A stretch of 64,000 bases of DNA, taken from assembly GCF_001698125.1 (NCBI RefSeq), contig NZ_CP013854.1:2604001-2668000 (forward strand), given 5' to 3'. The position numbers were made by a program, and so were the translations under genes. The notes beneath the pieces are model-generated. The model did not search any database, was not told the DNA's origin, and saw only the letters and a program-made list of their open reading frames with translations. This DNA is from Pseudonocardia sp. HH130630-07 (GTDB lineage: Bacteria; Actinomycetota; Actinomycetes; Mycobacteriales; Pseudonocardiaceae). Positions 1-64,000 of this stretch are shown in pieces (the first letter of the stretch is position 1; each line of letters begins with the position of its first letter).

Positions 1-337
1 AGTCGGCGTCGCCCGAGCCCGTCCCGCCGTTCAGCAGGCCCCACAGCGCGCGCCGGGCGGCGAGCGGCGCACGGGCCACCGCCCCGTAGGCCGTGACCTC
101 GATGATCCGGTAGCGCCGGGCGTCCTGCCGGGCGATCCACCACTCCACCAGCGTGGCGCCGACCAGCAGGAACAGTAGCGACGACACCACGTTGGTGAGC
201 ATCGCGTGCTCGGCCCAGAACTCCGTCAGCACGCCGGACGGCCAGTCCCCGAGCACCAGTACCAGGACGAGCGCCGCGGCCAGCGCTCCGATCCCGAGCG
301 CGCCCCGGGCCGCACCGGTCGTCCGTCGTCCCACCAC
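1..337 (-). CDS. membrane protein, C-terminus cut by window edge
   Basis: Reading leftwards from a GTG at 337 there is an open frame to the window edge (112 codons). The N-terminal part has a hydrophobic segment rich in Ala, Leu and Val, followed by DWPSGVLTEFWAEHAMLTNV and a second strongly hydrophobic segment (SSLLFLLVGATLVEWW), then a basic stretch. This fits a small two-helix integral membrane protein. I do not recognise the family. It is divergent from the adenylate cyclase gene, so both probably use the 338-444 intergenic region. The C-terminus is missing. Confidence 0.6.
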   Translation of the reverse strand, partial: MVGRRTTGAARGALGIGALAAALVLVLVLGDWPSGVLTEFWAEHAMLTNVVSSLLFLLVGATLVEWWIARQDARRYRIIEVTAYGAVARAPLAARRALWGLLNGGTGSGDAD

Positions 338-431
338 GCGCCCCCCGCCTCCGGTCCACCGTGGAGCCTGCCGGACGTCTCGCCCGGGCGTGGCGGTTCA
401 CCGGACGCGGGCCCGGATCACCCTTTCGGCC

Positions 432-437
432 TAGACT
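432..437 (+). promoter_or_regulatory. -10 element (TAGACT), leaderless type
   Basis: TAGACT fits TANNNT and ends 7 nt before the ATG at 445. This spacing puts the transcription start at or next to the start codon. It supports the 445 start over the upstream in-frame ATG at 361. Confidence 0.5.
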
Positions 438-444
438 CCGGCGC

Positions 445-2016
445 ATGGCGGAGCAACGGCAGGCCCGGGCGGGGCGCCCGGTCGTCGGTCTGTCGGTCCG
501 CGCGTTGCTGGCACTCGTCGTCACGACGGCGAACGTCGGCGGGGCGGCGGTCGTCCTGGTGCTCGCGGCCTTCGTGCTGCCCCGCGAGGAGCTGCTGGAC
601 GCGGTCGGCATCCGGCTGGTCAACCTCGTCGTCCTCGTCGGCTACCTGCTCGTGACGCTCCCGATCGGGATCTGGTTCGGCCGCCGCGCGCTGACCGTGC
701 GCCGGCGCTCCGCGGACCCGGAGACGGCCGAACGCCGGCTGGTGCTGCACGCCCCGGGCCGGATCACCTCGGTGGTCGCCGTGCTCTGGTTCCTCGCCGC
801 GGTGCTGTTCTGCCTGCTCAACGTGCGCTACTCGGGGCGGCTCGCGTTCTCGGTGACGGCGACGGTGGCGATCGGCGGGGTCACCACCTGCGCGCTGTCG
901 TTCCTGCTGGTCGAGCGGATGCTGCGACGTGCGGCGGCCCGGGTGCTGTCCGGCCGCCCGCCGCGCCGGCGGCGCCTGGTCACCGGCGTCATGATGCGGT
1001 CGGTGGGTTTCTGGGCGCTGGGCACCGCCGTCCCGGTCGCCGGGCTGATGCTCGCCGGGCTGCTCGCGCTGGTCTTCGGCGACTCCTCGCCCACCCAGCT
1101 GGGGATCACGATGCTGGCCCTGGGCGGGACGGCGATCGGCGCCGGTCTGCTGACCACGATCGGTGCCGCCCGGGCCATCGCCGATCCGGTGCTCTCGGTG
1201 CGCCGGGCGCTGGCCAGGGTGGCCGACGGCGATCTCGACGTCCGGGTGCCGGTCTACGACAACACCGAGCTGGGGCAGCTGCAGGCCGGGACGAACGGCA
1301 TGGTCGAGGGCCTGCGCGAGCGCGAACGGATCCGCGACCTGTTCGGCAGGCACGTCGGCCGGGACGTCGCCGAGGCCGCGGCGGCCCGGGGCGACGAGGT
1401 CCGTCTCGGTGGCGAGCTCCGCCCGGTCGCGGTGCTGTTCGTCGATCTCGTCGGGTCGACGGCGATGGCCGAGCGCCGCCCGCCGGAGGAGGTCGTGGCG
1501 GTGCTCAACCGGTTCTTCGGCCTCGTCGTCGAGTGCGTCGAGCGGTCCGGCGGCTGGATCAACAAGTTCGAGGGCGACGCCGCGCTCGCCGTCTTCGGCG
1601 CCCCCACCGGCCTCGACGACGCGCCCGGCGCCGCGCTGGTCGCGGCCCGCAGGCTGGGTGCCCGGCTGGAGGCCGAGATGCCGGAGATCGAGGCGGGGAT
1701 CGGGGTCTCGGCCGGGGACGCCGTCGCCGGCAACATCGGCGACCCGCGCCGCTACGAGTACACGGTGATCGGCGACCCGGTGAACGAGGCGGCCCGGTTG
1801 ACCGAGCTGGCGAAGTCGGTGCCGGGCGGCGTGGTCGCCGCCGAGCGGGCGGTCGCCGCCGCGGGTGCCGAGGCCGCGCGGTGGCGGTCCGGCGAACCGG
1901 TCACGCTGCGCGGCCGGGACGCTCCGACCGGGATCTGCACCCCGGTCCCGAGCGGGGACGGGGAGCCGGCCCCGGACGGCTCGGGCACGTCGGACGGCGT
2001 CCGGACCGGGTCCTGA
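445..2016 (+). CDS. membrane-bound class III adenylate cyclase with HAMP domain
   Basis: Predicted to make cAMP from ATP at the inner membrane. The 523-residue protein has about six hydrophobic segments in the first 260 residues, a HAMP linker (ISDPVLSVRRAL-like region followed by DGDLDVRV), and a C-terminal catalytic domain. Visible catalytic residues are the metal-binding Asp in VLFVDLVGST and the Asp in KFEGDAALAVFG. The adenine-selecting Lys (NKFEGD) and Asp (VIGDPVNEAARL) are both present, so ATP rather than GTP is expected. The architecture matches the mycobacterial six-helix HAMP cyclases (Rv1318c-Rv1320c, Rv3645 type). The ATG at 445 is preferred over 361 because of the -10 element and because the extra N-terminus is low-complexity. 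Confidence 0.9.
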   Translation: MAEQRQARAGRPVVGLSVRALLALVVTTANVGGAAVVLVLAAFVLPREELLDAVGIRLVNLVVLVGYLLVTLPIGIWFGRRALTVRRRSADPETAERRLVLHAPGRITSVVAVLWFLAAVLFCLLNVRYSGRLAFSVTATVAIGGVTTCALSFLLVERMLRRAAARVLSGRPPRRRRLVTGVMMRSVGFWALGTAVPVAGLMLAGLLALVFGDSSPTQLGITMLALGGTAIGAGLLTTIGAARAIADPVLSVRRALARVADGDLDVRVPVYDNTELGQLQAGTNGMVEGLRERERIRDLFGRHVGRDVAEAAAARGDEVRLGGELRPVAVLFVDLVGSTAMAERRPPEEVVAVLNRFFGLVVECVERSGGWINKFEGDAALAVFGAPTGLDDAPGAALVAARRLGARLEAEMPEIEAGIGVSAGDAVAGNIGDPRRYEYTVIGDPVNEAARLTELAKSVPGGVVAAERAVAAAGAEAARWRSGEPVTLRGRDAPTGICTPVPSGDGEPAPDGSGTSDGVRTGS

Positions 2017-2080
2017 CCAACCGGGCGGCGGCCCCCGTCAGGACGTGACGCCGGCCACCGCCGTCGGGCACGATGCCGCC

Positions 2081-3673
2081 ATGAGCAGCGCCGCCCCGGA
2101 GTTCAGCGAACGGACGATCGCCGCCCTCACGCGGGCCCGCCGGCACTCGGTCGGTGACCTGCTGCACCGCACGGCACTGCGCTACCCGGACAAGCCCGCC
2201 GTCGTCGACGGCGACACCCGCTGGACGTTCGCCGAGTTCGACGCCGCGGTGAACCGCTGCGCGGCCGCGCTGGCCGGCCACGGCCTGGCCAAGGGCGACC
2301 GGCTCGCGCTGCTGTCGCGCAACAGCCGTCAGTACGGGGTGCTGGTGTTCGCCACCGCCCGGCTCGGCGTCGTGCTCGTCCCGGTCAACTTCATGCTCAC
2401 CGCCGGCGAGATCGCCTACATCCTCGACCACTCCGGGGCGCGGGCGTTCGTCGTCCAGGACACGCTGGTCCCGACCGCCGAGCAGGCCCTCGCCCAGGTG
2501 CCGGTCCCGGTCCGGGTGCGGATCGGTGCGGGCGGGGACTGGCCGGACCTCGACGGGTGGATCGCCGGGACCGGCGACCCGGGGCAGCCCGACGTCGCCG
2601 TCGGTGACGACGACCCGCTGCGCCTGATGTACACCTCGGGCACCGAGTCCCGGCCGAAGGGCGTCGTGCTCACCAGCCGCTCGCTGGTGTCGCAGTACGT
2701 CTCCTGCATCGTCGACGGCGGCATGGCCCCGGACGACGTCGAGCTGCACTCGCTGCCGATGTACCACTGCGCGCAGCTGGACTGCTTCTTCTCCGTCGAC
2801 GTCTACCTCGGCGCGACCAGCATCATCCTGCCCGCGCCGGACCCGGCCACCCTGCTGGCGACCATCGAGCGGGAGCGGGTCACCAAGCTGTTCTGCCCGC
2901 CGACGGTGTGGATCTCGCTGCTGCGGCACCCGGACTTCGACACCCGGGACCTGTCCAGCCTGCGCAAGGGCTACTACGGCGCGGCCGCGATGCCGGTCGA
3001 GGTGCTGCACGAGCTGGCCCGGCGGCTCCCCGACGTGGCGCTGTGGAACTTCTACGGGCAGACCGAGATGTCGCCGCTGGCCACGATCCTGTCCCCGGCC
3101 GAGCAGCTGGAGCGCGCCGGGTCCGCGGGCCGCGCCTCGCTGAACGCCGAGACCCGGGTCGTCGGCGACGACGACGAGGAGCTGCCGCCCGGCGAGGTCG
3201 GCGAGATCGTGCACCGGTCCCCGCACGCCGCGCGCGGCTACTACCGCGATGAGGACAAGACCGCCGAGGCGTTCCGGAACGGCTGGTTCCACTCCGGCGA
3301 CCTCGGCGTCATGAGCGCCGACGGCTACCTCTCGGTGGTCGACCGGAAGAAGGACATGATCAAGACCGGTGGGGAGAACGTCGCCTCCCGGGAGGTGGAG
3401 GAGGCGCTCTACCTGCTCGACGGCGTCGCCGAGGTCGCGGTGTTCGGGGTCTCGCACCCGCACTGGATCGAGGCGGTGACCGCGGTCGTGGTGCCCCGCG
3501 ACGGCGTGACGCTCACCGAGGACCAGGTGCACGCGCACGCCAGGGAGCGCCTCGCCGGCTACAAGCGCCCCAAGTACGTCGTGTTCGCCGGCGCGCTGCC
3601 GAAGAACCCCTCCGGCAAGATCCTCAAGCGCGAGCTGCGGGCCGAGCACTCCGGCATCGCCGGGAACGGCTAG
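2081..3673 (+). CDS. acyl-CoA synthetase (AMP-forming), FadD type
   Basis: Activates a carboxylic or fatty acid to its CoA thioester through an acyl-adenylate. The 530-residue protein has the full ANL layout: the P-loop motif MYTSGTESRPKGVVLT (TSGTESRPKG variant), the A5-type motif NFYGQTEMS, the hinge GWFHSGDLG...DRKKDMIKTGGENV, and the C-terminal catalytic Lys in NPSGKILKRELR. The substrate cannot be told from sequence; short/medium-chain or aromatic acids are possible. The gene starts 64 nt after the cyclase stop. Its own TAG stop lies in the CTAG that borders an IS5-type insertion, so the IS sits exactly at the 3' end without altering the protein. Confidence 0.88.
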   Translation: MSSAAPEFSERTIAALTRARRHSVGDLLHRTALRYPDKPAVVDGDTRWTFAEFDAAVNRCAAALAGHGLAKGDRLALLSRNSRQYGVLVFATARLGVVLVPVNFMLTAGEIAYILDHSGARAFVVQDTLVPTAEQALAQVPVPVRVRIGAGGDWPDLDGWIAGTGDPGQPDVAVGDDDPLRLMYTSGTESRPKGVVLTSRSLVSQYVSCIVDGGMAPDDVELHSLPMYHCAQLDCFFSVDVYLGATSIILPAPDPATLLATIERERVTKLFCPPTVWISLLRHPDFDTRDLSSLRKGYYGAAAMPVEVLHELARRLPDVALWNFYGQTEMSPLATILSPAEQLERAGSAGRASLNAETRVVGDDDEELPPGEVGEIVHRSPHAARGYYRDEDKTAEAFRNGWFHSGDLGVMSADGYLSVVDRKKDMIKTGGENVASREVEEALYLLDGVAEVAVFGVSHPHWIEAVTAVVVPRDGVTLTEDQVHAHARERLAGYKRPKYVVFAGALPKNPSGKILKRELRAEHSGIAGNG

Positions 3674-4628
3674 GGCATGTCTCCCAATAGGCGTGACCAG
3701 GTGATGCAGGCGCTGAGGACGGTGGCGGCGCGATAGGTGATGGCGAGTTTGTCGTAGCGGGTGGCCAGCCCGCGCCACTGCTTGGTCAGGGTGAAGTGGC
3801 GTTCCACGACGTTGCGGCCCTTGTAGGTCTCAACGTCGAGTCCGGGTGGTCTGCCGCCGAGGGAGCCGCGGCGTTTGCGGGCGGCGATCTCGTCGCGTTT
3901 CTGCGGGATGACGGTGGTGATCGAGCGGCGGGCCAGTGCGCGCCGGTTGACCCCGGATGAGTAGGCCCGGTCGGCCACCACGGCGTCGGGTCGGGTGCGG
4001 GACCGTCCCGCGCCGAGGCGGGGGACGCGGATGTCGGCCAGGACCTGCTCGAGCATGGCGCCGTCGTTGCGCTGCCCGCCGGTCACCACCACCGCCAGCG
4101 GCCGGCCCCGCCGGTCGACCGCGGCATGGATCTTCGTCGTCAGCCCGCCACGGGAACGGCCGATGCCGTGACCTGCGGGTTCTCGCGGTCCGCCGAGCGG
4201 GCTGGGCATGAACCCGTCAGGGGATTTCGTGTAGTTCGACCGTGCCCCCTGTGTCCTGCTCGGGGCGGGTGGTGTTCGTGGCGTGCTGGTGCGCCCGGTT
4301 GATCGTGGCGTCCACCGACACCTGTCAACACCGTCCAGTCGATCTCGCCCTTGGCGTCGGCCTGGGCCAACAGTGCGGCCAGCACGGTGTCCCAGGTGCC
4401 GTCAGCGGCGTAGCGGCGGTGTCGCTTCCACACCGTTTGCCAGGGCCCGAACTGCTCCCGCGGCAGATCTCGCCAGGGGATCCCGGTTCGGTATCGGAAG
4501 ATGATCCCCTCCACCACGCGGCGATCCTCGCCGAACGGGTGCCCACGCCGCCCGGCGTTGGAGGGCAGCAGCGGCCCGATCAACTGCCACTGAGCATCCG
4601 AGAGCAGCGCGAACCTCGACGAACTCAC
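3670..4628 (-). pseudogene. IS5-family DDE transposase, frameshifted
   Basis: OrfA begins at a GTG at 4628 and has the usual IS5 N-terminus (LSDAQWQLIGPLLP, GIPWRDLP, FGPWQTVWKRHRRY). Compared with the intact copies, ten extra bases (CCTGTCAACA on the plus strand, 4321-4330) break orfA just before the first catalytic Asp (expected SVDAT). The second half, in another frame, keeps GRSRGGLTTKIH, ADRAYSS and the Y-(2)-R-(3)-E-(6)-K signature (YKGRNVVERHFTLTK). The intact copies also need a frame change between the two halves, but the 10-bp insertion is an extra lesion. Probably inactive. Confidence 0.8.
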
Positions 4629-4678
4629 CGGCTCATCCTGCCGGCAGTCCGGACACCCATATGGGAGACACGCCCTAG
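3670..4678 (-). mobile_element. IS5-family element, degenerate copy 1
   Basis: Element body 3674-4674 (1001 bp) flanked on both sides by CTAG. The ends are imperfect inverted repeats: GGCATGTCTCCCA on the left and, read inwards, GGCGTGTCTCCCA on the right. The transposase reads leftwards. This copy is longer than and clearly diverged from the two 940-bp copies at 34.1 and 60.9 kb. It lies between the convergent acyl-CoA ligase and SIMPL genes, and both flanking genes end with TAG inside the CTAG copies. Confidence 0.85.
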
Positions 4679-5337
4679 CCGGGCACGACGAACTCGGCGT
4701 CGACGGCCGCCCGGATCGTCACCTCGCCCGGCTCCAGCAGCGCCCCGAGCCCGTCGTCCGGCGCGGTGGCGGCGGCCGGGGCGGCGAACGCCCGCGCGGC
4801 GAGCGGTGCCGGGGGCCCGGCGTCGATGTCGGCCACCGACCGGGGCCGCACCGGGCCCAGGTCGAGGGCGTCGGCGTAGTCCTGGGCCCGTTCGAGGGCC
4901 TCGCGCAGGGCCTGGCGGCGGGCGTCGCGCGTCGTCTCCCGGCGGTGCTCGTCGGCCAGGTCCCAGGTGATGCCGCGGATCGCGGCGCTCGCGACGTCGT
5001 GCAGCGCCGACAGCCAGCCGCCGAGCCGGGCCACGTCGTCGAACTCGACCGACACCGACACCGACGCGTGGTGCACCGGCGGCCGCGGCCGCCCGCGGTG
5101 CGTGGGCTGCTGGACCGAGGTCCGGACCTGGTCGACGACGATCCGGCGGACCGGCCCGTGGTCCGGGTCGTGCCCGGCCCGCACGTCGGTCAGGACGGTG
5201 GCGCAGTCGCGCTCGACCTGCGCCCGCACCGGCCCGGGCTCCGGCCCCTGCGCGGCCACGACGAGCCGCACGGTGCCGCGCTCCGCCGGCACCTCCCGCT
5301 CGTGCTCGCCGCGCACCCGGATCACGATCTCGCTCAT
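4675..5337 (-). CDS. SIMPL-domain (DUF541) protein
   Basis: A 220-residue protein with the SIMPL/DUF541 layout: N-terminal beta-strand segment MSEIVIRVRGEHEREVPAERG, a central region with the DARRQALREALERAQDYADALDL helix typical of the family, and a C-terminal strand (EVTIRAAVDAEFVV). SIMPL proteins are often periplasmic, but no signal peptide is visible here, so it is probably cytoplasmic. Function is not established for the family. It is the last gene of the five-gene operon and its ATG overlaps the stop of the peptidase gene (ATGA). Its TAG stop falls inside the CTAG bordering IS copy 1. Confidence 0.75.
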   Translation of the reverse strand: MSEIVIRVRGEHEREVPAERGTVRLVVAAQGPEPGPVRAQVERDCATVLTDVRAGHDPDHGPVRRIVVDQVRTSVQQPTHRGRPRPPVHHASVSVSVEFDDVARLGGWLSALHDVASAAIRGITWDLADEHRRETTRDARRQALREALERAQDYADALDLGPVRPRSVADIDAGPPAPLAARAFAAPAAATAPDDGLGALLEPGEVTIRAAVDAEFVVPG

Positions 5338-7364
5338 GCCGCTCCTCCCGCCGGGCCGAGCCGCTGCCACAGGAACGCCGAGGCCAGTGCCGACATCCGC
5401 GCGGCCTGCGCGTTGTCCGCGGCGCCGCCGTGCCCGCCCTCGATGTTCTCGTAGTAGGTGACGTCGTGGCCCGCGGCGTCGAGCGCCGCGGCGAACTTGC
5501 GCGCGTGCCCGGGGTGCACCCGGTCGTCCCGGGTCGAGGTCAGCAGGACGACCGGCGGGTAGGACGCGTCCGGGTCGATCAGGTGGTACGGGGAGAACGT
5601 CCGGATGAACTCCCAGTCGTCGGTGTCCGGGTCGCCGTACTCGGCCATCCAGGACGCCCCGGCGAGCAGGTGGCTGTAGCGCTTCATGTCCAGCAGCGGC
5701 ACCTGGACGACCACCGCCCCGAACAGCTCCGGGTACCGGACCAGCATGTTCCCGGCGAGCAGGCCGCCGTTGCTGCCGCCCTGCACGCCGAGGTGCGCCG
5801 GTGTGGTGATCCGCCGCTCGACGAGGTCGCGGGCGACGGCGGCCATGTCCTCGTAGGCCCGCGGCCGGTTCTCCCGCAGCGCCGCGCGGTGCCAGCGCGG
5901 GCCGTACTCGCCGCCGCCGCGGATGTTCGCCACCGCGTACACCCCGCCGCGCGAGAGCCAGGACCGGCTGGTCGCGCCGGAGTAGCCGGGGGTGAGCGCG
6001 ATCTCGAAGCCGCCGTAGCCGTAGAGCAGGGTCGGCGCGGTGCCGTCGAACGCCAGGTCGGCCGGGCGGACCAGGAAGTACGGGACGCGGGTGCCGTCGT
6101 CGCTGGTCGCGAAGTGCTGCTCGATGGTGTGCGTGGACGCGTCGAAGAACGACGGCGAGCTCTTCAGCGGCTCCGGCTGCTCGCCGACGCGGGCGATCGA
6201 CAGCGTCGCCGGGGTGAGGTAGTCGGTGACGGTGAGCCAGACGTCGTCGGACTCGTCGGGGTCGACCGCGGACACGCCGATGCTGCCGAACTCCGGCGCA
6301 CCGACGAACTCCGAGGCGGCCCAGTCGCCGTCGCCGGGGGTCAGCACCGACAACCGGTTGACGACGTCGGTGAGCACGTTGAGCACGAGATGGTGCCGCG
6401 TCCAGGCGTACCCGGCCAGCGACGACGCCGGTGTCGGCGCGAACAGCACCGACCAGACCGGCGTCCCCGCCATGACGTCGTCGAACCGGGCCGCGAGCAG
6501 CGACCCGCCCGGGTGCCCGTTCCAGTCCTCCCGCAGCTCGAGGACCAGCCACTCACGCTCCACGTCGGCCACCGCCGAGTCCGGCACCGGCACCTTGCGC
6601 AGCGTCCCGCCCCCGGCCCCGTCCTCGACGAGGAACAGCTCGTCGGCGTAGAAGTCGATGGCGCGGCGCACGAAGTCGCGCTCGTAGCCGGGCGTCTGGT
6701 CGTGGAACGCCGAGACCGAGAGGTCCTCGGCCGAGCCCTCGAACACGATCGGCGCCTCGGACAGCGGGGTGCCCCGTGTCCAGCGCCGGGCGCTGCGCGG
6801 GTAGCCGGAGCTGGTCGTCGTGCCCTCGCCGAGATCGGTGGAGACCCAGAGCGTGTCCCGGTCGATCCAGCTCACGCCGCCCTTCGCCTCCGGGCGGACG
6901 AAACCGCCGTCGACCCAGGTCCGGGACTCGACGTCGAACTCGCGGGTGACGTCGGCGTCCGCCCCGCCGCGGGAGAGGTCGACCAGCGCGCGGTCCAGGC
7001 CGGGGCGCAGGAACCGGGCGCCGTGCCAGACCCAGTTCTCGCCCTCGGCCTCGTTCAGCGCGTCGAGGTCGAGCAGCACGTCCCAGTCCGGCTCCGGCTT
7101 GCGGTACTCCTCCGGCGTGGTGCGCCGCCACAGGCCGCGCGGGTTCCGCTCGTCGGTCCAGTAGTTGTAGTAGTGCCCGCCGCGGCGGGTGACCCACGGG
7201 ATCCGGTCGGAGGAGTCGAGGACCTCGCGGACGCCGGACTCCAGCCCGGTGAACAGCTCGGTCCCGGTCAGGAGTGCCTCGGTGCGGGCGTTGCGGGCGG
7301 CCACCCACTCCATGGCCTCGTCGCCGGTGACGTCCTCGAGCCAGGCGTGGGGGTCGTTCGTCAT
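5334..7364 (-). CDS. prolyl oligopeptidase family serine peptidase (S9A)
   Basis: A 676-residue cytosolic peptidase cutting short peptides after proline, by family. The N-terminal beta-propeller region begins DPHAWLEDVTGDEAMEWVAA, typical of S9A proteins. The C-terminal alpha/beta-hydrolase domain holds the nucleophile motif GVQGGSNGGLLAG, the acid region TSTRDDRVHPGHARK and the catalytic His in ENIEGGHGGA. The oxyanion Tyr region LLYGYGGFEIALTPGY is intact. No signal peptide is seen. The ATG at 7364 lies 14 nt after the DUF1445 stop, and the gene ends in an ATGA overlap with the SIMPL gene, so translation is probably coupled. Its place after 5-oxoproline-type genes suggests a role in peptide or amino-acid turnover (inference). 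Confidence 0.88.
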   Translation of the reverse strand: MTNDPHAWLEDVTGDEAMEWVAARNARTEALLTGTELFTGLESGVREVLDSSDRIPWVTRRGGHYYNYWTDERNPRGLWRRTTPEEYRKPEPDWDVLLDLDALNEAEGENWVWHGARFLRPGLDRALVDLSRGGADADVTREFDVESRTWVDGGFVRPEAKGGVSWIDRDTLWVSTDLGEGTTTSSGYPRSARRWTRGTPLSEAPIVFEGSAEDLSVSAFHDQTPGYERDFVRRAIDFYADELFLVEDGAGGGTLRKVPVPDSAVADVEREWLVLELREDWNGHPGGSLLAARFDDVMAGTPVWSVLFAPTPASSLAGYAWTRHHLVLNVLTDVVNRLSVLTPGDGDWAASEFVGAPEFGSIGVSAVDPDESDDVWLTVTDYLTPATLSIARVGEQPEPLKSSPSFFDASTHTIEQHFATSDDGTRVPYFLVRPADLAFDGTAPTLLYGYGGFEIALTPGYSGATSRSWLSRGGVYAVANIRGGGEYGPRWHRAALRENRPRAYEDMAAVARDLVERRITTPAHLGVQGGSNGGLLAGNMLVRYPELFGAVVVQVPLLDMKRYSHLLAGASWMAEYGDPDTDDWEFIRTFSPYHLIDPDASYPPVVLLTSTRDDRVHPGHARKFAAALDAAGHDVTYYENIEGGHGGAADNAQAARMSALASAFLWQRLGPAGGAA

Positions 7365-7378
7365 GCCCCGATCATGAC

Positions 7379-8155
7379 TCAGAGCAGGTAGTCGGTGTCC
7401 CGCGCGTCGGTGATGAGCATCTGCCCGGGCTCGTGGGTGATCGCCAGCGGCAGCCGCGACTCCAGCACCGCGGCCTGCGGGGTGACCCCGCACGCCCAGA
7501 ACACCGGCACCTCGCCCTCGGCGATCGGCACCGGGTCGCCGAAGTCGGGCACGGCGAGATCGGCGATCCCGAGCGCGCCGGGGTCGCCGACGTGCACCGG
7601 TGCGCCGTGCACGTCCGGGTAGCGGGCGGTCACCGCGACCGCGGTGTCGACGAGCCCGGCCGGGACCGGGCGCATCGACACCACCAGCGGCCCGGACATC
7701 CGCCCGGCCGGGCGGCAGCGCCGGGTCGTGCGGTACATCGGGACGTTCGTGCCGCGGGCCAGGTGGCGCACCGGGACGCCCTCGGCGAGCAGCGCGGTCT
7801 CGAAGGTGAAGCTGCAGCCGATCAGGAACCCGACGAGGTCCGACCGCCAGTAGCGGGCCACCTCCGACGGCCGGTCGACCAGCGCCCCGTCGGCGTACAC
7901 CCGGTAGCCCGGCAGGTCGGTCCGGACGTCGCCGTCGAGCAGCGCGCCGGTCGGGTCGCCCGGCTCCAGCACGTCGAGCACCGGGCACGGCTTCGGGTTG
8001 CGCTGGGCGAACAGCAGGACGTCCCAGGCGAACTCGCGCGGGACGGCGATCAGGTTGGCCTGGGTGAAGCCCGCGCACCAGCCCGACGTCGGCGTGGACA
8101 GCCCGGCCCGGAACCGTGCCCTGGCCTCCGGCGGGGTGAGCTCGGCCGTCGTCAT
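7379..8155 (-). CDS. DUF1445 / YcsI-type putative hydro-lyase
   Basis: A 258-residue member of the DUF1445 family (putative hydro-lyase; some eukaryotic relatives are D-glutamate cyclases). Family landmarks are the opening [59 protein letters not shown], and the end [12 protein letters not shown]...[12 protein letters not shown]. The start overlaps the pxpA stop (ATGA). In Bacillus subtilis the homologue ycsI lies beside ycsF and ycsG, matching this order. D-glutamate/5-oxoproline chemistry is an attractive link to PxpA but the reaction here is inferred. Confidence 0.85.
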
Positions 8156-8907
8156 GCGAACGCCCGGACCCCGACGCCGGCCGTGGCCAGCGCGTCGCGC
8201 ACCCGCCGGGCCATCGCGACCGCGCCGGGGGAGTCGCCGTGCAGGCAGGCCGACTCCGCGACGACGGCGATGTCGGTCCCGTCGACGGCCCGGACCACGC
8301 CCTCGTCGAGCATCCGGACCAGCCGGTCGGCGGCGGCACCGGCGTCGTCGAGCAGGGCGCCGGGCTCGCGGCGCGGGACGAGCGCGCCCTCGGCGGTGTA
8401 GCCGCGGTCGACGAAGAACTCCGGCACCGCCCGCAGGCCCGCGGCCTGCGCCGCGCGCAGCAGCTCCGAGCCGGGCAGGCCCAGCACCGGCAGCGCCGGG
8501 TCGTAGGCCCGCACCGCCTCGGCGACGGCGCGCGCCTGCGCGGTGTGCGTACGGGTCGCGTTGTACAGCGCGCCGTGCGGCTTGACGTAGCGGACGGCGG
8601 TCCCGGCGACCCGGCACAGCGCCTCCAGGGCGCCGATCTGGTAGAGCACGTCGTCGGTCAGGGCGGCCGGCTCGACGTCGAGGAACCGGCGGCCGAAGCC
8701 GCGCAGGTCCGGGTAGGACACCTGGGCCCCGACGGTGACCCCGGCGGCCGCGGCGCGCGCCGTCGTCGCGCGCAGGGTCGACGGGTCGCCCGCGTGGAAG
8801 CCGCACGCCACGTTGGCCGAGCTGACCAGGCCGAGCATGGCGTCGTCGTCGCCGAGGGTCCACTGGCCGTAGGACTCGCCGAGATCGGCGTTGAGGTCGA
8901 TGATCAC
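8152..8907 (-). CDS. pxpA: 5-oxoprolinase subunit A (LamB/YcsF family)
   Basis: A 251-residue LamB/YcsF protein, component A of the ATP-dependent 5-oxoprolinase that opens pyroglutamate to glutamate. It opens with [13 protein letters not shown], followed by [47 protein letters not shown] and CLHGDSPGA, all standard for the family. The start is GTG at 8907, overlapping the transporter stop (GTGA). The partners PxpB and PxpC (KipI/KipA) are not next to it, so they must be encoded elsewhere or the protein works differently here. Confidence 0.9.
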
Positions 8908-10145
8908 AGCTTCCCCAGGTTGTCGGCCACGAACTGGTACCCGATGAACAGGGTGACCAGCCACCCCGCGACCCCGGTGGCCAGCAGCCAGCGCGGGTAG
9001 CGGTACCCGCCGAGCAGGTCGCGCCGTCGCCAGGCCACCCAGAGCAGGATCGTGAAGCCGATCGGCAGGATCAGCCCGTTGAACGCTCCGGCGAAGATCA
9101 GCAGCGTCACCGGCGCGGCCCCGGCCAGCAGGAACACCGCGGTGCTCAGCACGATGAACCCGACGGTGATCAGGTTCGTGGTGCGCGCGGGGGTGGTCCG
9201 CGAGGTCAGGAACGACACCGAGGTGTAGGCGGCGCCGATCACCGAGGTGATCGCGGCGGCCCAGAGGATCAGCCCGAACAGCCGCAGGCCGACCTCGCCG
9301 GCCGCGGCCTCGAACGCCGTCGCCGTCGGGTTCTCGGATCCGGCCAGGCTCACCCCGCCGGCGACGACGCCGAGGATCGCCAGGAACAGCAGGACCCGCA
9401 TGACCGCGGTGACCACGATCCCCTGCACCGAGCTGCGGGCGACCTGCCCGGCGTGCTCCGGGCCGGACAGGCCGGAGTCGAGCATCCGGTGCGCACCGGC
9501 GTAGGTGATGTACCCGCCGACGGTCCCGCCGATCAGCGTGGTGATGACCAGCCAGCTGATCTCGTCCGGCAGCACGGTCTGGCGCAGGGCGTCCCCGACC
9601 GGCGGGTCCGACACGACCGCGACGTAGGCGGTCAGCCCGATCATCAGCACACCCAGCACGACGACGATCCGGTCCAGCGCCGCTCCGGCCCGGCGGATGG
9701 TGAAGATCGCGATCGCCAGCACCGCCGAGATCGCGCCGCCGATCGCGGTGTCCAGCCCGAACAGCGCGTTCAGCCCGAGCCCGGCCCCGGCCACGTTGGC
9801 GATGTTGAACACCAGCCCACCGACGACGACCAGCGCCGTCAGCACCCAGCCGGCGCCCGGTGCGACCCGGTTCGCCAGCTCGTGCGCGCGCATCCCGGAG
9901 ACGCCGACGACCCGCCACACGTTCATCTGGATGGCGACGTCGACGAGGATCGACACCAGGATCGCGAACGCGAACGCCGCACCGAGCTGCGCGGTGAACT
10001 GGGTGGTCTGGGTGATGAAGCCGGGGCCGATGGCGCTGGTGGCCATCAGGAACATCGCCCCGAGCAGCGCGCTGCGGGTCGATCCGGCCAGGGGACGTGC
10101 GGTGCCGCTCCTGCCGGTGTCGCTCGTGCCGGTGTCCTCGCTCAT
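8904..10145 (-). CDS. NRAMP-like transporter lacking the metal motif (YcsG type)
   Basis: A 413-residue polytopic membrane protein with about 11 hydrophobic segments and NRAMP-family fold features such as [17 protein letters not shown]. At the position of the metal-binding DPGN of TM1 it has GPGF ([19 protein letters not shown]), and no MPH motif is seen at TM6 ([14 protein letters not shown]). Canonical Mn/Fe transport is therefore unlikely. As first gene of an operon with pxpA and DUF1445, uptake of an organic acid such as 5-oxoproline is plausible (inference). ATG at 10145 has a GGAGGCGG ribosome site. It is divergent from the GntR gene. Confidence 0.8.
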
Positions 10146-10190
10146 CGCCGCCTCCGGGGCCGTCTGCGCGGTGGAACGGTCGAGTGTGTC

Positions 10191-10207
10191 GGATTGTTCA
10201 ACGATCC
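10191..10207. promoter_or_regulatory. palindromic operator between transporter and GntR genes
   Basis: GGATTGTTCAACGATCC matches its own reverse complement except at the centre and one pair of symmetric positions (GGATYGTTSAACRATCC). It sits in the 104-bp divergent intergenic region, 46 bp from the transporter start and 43 bp from the GntR start. GntR/FadR-type regulators bind short TNGTN(0-3)ACNA-like palindromes, so this is the likely binding site of the neighbouring regulator. Confidence 0.6.
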
Positions 10208-10235
10208 GGCAATCCCATCGGAGGACATTTCTCGT

Positions 10236-10241
10236 TAGGAT
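10236..10241 (+). promoter_or_regulatory. -10 element (TAGGAT), leaderless type
   Basis: TAGGAT ends 8 nt before the GTG at 10250 and supports that start for the GntR regulator. Confidence 0.45.
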
Positions 10242-10249
10242 CCGGTGTC

Positions 10250-10951
10250 GTGGCCGCCCCGAACCCCTCCGTACAGGATGCGCTGGTGTCCCTGGCCGGG
10301 TCGACGTCGATCGTCGTCCCGGCGTCGGAACGGGTCGCCGACCGGATCCGGGCCGAGGTCGCCGAGGCGCGGCTGCGGGTCGGCGCGCGACTGCCCGAGC
10401 AGGCGCTCGGTGAGGCGTTGGCCGTCTCCCGGAACACCCTGCGCGAGGCGCTGTCCCAGCTGGTGGCCGAGCGGGTGCTGGTCCGGGTCCCGAACCGCGG
10501 GGTGTTCGTCGCCCGGCCGGAGATCGACGACGTCCGCGACGTCTACGCGGCCCGGCTGGTGATCGAGCCGGGCGCCGTCCGGTACGGGGCGCTGGCCGCC
10601 GACCCGGCCGCGCTCGCCGCCGTCCGCGCGGCCTACGAGGAGGGCCGGGCCGCCGCGGGCACCGGGGACTGGACCGGGGTCGCCGCTGCGAACCAGCACT
10701 TCCACCGCGAGATCGTGGCGCTGGCGGGGAGCCCGCGCCTGGAGCGGGAGATGGGCCGGCTGCTGGCCGAGATGCGCCTGGTGTTCCAGCGGATGCTGCA
10801 GGTGCGCGAGTTCCACGAGCCGTACCTGGCCCGCAACGGCGAGATCGCCGAGCTGCTCGGTGCCGGGCGGACCGAGCGCGCCGCCGATGAGCTGGCCCGG
10901 TACCTGGCCACCGCCCGCGACCAGTTGCTGGACGCCTACGCCCTGCTGTGA
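10250..10951 (+). CDS. GntR-family transcriptional regulator (FCD/FadR subfamily)
   Basis: A 233-residue regulator. The winged-helix N-terminal domain shows VADRIRAEVAEARLRVGARLPEQALGEALAVSRNTLREALSQL-type sequence with the recognition helix SRNTLREAL, then a wing (VRVPNRGVFVARP). The C-terminal FCD ligand domain follows, with ARLVIEPGAVRYGA and the metal-site His in NQHFHREIVALAG. It is divergent from the transporter-pxpA operon, with a palindrome between them, so it probably controls that operon in response to a small acid (inference). In B. subtilis the comparable cluster carries kipR, an IclR-type regulator, so this is a different regulator in the same place. Confidence 0.88.
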   Translation: MAAPNPSVQDALVSLAGSTSIVVPASERVADRIRAEVAEARLRVGARLPEQALGEALAVSRNTLREALSQLVAERVLVRVPNRGVFVARPEIDDVRDVYAARLVIEPGAVRYGALAADPAALAAVRAAYEEGRAAAGTGDWTGVAAANQHFHREIVALAGSPRLEREMGRLLAEMRLVFQRMLQVREFHEPYLARNGEIAELLGAGRTERAADELARYLATARDQLLDAYALL

Positions 10952-11021
10952 CCGGGTGCCGCCGGGCTTTCCCGAGCCGCGGTGCGGCAGGCGATCGCCG
11001 TTTACCGGTGATCGGATCCTC

Positions 11022-11059
11022 GGCTGCGTCCGGTGCCACCTGCGGCACCGGACGCAGCC
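11022..11059. terminator. strong bidirectional hairpin terminator
   Basis: Perfect 16-bp stem (GGCTGCGTCCGGTGCC) with a 6-nt loop, extended outward by a further imperfect arm (about 11012-11069). It lies between the convergent GntR and AviRa-like genes. There is no T-tract, as is common in GC-rich actinomycetes. Confidence 0.7.
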
Positions 11060-11072
11060 AGGAACCCGATCG

Positions 11073-11867
11073 TCACGGTGACCCGAGCTCCCCGGCGCGG
11101 ACCAGCACGGCAGCGCGCCGCCCGATCCGCACGCGTTCCAGGCTCCGGGTCCCCGGTGGCAGCGGCACGGTGCGCCCGGCACCGACGGCGACGATCACCG
11201 TGTCCGGCCGCACGACCCCGGCGACCGCCGAGAGGAACCGCGCCGCCGGCCCCGGGGTGCCGTCCGCCGCGTCCCGGGTGCCGCCGGTGCCACGTCCCGC
11301 CCCCGCCCCCGCCCCCGCGCCCGGGGCCGGCGGGAGCCCGGACCAGGTCGTCTGGCGGTCGTGCGGCAGGTCGGCGAGCACCATGTCCGGCACCGCGCCA
11401 CCGAGTGCGGCCCGCACCGCGGCCGGGTCCCCGGCGTCGGCCACCCCGACCGACCACTCCGGCCGGCTCCGCGGGACCAGCGCGCGGACGGCGGCCGCGG
11501 CCCCGGCGTAGGCGTCCTTGCCGTGCCGTGCGGCGAGTTCTTCCAGCTCGTCGGCGCGGGTGGCGAGCCCGCCGGGACCGAGCAGGCCCAGGTTGCGCCG
11601 GGCCAGGTCCAGTGGCCGGGGATCGGCGTCGCTGCCGGCCAGCCGGTGCACCCCGGCGCACAGCAGGCCCAGCACGGCCAGGGTGCCACCGGCCCCGCAG
11701 CACGGGTCCCAGACGGTGAGCGTCCCGCGGGCCCCCGGCACGTGCTCGCGGGCCCGGCCGAACAGCTCGACCGTCAGCCGGACCGGCAGGGTCGGGCGCC
11801 CGGGGGCCGAGGCCAGTGCCGCGTCGAGCGCCGCGTGGTTCGCGGCCGGGGCGTGGCGGTACTGCAC
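11073..11867 (-). CDS. AviRa-like rRNA methyltransferase
   Basis: A 264-residue Rossmann methyltransferase. Its start, MQYRHAPAANHAALDAALAS followed by APGRPTLPVRLTVELFGRA, and the SAM motif VWDPCCGAGGTLAVLGLL with SDADPRPLDLARRNLGLL, match the AviRa family. AviRa methylates 23S rRNA G2535 (E. coli numbering) and gives avilamycin resistance in Streptomyces viridochromogenes. The second catalytic-region motif is MVLADLPHDRQTTW. A Gly/Ala/Pro-rich insert follows it (about residues 178-205). No antibiotic gene cluster is visible nearby, so either a resistance gene or a housekeeping rRNA modifier is possible. Family assignment is from motif memory. Confidence 0.65.
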   Translation of the reverse strand: MQYRHAPAANHAALDAALASAPGRPTLPVRLTVELFGRAREHVPGARGTLTVWDPCCGAGGTLAVLGLLCAGVHRLAGSDADPRPLDLARRNLGLLGPGGLATRADELEELAARHGKDAYAGAAAAVRALVPRSRPEWSVGVADAGDPAAVRAALGGAVPDMVLADLPHDRQTTWSGLPPAPGAGAGAGAGRGTGGTRDAADGTPGPAARFLSAVAGVVRPDTVIVAVGAGRTVPLPPGTRSLERVRIGRRAAVLVRAGELGSP

Positions 11868-11888
11868 CGGGGCAGTGTCCCCCGCGGC

Positions 11889-12104
11889 CTACGGCTCCCG
11901 GTCCCGGAGGTAGCGGTGCAGGAAGAACACCAGAACCCCGAGCGCCATGGCCACGAGCAGGAACACGCCCAGGATCCGGGCCCCGCCCGGCGAGGAGATC
12001 AGCCCGATCGGTGCGGTCAGTGCCAGCGCCGAGATCAGCAGCAGGGCGATCACCCGCCGGGCGGCGGGCCGCGCCGGGGCCGGGGTGTGCTGTTCGTTCT
12101 CCAT
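11889..12104 (-). CDS. small membrane protein, two helices
   Basis: A 71-residue protein with a short charged N-terminus (MENEQHTPAPARPAARR), two hydrophobic helices (VIALLLISALALTAPIGLI and ILGVFLLVAMALGVLVFFL) and a basic C-terminus. The frame uses codons like its neighbours and has a TATGAA hexamer 6 nt before the ATG. No family is recognised. It ends 22 nt before the AviRa-like gene start, so the two may be co-transcribed. Confidence 0.6.
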   Translation of the reverse strand: MENEQHTPAPARPAARRVIALLLISALALTAPIGLISSPGGARILGVFLLVAMALGVLVFFLHRYLRDREP

Positions 12105-12134
12105 GCCCGGTTCATACCCTTTCCGGGCCGTACG

Positions 12135-14897
12135 TCAACCCGTGTTCTTCATCCCGGCCGCGATGCCGTTGATGGTCAGCAGCAGGGCCCGCTCCAGGTC
12201 CGGGTCCGGCTGCTCGCCGGCGGCCCGGCGCTGGGCCAGCAGCTCGACCTGCAGGTGGTGCAGCGGCTCGAGGTAGGAGTTGCGCACCGCCAGCGTGTTG
12301 CGCAGCACCGGGTGCCCGGCGAGCAGCTGGGACTCACCGGTCACGGCGAGCAGCTCCGAGCGGGTGCGCTCGTGCTCCTCGCGGATCCGCTCGAACAGGT
12401 GCTGCTGGTCGGGCTCGACGAGGTTCGCGACGTAGCTCGAGGCGATCCGCAGGTCCGTCTTCGCCAGCGTCATCTCGACGTTGCCGATCAGGTTCCGGAA
12501 GAACGCCCACTGCCGCATCGCGGCGAGGTCCTCGCCGTAGCCCGCCTCGCGCGCGGCGCGCAGCCCGGAGCCCAGGCCGTACCAGCCGGGCACGACCATC
12601 CGGGTCTGCGTCCAGCCGAACACCCAGGGGATCGCGCGCAGGTCGTCGAGGGTCGGCGTGCCCTGCCCGGGCCGCTTCGACGGGCGCGAGCCGACGTTGA
12701 GCCGGCCCAGCTCCTCGACCGGGGTGGCCGCGGTGAAGAACCCGGGCAGGCCGGGGTCGGAGACCAGCTCGCGATAGGTGTCGGTGGCCGCGGTCGCGAC
12801 GCACTCCATCACCTCGTCCCAGCGGGCCAGGGTGTCCTCCGGCCAGCGCGACGCCTGGTGCAGCAGCGACGCGTCGAGCATCGACGCCAGCAGGATCTCC
12901 AGGTTGTCGTGGGCCAGGCTGGGCAGCGAGTACTTGTCGGAGATGACCTCGCCCTGCTCGGTGAGCTTCATCGTCCCGTCCACGGACCCGAACGGCGCGG
13001 ACGCGATCGCCTCGCCGGCCGGACCGCCGCCGCGCCCGACCGAGCCGCCCCGGCCGTGGAACAGCCGCAGGGTCACCCCGTGCGCGGCGGCGACGTCGCG
13101 CAGCTGGCGCTGGGCCCGGTGGATCTGCCACTGCGAGGCCGTGATCCCGGCGCCCTTGTTGGAGTCGGAGTACCCCAGCATGATCTCCTGCAGGTCGCCC
13201 CGGTTGCGGACCTGGCGGCGGTACCCCGGGTCGGCGAGCAGGCCCTCCAGCAGCTCCCCGGCGCGAGACAGCTCCTCGACCGTCTCGAACAGCGGGACGA
13301 GATCGATCGACGAGCGCGGGTTCTCGCCCTCGATCTCGACCATGTACGCCTCGCGCGCCAGCACCGCGACGGCGAGCAGGTCGTCGACGTCCCGGGCCAT
13401 GGAGACGATGTAGGTCCGGACGACGTCCGGCCCGAACTCGTGCTGCAGCGCGTGCACGGTGTCGAAGATGTCGAGCACCGGCGCGGCGGCCTCCGGGACC
13501 CCGTAGTGCCGGCGTAGCAGCGGGCGCTTGCCGCGCAGCTCGGCGGACAGCAGCTCGCGGCGCTCGTCGCGGGTCAGCTCGGCGTAGGGCTTCGCCAGCT
13601 CGCCGAGCTCGTCGAAGATCGCCCCGAGCGCGTCGTGGTGGGACTGCGAGTGCTCCCGGACGTCCAGCTCCACCAGGTGCAGCCCGAGCGCGCGGGCCGA
13701 GCGGACCGCCCTGGCCAGCGTGCCGCCGGCGATCCGGGCGCCGTGGTGCTCGCGCAGCGAGCGGTCGACGACGAGCAGGTCCTCCAGGTAGCCGGCGCTG
13801 CCGAGGTAGTCCCGGCCCGGCTCGTGCGGCGACCCGCCGGCGATCCGCCGCCGGGTGTTCTCCAGTCGCGCCGCCACGTAGGACAGCTTCAGCCGGTACG
13901 GCTCGTGCGCGTTGAGCCGGATGTAGCGGTCGTGCACCGCGGGCAGTGCCCTGCGGTCCCGGGCCAGCGAGCCGCGCAGCTCCTCGGACACGCCCATCAC
14001 CCGGGTGGAGATCGACAGCTCCAGCACGAGCTGCTCGACCAGGGTCGCGTGGATCCGGATCGCCCGGTCCGCGTTGAGCTCCAGGACCTCCCGGGTGACG
14101 TTCGGGTTGCCGTCCCGGTCCCCGCCCACCCAGGAGCCCAGCACCAGCGGACGGGCGTCGGCGGGCAGCTCGCAGCCGGCGTCCGCGGCCTCGCGGGCGA
14201 ACTCGTCGAGCAGGTCCGGCACGGTGCGCTCGCCGAGCCGGGCGGCGAACCAGGCGATGTTGCGCGCCTCGTCGATCACCATCGGCTTGCCGGGTCGGAT
14301 GTCGTCGGTCTGCCAGAGCAGGTCGACGAGCGCGGCGACCTCGGAGTCCGGTGCCTCGCGCTCCAGCGACTCGACGACCCGGCGCAGGATGGCGAGCACC
14401 GACTGCCGGGACGACTCGGTCGGGTGCGCGGTGAAGACCGGCCGCAGCTGGGCGCGGGAGAGCACCTCGGTCAGCTCGTCCGGGTCGGCCTCGGCGGCCA
14501 GCCGGCGGAGCACGGTGCGCAGCGGACGGGCGTCGGCCGGGCGCAGCGCCCGCAGCTCGCGCGAGCGGTGCAGCTGCTCGGCGACGTTGGCCAGCTGGAA
14601 GTACTGGGAGAACGCCCGCGCCAGCAGCACCGAGGTGCCGGTGTCGATGCCGTCGAGCAGCGCCGCGACGGCGTCCGGGCCGGCCTGGCCGCGGGCGGAG
14701 TCGCGGGCCGCCTGGCGGACCTTCTCCACCAGCGCCAGCACCTCGGGCCCGGCCTCGTCGGACAGCGTCTGCCCGAGCATCGTCGACAGCCGCCGGATGT
14801 CGGCGCGCAGCGCCTGGTGCTCGGACTCGCTGACCACTCCGGAGTGCGCCGACAGCGAGTCGGGCGCCAGCTCGGTGCCGGAGGTGGTGCCGTTCAT
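12135..14897 (-). CDS. ppc: phosphoenolpyruvate carboxylase
   Basis: Carboxylates PEP to oxaloacetate, the main anaplerotic step. The 920-residue form starts just before the conserved LRADIRRLSTMLGQTL. Catalytic motifs are PVFTAHPTESSRQS (His), LFHGRGGSVGRGGGP (Arg/His loop), SRPSKRPGQGTPTLDDLRAI, FGWTQTRMVVPGWYGLG, and the usual C-terminus LLTINGIAAGMKNTG. All looks intact. An upstream in-frame ATG at 14987 would add 30 charged, low-complexity residues; 14897 gives a length closer to the corynebacterial enzyme (919 residues). The gene is divergent from the GH42 gene. Confidence 0.95.
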   Translation of the reverse strand: MNGTTSGTELAPDSLSAHSGVVSESEHQALRADIRRLSTMLGQTLSDEAGPEVLALVEKVRQAARDSARGQAGPDAVAALLDGIDTGTSVLLARAFSQYFQLANVAEQLHRSRELRALRPADARPLRTVLRRLAAEADPDELTEVLSRAQLRPVFTAHPTESSRQSVLAILRRVVESLEREAPDSEVAALVDLLWQTDDIRPGKPMVIDEARNIAWFAARLGERTVPDLLDEFAREAADAGCELPADARPLVLGSWVGGDRDGNPNVTREVLELNADRAIRIHATLVEQLVLELSISTRVMGVSEELRGSLARDRRALPAVHDRYIRLNAHEPYRLKLSYVAARLENTRRRIAGGSPHEPGRDYLGSAGYLEDLLVVDRSLREHHGARIAGGTLARAVRSARALGLHLVELDVREHSQSHHDALGAIFDELGELAKPYAELTRDERRELLSAELRGKRPLLRRHYGVPEAAAPVLDIFDTVHALQHEFGPDVVRTYIVSMARDVDDLLAVAVLAREAYMVEIEGENPRSSIDLVPLFETVEELSRAGELLEGLLADPGYRRQVRNRGDLQEIMLGYSDSNKGAGITASQWQIHRAQRQLRDVAAAHGVTLRLFHGRGGSVGRGGGPAGEAIASAPFGSVDGTMKLTEQGEVISDKYSLPSLAHDNLEILLASMLDASLLHQASRWPEDTLARWDEVMECVATAATDTYRELVSDPGLPGFFTAATPVEELGRLNVGSRPSKRPGQGTPTLDDLRAIPWVFGWTQTRMVVPGWYGLGSGLRAAREAGYGEDLAAMRQWAFFRNLIGNVEMTLAKTDLRIASSYVANLVEPDQQHLFERIREEHERTRSELLAVTGESQLLAGHPVLRNTLAVRNSYLEPLHHLQVELLAQRRAAGEQPDPDLERALLLTINGIAAGMKNTG

Positions 14898-15072
14898 GGT
14901 CCGGGTCACGCGTGGACTCCGTTCCTCCGCGTACGGACGCGGGTCGTCGGGGTCGCTCGCGTCGTCGGGAACGGGGTCGGCGCGCATCGTCTCCCGTGAT
15001 GACGGGTTCCTGCCATCCCTGGCGGGACGCCGTTACCTCGGCGTAACACGCGTCCGGCACCGTACACCCTGA

Positions 15073-15102
15073 GAACAGGTTCGCGCACAATCGAACAGGT
15101 TC
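15073..15102. promoter_or_regulatory. paired operator GAACAGGTTC upstream of GH42 gene
   Basis: GAACAGGTTC occurs at 15073-15082 and again at 15093-15102, exactly 20 bp apart (about two helical turns), each nearly self-complementary (GAAC..GTTC). A further GAAC follows at 15107. The pair ends 28 bp before the GH42 start and lies within the ppc/GH42 divergent region. A two-site repressor is likely. No regulator gene is next to it. Confidence 0.5.
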
Positions 15103-15130
15103 ACACGAACTCGGACGTCGAAGGAGCGCC

Positions 15131-17179
15131 ATGTCCCGCTGGCTCCGCCGCACCCCCGGCGCCACCCGTCCCCGGATCGAGTTCGGGGCCGACTACAACC
15201 CCGAGCAGTGGCCGCGCGAGGTGTGGGCCGAGGACGTCGCGCTGATGCGGGAGGCGGGGGTGACGGTCGCGACCGTCGGCGTCTTCTCCTGGGCCCGGCT
15301 GCAGCCCGCGCCGGAGCGCTGGGACCTCGGCTGGCTGGACGAGGTGCTGGACCTGCTGCACGACGGCGGCATCGCCGTCGACCTGGCCACCGCGACGGCG
15401 TCCCCACCGCCGTGGCTGCACCACCTGCACCCGGAGATCCTCCCGGTCGACGCCGACGGCCGGACGGTCTGGCCGGGCGGGCGCCAGCACTACCGGCCGA
15501 CCTCGCCGGTGTTCCGCCGGTACGCACTCGAGCTCGTCGAGCGGATGGCGCGCCGGTACGGCGGGCACCCGGCGCTGGCCGCCTGGCACGTCTCGAACGA
15601 GCTGGGCTGCCACAACGTCGCCGACCACTCGCCGGACGCGGAGCGGGCGTTCCGGGACTGGCTGGCGCACCGCTACGGCGACCTCGACGCCCTCAACCGG
15701 GCCTGGGGGACGTCGTTCTGGTCGCAGCACTACGGCGACTGGTCCGAGATCCGCACCCCGCGCCGGGTCGGCCCCGGCACCTTCCCGAACCCGACCCAGC
15801 AGCTCGACTTCGCCCGCTTCGGCTCCGACGCGCTGCGCGCCGAGACGGCCGTGCTGCGGGAGCTGACCCCGGACGTCCCGGTCACCACGAACTTCATGGT
15901 CATGGGCGAGACGAGCGGGATGGACTACGCGAGCTGGACCGACGAGATCGACATCGTCGCCAACGACCACTACGTGTTCCCCGGCCCGCACGCCCGCGAC
16001 GAGCTGTCGTTCTCGGCCAACCTCACCGGCAACCTCGCCGGCGGCGCACCGTGGTGGCTGATGGAGCACTCGACGTCGGCGGTGAACTGGCAGCCGGTGA
16101 ACCGCGCCAAGCGCCCGGGCCGGCTCGCCGGTGACTCGCTCACCCATCTCGCGCACGGCGCCGACGCCGTCTGCTACTTCCAGTGGCGCCAGTCCGTTGC
16201 CGGAGCCGAGAAGTTCCACTCCGCGATGCTCCCGCACGCCGGTGCGGACTCCGCGGTGTTCCGGGCGGTCACCGGGCTCGGTGCGACGCTGGCCGGGCTG
16301 GCCCCGGTGGCCGGTGCCCGCCGGGTGCCGGCCCGGGCGGCGATCCTGTGGGACTGGCCGTCGTGGTGGGCGGCCGAGCAGCCGTTCACGCCCAGCACCG
16401 AGCTGCGCTACAAGGCCGAGGCGTTCGGCTGGTACCGGGCGTTCGCCGACGCCGGGGTGCGCGTCGACGTCGTCCCGGCCGGGGCCGGCCTCGCCGGGTA
16501 CGAGCTGGTCGTGGCCCCGGTCCTGCACGTGCTCGGCCCGGAGCGGGCGGCGGAGCTGAGCGCGTTCGTCGACGGCGGCGGGCACCTGGTCGCGACCTAC
16601 TTCTCCGGCATCGTCGACGACGACGCGCACGCGGTGCCCGGCGGTTACCCGGGCGCGCTGCGCGACCTGCTGGGGGTCCGGGTCGAGGAGTTCGCGCCGC
16701 TGGACCCGGGGGCGACCGTGCTGCTCGACGACGGCTCGACCGGTGACCTGTGGAGCGAACCGGTGCAGCTGGTGGACCCGGCGGTCGAGGTGCTGGCCCG
16801 CTACACCGGCGGCGGCACCGATCCGGGGGCGCCGGACCTGGCCGGGTCGCCCGCGGTCACCCGGCGCCCGGTCGGGACGGGATCGGCGTCCTACGTCTCG
16901 ACCCGGCTCGCCGACCGGGCCCCGCTGCTGGGCCGGCTGCTGCGGCGCGCCGGGATCGCCCCGGAGCTCCCCGGCGAGCTGTGCGGCCGGGTCGAGCTGG
17001 TCCGCCGGGAGGGGTTCCGGTTCCTGGTGAACCGCGGCGACACCCCGGTGGACCTGGCCCCGCTCGGCGAGATCGGCTCCCTGGCCGGTCTGCCGACCGG
17101 CGTCCTGCCGCCGCACGGGGTCACGGTGCTGACCGACGTGCCCGGCGACGCCGTCACGAGGTCATCTGCTCCTCGATGA
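15131..17179 (+). CDS. beta-galactosidase, glycoside hydrolase family 42
   Basis: Hydrolyses terminal beta-galactosides in the cytoplasm. The 682-residue protein has the GH42 TIM barrel (FGADYNPEQWPREVWAEDVALM, FSWARLQP, TATASPPPWL, YRPTSPVFRRY), the acid/base Glu157 in WHVSNELGCHN and the nucleophile Glu312 in WWLMEHSTSAVNWQ. These positions agree with characterised GH42 enzymes. The trimerisation and C-terminal beta domains follow. No signal peptide is seen. A clear ribosome site (GAAGGAG) precedes the ATG. Its 3' end overlaps the convergent EIIA gene by 26 bp. Confidence 0.93.
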   Translation: MSRWLRRTPGATRPRIEFGADYNPEQWPREVWAEDVALMREAGVTVATVGVFSWARLQPAPERWDLGWLDEVLDLLHDGGIAVDLATATASPPPWLHHLHPEILPVDADGRTVWPGGRQHYRPTSPVFRRYALELVERMARRYGGHPALAAWHVSNELGCHNVADHSPDAERAFRDWLAHRYGDLDALNRAWGTSFWSQHYGDWSEIRTPRRVGPGTFPNPTQQLDFARFGSDALRAETAVLRELTPDVPVTTNFMVMGETSGMDYASWTDEIDIVANDHYVFPGPHARDELSFSANLTGNLAGGAPWWLMEHSTSAVNWQPVNRAKRPGRLAGDSLTHLAHGADAVCYFQWRQSVAGAEKFHSAMLPHAGADSAVFRAVTGLGATLAGLAPVAGARRVPARAAILWDWPSWWAAEQPFTPSTELRYKAEAFGWYRAFADAGVRVDVVPAGAGLAGYELVVAPVLHVLGPERAAELSAFVDGGGHLVATYFSGIVDDDAHAVPGGYPGALRDLLGVRVEEFAPLDPGATVLLDDGSTGDLWSEPVQLVDPAVEVLARYTGGGTDPGAPDLAGSPAVTRRPVGTGSASYVSTRLADRAPLLGRLLRRAGIAPELPGELCGRVELVRREGFRFLVNRGDTPVDLAPLGEIGSLAGLPTGVLPPHGVTVLTDVPGDAVTRSSAPR

Positions 17180-17603
17180 AGGTCGCCGCCGCGGCGGGGG
17201 CGGTCGCCTCGCGGAGCGTGCTGGTGAACGAGGCCCGGACCAGCCGCCGGGCCAGTGCCGCGAGCACGCCGAGGTGGTCGGGGTCCCCCTCCGCCGGGAC
17301 GGCGAGCAGGAACACCAGGTCGGCGGGGCCGTCCTCGGCACCGAAGTCGATGCCCGACGCGCTGCGGCCGAACGCCAGGCTCGCGGTGGTCACGGTCGCC
17401 GAGCGGCAGTGCGGGATGCCGATGCCGCCCTCCAGGCCGGTCGGCATCCGGACCTCGCGGGCCTCGACGTCGGCCAGGAAGCGGTCCAGGTCGGTGACCC
17501 GGCCGGCGTCGGCGAGGCGCCGGGCGAGCGCCGCGACGGCGGTCCTGCGGTCCGCCGACGGCACGTCGAGGTCGACCAGCTCGGTGGTGATCAGTGCGGG
17601 CAT
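17154..17603 (-). CDS. PTS EIIA component, fructose/mannitol type
   Basis: A 149-residue single-domain EIIA(Fru) protein that accepts phosphate from HPr. The active His lies in GIGIPHCRSATV; FLLAVPAEGDPDHLGVLAALARRLV is the other family signature. No EIIB, EIIC, HPr or EI gene occurs in the window, so this is a lone EIIA. It may serve a transporter encoded elsewhere or act as a nitrogen/carbon regulator like PtsN (inference). The ATG at 17603 was chosen because the conserved domain begins there; longer frames upstream are low-complexity. Confidence 0.85.
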   Translation of the reverse strand: MPALITTELVDLDVPSADRRTAVAALARRLADAGRVTDLDRFLADVEAREVRMPTGLEGGIGIPHCRSATVTTASLAFGRSASGIDFGAEDGPADLVFLLAVPAEGDPDHLGVLAALARRLVRASFTSTLREATAPAAAATFIEEQMTS

Positions 17604-17682
17604 CAGGGCTCCTGCGGTGCGGTCGAGCGGTACGCGGCGTCCGGCGAGCGCGCCGGTGGGCGCACGGCGCCCGTCCGGTCCG

Positions 17683-17710
17683 AGTATGTGACGGCGGATC
17701 GGCATGTCAA
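17683..17710 (-). promoter_or_regulatory. sigma-A-type promoter for the EIIA gene
   Basis: On the minus strand TTGACA (17705-17710) is followed after 16 bp by CATACT (17683-17688), giving a leader of about 75 nt to the ATG at 17603. This is the best -35/-10 match I see in the window. Confidence 0.55.
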
Positions 17711-18039
17711 CGGGAGGCGACGGGCCGGCCGCCGTCGATGTCGCGGGGCCGTCCGAGGGGTCGGCGGGCACGCACGGTCGCCTCGCCGCCGCGGGTGGGT
17801 GACGGCGCGACCCGGTACTGCTCCGTACGTGGCGAGCTGCGCCGTTCGTCGCATCGAGGGTCACGACCGGCGGCCGACCGGGCGTCCGCGTCCGGGTGAA
17901 ACCGCTGGTCGCAGTCTGCTGCGACTCCACCCCACAATCCCCGCCCCGAGTTGCTGTGGATCACTCGCGGTTGTTGAGTCGGTACTCGGCGTGACCCGGG
18001 GCATCGGGTCCGCCGGAGTGCCGACCGAGGGAGGCCGTC
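17711..18039. other. intergenic region before the DICT/GGDEF gene
   Basis: About 330 bp without a credible gene; the open frames here are Arg/Pro-rich with no homology I recognise. It probably holds the promoter of the downstream plus-strand gene. A GAGGGAGG ribosome site ends 6 nt before the ATG at 18040. No clear palindrome was found. Confidence 0.5.
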
Positions 18040-19728
18040 ATGTCCGGGTCCGAGGGACCGCTCGCGCACGCCGTCCGCGTCGCCGCCGAGCAGGCCTATG
18101 TCGACGGCCTCTCCGAGGGGCGCCGGGAGGCGTGGGAGCGCGCGTCCGGCGCGACGCCGGAGCCCGCGTCGAAACGCCTGCTCGTGCACCTGTCGCACTC
18201 CATCGAGCGCGCGGTGATGTCCGGGCCGCGGATCGACCCGACGGTGGTGATCGCGCTCTTCCAGAAGCTGCCGTTCTTCGACCGCGAGCGCGAGGTCTAC
18301 GCGCGGATGGCCGAGGCCGGGATCCACGTCGTCGTCGGGTTCGTCGACGGCGAGGCGCACGAGGCGCCCCCGGGCGTCCATCTCGTCAGCCTGCAGCCCG
18401 GTGAGCCGCTCGCCGACGAGTGGACGGTCGTCGCGGCGGGTCCCGAGGGCGGGGCGTTCCTGGTCGCGACCGACCAGCACGCCAGGGACCCGAAGGAGTC
18501 GGGCGACGAGGCCGGCCGCCTGTTCCACGGCCGCTGGGGCTACGCCAGGGCCGCGGCCGGGAGCGAGCTGGCCCGGCTGCGGTTCGCGCTGGGCGACCGG
18601 CTGGACTCCGGCATCCGCCGCACCATCGACGAGCTGCTCGCCCGCTCGATGCCCGCCGGTGGCGACCCGGCCGCGTCCTCCGGGACGACCGGCGAGGCGT
18701 GGGCGACCACCTCGCTCAACCACATGATCGACAAGCTGCTGTCCGCGCGGGCGGGCACCCGCGAGCTGCGGGCCCAGCTGGCCGACGCCCAGCGCGCCGC
18801 CGCGGCGCGCTCGGCCGCCGTCACCGACCCGGCCAGCGGACTGCCCACCGCCGAGGTGCTGGACCGCTGGACCGGCCCGGTCGGTCCGGAGACCCTCGCG
18901 GTCGGGGTCGCGGTGCTCGACCTCCCGGCGCTGGCCGGCGACCGGGTCCGGTCCGACGACCGCGCCGCCTACTTCGCCGCGCACCAGGTCGCCGCCGCCC
19001 TGACCCAGCCGCTCGGCCCGGTGGACACCGCCGTGCGGCTGTCCCAGCGCGAGTTCGCCCTGGTCCTGCCCGGGGCCTCGGAACGGCACCTGGCCGGTGT
19101 CTGCGACCGGATCGGCGAGCAGCTGCAGCTGGCGTCGCAGGGCTACCCCGGTGTTCCGCTGCACGGGCGGGTCGGCCTGATCGTCACCTGCACCCGGCCG
19201 CTGCCGGTCGACGACCTGCGGGCCGCGCTCGAGCACCTGCCGGAGGACCCGACCGGGCACGGCCCGGTGGACGCCGGCGCCACGCCGGCCGGCGACCGGA
19301 TCGTGGTGGCGGCGATCGGTACGCCCGGGTCCGCCACCGACGCGACGATCCGGGCCGCGGAGCGGGGGACGGGCTCCGCCGCGGTGCACGGCGTCCCCGC
19401 CGCCCGCGACCGCGAGCCGTCGAGCGGGGACCGCGGACCGTCGGCGCACGCCAGGGGGACCGCACCCGGCGGCGCCGACCCGGTCGCCCCGCCGCCGCAC
19501 GCGCACGCCCCGGCGCCGCAGCAGGCGCCCCCGGTCTCCCGGCCGCGCCCGTACCTGGACGCGGGATCCGGCGGGCCGGAGTCCGTGGCCGATGACGACC
19601 CGCGGGCCGCCGCCCAGCAGGCGCTGCGCCGCCTGGTGCACGGCGACGGCGGGGACACCTCGTCCGGGACGAGCGTCTTCACCGACCTGTCCGGGACCCG
19701 CAACGGCACCGGGAACCGCGGCTGGTGA
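18040..19728 (+). CDS. DICT sensory domain protein with degenerate GGDEF domain
   Basis: A 562-residue protein. Residues about 45-190 match the DICT domain (LLVHLSHSIERAVMSGPRI, VIALFQKLPFFDREREVYARM, HVVVGFVDGE), a sensory module found with diguanylate cyclases. A central helix (SLNHMIDKLLSARAGTRELRAQLADAQRAAAARSAA) precedes a GGDEF-like domain beginning TDPASGLPTAEVLDRW. Where the catalytic GGDEF should be there is SQREF (RLSQREFALVLPG), so cyclase activity is unlikely. The last 150 residues are Pro/Ala/Gly-rich. Possibly a light- or ligand-responsive signalling adaptor (inference). Confidence 0.75.
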   Translation: MSGSEGPLAHAVRVAAEQAYVDGLSEGRREAWERASGATPEPASKRLLVHLSHSIERAVMSGPRIDPTVVIALFQKLPFFDREREVYARMAEAGIHVVVGFVDGEAHEAPPGVHLVSLQPGEPLADEWTVVAAGPEGGAFLVATDQHARDPKESGDEAGRLFHGRWGYARAAAGSELARLRFALGDRLDSGIRRTIDELLARSMPAGGDPAASSGTTGEAWATTSLNHMIDKLLSARAGTRELRAQLADAQRAAAARSAAVTDPASGLPTAEVLDRWTGPVGPETLAVGVAVLDLPALAGDRVRSDDRAAYFAAHQVAAALTQPLGPVDTAVRLSQREFALVLPGASERHLAGVCDRIGEQLQLASQGYPGVPLHGRVGLIVTCTRPLPVDDLRAALEHLPEDPTGHGPVDAGATPAGDRIVVAAIGTPGSATDATIRAAERGTGSAAVHGVPAARDREPSSGDRGPSAHARGTAPGGADPVAPPPHAHAPAPQQAPPVSRPRPYLDAGSGGPESVADDDPRAAAQQALRRLVHGDGGDTSSGTSVFTDLSGTRNGTGNRGW

Positions 19729-19749
19729 ACCGCGGCGCCCGCCGTGCGC

Positions 19750-20067
19750 TCAGTGCCCGGCGGGCTCGCGGTGCAGGACGCGTCCGAGCACGGCGCGGAC
19801 GGTCGGGTCCTCGACGGTGTAGTAGACGAACGTCCCCTCCCGCCGGTTCTCGACCAGCCCGGCCAGGCGCAGCTTCGCGAGGTGCTGGCTCACCGCGGTC
19901 GGGGCGGCGCCGACCAGCTCGGCCAGGCAGGCCACCGAGGTCTCGCCCTGCAGCAACGCCCAGAGGATCTTGATCCGGGTCGGGTCGGCGAGCATGCGCA
20001 GCGCGTCCGCGGCCCGGCGGACGTCGTCCTCGGGTGGCATCGCGAAGCCGGGGATGGACTCGTGCAC
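19750..20067 (-). CDS. ArsR-family metal-responsive repressor
   Basis: A 105-residue winged-helix repressor: DALRMLADPTRIKILWALL, then the recognition helix AAPTAVSQHLAKLRLAGLV and wing NRREGTFVYYTV. The N-terminus (HESIPGFAMPPEDDV) resembles the NmtR/KmtR branch. A Cys in SVACLAEL and His residues at both ends are possible metal ligands. The GTG at 20067 is chosen because TATCCT lies 7 nt upstream and the conserved region begins there; a longer frame to 20175 exists. It is divergent from a metal P-type ATPase, which it most likely represses until metal binds. Confidence 0.85.
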   Translation of the reverse strand: MHESIPGFAMPPEDDVRRAADALRMLADPTRIKILWALLQGETSVACLAELVGAAPTAVSQHLAKLRLAGLVENRREGTFVYYTVEDPTVRAVLGRVLHREPAGH

Positions 20068-20074
20068 GGGGCCG

Positions 20075-20080
20075 AGGATA
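20075..20080 (-). promoter_or_regulatory. -10 element (TATCCT), leaderless type
   Basis: On the minus strand TATCCT ends 7 nt before the GTG start of the ArsR gene at 20067, supporting that start. Confidence 0.45.
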
Positions 20081-20130
20081 CCTGCGTGGCTGCGCGGATG
20101 GTCCGTCATCTCAGTGCATGGATGCGTTGT

Positions 20131-20152
20131 TGCGTATCTTCGTGGATACGCA
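20131..20152. promoter_or_regulatory. inverted-repeat operator for the ArsR regulator
   Basis: Arms TGCGTATC and GATACGCA are perfectly complementary around a 6-bp centre. The site sits directly upstream of the ATPase -10 element (20155-20160), i.e. in the spacer/-35 zone, and between the divergent ArsR and ATPase genes, as expected for an ArsR/SmtB operator. Confidence 0.65.
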
Positions 20153-20154
20153 GG

Positions 20155-20160
20155 TAGTGT
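20155..20160 (+). promoter_or_regulatory. -10 element (TAGTGT) of the ATPase gene
   Basis: TAGTGT ends 7 nt before the ATG at 20168 and abuts the palindromic operator. Confidence 0.5.
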
Positions 20161-20167
20161 CGTTCGC

Positions 20168-22090
20168 ATGCGCACCGCTCTCGCCCTGCCCGAGGTCCGC
20201 TGGGCCGCGGCCGCCCTGCTGGTCTTCCTGGGCGCCGTCGGGTTCTCCCTGGCCGGGGCCCCGGAACCGGTCGTGGTCGCCGCCTACCTGCTCTGCTACC
20301 TGCTCGGCGGCTGGGAGCCCGCGGTCGAGGGGCTGCGCGCGCTGCGCGAGCGGCGGCTCGACGTCGACCTCCTGATGGTCGTCGCGGCGGGCGCCGCCGC
20401 GGGGATCGGCCAGTGGTTCGACGGCGGGCTGCTGATCGTCATCTTCGCGACGTCCGGGGCGCTGGAGGCGGTGATGACGGCGCGCACCAGGGCCGGTATC
20501 GCCTCGCTGCTCGACCTCGCCCCGGAGACGGCGACGCTGCTGGTGGACGGCACCGAGCGGCGGGTGCCGGCGGCGGATCTGGTCGCCGGGCAGGTCGTGC
20601 TCGTCCGGCCGGGCGAGCGCGTCCCCGGCGACGGCCGGGTGCTCGACGGCGTGTCCGAGGTGGACACCGCGGCGCTCACCGGCGAGCCGGTGCCGGTGCG
20701 CCGCGCGACCGGCGACGACGTGCTGGCCGGGACCGTCAACGGCACCGGGGTGCTGCGCGTCGGGATCCGGCGCGACGCCGTCGACACCGTCGTGGCCGGT
20801 GTGGCGGCCCAGGTCGAGCGGGCCGCCGCGACGAAGGCCGGGCGGCAGCTGTTCGTCGAGCGGGTCGAGCAGCGGTACTCGGTGGTCGTCGTCGCGGCGA
20901 CGGTGCTGCTGCTGGCGGTGCCGCTGCTGCTCGGGGCCCCGTTCGAGGAGACGCTGCTGCGCGCGATCGTCTTCATGATCGTCGCCTCGCCGTGCGCGGT
21001 CGTGCTGGCGACGATGCCGCCGCTGCTCGCGGCGGTCGCGGTGGCCGGCCGGCGCGGGACGCTGGTCAAGGACGTCACGGTGCTGGAGGCGCTGGCCGAG
21101 GTCGACGCCGTGGTGCTGGACAAGACCGGGACGCTCACCGCCGGGCGGCCGGTGGTCGTCACGGTCACGCCGCTGGGCGGCCGGTCACCCGGCGAGGTGC
21201 TCGCCGTCGCGGCCGCGGCCGAGGCGGGCAGCGAGCACGTGCTCGGCCGGGCGGTCCGCCGGCACGCGCTCGACGGCGGCCTGCGGATCCCGGCGGCCAC
21301 CGGGTTCGCCGCGCTGCCCGGCGAGGGCGTCCGGGCCCGGGTCGGTGACCGGGACGTCGTGGCCGGGCGCCCGGAGCTGCTCGGCACGTCGGCCGGGCCC
21401 GCCGCGGCGGCCGTCGCCGAGCTCCAGGCCGCCGGGCGGACGGCGGTCGTCGTCCTCGTCGACGGGGAGCCGGCCGGGGTCGTGGGCCTCTCCGACGAGC
21501 CCCGGCCCGGGGCGACCGCGGCACTGGCCGAGGTGCGACGGGTGGTCGGCGGCGAACCGGAGGTGCTCACCGGCGACGCGCCGCGCCCGGCCACGGCGCT
21601 CGCCGCCCGGCTCGGGCTCTCCGCCGTCCGGGCCGGGCTGCTGCCCGCGGACAAGGTGAGCGCCGTCCGCGAGCGCCAGGCGGCGGGGCGCCGGGTGCTC
21701 GCCGCGGGCGACGGCATCAACGACGCCCCGCTGCTCGCCGCCGCCGACGTGGGCCTGGTCGTGTCCGAGGGGGCCGGCGCGCTGTCGCTGGAGGCGGCCG
21801 ACGGCGTCCTCACCCGGGACCCGCTCGGCTCGATCGCCCCGCTGGTGGAGCTGGCCCGCCGGGCCCGGCGGATCGCCCGGGCCAACCTGGCGTTCGCCGC
21901 GACGGTGGTCGTGGTGCTCGTGGCGTGGGACCTGGCCGGGACGCTGCCGCTGGTCGTGGGCGTCGCCGGGCACGAGCTGTCCACCGTCGTCGTCTGCCTC
22001 AACGGGCTGCGCCTGCTGGCCGGGACCCGGCGGGCCGGTCGCCGGGAGGCCCCGGCGGCGCCGCGGGAGCGGGAGCGGGTCGCGGCCTGA
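20168..22090 (+). CDS. P1B-type heavy-metal ATPase
   Basis: ATP-driven efflux pump for a divalent heavy metal in the cell membrane. The 640-residue protein lacks an N-terminal metal-binding domain. Motifs in order: phosphatase loop TGEPVPV, the metal-site SPC (IVASPCAVVLATMP), phosphorylation DKTGTLTAG, SEHVLGRAV, TGD (VLTGDAPRP), and GDGINDAPLLAAADVG. The C-terminal helix GHELSTVVVCLNGLRLL resembles the HEGST/HEGGT of P1B-4 or P1B-2 pumps. The SEHP dipeptide of the family is changed to SEHV, an unusual substitution at the ATP-binding site. The divergent ArsR gene and operator point to metal-induced expression. Confidence 0.88.
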   Translation: MRTALALPEVRWAAAALLVFLGAVGFSLAGAPEPVVVAAYLLCYLLGGWEPAVEGLRALRERRLDVDLLMVVAAGAAAGIGQWFDGGLLIVIFATSGALEAVMTARTRAGIASLLDLAPETATLLVDGTERRVPAADLVAGQVVLVRPGERVPGDGRVLDGVSEVDTAALTGEPVPVRRATGDDVLAGTVNGTGVLRVGIRRDAVDTVVAGVAAQVERAAATKAGRQLFVERVEQRYSVVVVAATVLLLAVPLLLGAPFEETLLRAIVFMIVASPCAVVLATMPPLLAAVAVAGRRGTLVKDVTVLEALAEVDAVVLDKTGTLTAGRPVVVTVTPLGGRSPGEVLAVAAAAEAGSEHVLGRAVRRHALDGGLRIPAATGFAALPGEGVRARVGDRDVVAGRPELLGTSAGPAAAAVAELQAAGRTAVVVLVDGEPAGVVGLSDEPRPGATAALAEVRRVVGGEPEVLTGDAPRPATALAARLGLSAVRAGLLPADKVSAVRERQAAGRRVLAAGDGINDAPLLAAADVGLVVSEGAGALSLEAADGVLTRDPLGSIAPLVELARRARRIARANLAFAATVVVVLVAWDLAGTLPLVVGVAGHELSTVVVCLNGLRLLAGTRRAGRREAPAAPRERERVAA

Positions 22091-22099
22091 CTCAGGCCG
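22083..22099. terminator. palindrome spanning two convergent stop codons
   Basis: CGGCCTGA-C-TCAGGCCG: perfect 8-bp arms around one base. The ATPase TGA (22088-22090) and the reverse-strand TGA of the TetR gene (22092-22094) both lie within it. It is short but may end transcription in both directions. Confidence 0.45.
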
Positions 22100-22685
22100 G
22101 TGCCGCGGCCAGCGCGGCGAGTGCCATCCGGCGCAGCACGGCGGCCCGCGCGTCCGGCCCGCGGTCGCCGGGCGGGGCGGCGCGGGGGGCGTACGGGGTG
22201 GAGTTGAGCAGCCCGAACACCCCGTGCGCGACGGTCCGGGCCTCGGCCGGGGCCAGCCCGGGGCGGGTCCGGCGGAGCACGTCCACCCACAGCTCGACGT
22301 AGGTCCGCTGCAGCCGGCGCACGGTGCGCCGGGCCTGTTCGGGCAGGTTCGCCAGGTCCCGGTCCTGCACGACGATCAGCTCCGGCTCGCGGGTCGCGAA
22401 CTCCACGTGGAAGTCGACCAGGGCGGCCAGCGCGGCGTGCGGGTCGTCGTGGTGCACCCGGGCCCGGCCCCCGTCGAGCAGGCGGCGGCTGATCCCGACC
22501 AGCAGCTCGGAGAGCAGCGCCTCCTTGCCGGGGAAGTGCCGGTAGAGGGCGGGCCCGCTGACGCCGACGGCCGCGCCGAGATCGGCGATGCTCACGCCGT
22601 GGAAGCCGTGCCGGGCGAACAGGCGCGCGGCCTCGCCCAGTATCTGCTCCCGCCGGGTGGGCCCGGCGACCTCGGGTCCGGCCAC
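22092..22685 (-). CDS. TetR-family transcriptional repressor
   Basis: A 197-residue TetR protein. The N-terminal helix-turn-helix is clear: REQILGEAARLFARHGFHGVS, IADLGAAVGVSGPALYRHFPGKEALLSEL. The ligand domain follows (VVQDRDLANLPEQARRTVRRLQRTYVELWVDVL). A 16-bp palindrome lies 20 bp upstream of its start and recurs twice before the accD-accA-acyl-CoA dehydrogenase operon. In M. tuberculosis a TetR gene (Rv2506) accompanies the equivalent accA1-accD1-fadE19 genes, so this protein is the probable repressor of the branched-chain acyl-CoA operon, relieved by an acyl-CoA (inference). GTG start at 22685. Confidence 0.88.
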   Translation of the reverse strand: MAGPEVAGPTRREQILGEAARLFARHGFHGVSIADLGAAVGVSGPALYRHFPGKEALLSELLVGISRRLLDGGRARVHHDDPHAALAALVDFHVEFATREPELIVVQDRDLANLPEQARRTVRRLQRTYVELWVDVLRRTRPGLAPAEARTVAHGVFGLLNSTPYAPRAAPPGDRGPDARAAVLRRMALAALAAAPA

Positions 22686-22705
22686 CGCCCGAGCGTAGCC
22701 GAGCG

Positions 22706-22721
22706 GTTAACGAACGTTAAC
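22706..22721. promoter_or_regulatory. TetR operator copy 1
   Basis: GTTAACGAACGTTAAC, a near-perfect palindrome, 20 bp upstream of the TetR start. It fits the consensus GTTAAYGNNCRYTAAC shared with the two sites at 25.8 kb and implies autoregulation. It also lies just upstream of the kinase -10 element. Confidence 0.7.
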
Positions 22722-22763
22722 CCCGGCGCGGTCCGTCTCAGTGTCCGCACAGGTCGGCGGCGA

Positions 22764-22769
22764 TACCCT
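22764..22769 (+). promoter_or_regulatory. -10 element (TACCCT), leaderless type
   Basis: TACCCT ends 7 nt before the GTG at 22777, which favours that start for the histidine kinase over the GTG at 22741. Confidence 0.45.
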
Positions 22770-22776
22770 CGGGCGT

Positions 22777-24936
22777 GTGCTGAGGATCCTGCGCCGTTTG
22801 CGCGAACGTACGGGCGTCCGTGCGGCGTCCGCGCTCGCCGCCGCCACGGCGGTCGCGATGGTGCTCGTCGTCGCCGGGGTCGCCCTGGTCCTGGTGCTGG
22901 AGCAGGTGCTGGCGAAGAGCACCCGCGACGCGCTGGAGGAGACCGCGAACCAGCTCGTGACCCGGGTCGACGCGAACTTCGTCGGGGACCCGAAGGACAA
23001 CGCGATCGACGCGACCGGCAAGCGGACCGACATCGTCCAGGTCGTCACCGCCTACAGCGACCGGACGAACGCCCCGGACGAGGTGGTCGGGTCGAACGGC
23101 CGGGGGCGTGACGTCCAGGTCCTCGGGGCCTCGGACCCGCTCGGTGGGCAGGACCCGATCGTCGGGTGGCTGCTCGCGCCCCGCGAGACCCGCTCCGAGA
23201 GCGACGTGCCGATCACCTACCGCAACGGCTCGGACCGCGAGGGTGCCGACGAGACGGTGACCGAGAACATGATGGTCGTCGGCATCGGGGCCCGGGTGCA
23301 GGGCCGCCCGATCACCGTCTACGCCGCCCAGGACCTCGGCCAGGTGCACAAGGCCGTCGAGACCGTGGGCCTGATGCTCGTCGTCGGCGTGCCGATCCTG
23401 GTCCTGGTCGCGGGCTTCTTCACCTACCTGTTCGCCGGCCGGGCGCTGCGCCCGGTCGAGGAGATGCGGGCCCGGGTCGCCGGGATGGGCGAGCGTGACC
23501 TGTCCGGCCGGGTGCCCGAGCCGGCCGCGCGGGACGAGGTGGGCCGCCTCGCCCGCACGATGAACCAGATGCTCGGCCGGCTGGAGTCCTCGCAGGCCAC
23601 CCAGCGCCGGTTCGTCGCCGACGCCAGCCACGAGCTGCGCAGCCCGCTCGCGACCGTGTCCACCGGGCTGGAGCTGCTCGGCGCGGGGATGGGGAAGGAC
23701 TCCGCGGACCGGGCGACCGTCGAGACGCTGCGCGGGGAGACCTCCCGGCTGACCGGCCTGGTCGAGGGCCTGCTGTTCCTGGCCAGGGCCGACGAGCGCG
23801 GCATCGCCCCGCGCCGCGAGGAGGTCGACCTCGACGAGATCGCCGACGCCGAGCGGGCCCGGCCCGCCGGGGCGTCGGCCGTCGTGGTGCGGGTGGTCAC
23901 CGAGCCGGCCCGGGTGGTCGGGGACCGCGGTCAGCTGGTCCGGGTGGTCCGCAACCTGGTGGACAACGCCCGGCGGCACGCCGCCTCGGCGGTCACCGTG
24001 GCGGTGCGGATCTCCGACGGGACGGCCGTCGTCGACGTCGACGACGACGGCAACGGCGTCCCCGAGGCCGACCGCGCCCGGGTGTTCGAGCGCTTCGTGC
24101 GGCTCGACGAGGCCCGCTCGCGCGGTGACGGCGGCTCCGGGCTGGGCCTCTCGATCGTCTCCGAGCTGGTGGCCGCGCACGGCGGCGCCGTGTCGGTGCT
24201 GGACTCGCCGGAGCTGGGCGGCGCCCGGTTCCGGGTGACCCTGCCCGCGGTGGCCGCACCGGCCCCGGAGACCGACGGCGAGCCCGATGCCGACGGAGCA
24301 CCGGCCGCACCCGTGGCGCCGGCCGTCGGTGCGGAGCCGACGGGCCCGGCGGACGCGACGGACCCGGCGGACGCGGCGGACCCGGGGGACCCGGCGGACG
24401 CACCGTTGCGGGACGACCGGCCGTCCGGACCGCTGCCGCGGATCGGCGCGGTACCGGGCCCCGGCGCGCTCACGGGGTGGGCCGGCGCCTCCCGGCCCGG
24501 GACCGGTGGGGGCGGCGGCGCCGCACGTCCGGGCGACGTTCCGGAACGGCCCACCGGCGACGCCGTCCCGGTCGCGACCCCGATCGCGACCCCGGGCGTC
24601 GTCCCGGGTGCCGACGCGCCGGCCGGTGCCGGCGGCCGGGCTCCCGGCCCGGCGCAGCCCGTCCGCCCGGACGCCGTCGGCAGTCCGTACGACGAGAACG
24701 CCACCCGCCCGCTCCCGGTCGTCCGGGCCGGTGCGGGTGCCCGTTCCGCGACGGCGACCGCGCCCCGGGCCGGCGCCTCCCCCGCCGGTGCCGCGCCCGC
24801 CGCCGAGACGCCGCCCGCCGACCGTCCGCGCACCGAGGGCCCGCCCGTCGCGGCGCCGCAGCCGCACCCGGTCCCGGCCCGCCCGCCCATGCAGCGCCGC
24901 CCGCAGGACCGGCGCGAGCAGGAGCACCGCCGCTGA
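22777..24936 (+). CDS. sensor histidine kinase with long C-terminal tail
   Basis: A 719-residue membrane sensor kinase. TM1 is near residues 17-40, an extracytoplasmic loop follows to about 195, then TM2 (MLVVGVPILVLVAGFFTYLF) and a HAMP domain (RALRPVEEMRARV). The phospho-acceptor His is in RRFVADASHELRSPL (about residue 285). The ATP-binding domain has RNLVDNARRHA, DVDDDGNGVP and GSGLGLSIV. From about residue 490 a tail of some 230 residues rich in Pro, Ala, Gly and Asp has no recognisable domain. The matching response regulator is convergent downstream, not in the usual tandem order. Confidence 0.9.
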   Translation: MLRILRRLRERTGVRAASALAAATAVAMVLVVAGVALVLVLEQVLAKSTRDALEETANQLVTRVDANFVGDPKDNAIDATGKRTDIVQVVTAYSDRTNAPDEVVGSNGRGRDVQVLGASDPLGGQDPIVGWLLAPRETRSESDVPITYRNGSDREGADETVTENMMVVGIGARVQGRPITVYAAQDLGQVHKAVETVGLMLVVGVPILVLVAGFFTYLFAGRALRPVEEMRARVAGMGERDLSGRVPEPAARDEVGRLARTMNQMLGRLESSQATQRRFVADASHELRSPLATVSTGLELLGAGMGKDSADRATVETLRGETSRLTGLVEGLLFLARADERGIAPRREEVDLDEIADAERARPAGASAVVVRVVTEPARVVGDRGQLVRVVRNLVDNARRHAASAVTVAVRISDGTAVVDVDDDGNGVPEADRARVFERFVRLDEARSRGDGGSGLGLSIVSELVAAHGGAVSVLDSPELGGARFRVTLPAVAAPAPETDGEPDADGAPAAPVAPAVGAEPTGPADATDPADAADPGDPADAPLRDDRPSGPLPRIGAVPGPGALTGWAGASRPGTGGGGGAARPGDVPERPTGDAVPVATPIATPGVVPGADAPAGAGGRAPGPAQPVRPDAVGSPYDENATRPLPVVRAGAGARSATATAPRAGASPAGAAPAAETPPADRPRTEGPPVAAPQPHPVPARPPMQRRPQDRREQEHRR

Positions 24937-24949
24937 CCACGCCGGCCGG

Positions 24950-24971
24950 CCGGGAGCGGACGCGCTCCCGG
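24950..24971. terminator. bidirectional hairpin between kinase and regulator genes
   Basis: Perfect 9-bp stem CCGGGAGCG with loop GACG, in the 39-bp gap between the convergent kinase and response-regulator genes. Confidence 0.6.
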
Positions 24972-24975
24972 AGGG

Positions 24976-25653
24976 TCAGGCCCCCGGCTCGGACATGCGG
25001 TAGCCCACTCCGCGCAGCGTCTCGATGCTGTGCGTCCCGAACGGGGTGTCGATCTTGCGGCGCAGGTAGCCGACGTAGACCTCGACGACGTTGACCTCGC
25101 CGTCGTAGTGCGCGTCCCACACCGAGCGCAGGATGTCGGTCTTGGTCACGACCTGCCCGGTGTGGGCCATCAGGTGCTCCAGCACCCCGAACTCGCGCGG
25201 GGTCAGGGTGATCTCGACGTCGCCGCGGTGCACCCGGTGGGTGGCCGGGTCCAGGGACAGGTCCCCGACCCGCAGGACGGTCGGCGCGGCCTCACCGGCG
25301 CGCCGGAGCAGCGCCCGCAACCGCGCCTGCAGCACGACGAACGAGAACGGCTTGGTCAGGTAGTCGTCCGCGCCGAGGTCGAACGCGTCGGCCTCGTCGT
25401 ACTCGCCGTCCTTGGCGGTCAGCATGAGCACCGGCGTCCAGACGCCCTGGTCGCGCAGGTGCTGCAGGATCCGGTAGCCGGACAGTCCCGGCAGCATGAT
25501 GTCCAGGATGATCACGTCGTGCCGGCCGGACAGGGCGTAGCGAAGACCGGTGTTCCCGTCGTGCGCGAGCTCGATCTCGTGGCCCTCGGCGGTCAGCCCG
25601 CGGCGGACGAGCTCGGCGAGCGGCTTCTCGTCCTCGACCAGTAGCAGGCGCAC
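24976..25653 (-). CDS. response regulator, OmpR/PhoB family
   Basis: A 225-residue two-domain regulator. The receiver domain has the acidic pair in LLVEDEKPLAEL, the phospho-accepting Asp in DVIILDIMLPGLSGY, Thr in MLTAKDG and Lys in DDYLTKPFSF. The DNA-binding winged helix is the PhoB type (LTPREFGVLEHLMAHTGQVVTK, NVVEVYVGYLRRKID, IETLRGVGYRM). GTG start at 25653, with TACGGT 6 nt upstream. It faces the kinase gene tail-to-tail, and its start is 182 bp from the accD start, so its promoter and the accD promoter share one region. Confidence 0.92.
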   Translation of the reverse strand: MRLLLVEDEKPLAELVRRGLTAEGHEIELAHDGNTGLRYALSGRHDVIILDIMLPGLSGYRILQHLRDQGVWTPVLMLTAKDGEYDEADAFDLGADDYLTKPFSFVVLQARLRALLRRAGEAAPTVLRVGDLSLDPATHRVHRGDVEITLTPREFGVLEHLMAHTGQVVTKTDILRSVWDAHYDGEVNVVEVYVGYLRRKIDTPFGTHSIETLRGVGYRMSEPGA

Positions 25654-25659
25654 GGTTCT

Positions 25660-25665
25660 ACCGTA
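25660..25665 (-). promoter_or_regulatory. -10 element (TACGGT), leaderless type
   Basis: On the minus strand TACGGT ends 6 nt before the GTG of the response regulator at 25653. Confidence 0.4.
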
Positions 25666-25788
25666 GGCCGACGGTGGCCGGCGGCTGCGGACCGGTGGCG
25701 TTCACGGGCACTCCCTCGTCGTCGTACCCGGTGAGTGTGCGCCGCCGCTCCTGTGACCGGCCTGAGTCCCGCGGTCTGGACGCCCGAC

Positions 25789-25804
25789 GTTAATGAGCGC
25801 TAAC
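25789..25804. promoter_or_regulatory. TetR operator copy 2
   Basis: GTTAATGAGCGCTAAC fits GTTAAYGNNCRYTAAC. Its right end overlaps a TAACCT hexamer (25801-25806), a candidate -10 element for accD. Confidence 0.65.
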
Positions 25805-25806
25805 CT

Positions 25807-25822
25807 GTTAACGGTCATTAAC
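25807..25822. promoter_or_regulatory. TetR operator copy 3
   Basis: GTTAACGGTCATTAAC, 18 bp centre-to-centre from copy 2 and ending just before the accD ribosome site. A repressor bound here would block the start of transcription. Confidence 0.65.
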
Positions 25823-25835
25823 CGAGAGGGTGGAG

Positions 25836-27422
25836 ATGGTGGTCGGAGGAACGCAGGAGGCCCCGCGGATCGGTTCCGCGGTCGACCTGGCGGACGAGCG
25901 CTCCGTCGCCGCCGCCGCGGCGCACCGCGATCTGGTCGCGGACCTGAACGCGCAGCTCGCCACCGCCCGGCTCGGTGGCCCGGAACGGTCCCGGGTCCGG
26001 CACGTCGAACGCGGGAAACTGCTCCCGCGGGACCGGGTCGACACGCTGGTGGATCCGTCGTCGCCGTTCCTGGAACTGTCGCCGATGGCCGCCCACGGCA
26101 TGTACGACGACCAGGCCCCCGGTGCCGGGATCATCACCGGGGTAGGCCGTGTGGCCGGCCGGGAGTGCGTGATCGTCGCCAACGACGCGACGGTCAAGGG
26201 CGGCACCTACTTCCCGGTCACGGTCAAGAAGCACCTCCGCGCCCAGGAGGTGGCCGCCCAGAACCGGCTCCCCTGCATCTACCTCGTCGACTCCGGCGGC
26301 GCCTACCTGCCCGAGCAGGACCAGGTGTTCCCGGACCGGGAGCACTTCGGGCGGATCTTCTACAACCAGGCGCAGATGTCCGGCCGGGGCATCCCGCAGA
26401 TCGCCGCGGTACTGGGCTCGTGCACCGCGGGCGGCGCCTACGTCCCGGCGATGAGCGACGAGGCGGTGATCGTCCGCAACCAGGGGACGATCTTCCTCGG
26501 CGGCCCGCCGCTGGTCCGGGCGGCCACCGGCGAGGTCGTCACCGCCGAGGAGCTGGGCGGCGGCGACCTGCACTCGCGGACGTCCGGGGTGACCGACCAC
26601 CTGGCCACCGACGACGCCGACGCGCTGGCCAGGGTCCGCGCGATCGTCGCGACCCTGGGCCCGCGCGCACCCCGGCCGTGGGACGTGACACCGACCGAGG
26701 AGCCCGCCGTGGACCCGGCCGGGCTCTACGGGGTGGTGCCGACCGACTCGCGGACCCCCTACGACGTGCGCGAGGTGATCGCCCGGATCGTCGACGGCTC
26801 GCGGTTCTCCGAGTTCAAGTCGGAGTACGGCACCACGCTGGTCACCGGTTTCGCCCGGATCCACGGCCACCCGGTCGGCATCGTGGCGAACAACGGGATC
26901 CTGTTCTCCGAGTCCGCGCTGAAGGGCGCGCACTTCGTCGAGCTGTGCGACCAGCGCGGCATCCCGCTGGTGTTCCTGCAGAACATCTCCGGTTTCATGG
27001 TCGGCCGCGAGTACGAGGCCGGCGGGATCGCGAAGAACGGCGCGAAGATGGTGACCGCGGTCGCCTCCACCCGGGTGCCGAAACTGACCGTCGTCATCGG
27101 CGGGTCGTTCGGGGCCGGGAACTACTCGATGTGCGGGCGGGCGTACTCGCCCCGGTTCCTGTTCATGTGGCCGAACGCCCGGATCTCGGTGATGGGCGGC
27201 GAGCAGGCGGCCACCGTGCTGGGCACCGTCGGTTCGGGCGTCGATCCGGACTCGATCCGGGAGCAGTACGAGACCCAGGGGCACCCCTACTACTCGACCG
27301 CCCGGCTGTGGGACGACGGCGTCATCGATCCCGCCGACACCCGCACCGTGCTCGGGCTGTCCCTGTCCGTGGCCGCCAACGCGCCCCTGGCCGACCCGGC
27401 CTTCGGCGTCTTCCGGATGTGA
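25836..27422 (+). CDS. acyl-CoA carboxylase beta subunit (methylcrotonyl-CoA carboxylase type)
   Basis: Carboxyltransferase half of a biotin-dependent acyl-CoA carboxylase. The 528-residue protein has both crotonase-like lobes: [19 protein letters not shown], the oxyanion-hole regions [24 protein letters not shown] and [17 protein letters not shown], and [43 protein letters not shown]. The motif EQDQVFPD and the gene order favour methylcrotonyl-CoA carboxylase (AccD1 type) in leucine breakdown over acetyl/propionyl-CoA carboxylase. GAGAGGG lies 5 nt before the ATG at 25836; an in-frame GTG at 25830 is also possible. First gene of a three-gene operon under two TetR operators. Confidence 0.88.
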
Positions 27423-27430
27423 GGGCCCTC

Positions 27431-29494
27431 GTGGAACCGGCACTGTTCGACACCGTCCTGGTGGCCAACCGCGGCGAGATCGCCGTCCGCGTCGTCCGCA
27501 CCCTGCGCGCGCTGGGGATCCGCTCGGTCGCGGTGTACTCCGACGCCGACTCCGGCGCCCCGCACGTCCGCGCGGCCGACGAGGCGGTCCGGATCGGACC
27601 GGCCGCGGCCGCGGAGTCCTACCTGTCGATCGAGAACGTGATCGCCGCGGCCCGGGCCACCGGCGCGCAGGCGATCCATCCGGGCTACGGCTTCCTGTCC
27701 GAGAACACCGCGTTCGCCGCCGCCTGCGAGCGGGCCGGGATCGTGTTCGTCGGGCCGCCGCCGTCGGCGATCGAGGCGATGGGCGACAAGATCCGGGCCA
27801 AGCGGACCGTCTCGGCGGCCGGGGTCCCGGTCGTCCCGGGGTCGGACGGCGCGGGCCTGTCCGACGAGGACCTGACCGCCGTCGTCGCCGAGGTGGGCTA
27901 TCCCGTCCTGCTCAAGCCGTCCGCCGGGGGCGGCGGCAAGGGCATGCGTGAGGTGCACGGGCCCGCGGAGCTCGCCGACGCGATCGCCGGAGCCCGGCGC
28001 GAGGCCCGCGGCTCCTTCGGCGACGACACCCTGCTCGTCGAGCGGCTGGTCACCACGCCCCGGCACATCGAGATCCAGGTCATGGCCGACGCCCACGGCG
28101 GCGTCGTGCACCTCGGCGAGCGCGAGTGCTCGCTGCAGCGGAGGCACCAGAAGATCATCGAGGAGGCGCCGTCGGCGCTGCTCACCGACGCGCAGCGGGC
28201 CGGGATGGGCCGTGCGGCGTGCGAGGCGGCCCGCGCGGTCGGCTACACCGGTGCCGGGACCGTCGAGTTCATCGTCAGCTCCGACCGCCCGGACCAGTTC
28301 TTCTTCCTGGAGATGAACACCCGGCTGCAGGTCGAGCACCCGGTCACCGAGGAGGTCACCGGCCTGGACCTGGTCGAGCTGCAGCTGCGGGTCGCCGCCG
28401 GGGAGCCGCTGCCGATCGGCCAGGACGACGTGGTGCTCACCGGCCACGCGATGGAGGCCAGGGTCTACGCCGAGACGACGTCGGTCTCCGGCGACGCGCT
28501 GACGTTCCTGCCGTCCGGCGGCGAGATCCTGGAGTGGACGCCCGCCGAGGGCGTGCGGGTCGACTCCGGCGTCGCGACCGGGACCGTCGTCGGGTCCGAC
28601 TACGACCCGATGCTCGCCAAGGTGATCACCCACGGGGCCACCCGCGCCGAGGCACTGCGCCGGCTCGACGCGGCGCTGCGGGACACCAGGCTGCTCGGGA
28701 TCGACGGCAACGTCGGTTTCCTGCGGAACCTGCTGGCCGACGACGACGTCCGCGCCGGGCGCCTCGACACCGGCCTGATCGCCCGGCGCGGTGCCGCGCT
28801 GGCCGACACGGGCGTTCCCGACGACGTGCTCGGAGCCGTCGCCGGGTACGGGCTGCTGCAGCGCGAGCCCGGGCCGGGCGTCGTCGACCCGTTCGACGTC
28901 CCCGGTGGCTGGCGGGTCGGCGGACCGGCCTGGACCGTACGACGGCTGGTCGCGGGCGGGGCCGGTACGGCGGCGACCGAGATCCGGGTCCGCGGCCGGG
29001 CCGCGGACTTCGAGCTGGCGCTGCCCGGCCCGGACCCGGCGGGGCACACCGTGCCCGGCGTGCCGGCCGCCCCGGTCGTGCGGTGCCGCACCGTCGTCAC
29101 CGGACCGGGGACGATCGCGCACACGCACGACGGGCGGACCCGCCGCTACCCGGTGGCCCGCGGCGCCGACGGGACGCTCTGGATCTCCCGGGACGGCCGG
29201 ACCTGGGGCGTGCGCGAGCAGGAGCCGACCGAGGCCGCCGCGACGGCGTCGTCCGGTCCCGGTGACGGTGCGGTCCGCTCGCCGATGCCCGGCACCGTGA
29301 CGGTCGTCGACGTCGCCGACGGCGACACCGTCGTCGCCGGGCAGAAGCTCGTGGTCGTCGAGGCCATGAAGATGGAACACGTGCTCACCGCCGCCGTCGG
29401 CGGGACGGTGCGTGAGCTGAGGGCACGACCCGGCGGCACCGTCGCGAAGGACGCGGTGCTGCTGGTCGTCGACACCGGAGAGGACACGCCATGA
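27431..29494 (+). CDS. acyl-CoA carboxylase alpha subunit (biotin carboxylase + BCCP)
   Basis: A 687-residue protein that carboxylates and carries biotin for the neighbouring beta subunit. Biotin carboxylase domain: [28 protein letters not shown], the ATP-grasp loop [57 protein letters not shown]. The C-terminal biotinyl domain has the target Lys in [16 protein letters not shown] start at 27431, 8 nt after accD stops; the 3' end overlaps the dehydrogenase ATG by 4 nt. It is equivalent to mycobacterial AccA1 in gene order. Confidence 0.92.
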
Positions 29495-30633
29495 GCACCG
29501 CCGAGGACTACGAGGCACTGCGGGCCTCGGTCGAGGAGTTCGCGCGCAAGGAGGTGGCCCCGGTGATCGGGGACCTCTACATCCGCGAGGAGTTCCCGTA
29601 CGACATCACCGCGAAGATGGGCGCGATGGGCCTGTTCGGCCTGCCGATCGGCGAGGAGCACGGCGGCATGGGCGGCGACTACTACGCCCTCTGCCTGGCC
29701 CTGGAGGAGCTGGCCAGGGTCGACTCGTCGGTCGCGATCACCGTCGAGGCCGGTGTCGGGCTCGGCGCGATGCCGATCCACCGGTTCGGCACCGACGAGC
29801 AGAAGGCCCGCTGGCTGCCCGATCTCGCGGCCGGTCGCGCGCTCGGGGCGTTCGGCCTCACCGAGCCCGGCGGCGGGTCCGACGCGGGCGCCACCCGCAC
29901 CACGGCCCGGCTCGACGGCGGCGAGTGGGTGATCAACGGCTCGAAGTGCTTCATCACCAACTCCGGCACCGACATCACTTCGGTCGTCACCGTCACCGCC
30001 GTCACCGGGGAGAAGCCGGACGGCCGCAAGGAGATCTCGGCGATCCTCGTCCCGTCCGGGACGCCCGGGTTCACCGTCGGTCCGAAGTACTCCAAGGTCG
30101 GCTGGAACTGCAGCGACACCCGCGAGCTGTTCTTCGACGACGTCCGGGTGCCGGAGGCGAACCTGCTCGGCGAGCGCGGCCGCGGCTACGCCCAGTTCCT
30201 GTCCATCCTGGACGAGGGCCGGGTCGCGATCGCCGCGCTGTCGGCCGGGCTGGCGCAGGGCTGCGTCGACGAGTCGGTCCGCTACGCCGGCGAGCGCGAG
30301 GCGTTCGGGAACACGATCGGCTCCTACCAGGCCGTCCAGTTCATGATCGCGGAGATGGAGGCGCGGGCGCACACCGCGCGCCTGGCCTGGCAGCACGCGG
30401 CCCGCCTGCTCGTGGCGGGCGAGCCGTTCAAGAAGGAGGCGGCGATCGCCAAGCTCGTCTCGTCGAACGCGGCGATGGACAACGCGCGCGCGGCCACCCA
30501 GGTGTTCGGCGGGTACGGCTTCATGAACGAGTACCCGGTCGGGCGGTTCTACCGCGACGCGAAGATCCTGGAGATCGGCGAGGGCACCTCCGAGGTGCAG
30601 AAGATGCTGATCGCCCGGCACCTGGGTCTCTGA
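29491..30633 (+). CDS. acyl-CoA dehydrogenase (branched/short-chain, FadE19-like)
   Basis: FAD-dependent dehydrogenase forming 2-enoyl-CoA. The 380-residue protein has [45 protein letters not shown] and the C-terminal [20 protein letters not shown]. In [13 protein letters not shown] a Glu occupies the catalytic site used by short-chain and 2-methyl-branched-chain enzymes. Isovaleryl-CoA dehydrogenases have Gly or Ala there and use a Glu elsewhere. So the enzyme may act on 2-methylbutyryl- or isobutyryl-CoA despite being next to a methylcrotonyl-type carboxylase. ATGA overlap with accA shows operon coupling. Confidence 0.85.
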
Positions 30634-30649
30634 CCCACCCACCCTCCGG

Positions 30650-30685
30650 CCTCACCCGCCTCACCCGCCTCACCCGCCTCACTCG
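30650..30685. repeat. tandem 9-bp repeat, four units
   Basis: Unit CCTCACCCG repeated four times (last unit CCTCACTCG) just after the dehydrogenase stop. Non-coding; it may vary in copy number between strains. Confidence 0.8.
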
Positions 30686-30709
30686 CCCCGCTCACCCCAC
30701 CCCAAGCCG

Positions 30710-30758
30710 CACTCATGGAGCTAGAGCCTCGCCTGGCCGGGCTCTAGCTCCATGAGTG
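30710..30758. repeat. 49-bp palindromic repeat, copy A
   Basis: Two 19-nt arms around an 11-nt loop. Left arm CACTCATGGAGCTAGAGCC, right arm its perfect complement. The outer 12 bases (CACTCATGGAGC) are identical in the copies at 31988 and 62515, while the inner stem differs but keeps pairing. It lies between the dehydrogenase and oxidoreductase genes. Confidence 0.85.
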
Positions 30759-30808
30759 GGCCTCGGGGCGGGTGGGTGCGGGCGGGGCCGTGGGGGTAGA
30801 CCGTACTC

Positions 30809-31840
30809 ATGGGTAACGACGTCAACCGTCAGGTGCGGCTCGCCGCGCGGCCGCAGGGGACTCCGGGGCCGGAGGTCTGGGAGCACACCTCCGAGCCGGT
30901 CCCGGAGCCGGGTGCGGGGCGGCTCGTCGTCCGGGTCAGCCACCTCTCGCTCGACCCGGCGATGCGCGGCTGGATGAACGAGGGGAAGTCCTACGCACCG
31001 CCGGTCGGGCTCGGCGAGGTGATGCGGGCGCTGGGCCTGGGCCGGGTCGTGGCCTCGCGGCACCCGGAGTTCTCGGTCGGGGACACGGTGACCGGCGTCG
31101 TCGGGATCCAGGAGTACCTCGAGTCCGACGGCTCCGGCCTGCAGAAGGTGCAGCCCGCCGACGGCGTCCCGCCGGAGCGCTACCTCGCGCTGCTCGGCAT
31201 GACCGGCATGACCGCCTACTTCGGGCTGTTCGACGTCGGTGCGCTGGCCGAGGGCGAGACGGTCGTCGTGTCCGGGGCCGCCGGTGCGGTCGGCAGTGTC
31301 GTCGGGCAGCTCGCGAGGATCCGCGGGGCCCGGGTGATCGGGATCGCCGGGGGCCCGGAGAAGTGTTCGTGGCTCACCGGCGAGCTGGGCTTCGACGCGG
31401 CGATCGACTACCGCACGGAGAACGTCTCGCAGCGCCTGAAGGAGCTGGCACCGGACGGCGTCGACGTCTACTTCGACAACGTCGGCGGCGACATCCTGGA
31501 GGCCGTGCTCGGCCGGCTCGCGATGCACGCCCGGATCGTCATCTGCGGGGCGATCAGCCGGTACAACGCCGAGGGCGTCCCGGCCGGGCCGCGCAACTAC
31601 ATGAACCTGCTGGTGTTCCGGGCCCGGATGGAGGGGTTCCTGGTCGGCGACTACGCCGAGCGCTGGGGCGAGGCGGCCGCCGAGCTCGCCGGATGGCTGG
31701 CGGAGGGCCGCATCCACAGCCGGGAGGACGTCGTCGACGGGACCGTGGACGACTTCCCCGAGGTGCTGCTGCGGCTGTTCCGCGGGGAGAACACCGGCAA
31801 ACTGGTCCTGCGCCTGGGGGAGACCCGGACCGGCTCGTGA
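30809..31840 (+). CDS. NADP-dependent oxidoreductase, zinc-less MDR family (CurA/LTB4DH type)
   Basis: A 343-residue medium-chain reductase that reduces the double bond of enones or 2-alkenals with NADPH, by family. It lacks the catalytic zinc Cys residues. Family features are LSLDPAMRGWMNEGKSY, LLGMTGMTAYFGL, the nucleotide-binding VVVSGAAGAVGSVVGQLARIRGA-type motif, YFDNVGGDILEAVL, and ICGAISRYN. The start is the ATG 50 bp after palindrome A. A strong hairpin follows the stop directly. Confidence 0.88.
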   Translation: MGNDVNRQVRLAARPQGTPGPEVWEHTSEPVPEPGAGRLVVRVSHLSLDPAMRGWMNEGKSYAPPVGLGEVMRALGLGRVVASRHPEFSVGDTVTGVVGIQEYLESDGSGLQKVQPADGVPPERYLALLGMTGMTAYFGLFDVGALAEGETVVVSGAAGAVGSVVGQLARIRGARVIGIAGGPEKCSWLTGELGFDAAIDYRTENVSQRLKELAPDGVDVYFDNVGGDILEAVLGRLAMHARIVICGAISRYNAEGVPAGPRNYMNLLVFRARMEGFLVGDYAERWGEAAAELAGWLAEGRIHSREDVVDGTVDDFPEVLLRLFRGENTGKLVLRLGETRTGS

Positions 31841-31902
31841 TGATCAGCGATCGGGAAGGGATCCGGCCACCCGTGGCCGTCCTGCTTCCCGATCCGTGAT
31901 CA
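31841..31902 (+). terminator. long hairpin terminator after the oxidoreductase gene
   Basis: Outer arms TGATCAGCGATCGGGAAG and its complement pair with two mismatches, enclosing an inner GGCCAC/GTGGCC stem. It begins at the first base after the TGA. No U-tract. Confidence 0.6.
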
Positions 31903-31987
31903 CCGGGTTCCTGGCCGCCGTCCGACCTCCGGGGGCGCAGGGCGCGTCCCGTCCGGTCCGGTCGCCACTCCGGCCCCACCCGATCGG

Positions 31988-32036
31988 CACTCATGGAGCA
32001 AGAGCCCGGCCGGACGAGGCTTTGGCTCCATGAGTG
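31988..32036. repeat. 49-bp palindromic repeat, copy B
   Basis: Left arm CACTCATGGAGCAAGAGCC, loop 11 nt, right arm GGCTTTGGCTCCATGAGTG. Seventeen of 19 positions pair by Watson-Crick rules, one is a G-U pair and one a mismatch. It lies 72 bp upstream of the spermidine-synthase-like gene; its ATGAGTG gives a spurious upstream in-frame start. Confidence 0.85.
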
Positions 32037-32107
32037 CACAACGGGGCGGGGTGCGAGGGGCGGGGCCTGGTTCCCGGGGAGCCGTTCCCGGACGGCACGA
32101 TGGCCCG

Positions 32108-33571
32108 GTGCGCCTCGCCATCGCCCGGACCGCCGTCGTCGTGTCGGGGGCGGCGATCCTCGTCGTCGAGACCCTCGCCACCCGGCTGGTCGCGCCGTAC
32201 GTCGGCCTCACCCTGGAGTCGACGACCGCCGTGATCGGGGTGGCGCTCGCCGGGATCGCCGCGGGCGCCGCGCTCGGCGGGCGCTGGGCCGACCGGCACG
32301 ACCCGGTGGCCGTCGCGGCGCTGATGCTCGTCGTCGGCGGGCTCGGGACGCTCGCGGTGCGGCCGCTGGTACGGCTGCTCGGCCCGGTGCTCGGGGCCGG
32401 GCCGTCCGCGGCGGTGCTGCTCGTCGCGGCGTCCACGCTGGTCTCGGTGACCGCGCTGTCCGCGGTCACGCCCGCGGTCACCAGGGCCCGGCTGACCGGG
32501 CTCGACCGGTCCGGGGAGGTCATCGGCGGGCTGTCCGCGGCCGGGACGATCGGGTCGCTCGCGGGCACCTTCCTCACCGGGTTCGTGCTGGTCGCGCTGT
32601 TCCCGGTGAGCGTGATCCTGCTCCTCACGGCGGCCGCGTGCCTGCTGCTCGGCGTGCTGGTGGCACCGTGGCGGCGCCGTCGGGACGTCGCCCGGGGCGG
32701 CACCGCTGCCGTCCTGCTCGCGGTCGCGCTGGTCGCCGTGCCGGGCCGGTGCGACGCCGACACCACCTACTACTGCGCCTCGGTGCAGCCCGATCCCGGC
32801 GATCCCGCCGGGCGCTACCTCGTGCTCGACGACCTGCGGCACTCCTACGTCCGGCTCGGCGACCCGGCGCACCTGGAGTTCGCCTACACCAAGCGGTTCG
32901 CCGCGGCCGTCGACACGGCGTTCGGGCCCGCGCGGGCGCTGGACGTCGTGCACGTCGGCGGGGGCGCGCTCACCATGCCGCGCTGGCTGGCCGCGACCCG
33001 GCCCGGGAGCACGTCGGCCGTGCTGGAGCTGGACCGCGGCGTGGTCGACCTGGGCGTCCGCGAGCTGGAGGCCGGCGGGATCCCGGGAACCACCGTGCGC
33101 ACCGGTGACGCCAGGGCTGGGCTGGCCGAGCGGCCGGACGACTCGGCGGACGTCGTCATCGGGGACGCGTTCGGCGCCCGCTCGGTGCCGTGGCACCTGT
33201 CCACGGTCGAGTTCGTCGACGAGGTCCGGCGGGTCCTGCGGCCGGGCGGGCTCTACCTGCTCAACGTCATCGACCGGGACCCGCTGGAGCTGGTGCGTGC
33301 GGCCACCGCCACCGTCGGCACCCGGTTCGGCTCGACCGGGCTGGTGGCCCGCCCGTCGGAGTTCGCACCGGGGGGCGGCGGGAACGTCGTGGTCGTCGCG
33401 TCCGACCGGCCGCTCGACCCGGCGGCCCTGGACGGCGCGGTGACGCGCGCCGGGGAGCCCGGCGCCGTCCTGGACCCCGGCCGTACCTCGGCCTTCGCCG
33501 CCGGCGCACCCGTGCTGACCGACGACCGGGCCCCGGTCGACCAGCTCATCACCACCGGGCTGGAGGGCTGA
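32108..33571 (+). CDS. membrane-anchored spermidine synthase-like protein
   Basis: A 487-residue fusion. The first 210 residues form about six hydrophobic helices starting VRLAIARTAVVVSGAAILVVETLATRLVAPYVGL, typical of fused MFS/spermidine-synthase proteins. The C-terminal half is a Rossmann aminopropyltransferase-like domain with VVHVGGGALTMPRWLA, SAVLELDRGVVDLGV, TGDARAGL and VVIGDAFGARSVPWHL. Whether it makes polyamines or uses another substrate is unknown. GTG at 32108 opens directly into the first helix; the ATG at 32030 belongs to palindrome B and adds only low-complexity residues. Confidence 0.8.
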   Translation: MRLAIARTAVVVSGAAILVVETLATRLVAPYVGLTLESTTAVIGVALAGIAAGAALGGRWADRHDPVAVAALMLVVGGLGTLAVRPLVRLLGPVLGAGPSAAVLLVAASTLVSVTALSAVTPAVTRARLTGLDRSGEVIGGLSAAGTIGSLAGTFLTGFVLVALFPVSVILLLTAAACLLLGVLVAPWRRRRDVARGGTAAVLLAVALVAVPGRCDADTTYYCASVQPDPGDPAGRYLVLDDLRHSYVRLGDPAHLEFAYTKRFAAAVDTAFGPARALDVVHVGGGALTMPRWLAATRPGSTSAVLELDRGVVDLGVRELEAGGIPGTTVRTGDARAGLAERPDDSADVVIGDAFGARSVPWHLSTVEFVDEVRRVLRPGGLYLLNVIDRDPLELVRAATATVGTRFGSTGLVARPSEFAPGGGGNVVVVASDRPLDPAALDGAVTRAGEPGAVLDPGRTSAFAAGAPVLTDDRAPVDQLITTGLEG

Positions 33572-33669
33572 GGCCCACCGGACGCCGGGGCCCGCCGCCC
33601 GCCGCCGCGGTCACGCTAGGGTCACGGCGGGACGGGCCGCGGGGCCCGCCGGTACGAGGGGGAGAAGCC

Positions 33670-34110
33670 GTGGCGACCTGGGACGACCTGCACTCCTACG
33701 TGGTGGTGCGGTACGAGATCGTGCGGCAGACGGCGTCCGAGCTGCGCTTCCGGCTCCCCACGACCGGTGACCGCACGCAGCTCGTCATCGTCAAGCGGGT
33801 CCGGGAGGACGCCGCCCAGCCGGGCGTCGAGATCACCGACGCCGCGGCCGCCGTCGCCGACCCGGACCAGGAGTGGGTGCAGATCGAGTCGCCGGTGGCC
33901 CGGGTCGCCGACGTCGACCTGGCCAGGGCCCTGGAGCTCGCCGGGCCCTCGGTCGTCGGCGGGCTCGCGGCGGAGGAGGGCGTCGTCGTCTACCGGCACT
34001 CGATCCCGCTCGGCCCGGCCGCGCTGGACGGCTTCGAGTTCCCCTTCCGCCAGGTCGTCCACCTGGCCGACGAGCTGGAGCACGCCCTGACCGGCCGCGA
34101 CGACAACTAG
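33670..34110 (+). CDS. small unknown protein (possible chaperone-like fold)
   Basis: A 146-residue protein starting with GTG after a GGGGGAGAAG ribosome site. It has alternating strands (YVVVRYEIVRQTASELRFRL, QLVIVKRV, WVQIESPVARVADVDLARALEL, GVVVYRHSIPLG) and a C-terminal helix (FRQVVHLADELEHALTG). This layout resembles YbjN/CesT-like chaperone folds, but that is a weak guess and no motif proves it. Its TAG stop lies in the CTAG at the left border of IS copy 2. Confidence 0.7.
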   Translation: MATWDDLHSYVVVRYEIVRQTASELRFRLPTTGDRTQLVIVKRVREDAAQPGVEITDAAAAVADPDQEWVQIESPVARVADVDLARALELAGPSVVGGLAAEEGVVVYRHSIPLGPAALDGFEFPFRQVVHLADELEHALTGRDDN

Positions 34111-35054
34111 GGCGTGTCTCCCAGATAGGCGGACCGGGGTGCGCGATGCTTGATCGGTGCCGCGTACCGCTGTCCTGACTGATGCCCAGTGGGCCCGTCT
34201 GGCGCCGCTGTTGCCCTCCTCCGAGGGTCGTCGCGGGTGCCCGTTCCGCGATGACCGCCGGGTGCTCGAGGGGATCATCTACCGGTATCGGTGCGGGCTT
34301 CCCTGGCGCGACGTCCCAGCCGAGTTCGGGCCGTGGCAGACGTTGTGGAAGCGGCACCGCCGCTACAGCGGCGACGGCACCTGGGACCACATCCTGGCTG
34401 CTCTTCTGGTCGAGGCCGACGCCGCCGAGGTGCTCGGGTGGGCGGTCAGCGTGGACTCCACGATCATCCGTGCCCACCAGCACGCCGCGACCCTCAAGCG
34501 CGACACAGGGGGCCGGATCGAACTACACGAATCTGCTCGCCGAACCAGCAGATCACGCGCTGGGACGGTCCCGCGGAGGGCTGTCGACGAAGATCCACCA
34601 GCTCGTTGACGGGCACGGCCGCCCGCTGGTGGTCCTCCTCGGCCCCGGCCAGGGCGGCGACTCGCCAATGTTTCCGCACCTGATGGCGCGCCTGAGCATC
34701 GCCCGACCGGGCCCGGGACGACCCCGGACCCGGCCTGAACGCGTGCGCGCGGACAAGGCCTACTCCTCACGCGCGATCCGCCGGCACCTGCGCGAGCGCC
34801 GGATCATCGCTGTCATTCCGGAGCCCTCTGACCAGCAGGGACACCGCAAACGACGGGGCTCACGCGGTGGCCGACCGCCCGCATTCGATCCGGTCGACTA
34901 CCGAAACCGCAACGTCGTCGAGTGCGGGTTCTGCCACGTCAAGCAGTGGCGCGGGCTGGCCACCCGTTACGACAAGCTCGCCCTGACCTTCCGCGGCGGC
35001 GCCGTCCTGAAGGCGATCGTCACCTGGCTCCGCGCATTGGGAGACACGCCCTAG
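34107..35054 (+). mobile_element. IS5-family element, copy 2
   Basis: Element body 34111-35050 (940 bp) with CTAG on both sides (34107-34110 and 35051-35054). Terminal inverted repeats are GGCGTGTCTCCCA at the left and the same motif read inwards at the right. Nearly identical to the copy at 60.9 kb, with at least two base differences (one changes a Cys to Arg in orfA, one is in an end). It sits at the stop codon of the small unknown gene and 50 bp upstream of the superoxide dismutase start. Confidence 0.93.
34157..35054 (+). CDS. IS5-family DDE transposase, two overlapping frames
   Basis: OrfA (GTG at 34157, closed at 34609) carries LTDAQWARLAPLLPSSEGRR, GLPWRDVPAEFGPWQTLWKR and the first catalytic Asp in SVDSTIIRAHQHA. 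OrfB, in the +1 frame, carries HALGRSRGGLSTKIH, the second Asp in RADKAYSS and the catalytic Glu in the Y-(2)-R-(3)-E-(6)-K signature YRNRNVVECGFCHVK. A full DDE enzyme needs a frame change, probably at the five-G run (34508-34512) where the frames overlap. The frame ends at TAG in the right-hand CTAG, so the element brings no stop of its own. Likely active. Confidence 0.88.
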
Positions 35055-35057
35055 TCG

Positions 35058-35075
35058 CAGGTCACACCTGACCTG
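35058..35075. promoter_or_regulatory. palindrome CAGGTCA-N4-TGACCTG upstream of sod
   Basis: CAGGTCACACCTGACCTG has perfect 7-bp arms. It lies 30 bp before the superoxide dismutase start and only 4 bp from the right border of IS copy 2. A likely repressor site; the regulator is unknown. Confidence 0.5.
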
Positions 35076-35104
35076 AAGTCCGGTACAGGTCCGAGGCTTC
35101 GGTC

Positions 35105-35704
35105 ATGGCTCAGTACACGCTTCCGGACCTGCCCTACGACTACGGCGCGCTCGCCCCGCACATCGCGCCGGAGATCATGGAGCTGCACCACTCCAAGCAC
35201 CACAACACCTACGTCCAGGGCCTCAACGCCACCCTGGACAAGCTGGCCGAGGCCCGCGAGAAGAACGACTTCGGCGCGATCGTCGGCCTGGAGAAGACCC
35301 TCGCGTTCAACCTCGGCGGCCACGTCAACCACACCGCCTTCTGGAAGAACCTCTCCCCGGACGGCGGCGACAAGCCCACCGGTGACCTGGCCGCCGCGAT
35401 CGACGCCGACTTCGGCTCCTTCGACGCGTTCCAGGCCCACTTCACCGCCGCGGCCACCACCATCCAGGGCTCCGGCTGGGCCATCCTGGGCTACGACCAG
35501 CTCGGGCAGAAGCTGCTGATCCACCAGCTCTACGACCAGCAGTCCCAGCTCCCGGCCGGGCAGACCCCGATCGTCCTGCTCGACATGTGGGAGCACGCCT
35601 TCTACCTGCAGTACAAGAACGTGAAGCCGGACTACGTCAAGGCCTGGTGGAACGTCGTCGACTGGGCCGACGCGGCCGAGCGCCTCGCGGGGGCGCGGGG
35701 GTGA
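35105..35704 (+). CDS. superoxide dismutase, Fe/Mn family
   Basis: Converts superoxide to oxygen and peroxide. The 199-residue protein shows all metal ligands: the first His in [13 protein letters not shown], the second in [13 protein letters not shown], and Asp and His in [11 protein letters not shown]. Fe versus Mn use cannot be settled by eye. There is no signal peptide. The 50 bp left between IS copy 2 and the ATG hold the promoter and a palindrome, so the insertion may have changed its regulation. The flavin reductase ATG overlaps its stop (TGATG). Confidence 0.95.
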
Positions 35705-36216
35705 TGAGCACCCGTACCGATCTCGCCGGGGCCCTGCGGACGGCGTTCCGCGGGCACCCGGCGGGGGTCGCCGTCGTGACCGCGACCGGGGCGGCGGGAC
35801 CGGCGGGGATGACGATGTCGTCGGTCGCCTCGGTGTCCACCGACCCGCCCGCGCTGTCGTTCTCGATGGCGCGCACCGCCCGGCTCGCCGATGCGGTGCT
35901 GGGGTCGGGCTCGGTCGTCGTCCACCTGCTCGACGACGTCGACGCCGGCCTCGCCGCCGACTTCGCCGCGCCCGGTGCGGAGCGGTTCGGGCCCGGGACC
36001 CGGTGGGTGTCGCTGCCGACCGGCGAGCCGTGGCTGCCCGACGTCGGGACGGCCGTGCGTGCCCGGGTGTGCTCGGTCGCCGAGGTCGGGGCGTCGCTGC
36101 TGTTCGCCGCGGAGATCGTGGAGGTGCTCGGGCTGCGGCGGCGCGGCGGGCCGCTCGTCCACGTCGGCCGGGAGTACCGGTCGGTCGGCGCCGGCGCCCT
36201 GCCTCAGGCGGGGTAG
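35704..36216 (+). CDS. flavin reductase-like FMN-binding protein
   Basis: A 170-residue protein of the flavin reductase (NADH:FMN oxidoreductase, HpaC-like) fold: AFRGHPAGVAVVTATG, GMTMSSVASVSTDPPALSFSMART, VHLLDDVDAGLAADFA, and the C-terminal GPLVHVGREYRS. Such proteins supply reduced flavin to a monooxygenase; no partner is adjacent. It is translationally coupled to superoxide dismutase by a TGATG overlap, and its last 13 bp overlap the convergent surE gene. Confidence 0.85.
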   Translation: MSTRTDLAGALRTAFRGHPAGVAVVTATGAAGPAGMTMSSVASVSTDPPALSFSMARTARLADAVLGSGSVVVHLLDDVDAGLAADFAAPGAERFGPGTRWVSLPTGEPWLPDVGTAVRARVCSVAEVGASLLFAAEIVEVLGLRRRGGPLVHVGREYRSVGAGALPQAG

Positions 36217-36989
36217 CCGGTCCCGCCGGGCCGGAAGCCGATCGGGGACAGCTCGGTCACCGTCGGGTGTCCCGCGGCGAGCAGCGCGACGTCGGTACCG
36301 GGCAGCGCCTCGGAGTGCTCCTCGGACACGACCGCGCGCAGGCCGCCGGGCCGGTCGCCGTCCGGGCCGCGGTGCACCATCCGCACCCGCACCGAGCCGG
36401 TCGCGCAGAGCGCGGCCTCGCGCAGCGGCGGGAGCCGGTCGATGCCGACGTCGGGGACGTTGACCGTCCACGGCGTCCCGGCCGGGCGGGAGCGCAACCG
36501 TTCGAGCAGCTCCGGCAGCAGTGCCGTGACGGTGTCCCAGTGCGGACGCCGCGGCACCGCCAGGCCGCAGGCCAGTGACAGCGCGATCCCGGACCAGCCG
36601 TTCAGCGCCCCGGCGAGCACGGCGCCGACCGTCCCGGAGTGCAGCACCTGGCCGCCGGTGTTCGCGCCGATGTTGATCCCGGAGAGCACCACGTCCGGCC
36701 GGCGCTCGAACCAGCCCTGCCCGGCCGCCTGGACGATCCACGCCGGGTCCGCGGCGAGCGCCCAGGCCTCGATCCCGTCCAGCTCGGCGATGTCGTCCCG
36801 GGCGCTCAGCGCGACGTGGCCGTCGTCCTCCGGGCCGACGACCGCCCGGACCGACCCGCCCGCCCCGCTGGCGTCCGACGCCGGGGCGGCCACGACGACG
36901 TCGTACCCCGCCTCCCGCGCCGCCCTGGCCAGCGGATACAGCCCCGGGGACCCGATTCCGTCGTCGTTGGTGATCAGAGCGAGCGGCAC
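36204..36989 (-). CDS. surE: SurE survival protein, 5'/3'-nucleotidase
   Basis: Metal-dependent nucleoside monophosphatase, 261 residues. It opens with LALITNDDGIGSPGL, containing the metal-binding Asp pair, followed by APASDASGAGGS, LSGINIGANTGGQVLHSGTVGAVLAG and WTVNVPD, all SurE signatures. The GTG start at 36989 lies 6 nt after a TAGGCT -10 element. It is divergent from the phosphofructokinase gene. Confidence 0.9.
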   Translation of the reverse strand: MPLALITNDDGIGSPGLYPLARAAREAGYDVVVAAPASDASGAGGSVRAVVGPEDDGHVALSARDDIAELDGIEAWALAADPAWIVQAAGQGWFERRPDVVLSGINIGANTGGQVLHSGTVGAVLAGALNGWSGIALSLACGLAVPRRPHWDTVTALLPELLERLRSRPAGTPWTVNVPDVGIDRLPPLREAALCATGSVRVRMVHRGPDGDRPGGLRAVVSEEHSEALPGTDVALLAAGHPTVTELSPIGFRPGGTGYPA

Positions 36990-36995
36990 CGGCCC

Positions 36996-37001
36996 AGCCT
37001 A
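36996..37001 (-). promoter_or_regulatory. -10 element (TAGGCT), leaderless type
   Basis: On the minus strand TAGGCT ends 6 nt before the surE GTG at 36989. Confidence 0.45.
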
Positions 37002-37095
37002 GTTGCACCCCCGCTCCGGGGGTGTCGGTGCGGTCCACCGGGCCGTAGGCGACGATTGGGGCGGGTACGGGATCGATACACCTGAAGGAGTGCGT

Positions 37096-38472
37096 GTGAC
37101 GACGTGGGAGTACAGCACCATCACTCCGGACGACCTGGCGATCGACACCCTCGGCCCGGCCCGCATCACGTCCCCGCTCGCCCCGCTGCTCGACGCCCGA
37201 CGCACCACCGAGCACTACGTCGACTCCGGTGACCGCGTCCTGCTCGACGACACCGCCAACGGGCTCAAGTCCCGCGGTGTCGACGTCGAGGACCTGCCCG
37301 GGCTGGAGCCCTGCGGCCCGCGCCGCCAGATCTACTTCGACCCGTCGAAGACCCGGGCCGGCATCGTCACCTGCGGCGGGCTCTGCCCGGGGCTCAACGA
37401 CGTCATCGCCGGCCTCGTGCGCACCCTGACCTACCACTACGGCGTGCGCCGGGTGGTCGGGTTCCGCAACGGCTACCGCGGGTTCGTCTCCTCCTACGGG
37501 CACGACGTCGTCGAGCTGACGCCGGAGTCGGTGCGCGAGATCCCGGTCGACGGCGGCACCTTCCTCGGCACCTCGCGCGGCCCGCAGGACCCCGAGGAGA
37601 TCGTCGACTGCCTGGAGCAGATGCACCTCAACGTGCTGTTCGTGATCGGCGGCGACGGCACGATGCGCGGCGCCATGGAGATCGCCAGGGTGGTCGCCGA
37701 GCGGAGCCTGCGGATCGCCGTCGTCGGGATCCCGAAGACGATCGACAACGACATCCCGTTCATCGACCAGAGCTTCGGCTTCCAGACGGCGTTCTCCCAG
37801 GCCAGTGACGCCATCCGGTCGGTGACGGTGGAGGCCAAGTCCACCCCGGGCGGGGTCGGGCTGGTCAAGCTGATGGGCCGGCACTCCGGCTTCATCGCCT
37901 GCTACGCCTCGCTCGTCCGGTCCGACGCGGACGCCGTCCTCATCCCCGAGGTGCCGTTCGAGCTCGACGGTGAGACCGGCCTGCTGCACCACCTGCGACG
38001 ACGGGTGGAGCAGCGCGGGCACGCGGTCGTCGTCGTCGCGGAGGGGGCCGGGCAGGAGCTGCTGCCGCCGGTGGGGCGCACCGACGCGTCGGGCAACGCG
38101 AAGCTCGCCGACATCGGCCCGTGGATGCGGGAGCGGATCACCGAGTCCTTCGCCGGGGCCGGGATGGAGACGACGGTGCGCTACGTCGACCCCAGCTACC
38201 TGATCCGCAGCGTCCCGGCGAACCCGTACGACAGCGTCTACACCGTGCGGCTGTCCCAGGCCGCGGTGCACGCCGCGATGTCCGGACGGACGGCGATGGT
38301 CGTCGGCCGCGTCCGCCGCCGGTTCGTGCACATCCCGATGTCCCTCGCGGTGAGCCGCCGCAACCAGGTCGACCCGTACGGGGACCTGTGGATGGCGGTG
38401 CTGGAGTCGACCGGCCAGCCGTGGCGGTTCGGCGAGGACTCCGGCGCCCCGACCCGCGCCCCGCACACCTGA
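37096..38472 (+). CDS. 6-phosphofructokinase (plant/trypanosome-like ATP group)
   Basis: Phosphorylates fructose 6-phosphate in glycolysis. The 458-residue protein belongs to the long PFK group: GIVTCGGLCPGLNDVIAGLVR, NGYRGF, VIGGDGTMRGAMEI, GIPKTIDNDIPFIDQSFGF, VKLMGRHSGFIA, IPEVPFELDG. Gly rather than Asp after GGD indicates ATP use, whereas PKTIDND is shared with pyrophosphate-dependent enzymes; this pair is seen in plant and trypanosome ATP-PFKs. The start is GTG at 37096, five nt after GAAGGAG. The short frame upstream (from 37003) is not conserved. Confidence 0.9.
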   Translation: MTTWEYSTITPDDLAIDTLGPARITSPLAPLLDARRTTEHYVDSGDRVLLDDTANGLKSRGVDVEDLPGLEPCGPRRQIYFDPSKTRAGIVTCGGLCPGLNDVIAGLVRTLTYHYGVRRVVGFRNGYRGFVSSYGHDVVELTPESVREIPVDGGTFLGTSRGPQDPEEIVDCLEQMHLNVLFVIGGDGTMRGAMEIARVVAERSLRIAVVGIPKTIDNDIPFIDQSFGFQTAFSQASDAIRSVTVEAKSTPGGVGLVKLMGRHSGFIACYASLVRSDADAVLIPEVPFELDGETGLLHHLRRRVEQRGHAVVVVAEGAGQELLPPVGRTDASGNAKLADIGPWMRERITESFAGAGMETTVRYVDPSYLIRSVPANPYDSVYTVRLSQAAVHAAMSGRTAMVVGRVRRRFVHIPMSLAVSRRNQVDPYGDLWMAVLESTGQPWRFGEDSGAPTRAPHT

Positions 38473-38510
38473 CGTACCAGCCGTCCGCGCTGCGGAACCG
38501 GCCCGGACCG

Positions 38511-39317
38511 TCAGTTGAGGTGCGCCCGGTGCCGCCGGGCCTCGGTGCGCACCTCGTCCAGGGTCTCGGCCCCGCTGCGCGACCCGCGTCCCGGACCGTC
38601 GGCCCAGGTCTCCAGCAGGCGGGCCGCCTCGTCCCACCGGGCCTGGGCGGCGAGCACCGAGCCCAGCTCGCGGATCAGGTCGGGGCCGCGGTGCCGCAGC
38701 CCCAGCCGCATCCGCAGCACCCGTTCCAGCCCGGCGTGGTCCCTGGACCGGGCGTGGACCACCCGCAGGTTGTCCAGGATCCGGGCCAGGATCTGGCGGG
38801 TCGAGACGCGCGGCAGCATCCCGGAGTCGAACGGCACCTCCGGGCCGGCGCCGGTGGTGGCCCGGAACAGCCGCTCGCAGCCGGCCGGGTCCAGCCGTCG
38901 TCCCCGGTCGAAGACGTCGAGGTAGCGCTGGGTCCCGGGCAGCCGGACCAGGAAGTGCCCCGGCATGCCGACGCCCTCCAGCGGGACCCCGGCCCGCCGC
39001 CCGACCTCGATCGTCACCACGGCCAGCGTGATCGGGATGCCGGTCCGGCGCTCCAGCACGTCGGGCAGGAAGGAGTTGCGGGGATCGGCGCGGTCGGTCA
39101 CGTTGCCGACGAACCCGGCGTCGATGAACAGCCGGTGCAGCAGCGACTCCGGGCCGGTCACGCCGTCGGCGAGGTCGTCGAGCGCCGCCGTCACCCGGGC
39201 GGTGCGGTCCTCGCGGCCCATGCCGACGGCGATCGCGCACGCGGCCCGGTCCAGCTCCGGTTCCGGCCCGCTCACCATGCGCAGGAAGCGGGCCACCGGA
39301 TCGACGCCCGGCGTCAC
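38511..39317 (-). CDS. SirB1-family transglutaminase-like/TPR protein
   Basis: A 268-residue protein of the SirB1 family. The transglutaminase-like part has FIDAGFVGNV, RNSFLPDVLERRTGIPITLAVVTIEVGRR and GVGMPGHFLVRLPG; the usual catalytic Cys is not obvious. The C-terminal third has tetratricopeptide-like helices (LIRELGSVLAAQARWDEAARLLETW). The GTG start at 39317 overlaps the stop of the MEDS/ATPase gene (GTGA), so the two are co-translated, which suggests a joint signalling role. Function is unknown. Confidence 0.8.
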   Translation of the reverse strand: MTPGVDPVARFLRMVSGPEPELDRAACAIAVGMGREDRTARVTAALDDLADGVTGPESLLHRLFIDAGFVGNVTDRADPRNSFLPDVLERRTGIPITLAVVTIEVGRRAGVPLEGVGMPGHFLVRLPGTQRYLDVFDRGRRLDPAGCERLFRATTGAGPEVPFDSGMLPRVSTRQILARILDNLRVVHARSRDHAGLERVLRMRLGLRHRGPDLIRELGSVLAAQARWDEAARLLETWADGPGRGSRSGAETLDEVRTEARRHRAHLN

Positions 39318-40270
39318 GGCGGGCTCGTCGTCACCCGGACGACGGTGCCGCGCACCCGGCCCGGGTCGTCCTCGGCCGTCCAGACCTGCAGCACGTCGGT
39401 CAGCTCGGAGGCCAGCCACAGCCCACGGCCGCGGGTCCCGGCGGCCGGCGGCGCGCTCAGCCCGGGGAACGGCAGGTGCACCGCGGCCGGGTCCGCCATC
39501 TCGGCGACGAGCCCGTCGGGGGTGCGCCACATCCGCAGCACCGGGGCCCCCGAGCCGTGCTCGATACCGTTGCTGAGCAGCTCGTTCACCGCGAGGACGA
39601 GGTCGTCGGCCCGGCCGGGGCCGCAACCGCTCAGTACCGCCTGCCGGTGCACCACACGGCGCATCGAGCCCAGGTCGCCGAGCCGGATCGGCAGCTCGAC
39701 CAGCGGGGCGCCGAGGTCCGCGGGCGGCGGCTGCGGGTTCTCCGCGAGCAGGTCCCGCAGCGGGCGCCGACGGTGCCCGCTGGGGACCGGCACCCCGTCG
39801 ACGAGCAGCTCGTCGTGCAGCGCGCCCGCGTCCGCCCTGGCGGCGGCGCCGTCGGCGAAACAGCACAGCATCTGCACCGGGAGGTCGCGCAGCGCGTGGT
39901 CCAGCGCGAGGTCCAGGCGGGTCCAGTAGGCCGGGTCGGTACCGGGGACCGGGCAGGGCTGGCCGACCGTGCAGACGTCCGGCGCGCCGTCGGCGAGCGC
40001 CGCGCGCACCGCCCGGCTCCACCGCCCCGCGACGGTGAACGGCGGGGCCGAGTGCATCCGCTCGGGCCGCCGGAACAGCACGCCCGCGTCCCGCCCCAGC
40101 AGGCGTTCCAGCGCGACCCGGCACCGCCGTTCGACCACGACGATCGCCCGCGCGCCACGCTCCAGCGCGGCCGCGAGCGGGCCGGCGAGCGACTCGGCCT
40201 GGTGGTCCGGGTCCCGGTAGGGCACGGCACGGTGCGCCAGCCCCCGCACGGGGGCGGTCGGACTGCTCAT
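39314..40270 (-). CDS. MEDS-domain sensor with anti-sigma-type ATPase domain
   Basis: A 318-residue protein. The N-terminal half resembles the MEDS (DcmR sensory) domain: HRAVPYRDPDHQAESLAGPLAAALERGARAIVVV and AYWTRLDLALDHAL. The C-terminal half is a GHKL ATPase of the RsbW/anti-sigma type: LVLAVNELLSNGIEHGSGAP and GRGLWLASELTDVL. This matches the RsbA-like regulators of actinobacteria that combine a sensory domain with an anti-sigma kinase. No sigma factor or STAS antagonist is next to it, so its target is elsewhere. Possible ligands include C1 compounds or haem-like molecules (inference). Confidence 0.78.
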   Translation of the reverse strand: MSSPTAPVRGLAHRAVPYRDPDHQAESLAGPLAAALERGARAIVVVERRCRVALERLLGRDAGVLFRRPERMHSAPPFTVAGRWSRAVRAALADGAPDVCTVGQPCPVPGTDPAYWTRLDLALDHALRDLPVQMLCCFADGAAARADAGALHDELLVDGVPVPSGHRRRPLRDLLAENPQPPPADLGAPLVELPIRLGDLGSMRRVVHRQAVLSGCGPGRADDLVLAVNELLSNGIEHGSGAPVLRMWRTPDGLVAEMADPAAVHLPFPGLSAPPAAGTRGRGLWLASELTDVLQVWTAEDDPGRVRGTVVRVTTSPP

Positions 40271-40479
40271 CGGCGGTCCGCTGCGGTCGGGTGCATCGCG
40301 TGGTGGCCTTCCGTGGAGGGGTGGCCCGCTCCTGGCCGCGGGCACGTCCTCGCGCACCGACCATAGCCAAGTCGGCCGGTCCGCGCGGCGCGGGGCGGAC
40401 GACGTCGTCCCGGCCGTTGTTCGTCCGATGCGGTAGAGAGGTTCACCGACGGACGCACACGACGCGGAAGTGGGTGGAG

Positions 40480-40932
40480 ATGCACGTCTTCAACGGAGTG
40501 GACGAGCTACGGGCGGCGGCCGGCACCGAGGTCGGCGTCTCGGACTGGGTCGGGATCGGGCAGGACAGCATCGACGGTTTCGCCGACGCGACCGGCGACC
40601 ACCAGTGGATCCACGTCGACGCCGAGCGTGCCGCCGACGGCCCGTTCGGCACCACGATCGCGCACGGGTTCCTCTCGTTGTCGCTGCTCCCGGTGCTGGT
40701 CAAGGCCGTGTACCGGGTCGAGGGCGTGCGGATGGGCGTCAACTACGGCCTGGACCGGGTGCGGTTCCCCAGCCCGGTGCCGGTGGACTCGCGGGTCCGC
40801 GGCCGGGTGACGATCGACGAGGTCGGTGACGTCTCCGGCGGTGTCCAGATCGCGTCGACGGTGACGGTCGAGATCGAGGGCGCGGAGAAACCGGCCGTCG
40901 TCGCCCGCTGGCTGACCCGGCAGTACGTCTGA
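40480..40932 (+). CDS. MaoC-family (R)-specific enoyl-CoA hydratase
   Basis: Hydrates trans-2-enoyl-CoA to (R)-3-hydroxyacyl-CoA. The 150-residue hot-dog protein has the hydratase-2 motif FADATGDHQWIHVDAERAA (catalytic Asp and His), FGTTIAHGFLSLSLLP and VNYGLDRVRFPSPVPV. It is coupled by TGATG overlap to the thiolase gene, so both act in one acyl-CoA pathway, in either degradation or polyester/lipid precursor supply. Confidence 0.9.
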   Translation: MHVFNGVDELRAAAGTEVGVSDWVGIGQDSIDGFADATGDHQWIHVDAERAADGPFGTTIAHGFLSLSLLPVLVKAVYRVEGVRMGVNYGLDRVRFPSPVPVDSRVRGRVTIDEVGDVSGGVQIASTVTVEIEGAEKPAVVARWLTRQYV

Positions 40933-42158
40933 TGGGGGCCGAGCTGCGGGACGCGGTGATCTGCGAGCCCCTGCGCACGCCGGTGGGTGGTTTCGGCGGT
41001 GCGTTGCGCGACGTACCGGCGCACACGCTCGCCTCGACGGTGCTCTCCGCGCTGGTCGAGCGGACCGGTCTGGACCCGACCGTCGTCGACGACGTCGTGC
41101 TCGGCCACTGCTACCCCTCGATGGACGCCCCCGCGATCGGCCGGGTCGCCGCCCTCGACGCCGGGCTGCCGGTGACCGTGACCGGCCTGCAGCTCGACCG
41201 GCGCTGCGGGTCCGGGCTGCAGGCGGTGCTGTACGCGGCGATGCAGGTGCAGACCGGTGCCGCCGAGGTCGTGCTGGCCGGTGGCGCGGAGTCGATGTCC
41301 GGGGCGTCGTTCTACTCGACCGGGATGCGCTGGGGGATCCGCGGCGGCACCCCCGGCGTGCTGCTGAACGACTCGCTGGCCCGGGGCCGGGTCACCGCGG
41401 GCGGGGTCAACTTCCCGGTGCCCGGCGGGATGCTGGAGACGGCGGAGAACCTGCGCCGGGAGTACGGGATCGGCCGCACCGAGCAGGACGAGCTCGCCGT
41501 GCGTTCGCACCACCGTGCGGCGGCGGCCCGGGACGAGGGGCGGTTCGCCGACGAGATCGTCCCGGTGACGGTGCCCGGACGCCGGTCGGACACGGTCGTC
41601 GACACCGACGAGCACATCCGTCCGGACTCCTCGGTGCAGACCCTGGCCGGGCTGCGCCCGGTCCTGCGCCGCGACGACGACGAGGCCACGGTCACCGCCG
41701 GGAACGCCTCCGGCCAGAACGACGGCGCCGCCGCGTGCGTCGTGACCAGCCCGGGGACCGCCGCCGAGCTGGGCCTGCGGCCACTGGTCCGGCTGGTCTC
41801 CTGGGGCCTGGGCGGGGTGCCGCCGAAGACGATGGGCATCGGCCCGGTCCCGGCCACGGCCACCGCGCTGCAGCGGGCCGGGCTCACGCTCGCCGACATC
41901 GACCTGATCGAGCTGAACGAGGCGTTCGCGGCGCAGGTGCTGGCGTGCACCCGGGAGTGGAAGTTCACCGAGGCGGACTTCGGGCGCACGAACGTCAACG
42001 GGTCGGGGATCTCGCTGGGGCACCCGGTGGGGGCCACCGGCGGCCGGATCCTCGCCACGCTGAGCCGGGAGATGCACCGCCGGGACGCCCGCTACGGGCT
42101 GGAGACGATGTGCATCGGCGGCGGGCAGGGGCTCGCCGCGGTGTTCGAGAAGGTGTGA
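40932..42158 (+). CDS. acetyl-CoA acetyltransferase (thiolase)
   Basis: A 408-residue thiolase. The acyl-accepting Cys is in LDRRCGSGLQAVLYA; further signatures are NEAFAAQVLACTREW, NGSGISLGHPVGATGGRI (His) and the second Cys in TMCIGGGQGLAAVFE. All catalytic residues are present. The start overlaps the MaoC hydratase stop. A perfect palindrome follows between it and the convergent ppa gene. Confidence 0.92.
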   Translation: MGAELRDAVICEPLRTPVGGFGGALRDVPAHTLASTVLSALVERTGLDPTVVDDVVLGHCYPSMDAPAIGRVAALDAGLPVTVTGLQLDRRCGSGLQAVLYAAMQVQTGAAEVVLAGGAESMSGASFYSTGMRWGIRGGTPGVLLNDSLARGRVTAGGVNFPVPGGMLETAENLRREYGIGRTEQDELAVRSHHRAAAARDEGRFADEIVPVTVPGRRSDTVVDTDEHIRPDSSVQTLAGLRPVLRRDDDEATVTAGNASGQNDGAAACVVTSPGTAAELGLRPLVRLVSWGLGGVPPKTMGIGPVPATATALQRAGLTLADIDLIELNEAFAAQVLACTREWKFTEADFGRTNVNGSGISLGHPVGATGGRILATLSREMHRRDARYGLETMCIGGGQGLAAVFEKV

Positions 42159-42167
42159 CCCGCGCCT

Positions 42168-42196
42168 CCCGGGACGGCCGGACCGGCCGTCCCGGG
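42168..42196. terminator. bidirectional palindromic terminator
   Basis: CCCGGGACGGCCGG and its exact complement separated by one base, in the 45-bp gap between the convergent thiolase and ppa genes. Confidence 0.65.
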
Positions 42197-42203
42197 GTGC
42201 CGG

Positions 42204-42692
42204 TCAGTGCCCGGCGGTCTTGGCGCGCTCGTAGGACGCCTTGATCTCGCGCTCGGCGTCGGCCCGGCCGACCCAGGAGGCGCCCTCGACGCTCTTGCCC
42301 GGCTCGAGGGTCTTGTAGATCTCGAAGAAGTGCTGGATCTCCGCCCGGTCGAACTCGGCGAGGTGGTGGATGTCGCGCAGGTGTTCCTGGCGCGGGTCGC
42401 TGGACGGGACGCACAGCACCTTGTCGTCGCCGCCGGCCTCGTCCTTCATCCGGAACATGCCGATCGCCCTGGACCGGATGACGCAGCCGGGGAAGGTGGG
42501 CTCCTGCACCAGGACCAGCGCGTCCAGCGGGTCCCCGTCCTCGCCCAGGGTGTCGTCGATGAACCCGTAGTCGGCGGGGTACTGGGTGGCGGTGAACAGG
42601 GTCCGGTCGAGCCGGATGCGACCGGTCTCGTGGTCGACCTCGTACTTGTTCCGGCCGCCCTTGGGGATTTCGATGGTGACGTCGAAGTCCAC
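42204..42692 (-). CDS. ppa: inorganic pyrophosphatase, family I
   Basis: Hydrolyses pyrophosphate, driving biosynthetic reactions. At 162 residues it equals the mycobacterial enzyme in length. It starts [19 protein letters not shown] and holds the catalytic core [23 protein letters not shown] with the metal-binding Asp residues. [13 protein letters not shown] and the C-terminal [13 protein letters not shown] complete the fold. GTG start at 42692 with AAGGAG 9 nt upstream. It is divergent from dacB. Confidence 0.95.
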
Positions 42693-42733
42693 GGTTCGTT
42701 GCTCCTTGAAGAGGGGTGGCCCGCCCGTTCCGG

Positions 42734-42775
42734 CGGAGTCCGTGCTTCCCCCTAGTGTGGGGGAGCCGGACTCCG
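42734..42775. promoter_or_regulatory. large inverted repeat in ppa/dacB divergent region
   Basis: Outer arms CGGAGTCCG and CGGACTCCG are perfect complements; inside them CTTCCCCC pairs with GGGGGAGC apart from a bulge. The six-base tip is TAGTGT, itself a TANNNT -10 candidate for dacB. It could be an operator or an RNA hairpin in a leader. Confidence 0.5.
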
Positions 42776-42887
42776 CGGCTGCAGGCGGTGACCTCACCGG
42801 CGGCAGATGTGGCGACCGTCGCACCGTCGCCCGGACAGGTCGAACGGCACCGGAACCCCGGTGCCGGGCAGCGAGCAGGAGGCTCCA

Positions 42888-44297
42888 GTGGGACGCAGGC
42901 ACCGGCGGACCGACCGCAGCACGCGCCGGTTCGCCGTCGTCGCCGTCGCGGTCATGGCACTGGCGTCGCTCTTCGGAGCCGTCGCGCTGGCCGGTCCGGA
43001 GACCCGCGGCGAGATGGGCTTCGGCACCGCGGCCGTGCAGTACCCGCCGGTCCCGATGCCCGAGCTGGGGCCGCTCACGCCCACCGCACCCGTCCCGAAC
43101 TCGGCGGGGATCACCCAGGCACTCGCCGACCAGCTCGACGCCCCGGAGCTCGGCGAGGTGACCGGGGTCGTGCTGGACTCGGCGTCCCCGCGCAGCGTGC
43201 CGCCGCTGTGGGAGCGCGAGGGTGACCGCGCGATGCTCCCCGGCTCCACGATGAAGCTCCTCACCGCGGCCGCCGCGCTGCTCACCCTGGACCCGCTGGA
43301 CCGGCTCGCGACCCGCGTCGTGCCCGGCCCGACCGAGGACTCGGTGGTGCTCGTCGGCGGTGGCGACCCCTCGCTGACCGCGCTGCCGCTGGGGGAGAAC
43401 GGGCTCTACCCCGAGCCCGCCCGGATCGCCGAGCTCGCCGACGAGGTGAAGAAGGCCCGCCCGGGGCAGATCAACCGGGTCCTCGTCGACACCGCCCTGT
43501 GGACCGGTCCGGCCGAGGCGCCCGGCTGGGGCCCGAGCGACGTGGCGGACGGCTACGTCGCCCCGATGACGCCCCTGATGCTCGACGGCGGCCGTACCGA
43601 CCCCGGTGAGCAGGACGGCCCGCGCTCGACGGACCCCGCGCAGGCCGCCGGCCGGGCACTGGCCGACGCCCTCGGGGCCGGCGACGTCGAGGAGGGCCGG
43701 GCCCCGGCGGAGGCACCGGTGCTGGGCAGCGTGTTCTCCCCGCCGATCGCGACCCTCGTCGAGTACATGCTCACCGCCTCGGACAACGTCACCGCCGAGG
43801 CCCTCGCCCGGCAGGTCGCGGTCGTCCAGGAGGGCGACCCGTCGTTCGAGGGCGCGTCCCGCGCGGTCACCTCGTCGCTGCTGCAGGCCGGGTACGACGT
43901 GCAGGGCCTGCAGATCGCCGACGGCAGCGGGCTGTCGGTGGACAACCGGGTCCCGGCGCGGCTGCTCGGCTCGGTGCTGCAGTCGGCCGCGGCCCAGTCC
44001 GACAGCCCGGACGACGTCCAGTTCCTGCGCCCGATCCTGACCGGGCTCCCGGTCGCCGGTGGCGGTGGCACGCTCGCGGAGCGCTTCACCGACGGGTCCG
44101 CGGTGGCCGGGCGCGGGGTCGTGCGGGCGAAGACCGGCACGCTGAGCGGGGCGTCCAGCCTGGCCGGGGTGGTGACCGACATCGACGGCCGGCTGCTGGT
44201 GTTCGCGCTGCTGTCGAACGGGACGTCCCCGGCCGACGCGCGTCCCGCACTGGACCGGGTCGCGGCGACGCTGAGCCGCTGCGGCTGCCGCGGCTGA
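42888..44297 (+). CDS. dacB: D-alanyl-D-alanine carboxypeptidase/endopeptidase (PBP4 type)
   Basis: Trims peptidoglycan stem peptides outside the membrane. The 469-residue S13 protein has an N-terminal hydrophobic signal/anchor ([20 protein letters not shown]) after a basic stretch. The active-site triads are all visible: SxxK in [12 protein letters not shown], SxN in [14 protein letters not shown] and KTG in [16 protein letters not shown]. The GTG at 42888 follows an AGGAGG ribosome site. It corresponds to the mycobacterial gene beside ppa (Rv3627c position). Confidence 0.92.
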
Positions 44298-44312
44298 CCC
44301 GCCCGCCGCGGG

Positions 44313-44318
44313 TAGCGT
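44313..44318 (+). promoter_or_regulatory. -10 element (TAGCGT), leaderless type
   Basis: TAGCGT ends 7 nt before the ATG at 44326 of the DUF2342 gene. Confidence 0.45.
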
Positions 44319-44325
44319 GAGGCGA

Positions 44326-45411
44326 ATGCAGTCCGACCCGACCGGCACGGCCACGATGCCCCCGCAGACGTCGCACGAGCGGGGCCTCCCGGTGAACTGG
44401 TCGCTGGCCGCGTCGACGGCCGCCCGGTTGATGCCGCCCGGTCCCCGGACCTCCCCGGCGGCGGCGCGGGAGCTGGTCGAGCGGCTGCGGACCGACTCCG
44501 CCCGGGCCGAGGGGCACGTCCGGGAGGTCACCGGGCTGGGCGCGGGACTGCCGCTGCTCCCGGCCGACGTCCTGGACCGGCCGGCCTGGGCCCGGGCCGC
44601 CGTCGACGGGATGGACGCGCTGACCGGCCGCGCGGTGCTGCCCGCCGCTCCCGGGCCGCTGCGCTCGGTGACCGCCGCCGGCGCCGGGGTCCAGCTCGGC
44701 GGGCTGCTCGCCTACCTGGGCGCCCGGGTGCTGGGCCAGTACGACCCGTTCGGCGGCCCCGACGGCGCCGGGCGGCTGATGCTGGTCGCCCCGAACGTGC
44801 ACGCCGTGACCGGGGCGCTGGACGTCGACGGCGCCCAGTTCGGGCTCTGGGTGTGCCTGCACGAGGCGACCCACCGGCTGCAGTTCACCGCCGTGCCGTG
44901 GCTGCGCGACCACTTCGCCGACCTGGTCACCGAGCTGCTGTCGCTGCAGGAGCCGGACTCCGCGGCGCTCACCCGGCTGCCCGAGGCGATCCGCTCGCTG
45001 CGCGGTGCGGACGGCCGCGGCGGTACCGACGTCCTCGCGCTCGTCGAGCTGCTGCAGGGGCCGGAGCAGCGGGCGCTGCTCGACCGGCTGCTCGCGCTCT
45101 CCACCCTGCTGGAGGGGCACGCCGACCACGTGATGGACGCGGTCGGCCCGGACGTGGTCCCCGACGTCGCGGTGATCCGGCGCCGGTTCACCGCGCGCCG
45201 TCGCGGCGGGGGCCTGGTCGACCGGCTGCTGCGGGCGCTGCTCGGCGTCGAGGCCAAGATGAAGCAGTACGCCGTCGGGGCCGCGTTCTGCCGCACCGTC
45301 GAGTCCGAGGCCGGCACGGCCGGGCTGAACCGGGTGTGGGAGTCGCCGGAGACCCTCCCGACCCGCGACGAGCTGACCGACGCGCAGGCATGGCTGCGTC
45401 GGGTGGCCTGA
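44326..45411 (+). CDS. zinc-dependent metalloprotease-like DUF2342 protein
   Basis: A 361-residue DUF2342 protein, annotated in actinobacteria as a zinc-dependent metalloprotease or F420-associated protein. The putative zinc motif is HExxH in [17 protein letters not shown], with further conserved segments [35 protein letters not shown] and the end [19 protein letters not shown]. Its position between dacB and tilS is conserved in mycobacteria (Rv3626c). True activity is not established. Confidence 0.88.
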
Positions 45412-45427
45412 CCGGGCGCTCGCGGTC

Positions 45428-47110
45428 GTGACGACCGGCCCGGCGACCCGGCGGGTGCGGTCGGCCGTGCGCGCCGCGTTCGCCGCGCTGCCCGGCCCGG
45501 TGCGCGCGGTGCCGCCGGTCGTCGGCTGTTCCGGCGGAGCCGACTCGACGGCCCTGGTGCTCGCGGTACGGGCGGTGCGGGACGGGCCGGTGCACGCCGT
45601 CGTCGTCGACCACGGGTTGCAGGACGGTTCCGCGGAACGCTCCGCGGCGCTCGCCCGGTGGCTCGGCACGACCGGGGTGACCGCGGTCGTCCGGGCGGTC
45701 GAGGTCACCGGGTCCGGCGGGACCGAGGCGGCCGCGCGCCGGGCCCGGCGCGCGGCGCTGCTCGACGCCCGTCCCGATCCGTCCTCGCCGGTGCTGCTCG
45801 GGCACACCCTCGACGACCAGGCCGAGACCGTCCTGCTCGGGCTCGCCCGCGGGTCCGGGGCGCGCTCGCTGTCCGGGATGCGGGACCGGGCCGGGCCGTG
45901 GCTGCGTCCGCTGCTCGGGCTGCGCCGGGCCGACACCGCCGGCGCCTGCGCCGAGGCCGGCGCGGCGGTGTGGGCCGACCCGCACAACGCCGACGCCCGG
46001 TTCACCCGGTCCCGGCTGCGGCACGAGGTGCTGCCGCTGCTGGAGGAGGTCCTCGGCGGGGGCGTCGCGGAGGCGCTCGCCCGCACCGCAGCACAACTGC
46101 ACGACGACGACGACGCCCTCACCGCCCGGGCCGCGGTGGTGCGCTCCGCGGTGGTGCGGGCCGTGGGCGTGGCGGATCCCGGCGGTTCGGGTGGTTCGGG
46201 CGGTTCCGCGGAACGCGATCGGGACGCGGGACCGGGTGATGCGGGGCGTTCCGCGGAACGCTCTCCCGGTGGGTCCGTGGTCCGTCCCGCACCGGACCTC
46301 CCCGGACGTTCCGCGGCCCCTTCGCACTCACCGGCCGGGCGTTCCGCGGAACGCTCCGACCGACCGTCCGCAGCACGCTCGGACCTCTCCCGGAACCCGG
46401 ACCCGGCGTGTTCGGCGGAACGCTCGGACTCATCGGGAGAGCGTTCCGCGGAACGCTCGGAGGTCGAGGTGGGCGGGTCCGGGCGTTCCGCTGAACGCAC
46501 GGAGCGCACGGGACGTCCCGGGAACGCCGGGTTCAGCGGCCCCGTGGGTGATGCGGAGCTGCCCGGGGACACGGGCGTCGCCGGGCCGGAGCGTTCCGCT
46601 GAACGCACCGGACACGCGGATCCGGGCGGGCGCGGGCGTTCCGCGGAACGCCCGGGGCCGGTCGGGGACGGCGGACCCGGTGGTCCCGGTCGTCCGTCCT
46701 CCCCGCGGACGGACGAGCCGCATCGTGCCGAGACGCACACGGAACGTGACCATCAGGGGCGGCCGACGCCCGCGGTCCCGGGTGATCCCGGTGACAGGAC
46801 ACCGGCGGGGCGCCCCCGTGAGCAGCCCCCGTCCGCGCACGTCACCGGTTCGGGGGAGGTGGTCGCACCCGTGCTCGACGTCGCACCACTGGTCGCCGAA
46901 CCGCCGGCCGTCCGGCGCCGTGTGCTGCGGGAATGGCTCGCCGGACACGGCGTCCGGGCACTGACCGACGCCCAGCTCCGCGCCGCCGACGACCTCGTCG
47001 GACGGTGGTGCGGGCAGGGCGGGCCGACCCTCGGTGGTGGCTTGGAGCTGACCCGCTCGCGTGGCAGGCTCGTGCTGCGCCGCCGCAGGTGGGGGCGTGA
47101 CCGGGCGTGA
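45428..47110 (+). CDS. tilS: tRNA(Ile)-lysidine synthase with a large repeat-built insertion
   Basis: Converts the wobble C34 of tRNA-Ile(CAU) to lysidine. The N-terminal ATP-pyrophosphatase domain has the PP-loop [23 protein letters not shown] and [21 protein letters not shown], then [17 protein letters not shown]. From about residue 245 to 475 the frame holds a Gly/Ser/Arg/Pro-rich stretch with repeated RSAERS-like units. The C-terminal part resumes with [28 protein letters not shown]. At 560 residues it is about 230 longer than usual actinobacterial TilS. The frame stays open throughout and the gene is probably essential, so the insertion must be tolerated. GTG start at 45428; the 3' end overlaps a possible upstream hpt start. 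Confidence 0.9.
46203..46649 (+). repeat. in-frame palindromic repeats inside tilS
   Basis: The 12-bp palindrome GTTCCGCGGAAC occurs perfectly at 46203, 46248, 46341, 46443 and 46638. Variants lie at 46308 (left half only), 46410, 46485 and 46593. A further perfect copy lies at 45627 in the conserved domain. All spacings are multiples of three, and each copy is read as (R)SAER. Confidence 0.85.
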
Positions 47111-47166
47111 CGATCACCCGGTGCCGCAGTCGACCGGGTCGCCATCGTGGCCCGCGAGGGGGTCGG

Positions 47167-47727
47167 GTGTACGACGGGGACATCTCGTCCGTGCTGGTCA
47201 CCGAGGAACAGGTGCGGGAGAAGACCGCAGAGCTGGCCCGCGAGGTGGCCGGTGACTACGCCGATCTCGTCCGGGGCGGCCGGGACTCCGACCTGCTGCT
47301 GATCGGCGTGCTCAAAGGCGCGGTCATGTTCATGACCGACTTCGCCCGTGCGCTCCCGGTGCCGACGCAGCTGGAGTTCATGGCGGTCAGCTCCTACGGG
47401 TCGTCCACGTCGTCGTCGGGGGTCGTGCGGATCCTCAAGGACCTCGACCGGGACATCGCCGGCCGGCACGTGCTGATCGTCGAGGACATCATCGACTCCG
47501 GTCTCACCCTGAACTGGCTGCTGAACAACCTGCAGACCCGTGGACCGGCGTCGCTGGAGGTCGTCACCCTGCTCCGCAAGCCCGACGCGGTGAAGGTCGA
47601 CCTGCCCGTGCGGTACGTGGGCTTCGACATCCCCAACGAGTTCGTCGTGGGCTACGGCCTGGACTACGCGGAGCGGTACCGCGACCTGCCCTACATCGGG
47701 ACCCTGGACCCGGCCGTCTACGCCTGA
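47167..47727 (+). CDS. hpt: hypoxanthine phosphoribosyltransferase
   Basis: Salvages hypoxanthine/guanine to IMP/GMP. The 186-residue protein has the PRPP-binding motif [19 protein letters not shown], the flexible-loop [20 protein letters not shown] and the base-binding [38 protein letters not shown] at 47167 aligns with the family start ([15 protein letters not shown]); an in-frame GTG at 47107, overlapping tilS by GTGA, would add 20 basic, non-conserved residues. Confidence 0.93.
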
Positions 47728-48697
47728 CCGGCCCTGGGAGACGCGGCCGCCGGAACGCAGTTCCCCGCCCCGCGGCCACGGCACCCCGCCCCCGGAACCC
47801 GCGTCGCCCCCTCCCGCTGTCGCGAGGGACACGGGAACCGTCGCCGCCGGCCGCGGCCCCCGCCGTTCCGGGCCGGGGCCCGCGACCGCCACCCCCGCAT
47901 GACATCGAGCCCACCCCGCACGACCAGGGGATCTGTCACATCCGTTCGCACGGGATCTCCGTCGACGCATGGGGCCCGGCTTCGTGCGCGGCCGGAACAG
48001 CGGTGCGGGATCAGGGGACCGGTGCGGAGGGACTCGTGTGAGATCACGGGTGTGGTGGCTGCGGTCCCGTGCGGGATCGCGGTATTGGTGCGGTCGGGCG
48101 GTCGGGCGGTGCGCCGCGCAGTACGTTTCCCGCATCCGTCGTCCGGGAGTGTTCGCACCGCGTCCGGGCCTGGTGCGGTACCCGTGGGGCCGGTGCGTCC
48201 TCGGGCGAGCGGTCCTCGGAATCGCGTTCCGCGGTGCTGCCGTGTCCGGCGTCCCTCCCCGGGGCTCGGCCCGTACGCATCCGAGGCTCGGCCGCGCGGT
48301 GCCGGTGCGCTCCGACCCTTCGGAACCGGGCCCGGCATCCACCGCGGTCCACACCGCGCCGCGCGAACCTCCTTCACCGCGACGCTCACGGATCCGGTCC
48401 CCGCTCACGCGATCCCGCGAGCGTTCAGGCAAGGGATGAGCGCCGGGCACTGGGCGGGGTGTGGCGAGGCGCGGCGGCGAGGCGCGGTGGGGAGGCCCAG
48501 CGGCGAGGTGCGGCAACGGGATGCGGCGGCGAGGTGCGGCGACCAGGCATGGCGACCAGACACGGCGGCAGATGCGCGGCGGCGGGTACGGCGGCGGGGT
48601 ACGGCGGACGCCGGGTCGGCCCGGCGAGCCGGGCCACCGGCCGGGCGCCGGACCCTCCGATCCACCGGGCGGTGCAGTGGACAGGGGCGCCGGGAGC
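47728..48697. other. 970-bp gene-poor region between hpt and the serine protease
   Basis: I find no credible gene. The open frames on both strands are Arg/Pro/Gly-rich and match no family I know. Short degenerate repeats occur: CGGGATC-centred units around 47940-48090, and GGCGAGGTGCGGC-like units around 48464-48620. It may be a decayed gene or a repeat-expanded spacer in an otherwise conserved gene order. Confidence 0.5.
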
Positions 48698-49681
48698 TCA
48701 GCCCGCGGCGAGTGCCGGGCCCGCGGGCGTCGCCAGGGTGCGCGGGTCCACCCCGGGCGGGGTCGCGGTGAAGGCGGGGCCCTGGGCCGGGGTGAGGCCG
48801 GGGGGCCCGTCGGTGCGGGCGGCGTACTCCAGCGCCCGGCCCAGGTCGGTGTACTCGGTGCTCGGCCGGTCGTCGGTCGAGGACAGGCTGGACAGGACGC
48901 CGACCGCGCGTCCGTCGGCGTCGAGCAGGGGGCTGCCGGACTCCCCGGCGACGCCCGGCTCCATCGTGTAGACGGCGTGTCCCCAGCCCCCGCCGACCTC
49001 GCCCGCGACCGCACCGGCGCGCGGCCCGACGGCCCGGACCCCGCCCGGGCCCGGCGGGTTGGCCAGGCCGAACACCGTGGACCCGGCCGGCAGCGGGTCG
49101 GTCCGGATCCCGGACGGCCCGCCGAAGAAGGGCACGGCCGCCCCGACGGCGGCCGCCTCCGCCCGCGGGATCTCGACGAGTGCGAGGTCGTTGTAGGCGC
49201 AGGTGTCGGGATCGGTCTCGTCGCGCGCCTGCATGGTGTTCCAGGAGCTCCAGGCCAGCGTCCCGGTGACGGTGCGGCCGGTGCCGCGCACGGTGACCGG
49301 GGTGTTCAGTGGAACGGCCGCCGAGGTGCAGCCGTCGGTCTCGGTCTCGCCGCCGGTCCCGCCGCAGTGTGCGGCCTGGGCCAGGAACGTGCGGTCGCCC
49401 GCGGTGAGGACGAAGCCGGCGGTGCACAGCCCGGCCCCCGCCGTCTCCGTGACGACGCCCGGCCCGAAGGCCGCCGGGCCGGTGGCGACCACCGACGGGG
49501 CCGGGGCCGCGGGTGCGGCACCGGGCAGCGCCCGCGCCGTGGCGGCGACGGCCGGTGCCTCCGCCGCCGGTTCCCGGGGGACGGCCGGGGCCGCGAGTGC
49601 CGTCAGTGCCGCCGAGCCCGCGAGGCCGACCGCCAGCGCGGACACCGCCCGCCGAGCCCCGATCCCCGCGCGCAACGCCAT
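48698..49681 (-). CDS. secreted chymotrypsin-like serine protease (S1)
   Basis: A 327-residue exported protease. A signal peptide (MALRAGIGARRAVSALAVGL and onward to about LAAP) is followed by an Ala/Pro-rich pro-region. The catalytic triad is visible: His in FLAQAAHCGGTG, Asp in CAYNDLALVEIP, Ser in GVAGESGSPLLDADGR. Cys residues near GLCTAGF, AAHC, DGCTS and DTCAYND may form disulfides. It is not part of the conserved hpt-ftsH order in mycobacteria, so it looks like a lineage-specific insertion. ATG at 49681 has GGAGGGG upstream. Confidence 0.88.
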   Translation of the reverse strand: MALRAGIGARRAVSALAVGLAGSAALTALAAPAVPREPAAEAPAVAATARALPGAAPAAPAPSVVATGPAAFGPGVVTETAGAGLCTAGFVLTAGDRTFLAQAAHCGGTGGETETDGCTSAAVPLNTPVTVRGTGRTVTGTLAWSSWNTMQARDETDPDTCAYNDLALVEIPRAEAAAVGAAVPFFGGPSGIRTDPLPAGSTVFGLANPPGPGGVRAVGPRAGAVAGEVGGGWGHAVYTMEPGVAGESGSPLLDADGRAVGVLSSLSSTDDRPSTEYTDLGRALEYAARTDGPPGLTPAQGPAFTATPPGVDPRTLATPAGPALAAG

Positions 49682-49939
49682 CCGATCCGCCCCTCCCGAC
49701 CCGCAGACCCGCACGGGCCGGACCGGGAGCGCGGGCGCCGAGGTGTGCGCTCCGTGCTCGCCTCGTCTCCGGGCGTGCTCCACAGTTGTCCCACATCCGC
49801 TCGCCGATGCCACGACCGGGTGTGCGCCGGGACACCCTGACGGGGGAACCAGCCGGGTACGCCGGACGTTCACCCGACGGACGATCGCGCGCGACCGTCC
49901 GATCCCGGTCCGCCCGGCGCAGTCCCTGCTTCGTGGGGC

Positions 49940-49945
49940 TATCCT
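49940..49945 (+). promoter_or_regulatory. -10 candidate (TATCCT) for ftsH, in a 360-bp spacer
   Basis: TATCCT is the only good -10 hexamer seen in the spacer 49682-50041. It would give a leader of about 90 nt for ftsH. No clear -35 was found. The rest of the spacer holds nothing recognisable. Confidence 0.35.
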
Positions 49946-50041
49946 GGCGGGTCAGGGCCGACCGGCGGGGCGGTGCTCCGTTCGCCGCCGCTGCCGCGAA
50001 CCACTCTCGGGAAGGTGAAGGCCACCCCAGGCCGACGTTGC

Positions 50042-52534
50042 ATGGACCGCAAGCGCCTGCTCCGCAACCCGCTGATCTGGATTCTCGTCGCGCTCCTGGT
50101 CTATCTCGGGTTCAGTTTCATGTTCGACGACACCCGGGGCTACACCGAGAAGCCGACGTCGTTCGCGCTCGCCCAGATCCAGTCGGGGAACGTCAAGGAA
50201 GCCCTGATGGAGGACCGGGAGCAGCAGCTGCGGCTGACGCTCAACACCCCGGTCGACGGCGAGACCCAGATCATCTCGCAGTACCCGGCGCAGCTCGCCG
50301 GCCCGATCTTCGACGAGATCCGCGGGGTCCGCGGCATCGGCGAGTACGACACGAGCGCCCCGCCGGACTCGTTCCTCTCCTCGCTGCTGATCATGCTGGT
50401 GCCGCTGGCACTGGTGCTGATCGTCCTGTTCTGGTTCCTGAACAACTCCCAGGGCGGCGGGAACCGGGTGATGAGCTTCGGCAAGTCCAAGGCCAAGCAG
50501 CTCAACAAGGACATGCCGAAGAACACGTTCTCCGACGTGGCGGGCGCCGACGAGGCGGTCGAGGAGCTCTACGAGATCAAGGACTTCCTGCAGAACCCGG
50601 CGCGCTACCAGGCGCTGGGCGCGAAGATCCCGAAGGGCGTCCTGCTCTACGGCCCGCCCGGTACCGGTAAGACGCTGCTGGCCCGTGCGGTCGCCGGCGA
50701 GGCCGGGGTGCCGTTCTACACGATCTCCGGTTCCGACTTCGTCGAGATGTTCGTCGGTGTCGGCGCCTCCCGGGTGCGGGACCTGTTCGAGCAGGCCAAG
50801 CAGAACGCGCCCTGCATCATCTTCGTCGACGAGATCGACGCGGTCGGCCGCCAGCGCGGGGCCGGCCTCGGCGGCGGGCACGACGAGCGCGAGCAGACCC
50901 TGAACCAGCTGCTGGTCGAGATGGACGGGTTCGACGCCCGCGGCGGGATCATCCTGATCGCGGCCACGAACCGGCCGGACATCCTGGACCCGGCGCTGCT
51001 GCGGCCCGGCCGTTTCGACCGCCAGATCCCGGTCGCCGCACCGGACCTGGCCGGCCGCCGGGCGATCCTGCAGGTGCACTCCAAGGGCAAGCCGTTCGGC
51101 GACGACGTGGACTTCGAGAGCCTCGCCAAGCGGACCGTCGGGATGTCCGGCGCCGACCTGGCGAACGTGATCAACGAGGCGGCGCTGCTCACCGCCCGGG
51201 AGAACGCCACGCAGATCACCGGCCCGGCGCTGGAGGAGTCCGTCGACCGGGTGGTCGGCGGGCCACGGCGCAAGTCGAAGATCGTCTCCGAGCGCGAGAA
51301 GAAGATCACCGCCTACCACGAGGGCGGGCACGCGCTGGCGGCCTGGGCGATGCCGGACCTGGAGCCGGTCTACAAGCTCACCATCCTGCCGCGCGGGCGC
51401 ACCGGCGGGCACGCGCTCGTCGTGCCGGAGGACGACAAGGGCCTCATGACCCGCGCCGAGATGATCGGCCGGCTGGTGTTCGCGATGGGCGGGCGCTCGG
51501 CCGAGGAACTGGTGTTCCACGAGCCGACCACCGGCGCGTCCTCCGACATCGACCAGGCGACCAAGATCGCTAGGGCGATGGTGACCGAGTACGGCATGAG
51601 CGCCAAGCTCGGCGCCGTCCGGTACGGCCGCGAGCAGGGCGACCCGTTCCTCGGGCGCTCGATGGGCAGCCAGGCCGACTACTCGCTGGAGATCGCCCAC
51701 GAGATCGACGAGGAGGTGCGCAAGCTGATCGAGGCGGCGCACACCGAGGCGTGGGAGATCCTCAACACCTACCGCGACGTCCTCGACGACCTGGTCCTGG
51801 AGCTCCTGGAGAAGGAGACGCTGACCCGCAAGGACCTGGAACGGATCTTCGGATCGGTGGAGAAGCGCCCGCGGATCACCGCGTTCAACGACTTCGGTGA
51901 GCGCACCCCGTCGGAGAAGCCGCCGATCAAGACCCCGCGCGAGCTCGCCCACGAGCGTGGCGAGCCGTGGCCGGCCGACGAGGAGCGGACGCCGGCCCAG
52001 GTCGGTTCCGGCTTGGCGAACGGCCACGGTGGCGCACCCGGCCTGCCCGGTGCCTCGCCGTTCCCGCCCGGCGGGTCCGCACCGGCCCGTCCGGACGCCC
52101 CGAACGACGGCGGCTACGGCGCCACCCCGGTCGCGCCCGGCAACGGCAACGGTCCCGCTCCGGGCGGCAACGGGAACGGGTCCCACCCCGGCCAGGCGAA
52201 CGGCAACGGGGTCCCCGACGGGCGTCAGCAGGGTTACGCGGGCGGTCAGCAGCCGCCCCCGCCGGCCGTCGCACCGAACTACGGGGCACCGCCGGACTGG
52301 CGCCCGGCCACCACGCCGCACGGCCAGACCTGGCCGCCGGCGAACTGGGGCGGGCCACAGAACCAGGGCCAGAATCCGGGGCAGAACCCGGGCCAGAACC
52401 AGGGCCCGCCGCAGAACCGGCCGCCGCAGCAGTACCCGGGGCAGGGCCAGAACAACCCGCAGCAGCCGCCCGGGAACCCGGGCGGCCCCGGGACGGAGGA
52501 CCGCCGGGGCGACGATCCGGAGGCAGGACGCTGA
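50042..52534 (+). CDS. ftsH: ATP-dependent zinc metalloprotease FtsH
   Basis: Membrane-anchored AAA+ protease degrading membrane and regulatory proteins. The 830-residue protein has TM1 ([19 protein letters not shown]), a periplasmic domain, TM2 ([19 protein letters not shown]), Walker A GPPGTGKT (about residue 204), pore motif [11 protein letters not shown], Walker [41 protein letters not shown], and the zinc site HEGGH (about residue 425; HEAGH is more usual). The last 190 residues are a Gly/Asn/Pro/Gln-rich tail with NGNG and QNPG repeats. First gene of the ftsH-fol operon. Confidence 0.96.
52519..52533 (+). promoter_or_regulatory. ribosome site and CTG start of folE
   Basis: GGAGG (52519-52523) stands 7 nt before CTG (52531-52533), whose last two bases belong to the ftsH TGA stop (CTGA overlap). 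No ATG, GTG or TTG occurs in frame between here and the conserved domain, so CTG is the best start. Confidence 0.55.
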
Positions 52535-53184
52535 GCACATCGACGACGGACGGCCGGGTCCCCCCGCCCATCGAGTCGACGGCGGTCGCGGCGGGGGTCA
52601 CCCAGGCGGTCCCCGCCGAGGTCGATCTCGACCGGGCCGAACGTGCGGTCCGTGAGCTGCTGCTCGCCGTCGGGGAGGACCCGGACCGGGAGGGGCTCAA
52701 GGAGACGCCCGCCCGGGTCGCCCGCGCCTACGGCGAGATCTTCGCCGGGCTGTTCGTGGACCCGGACTCCGTGCTGGAGAAGACGTTCGACGAGGGGCAC
52801 GGCGAGCTGGTCCTGGTCAAGGACATCCCGATGTTCTCGACCTGCGAGCACCACCTGGTGCCGTTCCACGGGGTCGCGCACGTCGGCTACATCCCGGCGG
52901 TGGACGGGCAGGTCACCGGCCTGTCGAAGATCGCCCGCGTGGTCGACCTGTACGCGAAGCGCCCGCAGGTGCAGGAGCGGCTGACCGCGCAGGTCGCCGA
53001 CGCGCTGGTCCGCAAGCTGAACCCGCGCGCGGTGATCGTCGTGCTGGAGGCCGAGCACCTGTGCATGGCGATGCGCGGCATCCGGAAGCCGGGCTCGCGG
53101 ACCACGACGTCGGCGGTCCGCGGGCTGTTCAAGAGCTCCGCCTCCTCGCGCGCGGAGGCGCTCTCACTGATCAGGGGGTCCTGA
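52531..53184 (+). CDS. folE: GTP cyclohydrolase I
   Basis: First enzyme of folate synthesis, turning GTP into dihydroneopterin triphosphate. The 217-residue protein has [29 protein letters not shown] with the zinc Cys and His, [34 protein letters not shown], and the second zinc Cys in [16 protein letters not shown]. It begins with a probable CTG start overlapping the ftsH stop. Its end lies 2 nt before folP, so the folate genes are a tight operon. Confidence 0.93.
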
Positions 53185-53186
53185 CC

Positions 53187-54065
53187 GTGGTCGCGCCGGA
53201 CGGCGGCCTGCCCGAGCTGGGCCGGGCCGCGGTGATGGGCATCCTCAACGTCACCCCCGACTCGTTCTCCGACGGCGGGCGCTATCTCGACCGGTCGCAC
53301 GCCATCGCGCACGGGGTCGCGATGCGCGACGCCGGTGCCGATCTCGTCGACGTCGGTGGCGAGTCGACCCGGCCCGGTGCCGAGCGGGTCGACGCCGCGA
53401 CCGAACGGGACCGGGTCGTGCCGGTCGTGCGGGAGCTGACCGCGGCCGGGGTGCGGGTCAGCGTCGACACCACCCGCTCCGAGGTGGCCCGGGCCGCCGT
53501 CGAGGCGGGTGCGGTGCTGGTGAACGACGTGTCCGGCGGCCTCGCCGATGCGCGGATGGCCGCGGTCGTCGCCGAGACCCGGGTCCCCTGGGTGCTCATG
53601 CACTGGCGCGGGCACAGCGCGACGATGCAGCAGCTCGCCGGGTACGAGGACGTCATCGGTGAGGTCCGCGCCGAGCTGGTCGCCCGGGTGGACCACGCGG
53701 TGCTGGCCGGGGTCGACCCGGACCGGATCCTGCTGGACCCGGGGCTCGGCTTCGCGAAGACCGCCGCCCACAACTGGGCCCTGCTGCGCCGGCTGGACGT
53801 GCTGGTGGCGCTGGGGTTCCCGGTTCTCGTCGGCGCGTCGAGAAAGCGGTTCCTGGGCGATCTGCTCGCCGACTCCGACGGCACGCCGCGTCCGCCGGCC
53901 GGCCGGGACGTGGCGACCGCCGCGGTCAGCGCGCTCGCGGCGAACGCCGGTGCCTGGGGTATCCGGGTACACGACGTCGACTCGACGATGGACGCCGTCG
54001 CGGTCGCGGCGGCCTGCCGGCTCGGTGCCTCGCGGGCCAGGACCTCGCCGGAGGGCGACCGGTGA
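53187..54065 (+). CDS. folP: dihydropteroate synthase
   Basis: Joins p-aminobenzoate to the pterin; the sulfonamide target. The 292-residue TIM barrel has [68 protein letters not shown] and [16 protein letters not shown] at 53187 follows GGGGG; the 3' end overlaps folB by GTGA. Confidence 0.95.
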
Positions 54066-54430
54066 CCGCCGACCGGATCGAGCTGCGCGGGCTGCGGGTC
54101 CGGGGCCACCACGGCGTCTTCGACCACGAGAAGCGCGACGGGCAGGAGTTCGTCGTCGATCTCGTCGTGCACGCCGACCTGTCCGCCGCAGCGGCGTCCG
54201 ACGACCTCGCCGACACCCTGCACTACGGCGAGCTCGCCGAGCTGGCCGCCGGGATCGTGGCCGGCCCGGCGCGCGACCTGATCGAGTCGGTCGCCGGCGC
54301 GGTGGCCGACGCGGTGCTGGCCTCGGACAAGCGGATCCGCGAGGTCGAGGTGACCCTGCACAAACCCTCGGCGCCGATCCCGCTGACGTTCGACGACGTC
54401 GCCGTCGTCCTGCGCCGGGGGCGGTCGTGA
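54062..54430 (+). CDS. folB: dihydroneopterin aldolase
   Basis: Cleaves dihydroneopterin to 6-hydroxymethyl-dihydropterin and glycolaldehyde. The 122-residue protein has [28 protein letters not shown] with the substrate-binding Glu region, DTLHYGELA and the catalytic Lys in [14 protein letters not shown] start overlapping the folP stop; its own stop overlaps folK. Confidence 0.94.
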
Positions 54431-54939
54431 CCCGCGCGGTGCTCTCGCTGGGATCGAACCTGGGTGACCGGCTCGGGCACCTGCGCTCCGTCGTCGCCGG
54501 CCTGGGGCCTGCCGTCGTGGCCGTCTCCCCGGTGTTCGAGACGGCGCCGTGGGGCGTGACCGACCAGCCGGACTTCCTCAACGCCGTGCTGGTCGCCGAG
54601 GACCCGGCGCTGGACGCGTGGGGCTGGCTGCGCCGGGGCCAGGCGCTGGAGGACTCCTCGGGCCGGGTGCGCGAGCAGCGCTGGGGTCCGCGGACGCTGG
54701 ACGTCGACGTCGTCCAGGTCGTCGACGGGGCCGTCCCGGTGCTCTCCGCGGACCCTGATCTGCTGTTGCCGCACCCGGGCACCCCGGAGCGCAGCACGGT
54801 GCTGCTGCCCTGGCTGCTCGCCGAGCCCGGGGCGGTCCTGCACGGGCACGGCCTGGTCCGCGCGCTGCTGGACCGGCTCGGCCCGGACGCGCTCGACGGC
54901 GTCGTCCGGCGGGACGACCTGGTCCTGGTGCCGGGGTGA
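54427..54939 (+). CDS. folK: 6-hydroxymethyl-dihydropterin pyrophosphokinase
   Basis: Transfers pyrophosphate from ATP to hydroxymethyl-dihydropterin. The 170-residue HPPK has [53 protein letters not shown] (the metal-binding Asp pair) and [17 protein letters not shown] (usually PHPRLxxRxFVL). GTG start overlapping folB by GTGA. Confidence 0.94.
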
Positions 54940-55457
54940 GCGCCCCCGATCCGGCGGGGCGGCGCCCGGGGCCCGACCCGGACCCCCGGCCGACCGTGCC
55001 CCCGACCCGCTACCGCGATCTCGCCGGGATCTTCGTGGTCACGGCACTGCTGGGCAACATTCTCGTCCAGCTGACGTATTCGATGTTGCCGGTGCTGCCG
55101 AACGCGGCCGGTGCGACGGTGGGGGTGCTCGCGGTCGCCGAGTTCGGCGGCGGGTTCGTGCTGCGCCGGAGGATCGAACGCCGCAACGGGGCGTTGCCGG
55201 TGCCGCCGCTGGTGGCCGCCCGTGCGGTGCTGCTGGCGAAGGCGTCGTCGGTGGGCGGGGCGATCGTCGCCGGGCTGTGGGCGGGACTGCTGCTGCACAC
55301 CGTGCCGCAGGCGGGCCAGGTGGTCGCCGCGTACGCCGACAGCCTCGCGGCCGGGCTCGGCCTCCTCTGCGCGTTCCTGCTCGTCGGGGCGGCGTTGTGG
55401 CTGGAGCACTGCTGCCGGGCTCCCGACGACCCCGACGACGGCGTCCACCCCGGCTGA
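54936..55457 (+). CDS. DUF3180 membrane protein
   Basis: A 173-residue protein with a Pro-rich cytosolic N-terminus and four hydrophobic segments (YRDLAGIFVVTALLGNILV, LPNAAGATVGVLAVAEFG, SVGGAIVAGLWAGLLLHTV, AAGLGLLCAFLLVGAALWLE). DUF3180 genes regularly follow folK in actinobacteria. GTGA overlap with folK shows coupling. Function unknown. Confidence 0.85.
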   Translation: MSAPDPAGRRPGPDPDPRPTVPPTRYRDLAGIFVVTALLGNILVQLTYSMLPVLPNAAGATVGVLAVAEFGGGFVLRRRIERRNGALPVPPLVAARAVLLAKASSVGGAIVAGLWAGLLLHTVPQAGQVVAAYADSLAAGLGLLCAFLLVGAALWLEHCCRAPDDPDDGVHPG

Positions 55458-55524
55458 GGGCCCGGACGGGTGTGGTGCGCGCCTCGCCCGGCGCGCACGA
55501 GCGGTGGTCGGCCGCGGGATTCTC

Positions 55525-55530
55525 TACGCT
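55525..55530 (+). promoter_or_regulatory. -10 element (TACGCT), leaderless type
   Basis: TACGCT ends 8 nt before the ATG at 55539 and supports that start for the PrsW-family gene. Confidence 0.45.
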
Positions 55531-55538
55531 CCCGGGCC

Positions 55539-57596
55539 ATGGTCTCCCCCACGGTGTCCGGCCGGATCCCGCTCGGCCCGGCCCCGTCCGCGAAGCGTCG
55601 CGGTGTCCTGCTGCCGGTCGTCGGGCTGGTGGTGCTGGCGCTGCTGACGGTGATGACGATCGGCGTGCTGCAGCGCGCGATCGGCACCGGCGGCGTCGTG
55701 ATCGGGACCCTGGTCGCGCTGCTGCCCGTCGTGCCGGTGGTCGCGGCGTTCCTGTGGGTGGACCGCTGGGAGCCGGAACCGCCCCGGATGCTGATGGGCG
55801 CGTTCCTCTGGGGCGCCGGGTTCGCCGCGCTGGTGTCGCTGCTGATCAACACCAGCGCGTCGGCGGTGCTGGACGCGGCCGCCGGGCGGGGCGCCGGGGA
55901 CCTGTTCGGGCCGATCGTGGTGGCCCCGATCGTCGAGGAGTTCGCCAAGGGGCTGTTCATCGTCGGGCTGCTGGTCTTCCGGCGGCGCGAGTTCGACGGC
56001 ATCGTCGACGGGATCGTCTACGCCGGCATCATCGCGGCGGGTTTCGCGTTCAGCGAGAACATCCTGTACCTGGGACGCGCGGTCTCCGATCCGGAGACCG
56101 CGGGCGTGCTGTCGACGCTGTTCGTGCGCGGGATCGCCTCGCCGTTCGCGCACCCGCTGTTCACCTGCATGATCGGCATCGCGGCCGGGCTGTCGGTCGC
56201 CAGCCGCAGCATCGGCGCCCGGGTGCTGGCGCTGCTCGGCGGCTACCTCGCGGCGGTGGTGCTGCACGCGCTGTGGAACGGGGCGTCGGTGCTGGCGGCC
56301 TCGCCCGGGGTGTTCTACGAGATCTACGCGTTCGTCATGGTGCCGCTGTTCGCCGGGATGTTCACGCTGGTCGTGTACGCCCGGCGGCGCGAGGCGCGGA
56401 TCGTCGCCGCGCAGCTGCCCGGGTTCGCCGCGGCCGGGTGGATCGCGCCGAGCGAGGTGCCGCTGCTCGCCCGGCTGTCCCGGCGCCGGGGCTGGCAGGC
56501 GCTGGTCCGCAGGCGGTCCGGGAAGGCGGCGGCGAAGGCGGTCGCCGAGTACCAGGCCGCGGTCACCGAGCTGGCGTTCATGCGCAACCGGATCGCCCGG
56601 GGCGCGGTCCAGGACAGCGCGTCGGAGCTGCACGACGAGAAGCTGGCCGCCGTCCTGCGGACCCGGGCGATCGCCGTCGGGGTGCCGGAGGCGCTGGTCG
56701 CCGCGTGGGCCCGGCAGCGCCCGTCGGGCTGGCAGCCGCCGCCCCCGGCCGCACCGGACGGCAGCTTCTCCGGCGCGTTCAAGATCCCCGACCTCGGCGC
56801 GGAGGCGTCCCCGGGGACGGGCGGTCCGGCGCCGGGCCGTCCCGCCGGTTCCGTTGGTCCTGGTCCTGGTCCTGGTCGCGGGCCCGGGAGCCCGTCGGGT
56901 GCGCCGCACGGGCCCGGGGCGGGCCGGGGCTCCGATCCGGGTGCTCGCGGGCCGGACGCCGGATTCCCGCCGGGCGGTCCCGGTCCCGGTCCGTCGGGCT
57001 CCGGGGGCGCCATCCCGCCGGGCGGTGCCGGGACGCCCACGCCCACGCCGCTGCGCGGAGCCGGACCCGCCCAGTCGCACTCCGGTCCCGGCCACGCGCA
57101 GCCGCAGGGCGGTGCCGGAGCGGGGCGACCGGGCAGCGCCGGTGCGGGGCAGCCGGGCGGCGCCGGTGCGGGGCAACCTGGCGGCGCAGGTGCACCCGGC
57201 GGTGCCGCAACCGGGCTGCCGGCGGACGGGCGGCCCGTGCAGCCTGCCGGCGGCGACCGGGCCGGGGGACCGGTGCCGCGCGCCGACCAGGGACGACCGG
57301 GTCCGCCCGGCCGCGACGCCGCCGGGCGACCGGTGCCCCCGGATCCGTACGGGCCGACCCGGCCGGTCCGGCGTCCCGCCGAACCGCCCGCCGCGCCCGG
57401 CAGCCCGGCCGACCCCACCGGCGCGTCCGGCACCCCCGCCCCCGCGTCGGGCGACCCCGGCCCTGCGTCCGGCGACCCCGGCGCCGATCCGTCCGGCCAC
57501 GGGCGGCACCACGACGATCCCGCGAACCCGGGCCTCACCCGGCCGATGCGCCGTCCGGACGAGCCGGAGCCCGACCGGTCCCGCCCGGCCGACTGA
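55539..57596 (+). CDS. PrsW-family intramembrane metalloprotease with long tail
   Basis: Polytopic membrane protease; in Bacillus the family founder cleaves an anti-sigma factor. The 685-residue protein has about eight hydrophobic segments in the first 290 residues. Family motifs are VAPIVEEFAKGLFIVGLL (EExxK), GFAFSENILYLG, FAHPLFTCMIGIAAG and VVLHALWNGASVL. Residues about 295-405 form a soluble helical region. The last 280 residues are a low-complexity Gly/Pro/Ala/Arg tail. It lies where mycobacteria have an Ala/Arg/Pro-rich membrane protein (Rv3604c position). No anti-sigma factor is visible nearby. Confidence 0.85.
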   Translation: MVSPTVSGRIPLGPAPSAKRRGVLLPVVGLVVLALLTVMTIGVLQRAIGTGGVVIGTLVALLPVVPVVAAFLWVDRWEPEPPRMLMGAFLWGAGFAALVSLLINTSASAVLDAAAGRGAGDLFGPIVVAPIVEEFAKGLFIVGLLVFRRREFDGIVDGIVYAGIIAAGFAFSENILYLGRAVSDPETAGVLSTLFVRGIASPFAHPLFTCMIGIAAGLSVASRSIGARVLALLGGYLAAVVLHALWNGASVLAASPGVFYEIYAFVMVPLFAGMFTLVVYARRREARIVAAQLPGFAAAGWIAPSEVPLLARLSRRRGWQALVRRRSGKAAAKAVAEYQAAVTELAFMRNRIARGAVQDSASELHDEKLAAVLRTRAIAVGVPEALVAAWARQRPSGWQPPPPAAPDGSFSGAFKIPDLGAEASPGTGGPAPGRPAGSVGPGPGPGRGPGSPSGAPHGPGAGRGSDPGARGPDAGFPPGGPGPGPSGSGGAIPPGGAGTPTPTPLRGAGPAQSHSGPGHAQPQGGAGAGRPGSAGAGQPGGAGAGQPGGAGAPGGAATGLPADGRPVQPAGGDRAGGPVPRADQGRPGPPGRDAAGRPVPPDPYGPTRPVRRPAEPPAAPGSPADPTGASGTPAPASGDPGPASGDPGADPSGHGRHHDDPANPGLTRPMRRPDEPEPDRSRPAD

Positions 57597-57768
57597 ACCG
57601 TCCCGGGAGCGCGTCCCCGGGGCGGGTGAGGCCGGTCATACCGGGCTCGCGGCGGACCGGCGCGCGTCTACCCTCGCGTCCGGCACACCGCCGCCGATGG
57701 CGGTGCGCGACCGCGGATTGCCCGACCGGTACCAGCACGGACCGGAGCGGGAGGAAACGGAACTGACT

Positions 57769-58683
57769 GTGATCGATGCCGGCCGTCCTGCGCGGCTCGC
57801 CGTCGGCGTGGTCTCCGCCGGACGTGTCGGTTCGGTACTCGGAGCCGCGCTGGCCAGGGCGGGCCACCACGTCGTCGCCGCCTCGGGGGTCTCGAAGGCC
57901 TCCGTCCGGCGGGCGGCGGAGCTGCTGCCCGACACCCCGCTGCTGCCTCCGGACGAGGTCTGCACCCGGGCCGACCTGGTCCTGCTCGCCGTGCCCGACG
58001 ACGTCCTGCCGGGCCTCGTACGCGGGCTCGCGGCGGCGGGCTGCTTCCGGCCCGGGCAGATCGTCGTGCACACCGCGGGATCGCTGGGGACCGCGGTGCT
58101 GGATCCGGCCACCGAGCAGGGTGTCCTGCCGCTGGCCCTGCACCCGGCGATGACGTTCACCGGCCGGCCCGAGGACGTCGAGCGCCTCGCGTCCTGCTGC
58201 GTCGGCGTCACCGCGCCCGGCGCGCCCGAGGACGGCGACCCCCGCGACACCGTCGGCTGGAGCGTCGCCGAGGCACTGGTCCTGGAGATGTCGGCCGAGC
58301 CGGTGCGTATCGCCGAGTCGGTGCGGCCGCTCTACCACGCGGCGCTCGCACACGGCGCCAACCACCTGATGACGCTGGTCGGGGACTGCGTCGAGCTGCT
58401 GGAGTCCGCCGGGATCCGGCCGGCCGACCGGCTCGTCGCCCCGCTGCTGTCCGCGGCGCTGGACAACGCGCTGCGCCACGGTGACCGCGCGCTGACCGGA
58501 CCGGTCGCCCGGGGCGACGCCGGGACCGTCCGGACCCACCTGGACCGGATCGGCGACGCCGCGCCGGACCTCGCCGTCGCCTACCGCGCGCTGGCCGCGC
58601 GCACCGCCCGCCGGGCCGCGGCGGCCGGACTGCTGGCGCCGGCCGACCTGGCCGCCGTGGAGAAGACCCTGGAGGACCAGTGA
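57769..58683 (+). CDS. Rossmann-like DUF2520 oxidoreductase
   Basis: A 304-residue protein with an N-terminal NAD(P)-binding fold ([24 protein letters not shown]) and a C-terminal DUF2520 helical domain ([50 protein letters not shown]). It is similar in layout to ketopantoate and pyrroline-5-carboxylate reductases and always sits before panC in actinobacteria, so a role in pantothenate supply is tempting but unproven. GTG at 57769 with GGAGGAAA upstream. A TACCCT near 57670 may be its -10. Confidence 0.85.
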
Positions 58684-59552
58684 GCACCACCCGGAACGGC
58701 TACGCGCCCGGCCGGCTGACCGTCCACTCCGACCCGGCCAAGCTGGGCCCGGTCACCCGGGCGCTGCGCGGGGCGGGACGGAAGGTCGTGCTGATCCCGA
58801 CCATGGGCGCCCTGCACGACGGGCACCGGGAGCTGATCCGGCACGCCCGCCGGGTGCCCGGCTCGGTCGTCCCGGTGGTGTCGATCTTCGTCAACCCGCT
58901 GCAGTTCGGGGCGGGGGAGGACCTCGACCGCTACCCGCGCCCGCTGGAGGCCGATCTCGACGTCTGCCGCGAGGAGGGCGTCGAGCTGGTGTTCACCCCG
59001 CAGCCCGAGACCATGTACCCGCCGGGCTCCGACACCCGGATCGCGGCCGGAGCGCTCGGTGACGACCTGGAGGGCGCCAGCCGCAAGGGCCACTTCGACG
59101 GGGTGCTGACGGTCGTCGCGAAGCTGCTGCACATCGTCGCGCCGGACGTCGTGATGTTCGGCGAGAAGGACTACCAGCAGCTCACCCTGGTCCGCCGGAT
59201 GGTGCGCGACCTCGACTTCGGCGTGCACGTGGTCGGCGTGCCCACGGTCCGCGAGGACGACGGCACCGCCCGCTCCTCGCGCAACGTCTTCCTCGACGCC
59301 GACCGGCGTCCGGCGGCCGCCGTGCTGTCCAGGGCGTTGCGCGCCGGTGCCGCGGTGTCGGCCCGCGGCCCGGACGCCGTGCTCGCCGCGGCCCGGGCGG
59401 AGCTGGAGACCGAGCCCGGCGTCGTCGTCGACTACCTGGAGCTGCGGGGTGCCGACCTGGGCCCCGCACCCGACCACGGCGACGGCCGCCTGCTGGTCGC
59501 CGCCCGGGTCGGCAGCACCCGCCTGATCGACAACATCGCGATCGCGCTGTAG
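58680..59552 (+). CDS. panC: pantothenate synthetase
   Basis: Joins pantoate and beta-alanine using ATP. The 290-residue protein has [19 protein letters not shown] (HIGH-like ATP site), [51 protein letters not shown] and [15 protein letters not shown] start overlapping the DUF2520 stop (GTGA). Confidence 0.95.
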
Positions 59553-59578
59553 GTCCGCAGAACCTCCGAGGAGTGCCC

Positions 59579-59989
59579 GTGTACCGCACGATGATGAAGT
59601 CCAAGATCCACCGCGCCACCGTCACCCAGGCCGACCTGCACTACGTCGGCTCGGTGACGATCGACGCCGACCTGATGGCGGCCGCCGACCTGCTCGAGGG
59701 CGAGCAGGTCACGATCGTCGACATCACCAACGGCGCCCGCCTGGAGACCTACGCGATCACCGGCGAGGCCGGGTCCGGGACCATCGGGATCAACGGCGCC
59801 GCCGCGCACCTGGTGCACCCCGGCGACCTCGTCATCCTCATCTCCTACGGCTCCTACGACGAGGCCGAGCTGCGCGGGTACCGGCCGCGGGTGGTGTTCG
59901 TCGACGCCGACAACGCGATCGCCGACCTCGGGGCCGACCCGGGCCGGGCCCCGGAGGGCTCGGGGCTGCTGACCTCCGCCGCCCGCTAG
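59579..59989 (+). CDS. panD: aspartate 1-decarboxylase proenzyme
   Basis: Makes beta-alanine for pantothenate. The 136-residue proenzyme self-cleaves between Gly24 and Ser25 ([13 protein letters not shown]) to form a pyruvoyl cofactor; this numbering holds with the GTG at 59579, five nt after CGAGGAG, and not with the GTG at 59573. Other signatures are [28 protein letters not shown] and [20 protein letters not shown]. Its TAG stop overlaps the coaX start. Confidence 0.95.
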
Positions 59990-60798
59990 TGCTGCTCTGC
60001 ATCGACGTGGGGAACACCCACGTCTCGCTGGGGCTCTATCCGGAGCCGGCACCGGGCACCGACCCGTCGGCGCTGTCCCCGGAGCCCGAGCGGCGCTGGC
60101 GGATGCGCACCGACACCCGGGCCACCGCCGACGAACTGGACCTGACGGTCACCGGGATGCTCGGTGCCCGGTTCGCCGAGGTCGACGCCGTCGCGGCGCT
60201 GTCCACGGTGCCGGGGCCGTCGCGGGAGCTGCGGTCGCTGCTGGACCGGTGGTCGGACCGGATGCGGGCGCTGGTCGTCGGGCCGGGGGTGCGGACTGGC
60301 GTCCCGCTGCTGGTCGACCATCCGCGCGAGGTCGGTGCCGACCGGATCGTGAACTCCCTCGCCGCGCACCACCTGTTCGGGACCACCTGCGTCTGCGTCG
60401 ACCTGGGCACCTGCACCAACATCGACGTCGTCTCGGCGAAGGGCGAGTTCCTGGGCGGTGCGTTCGCGCCGGGGATCGACATCGCGATGCAGGCGCTGGC
60501 CGAGCGGGCGTCGTCGCTGCGGCCGGTCGATCTCGTGGAGCCGCGCTCGGTGATCGGCCGGACGACGGTCGAGGCCGTCCAGTCCGGGGTGCTCTACGGG
60601 GCGGCCGGGCAGGTCGACGGCCTGGTGCGGCGGATCATCGCCGAGCTGGGGCCGTCGGCGGGGCCGGTCACCGTCGTCGTCACCGGCGGGCTGGCGGAGC
60701 TGGTGGCGGGGCGGGCGGACACCATCACCGCGCACGTCCCGGACCTGACGCTGCACGGGTTGCGCCTGACCCACCTGCGCCACCACCGGCCGCGCTGA
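59989..60798 (+). CDS. coaX: type III pantothenate kinase
   Basis: First step of CoA synthesis. The 269-residue ASKHA-fold kinase begins LLCIDVGNTHVSLGLY (phosphate-binding loop), then VGADRIVNSLAAHHLFG, VCVDLGTCTNIDVVSAKGEFLGGAFAPGI and VVTGGLAELV. The GTG start shares its G with the panD stop (TAGTG). The broken methyltransferase gene ends 2 nt downstream on the other strand. Confidence 0.94.
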   Translation: MLLCIDVGNTHVSLGLYPEPAPGTDPSALSPEPERRWRMRTDTRATADELDLTVTGMLGARFAEVDAVAALSTVPGPSRELRSLLDRWSDRMRALVVGPGVRTGVPLLVDHPREVGADRIVNSLAAHHLFGTTCVCVDLGTCTNIDVVSAKGEFLGGAFAPGIDIAMQALAERASSLRPVDLVEPRSVIGRTTVEAVQSGVLYGAAGQVDGLVRRIIAELGPSAGPVTVVVTGGLAELVAGRADTITAHVPDLTLHGLRLTHLRHHRPR

Positions 60799-60938
60799 CC
60801 TCAGCCGCGGACGGCCCGCGCGACGATCGTCCGCATCGGCAGGCCGAACGTCCCGGACGCGGTCTCCGGGCGGTGTGCGAGGTAGTCGCGCATCCGGTCC
60901 AGCACGGCCTCGCGCCCGGCCGGGTCGGCGGTCAGCGA

Positions 60939-61836
60939 CTAGGGTGTGTCTCCCAATGCGCGGAGCCAGGTGACGATTGCCTTCAGGACGGCGCCGCCGC
61001 GGAAGGTCAGGGCGAGCTTGTCGTAACGGGTGGCCAGCCCGCGCCACTGCTTGACGTGGCAGAACCCGCACTCGACGACGTTGCGGTTTCGGTAGTCGAC
61101 CGGATCGAATGCGGGCGGTCGGCCACCGCGTGAGCCCCGTCGTTTGCGGTGTCCCTGCTGGTCAGAGGGCTCCGGAATGACAGCGATGATCCGGCGCTCG
61201 CGCAGGTGCCGGCGGATCGCGCGTGAGGAGTAGGCCTTGTCCGCGCGCACGCGTTCAGGCCGGGTCCGGGGTCGTCCCGGGCCCGGTCGGGCGATGCTCA
61301 GGCGCGCCATCAGGTGCGGAAACATTGGCGAGTCGCCGCCCTGGCCGGGGCCGAGGAGGACCACCAGCGGGCGGCCGTGCCCGTCAACGAGCTGGTGGAT
61401 CTTCGTCGACAGCCCTCCGCGGGACCGTCCCAGCGCGTGATCTGCTGGTTCGGCGAGCAGATTCGTGTAGTTCGATCCGGCCCCCTGTGTCGCGCTTGAG
61501 GGTCGCGGCGTGCTGGTGGGCACGGATGATCGTGGAGTCCACGCTGACCGCCCACCCGAGCACCTCGGCGGCGTCGGCCTCGACCAGAAGAGCAGCCAGG
61601 ATGTGGTCCCAGGTGCCGTCGCCGCTGTAGCGGCGGTGCCGCTTCCACAACGTCTGCCACGGCCCGAACTCGGCTGGGACGTCGCGCCAGGGAAGCCCGC
61701 ACCGATACCGGTAGATGATCCCCTCGAGCACCCGGCGGTCATCGCGGAACGGGCGCCCGCGACGACCCTCGGAGGAGGGCAACAGCGGCGCCAGACGGGC
61801 CCACTGGGCATCAGTCAGGACAGCGGTACGCGGCAC
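60939..61836 (-). CDS. IS5-family DDE transposase, two overlapping frames
   Basis: Same organisation as the transposase at 34.1 kb: orfA from GTG at 61836 (first catalytic Asp in SVDSTIIRAH), a +1 frame change near a five-G run, and orfB with RADKAYSS and the Y-(2)-R-(3)-E-(6)-K signature. OrfB is identical in protein sequence to the other copy; orfA differs by one residue (GRRGRPF instead of GRRGCPF). Its TAG stop lies in the flanking CTAG. Confidence 0.88.
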
Positions 61837-61886
61837 CGATCAAGCATCGCGCACCCCGGTCCGCCTATCTGGGAGACACGCCCTAG
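60939..61886 (-). mobile_element. IS5-family element, copy 3
   Basis: Element body 60943-61882 (940 bp) flanked by CTAG (60939-60942, 61883-61886). It is the reverse-oriented near-twin of copy 2; visible differences are T for C at the fifth base after the CTAG of one end, and one codon in orfA (Arg instead of Cys). Such near identity indicates recent transposition. It splits the methyltransferase gene. Confidence 0.93.
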
Positions 61887-62514
61887 GAGTGGGTGCGCTG
61901 GTTCGCCAGGTAGTCCTCGGTGGTGGTGGGGCGGGTCCAGCGCAGCACCCGGCCGGTGTGCCCGGTGAACCACGGCGCCCCCGGGAGCCCCGGCCCCTCG
62001 CCGCCGCCGGCCGGGTTGTCCACCGGGGCCGGGCTGCCGGTGCGCACCTCGTCGAGCCCGGCGATCCAGCCGATCTCGCCGTCGGCGCCGTTCCACAGCC
62101 CCGCGAACGTCCCGCCGGGACGCAGCACCCGGACGATCTCCGCCGCCGAGCGCTCCGGGTCGAACCAGTGCACCGCCTGCCCGGCGACGACCGCGTCGAC
62201 CGACCCGTCGGGCAGCGGGATCCGTTCCGCGGCGCCCGGTACCGCGTCGAGCCCGGGGAACCGCCCGCGCAGGACGGCGAGCATCTCCGGGTCGGGCTCC
62301 ACTGCGGTCACCGACAGTCCGCGGGCCAGCAACGACGCCGTGAGCTTCCCGGTCCCGGCCCCGAGGTCGAGCACCCGGCTGCCGGCGCCCCCGGCATCCC
62401 CCAGCGCGAACCCGACCGCCGCGTCCGGATACCCCGGCCGGAACCGCTCGTACTCCCGCGCCGCCGCCCCGAAGCTGCGCGCCCGGGGATCGGCGGGCCT
62501 CCCCTCCCCGTCCG

Positions 62515-62563
62515 CACTCATGGAGCTTCGGCCCGGTGCAGCGAGGCCGAAGCTCCATGAGTG
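62515..62563. repeat. 49-bp palindromic repeat, copy C
   Basis: Left arm CACTCATGGAGCTTCGGCC, 11-nt loop, right arm its perfect complement. It lies between the divergent methyltransferase and lysS genes, and its left arm supplies the methyltransferase start codon (ATGAGT on the minus strand). Confidence 0.85.
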
Positions 62564-62675
62564 GAACGGGGGCGGGGGTGCGAACGCGGATGGCGCATGC
62601 GACGAGGGTAGGCGTGTGCGTAGGGGTGCGGGCCGGATTCGGGACCCGCTCGGATTCGGCCGGTACCGGCGCCGA

Positions 62676-62681
62676 TAGCCT
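62676..62681 (+). promoter_or_regulatory. -10 element (TAGCCT) of lysS, leaderless type
   Basis: TAGCCT ends 8 nt before the GTG at 62690. Confidence 0.45.
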
Positions 62682-62689
62682 GACCGGCC

Positions 62690-64000
62690 GTGAACACTCC
62701 CGGCACACCCACCGATTCCGGAACCGAGGACCTGCCCGAGCAGATGCGGGTGCGCCGGGCCAAGCGCGCGGAGCTGCTGGCCGCCGGCGGCGACCCCTAC
62801 CCGGTCGAGGTCCACCGCACGCACACCCTCCGTCAGGTCCGCGAGGCGCACCCGGACCTGCCCGCCGACGTCGCCACCGGCGAGCAGGTCGCCGTCGCCG
62901 GGCGGGTCATCTTCCTGCGGAACACCGGGAAGCTCTGCTTCGCGACCCTGCGCGAGGGTGACGGCACCGAGCTGCAGGCCATGCTGTCGCTGGACCGGGT
63001 CGGTCCCGACGAGCTGGCCCGCTGGAAGGCCGTCGTCGATCTCGGCGACTTCGTGCTCGTCCGCGGCGAGGTGATCACCTCCCGGCGCGGCGAGCTGTCG
63101 GTGCAGACGCAGGAGTGGTCCATGGCGTCGAAGTCGGTGCGCCCGCTGCCGACCGCGCACAAGGAACTGTCCGAGGAGAACCGGGTCCGGCAGCGTTATG
63201 TCGATCTCATCCTCCGCCCGCAGGCGCGGGAGACCGTGCGTGCCCGGTCCGCGGTGCTCCGCACCCTCCGGGAGTCGTTGACCGAGCGCGAGTTCGTCGA
63301 GGTCGAGACGCCGATGCTGCAGCTGCAGCACGGTGGGGCGACCGCCCGGCCGTTCCTCACGCACGCGAACGCGCTCGACTCGGAGCTGTCCCTGCGCATC
63401 GCCCCCGAGCTCTATCTGAAGCGTTGCGTGGTGGGCGGTATCGAGCGGGTCTTCGAGCTGAACCGGGTCTTCCGGAACGAGGGGATCGACTCCACGCATT
63501 CACCGGAGTTCGCGATGCTGGAGGCGTACCAGGCGTACGCGACCTACGACGACATGGCGATCCTCACCCGCGAACTGATCCAGGGGGCCGCCCGGTCGCT
63601 GTTCGGATCCACCACCGTCCGGCACGCCGACGGCACGGAGCACGACCTCGGCGGGGAGTGGCGTTCGGTCACGCTCTACGGATCGGTGTCCGAGGCGGTC
63701 GGCCAGGATGTGAGCCCGGACACCGAGGTTCCGGTTCTGCAGGAGATCGCGGCGAAGTTCGACGTCGACGTGACGGATTACCCCACGCACGCACAGATCG
63801 TGCTGGAGCTGTTCGAGAAGCTCGTCGAGCACACGCTGGTCGAGCCGACGTTCGTCCGGGACTTCCCGGTCGAGGTGCGGCCGCTGACCCGCGCCCACCG
63901 GGACGACCCGCGACTGTCCGAATCCTGGGATCTCATCGTCTTCGGGGTCGAGCTGGCGACCGCCTACTCGGAGCTCGTCGACCCGGTCGAGCAGCGGGAA
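62690..64000 (+). CDS. lysS: lysyl-tRNA synthetase, class II (C-terminus beyond window)
   Basis: Charges tRNA-Lys. The first 437 codons are open to the window edge. The N-terminal OB-fold anticodon domain has [46 protein letters not shown] and [19 protein letters not shown]. The class II core has motif 1 ([22 protein letters not shown]), [23 protein letters not shown], and motif 2 [23 protein letters not shown], then [18 protein letters not shown]. Start is GTG, 8 nt after a TAGCCT -10 element. The position after panC-panD-coaX is conserved in mycobacteria. Motif 3 is not included. Confidence 0.94.

Follow-up and report, generated by a model that had tools for sequence, protein, structure and literature searches.

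The 64,000-nt stretch of Pseudonocardia sp. HH130630-07 analysed here (the window; C1:2604001-2668000 of the 6.68-Mb source genome, G000) contains the same 49-bp palindrome three times, which raises the question whether this is a mobile palindrome, a structured 5' leader or a protein-binding element, as a preliminary description of the DNA had proposed. Three copies with constant outer 12-mers had been described at 30710, 31988 and 62515. A pattern search of the window returned exactly these, with identical outer 12-mers, compared to 0 matches in each of 100 dinucleotide shuffles. The copies and their surroundings are as follows.

30680..30709, no strand: C-rich left flank of copy 1, matching the soft flank consensus of the family
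30710..30758, no strand: copy 1, 49-bp palindrome CACTCATGGAGC-N25-GCTCCATGAGTG (pattern search), 76 nt past the stop codon of a plus-strand gene (29491-30633)
30759..30790, no strand: G-rich right flank of copy 1
30809..31840, plus strand: zinc-type dehydrogenase gene (PF16884, PF00107) lying between copies 1 and 2
31988..32036, no strand: copy 2, between two plus-strand genes and 147 nt past a stop
32037..32066, no strand: G-rich right flank of copy 2
62515..62563, no strand: copy 3, located within a divergent gap and overlapping the start called for a minus-strand methyltransferase gene
62564..62590, no strand: G-rich right flank of copy 3

At up to 2 mismatches the outer 12-mer occurs six times in the window, always as an arm of one of the three copies. 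Fully paired 19-nt arms had been reported for all of them; this holds for the copies at 30710 and 62515, with 19 Watson-Crick pairs each, but the 19-bp stem at 31988 contains one A.G mismatch and one G.U wobble, as judged from sequence and fold. It is also doubtful that an element supplies a start codon, as had been suggested: at 31988 the codon-usage gene call uses an in-frame start 78 nt downstream, whereas at 62515 the called methyltransferase ATG falls inside the element. The dehydrogenase gene between copies 1 and 2 is an ordinary host gene and no transposase. A search with Rfam 15 at gathering score gave 0 matches within the window.

The repeat family is far larger than the three copies first noticed. 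Whole-genome searches of G000 led to 77 copies with perfect outer 12-mers and 105 copies at up to 3 mismatches. For closer analysis, 62 fetched regions around copies and the window were scanned together, resulting in a set of 97 copies with 90 distinct sequences, of which 77 have no mismatch in the outer 24 bases, 18 have one, 2 have two and none has three to six. Among 17 further matches with 7-8 outer mismatches, at least two (in L082) overlap half-copies, and the remaining ones look like chance. The inner 25 bases vary in sequence at fixed length. Within half-elements, positions 2-12 are conserved to 99-100%, position 1 to 91% and positions 17-19 and 22 to 97-99%, the variable positions being 13-16, 20-21 and 23-25; position 16 shows no linkage to 20, 23 or 24 within arms. 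Conservation is highest in the 49-bp core, and the pooled flanks are soft, with a T-poor, G-rich consensus at the right (S-R-A-C-S-GGGGGCGGGG) and its mirror image at the left. Eight 12-mer arms at up to 1 mismatch were detected outside the copies; four of these are solitary right arms, located 68 or 78 nt from where a copy begins.

RNA folding of four copies with 20-nt flanks gave z-scores of -6.9 to -10.2 against shuffles. Compensatory changes in the inner stem, as claimed in the preliminary description, are supported for positions 13-16, though in G000 more weakly than claimed: here the two arms match in 44 of 97 copies of G000 (35.4 expected, P 0.015), in 22 of 32 copies of the relative G014 (8.2 expected, P <0.0001) and in 8 of 22 copies of the relative G254 (3.4 expected, P 0.002), the latter two sets being the 33 G014 elements minus one 48-bp copy and the 23 G254 elements minus L102. 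The arms of single copies thus covary above shuffle level in all three genomes, strongly in G014, clearly in G254 and only modestly in G000. At positions 10-12, which are near-invariant in G000, arms match in 30 of 32 G014 copies (23.3 expected) and in 14 of 22 G254 copies (7.7 expected). The claim does not extend to positions 20-21, where G000 runs in the opposite direction, with matches below expectation (26 of 97 vs 41.6, P 0.0005); a weak trend to differ at 20-21 and at position 21 is seen for G014 arms (P 0.06), and G254 arms differ at position 21 alone (P 0.05), with nothing at 20-21 jointly. As read from the sequences, the stem is retained with a mismatched upper part, and because this part stays mismatched, repair between arms alone would not be sufficient. 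Among 38 co-directional copies, G.T mispairs (19) on the sense strand are not favoured over A.C mispairs (15), so there is no sign of RNA-specific selection. A longer palindrome extending through the flanks was rejected, since flank pairing in 67 single copies equals shuffle level.

Gene context was derived from codon-usage gene calls made in this analysis. The 97 copies are distributed over convergent (42), co-directional (38) and divergent gaps (15), with 2 inside called frames, and a stop codon lies within 60 nt of 67 of the 95 gap copies. Convergent gaps make up 36 of 80 element gaps compared to 173 of 1,038 element-free gaps, which were taken from the regions fetched around the copies as well (odds ratio 4.1, P 1.6e-8). 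For 20 co-directional single-element gaps of at least 150 nt, stop distances have a median of 43 nt and relative positions measured from the stop average 0.24; as low a mean was reached in 0 of 20,000 uniform draws. A structured 5' leader, one of the original proposals, was therefore discarded for most copies, from the stop-codon distances (67 of 95) and the small divergent share (15 of 97).

Behind one acyl-CoA dehydrogenase gene a strong palindrome is found in 16 of 18 genomes, which is the family element in G000, G254 and G312 and a different palindrome in the other 13. At the other loci inspected, hairpins occur in only a minority of element-free genomes, namely in 6 of 28 at the L040 gene and, with 14 genomes in each case, in 1 downstream of lipA and 4 downstream of DUF4191 (a worn copy in G254 being excluded from the last count); lipA, DUF4191 and also glnA are names which we take from the translations of these genes. 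Base composition behind the hairpin, pooled over 194 flanks, is rich in G and poor in T, unlike the T-run pattern of intrinsic terminators. A terminator role is suggested, but not as a general function of the elements. When 150 of 159 neighbour genes were scanned against Pfam, the largest shared family comprised at most 5 genes, and no transposase was present among the 25 commonest of 215 families. Self-comparison of the 159 genes revealed only one recent duplicate pair carrying a copy, an amino-acid permease pair of 99% identity whose homology ends at the edge of its copy, which led us to reject the idea that copies enclose a transported insertion sequence or gene.

Of 62 genomes of the genus, 12 matched a covariance model at E ≤0.01, two of them only weakly; the copy counts of this model for G000 and G014 are lower bounds, at most 97 candidates per genome having been scored. 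Dialects are tight in G000 and G014 and more varied in G254, G317 and G312, and few or no elements were found in G178, G027 and G002. The pattern CACTCATG-N27..39-CATGAGTG matched 5 of 249 genomes of the bacterial family, namely G000, G014, G254 and two further genomes that each have one dissimilar site. Related elements are also present in Pseudonocardia sp. KRD291 and in a Pseudonocardia MAG, and these equal the elements of G312 and G317, two genomes of the same genus as G000, including the flanks. At position 18, 98% of G000 arms carry C, compared to 97-98% with T among the arms of G014 and G254, and position 16 is G/A in G000 and G014 and C in G254; the relatives have the same element design in different sequence dialects. 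A CTCGAGGAGC dialect as an amplified family was dismissed, because at up to 2 mismatches the reversed control matches with about equal or higher frequency; among the matches listed, elements of this type number two in G307 and one in G178.

Neighbouring copies less than 400 bp apart form 15 pairs in G000, with offsets of 64, 65, 65, 74, 75 (six pairs), 85 (two pairs), 119, 120 and 161 bp. Across 21 G254 loci the offsets are 74 (three), 75, 85 and 85 bp, and no doublet below 400 bp was detected among the 33 G014 elements. As the spacing steps correspond to about one helical turn in two dialects, they point to a complex that would form on double-stranded DNA at some stage.

Some elements occupy the same gene gap as a copy of G000: 8 of the 33 sampled G014 elements, including three adjacent gaps around lipA, and 4 of the 23 G254 elements, where the G254 case L206 is closely anchored on one side only and the G000 gap matching L089 has ~0.9 kb extra. 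The eight shared-gap pairs of G000 and G014 differ at a mean of 11.5 of 49 positions, compared to 11.3 for random inter-genome pairs, and the four pairs of G000 and G254 differ at 17.0 of 49, equal to random pairs; differences within genomes are 6.7 (G000), 5.8 (G014) and 13.4 (G254) of 49. Across 52 orthologues of G000 and G014, identity is 86% at the protein level and 66% at four-fold sites, where chance would give 47%. Despite this low four-fold identity, the 11 G000 copies in gaps common to G014 or G254 show only 0-1 outer mismatch, which does not look like passive decay of old copies, so that selection at each site, rewriting or repeated insertion would be needed. Shared gaps are not taken as proof of a single old insertion, since distribution and tree disagree for L040: among 30 orthologues of the gene behind L040:8001, only those of G000 and G014 are accompanied by an element, and in a one-gene tree of 29 rows G178, which has none, groups with G000. 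This favours repeated hits or losses.

Empty sites in relatives were found as well. At L049:8001, L050 and L055 (two copies) the units are missing from G178, and as its gaps are 125, 108 and 172 nt shorter, the flanks are absent as well; among the 11 placed entries, the other 7 are rearranged or have no clear reading. In a masked joined-flank search, for which 30 of 38 matches were listed, some clean empty sites were obtained, with G000 lacking the G014 units L193 and L199 and their flanks. Other seemingly empty sites hold an element of another dialect: the L062:8001 gap contains a G178 element, and the L085:8001 gap contains elements of G307 and, weakly, G300, each with its own spelling. The unmasked search was not used, as the 39 of 510 matches listed were mostly other family members. 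No target-site duplication was definable at the G178 gaps or the masked empty sites.

Regarding a mobiliser, the Y1 tyrosine transposase/RAYT family (PF01797) gave no match in G000, G014, G254, G317 or G312; a match was obtained in 5 of 62 genomes of the genus and in 5 of 14 controls. GTAG is found within 8 nt of either end in 0 of 97 copies, in agreement with the preliminary description, which had already noted that a REP signature of the GTAG/RAYT type is absent. CGTC lies within 8 nt of 18 of 97 copies, which amounts to no constant tag and sets the family apart from CGTC REPs. A phage or plasmid origin was rejected on the basis of 0 matches of three exact patterns in viral contigs and no plasmid match for one 91-bp query, in collections from which records very near G000 are possibly absent.

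The closest known systems include REPINs, described as invariant ends around a hairpin-forming spacer of important length with compensatory changes (PMC3116915). Like those of Pseudomonas fluorescens and others, our elements have conserved inverted ends, a variable hairpin spacer of fixed length, compensatory changes, extragenic location and preferred neighbour distances (PMC3116915), and REPs usually exceed 100 copies per genome (PMC2817692); REPIN persistence is treated in PMC8049555, and for REPINs deep sequencing reads have been searched for excised copies (PMC3116915). Unlike REPINs, whose neighbour distances peak at 71 and 110 bp (PMC3116915), the family element measures 49 bp overall, has neither GTAG nor a genomic Y1/RAYT match, shows weak spacer pairing in G000 and resides mostly at gene 3' ends, often convergent. 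The CGTC-tagged REPs are an orphan class apparently without a dedicated transposase, as opposed to the REP-type repeats tied to RAYT (PMC3733652), and resemble the family as short dispersed palindromic repeats with no known transposase, but their stems are 8-9 bp long compared to ~19 bp here and the family has no constant CGTC; in the excerpts of this source drawn on here, the phyla given for GTAG and CGTC repeats do not include Actinobacteria (PMC3733652). Stem-loop sequence families (SLS) are likewise intergenic stem-loop repeats, surveyed in 40 genomes including Mycobacterium and Corynebacterium, with the word Pseudonocardia absent from the main text (PMC2267715). With regard to MITEs, the conservation peak lies in the 49-bp core rather than in the flanks, and a target-site duplication was not definable. 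The long intergenic palindromes of ERIC or YPAL type also lie near gene ends and exceed 100 bp; compared by description, they share palindromic structure and location with the family and are longer. No description of palindromic repeats of Pseudonocardia or Actinobacteria was found by title or abstract in the literature searched, where the two 12-mers as text occurred in 6 papers, all of which by title concern other subjects. The family represents an actinobacterial case of the REPIN layout without tag or Y1 match.

A large hairpin family of REPIN layout that has neither a RAYT match nor a GTAG tag is real. Its mobility, its mobiliser and a role in ending transcripts we infer, and to this extent the mobile palindrome proposed initially is supported: we lean slightly towards a RAYT-less, REPIN-like non-autonomous mobile hairpin kept at 3' ends. 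Two near-invariant inverted 12-bp ends would enclose a spacer with a constant length of 25 bp, which would allow one strand to fold into a ~19-bp stem with mismatched apical part, accompanied by soft C-rich and G-rich flanks of ~15-30 nt each. A putative trans-acting enzyme would recognise the hairpin or its ends and generate copies of the unit at new sites, which would give each genome its own dialect. Copies would be retained mainly within 60 nt behind stops, in many cases in convergent gaps; there the hairpin, strong on either strand, probably terminates or protects transcripts. Several observations count against this reading: neither a mobiliser nor a definable target-site duplication was found, G000 copies in shared gaps have 0-1 outer mismatch and no decay, G.T is not favoured (19 vs 15) and flank pairing equals the shuffle, 15 of 97 copies are divergent, and the 33 G014 elements are without doublets. 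With related species having differently spelled elements in some shared gene gaps, the family makes it possible to ask directly what moves such hairpins and whether a function at gene ends maintains them.

The protein-binding element of the preliminary description stays as a rival, although we consider it rather unlikely. The copies would be sites bound by a protein with sequence specificity for double-stranded DNA, with a nucleoid, insulator or roadblock function where transcription units end, and dialects would arise because protein and sites change together. Such a protein would fit the 99-100% conservation at positions 2-12 of the outer 12-mers, the lack of decay in shared gaps and the arms of G000 that differ at 20-21 beyond expectation, as well as the doublet offsets of G000 (64-65, 74-75 and 85 bp) and of G254 (74-75 and 85 bp), which increase by about one helical turn per step, and the four lone right arms 68 or 78 nt from a copy start. 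However, a dimer site does not need the arm match at variable positions seen in three genomes, whole units are present or absent between relatives, the 33 G014 elements have no doublets, and no candidate protein was found. Plain transcription terminators, occasionally duplicated with genes and selected for the hairpin, appear improbable: stop-codon proximity, convergent bias and the acyl-CoA dehydrogenase slot (3 family and 13 other palindromes in 18 genomes) are in line with them, but identical outer stems at ~100 places are unnecessary for termination, 15 of 97 copies are divergent, element-free genomes are mostly hairpin-free at the L040, lipA and DUF4191 genes, and only one recent gene duplication with a copy exists among the 159 neighbour genes.

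Neutral palindrome mechanics could be a further explanation, with template switching making arms alike and short gene conversion making copies alike within a genome; since these processes would produce both covariation and dialects, neither would stem from selection. The shared-gap pairs that differ like random ones (11.5 vs 11.3 of 49), the loss of homology of the permease pair at the copy edge and the unlinked position 16 would agree with this, but repair would even out positions 20-21, where arms differ in G000 (P 0.0005) and, at position 21, in G014 (P 0.06) and G254 (P 0.05; 20-21 jointly nothing). Neither positions 2-12 at 99-100% beside the variable 13-16 nor units at gaps that are empty in relatives are explained in this way, and we regard it as very improbable.

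Within the preferred reading of a RAYT-less, REPIN-like population, a more specific version is conceivable, though we put it forward only tentatively. Copies at inherited positions would be rewritten with the dialect of the genome by a putative hairpin-recognising enzyme that re-inserts or converts them, and the ~10-bp spacing steps would reflect a complex on one helix face. Positions would thereby outlive sequence, some gaps holding differently spelled elements in G000 and in G014, G254, G178 or G307; such concerted rewriting is made more likely by the fact that gaps are shared with G178 and G307 as well.

The 97 copies examined in Pseudonocardia sp. HH130630-07 are densest between 2.0 and 2.5 Mb of contig C1, the richest half-megabase bin, with 21 copies. 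In a few of them (at L029:8899, L037:8001 and L052:8001, given as fetched region and position within it) the core is adjoined by GTCCGGTTCGGG, replacing the usual GAACCGGGG flank, and for the gap holding the L029 copy the GTCCGGTTCGGG flank was also found in another genome, G014. Lone right arms, GCTCCATGAGTG, were detected at L071:9813, L077:8069, L082:8079 and L082:9822, one of them with a mismatch. Their distance to the beginning of a complete copy is 68 or 78 nt, a 10-nt step as observed elsewhere in the family. Comparison of two amino-acid permease genes (L048:2705-4203 and L068:6386-7887) revealed a 1.5-kb stretch of 99% identity with a family copy inside it, the identity stopping at the edge of this copy.

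Behind the acyl-CoA dehydrogenase gene, three relatives carry, in the slot occupied elsewhere by the family element, a different long palindrome (CGGACGAACGGCACTC...; L256 in G026, L257 in G318 and L258 in G272), which possibly represents a separate repeat family. In the same three genomes, palindromic units with GAGTGGCTCAAGCG-like sequence adjoin the DUF4191 gene (L236, L235 and L237, respectively), and these units are repeated in G026 and G272. A long near-perfect palindrome enclosing GTGAGTGG...CCACTCAC was detected in genome G178 (C1:2686920, within L138), with slight similarity to a palindrome that G025 carries after its acyl-CoA dehydrogenase gene (L255).
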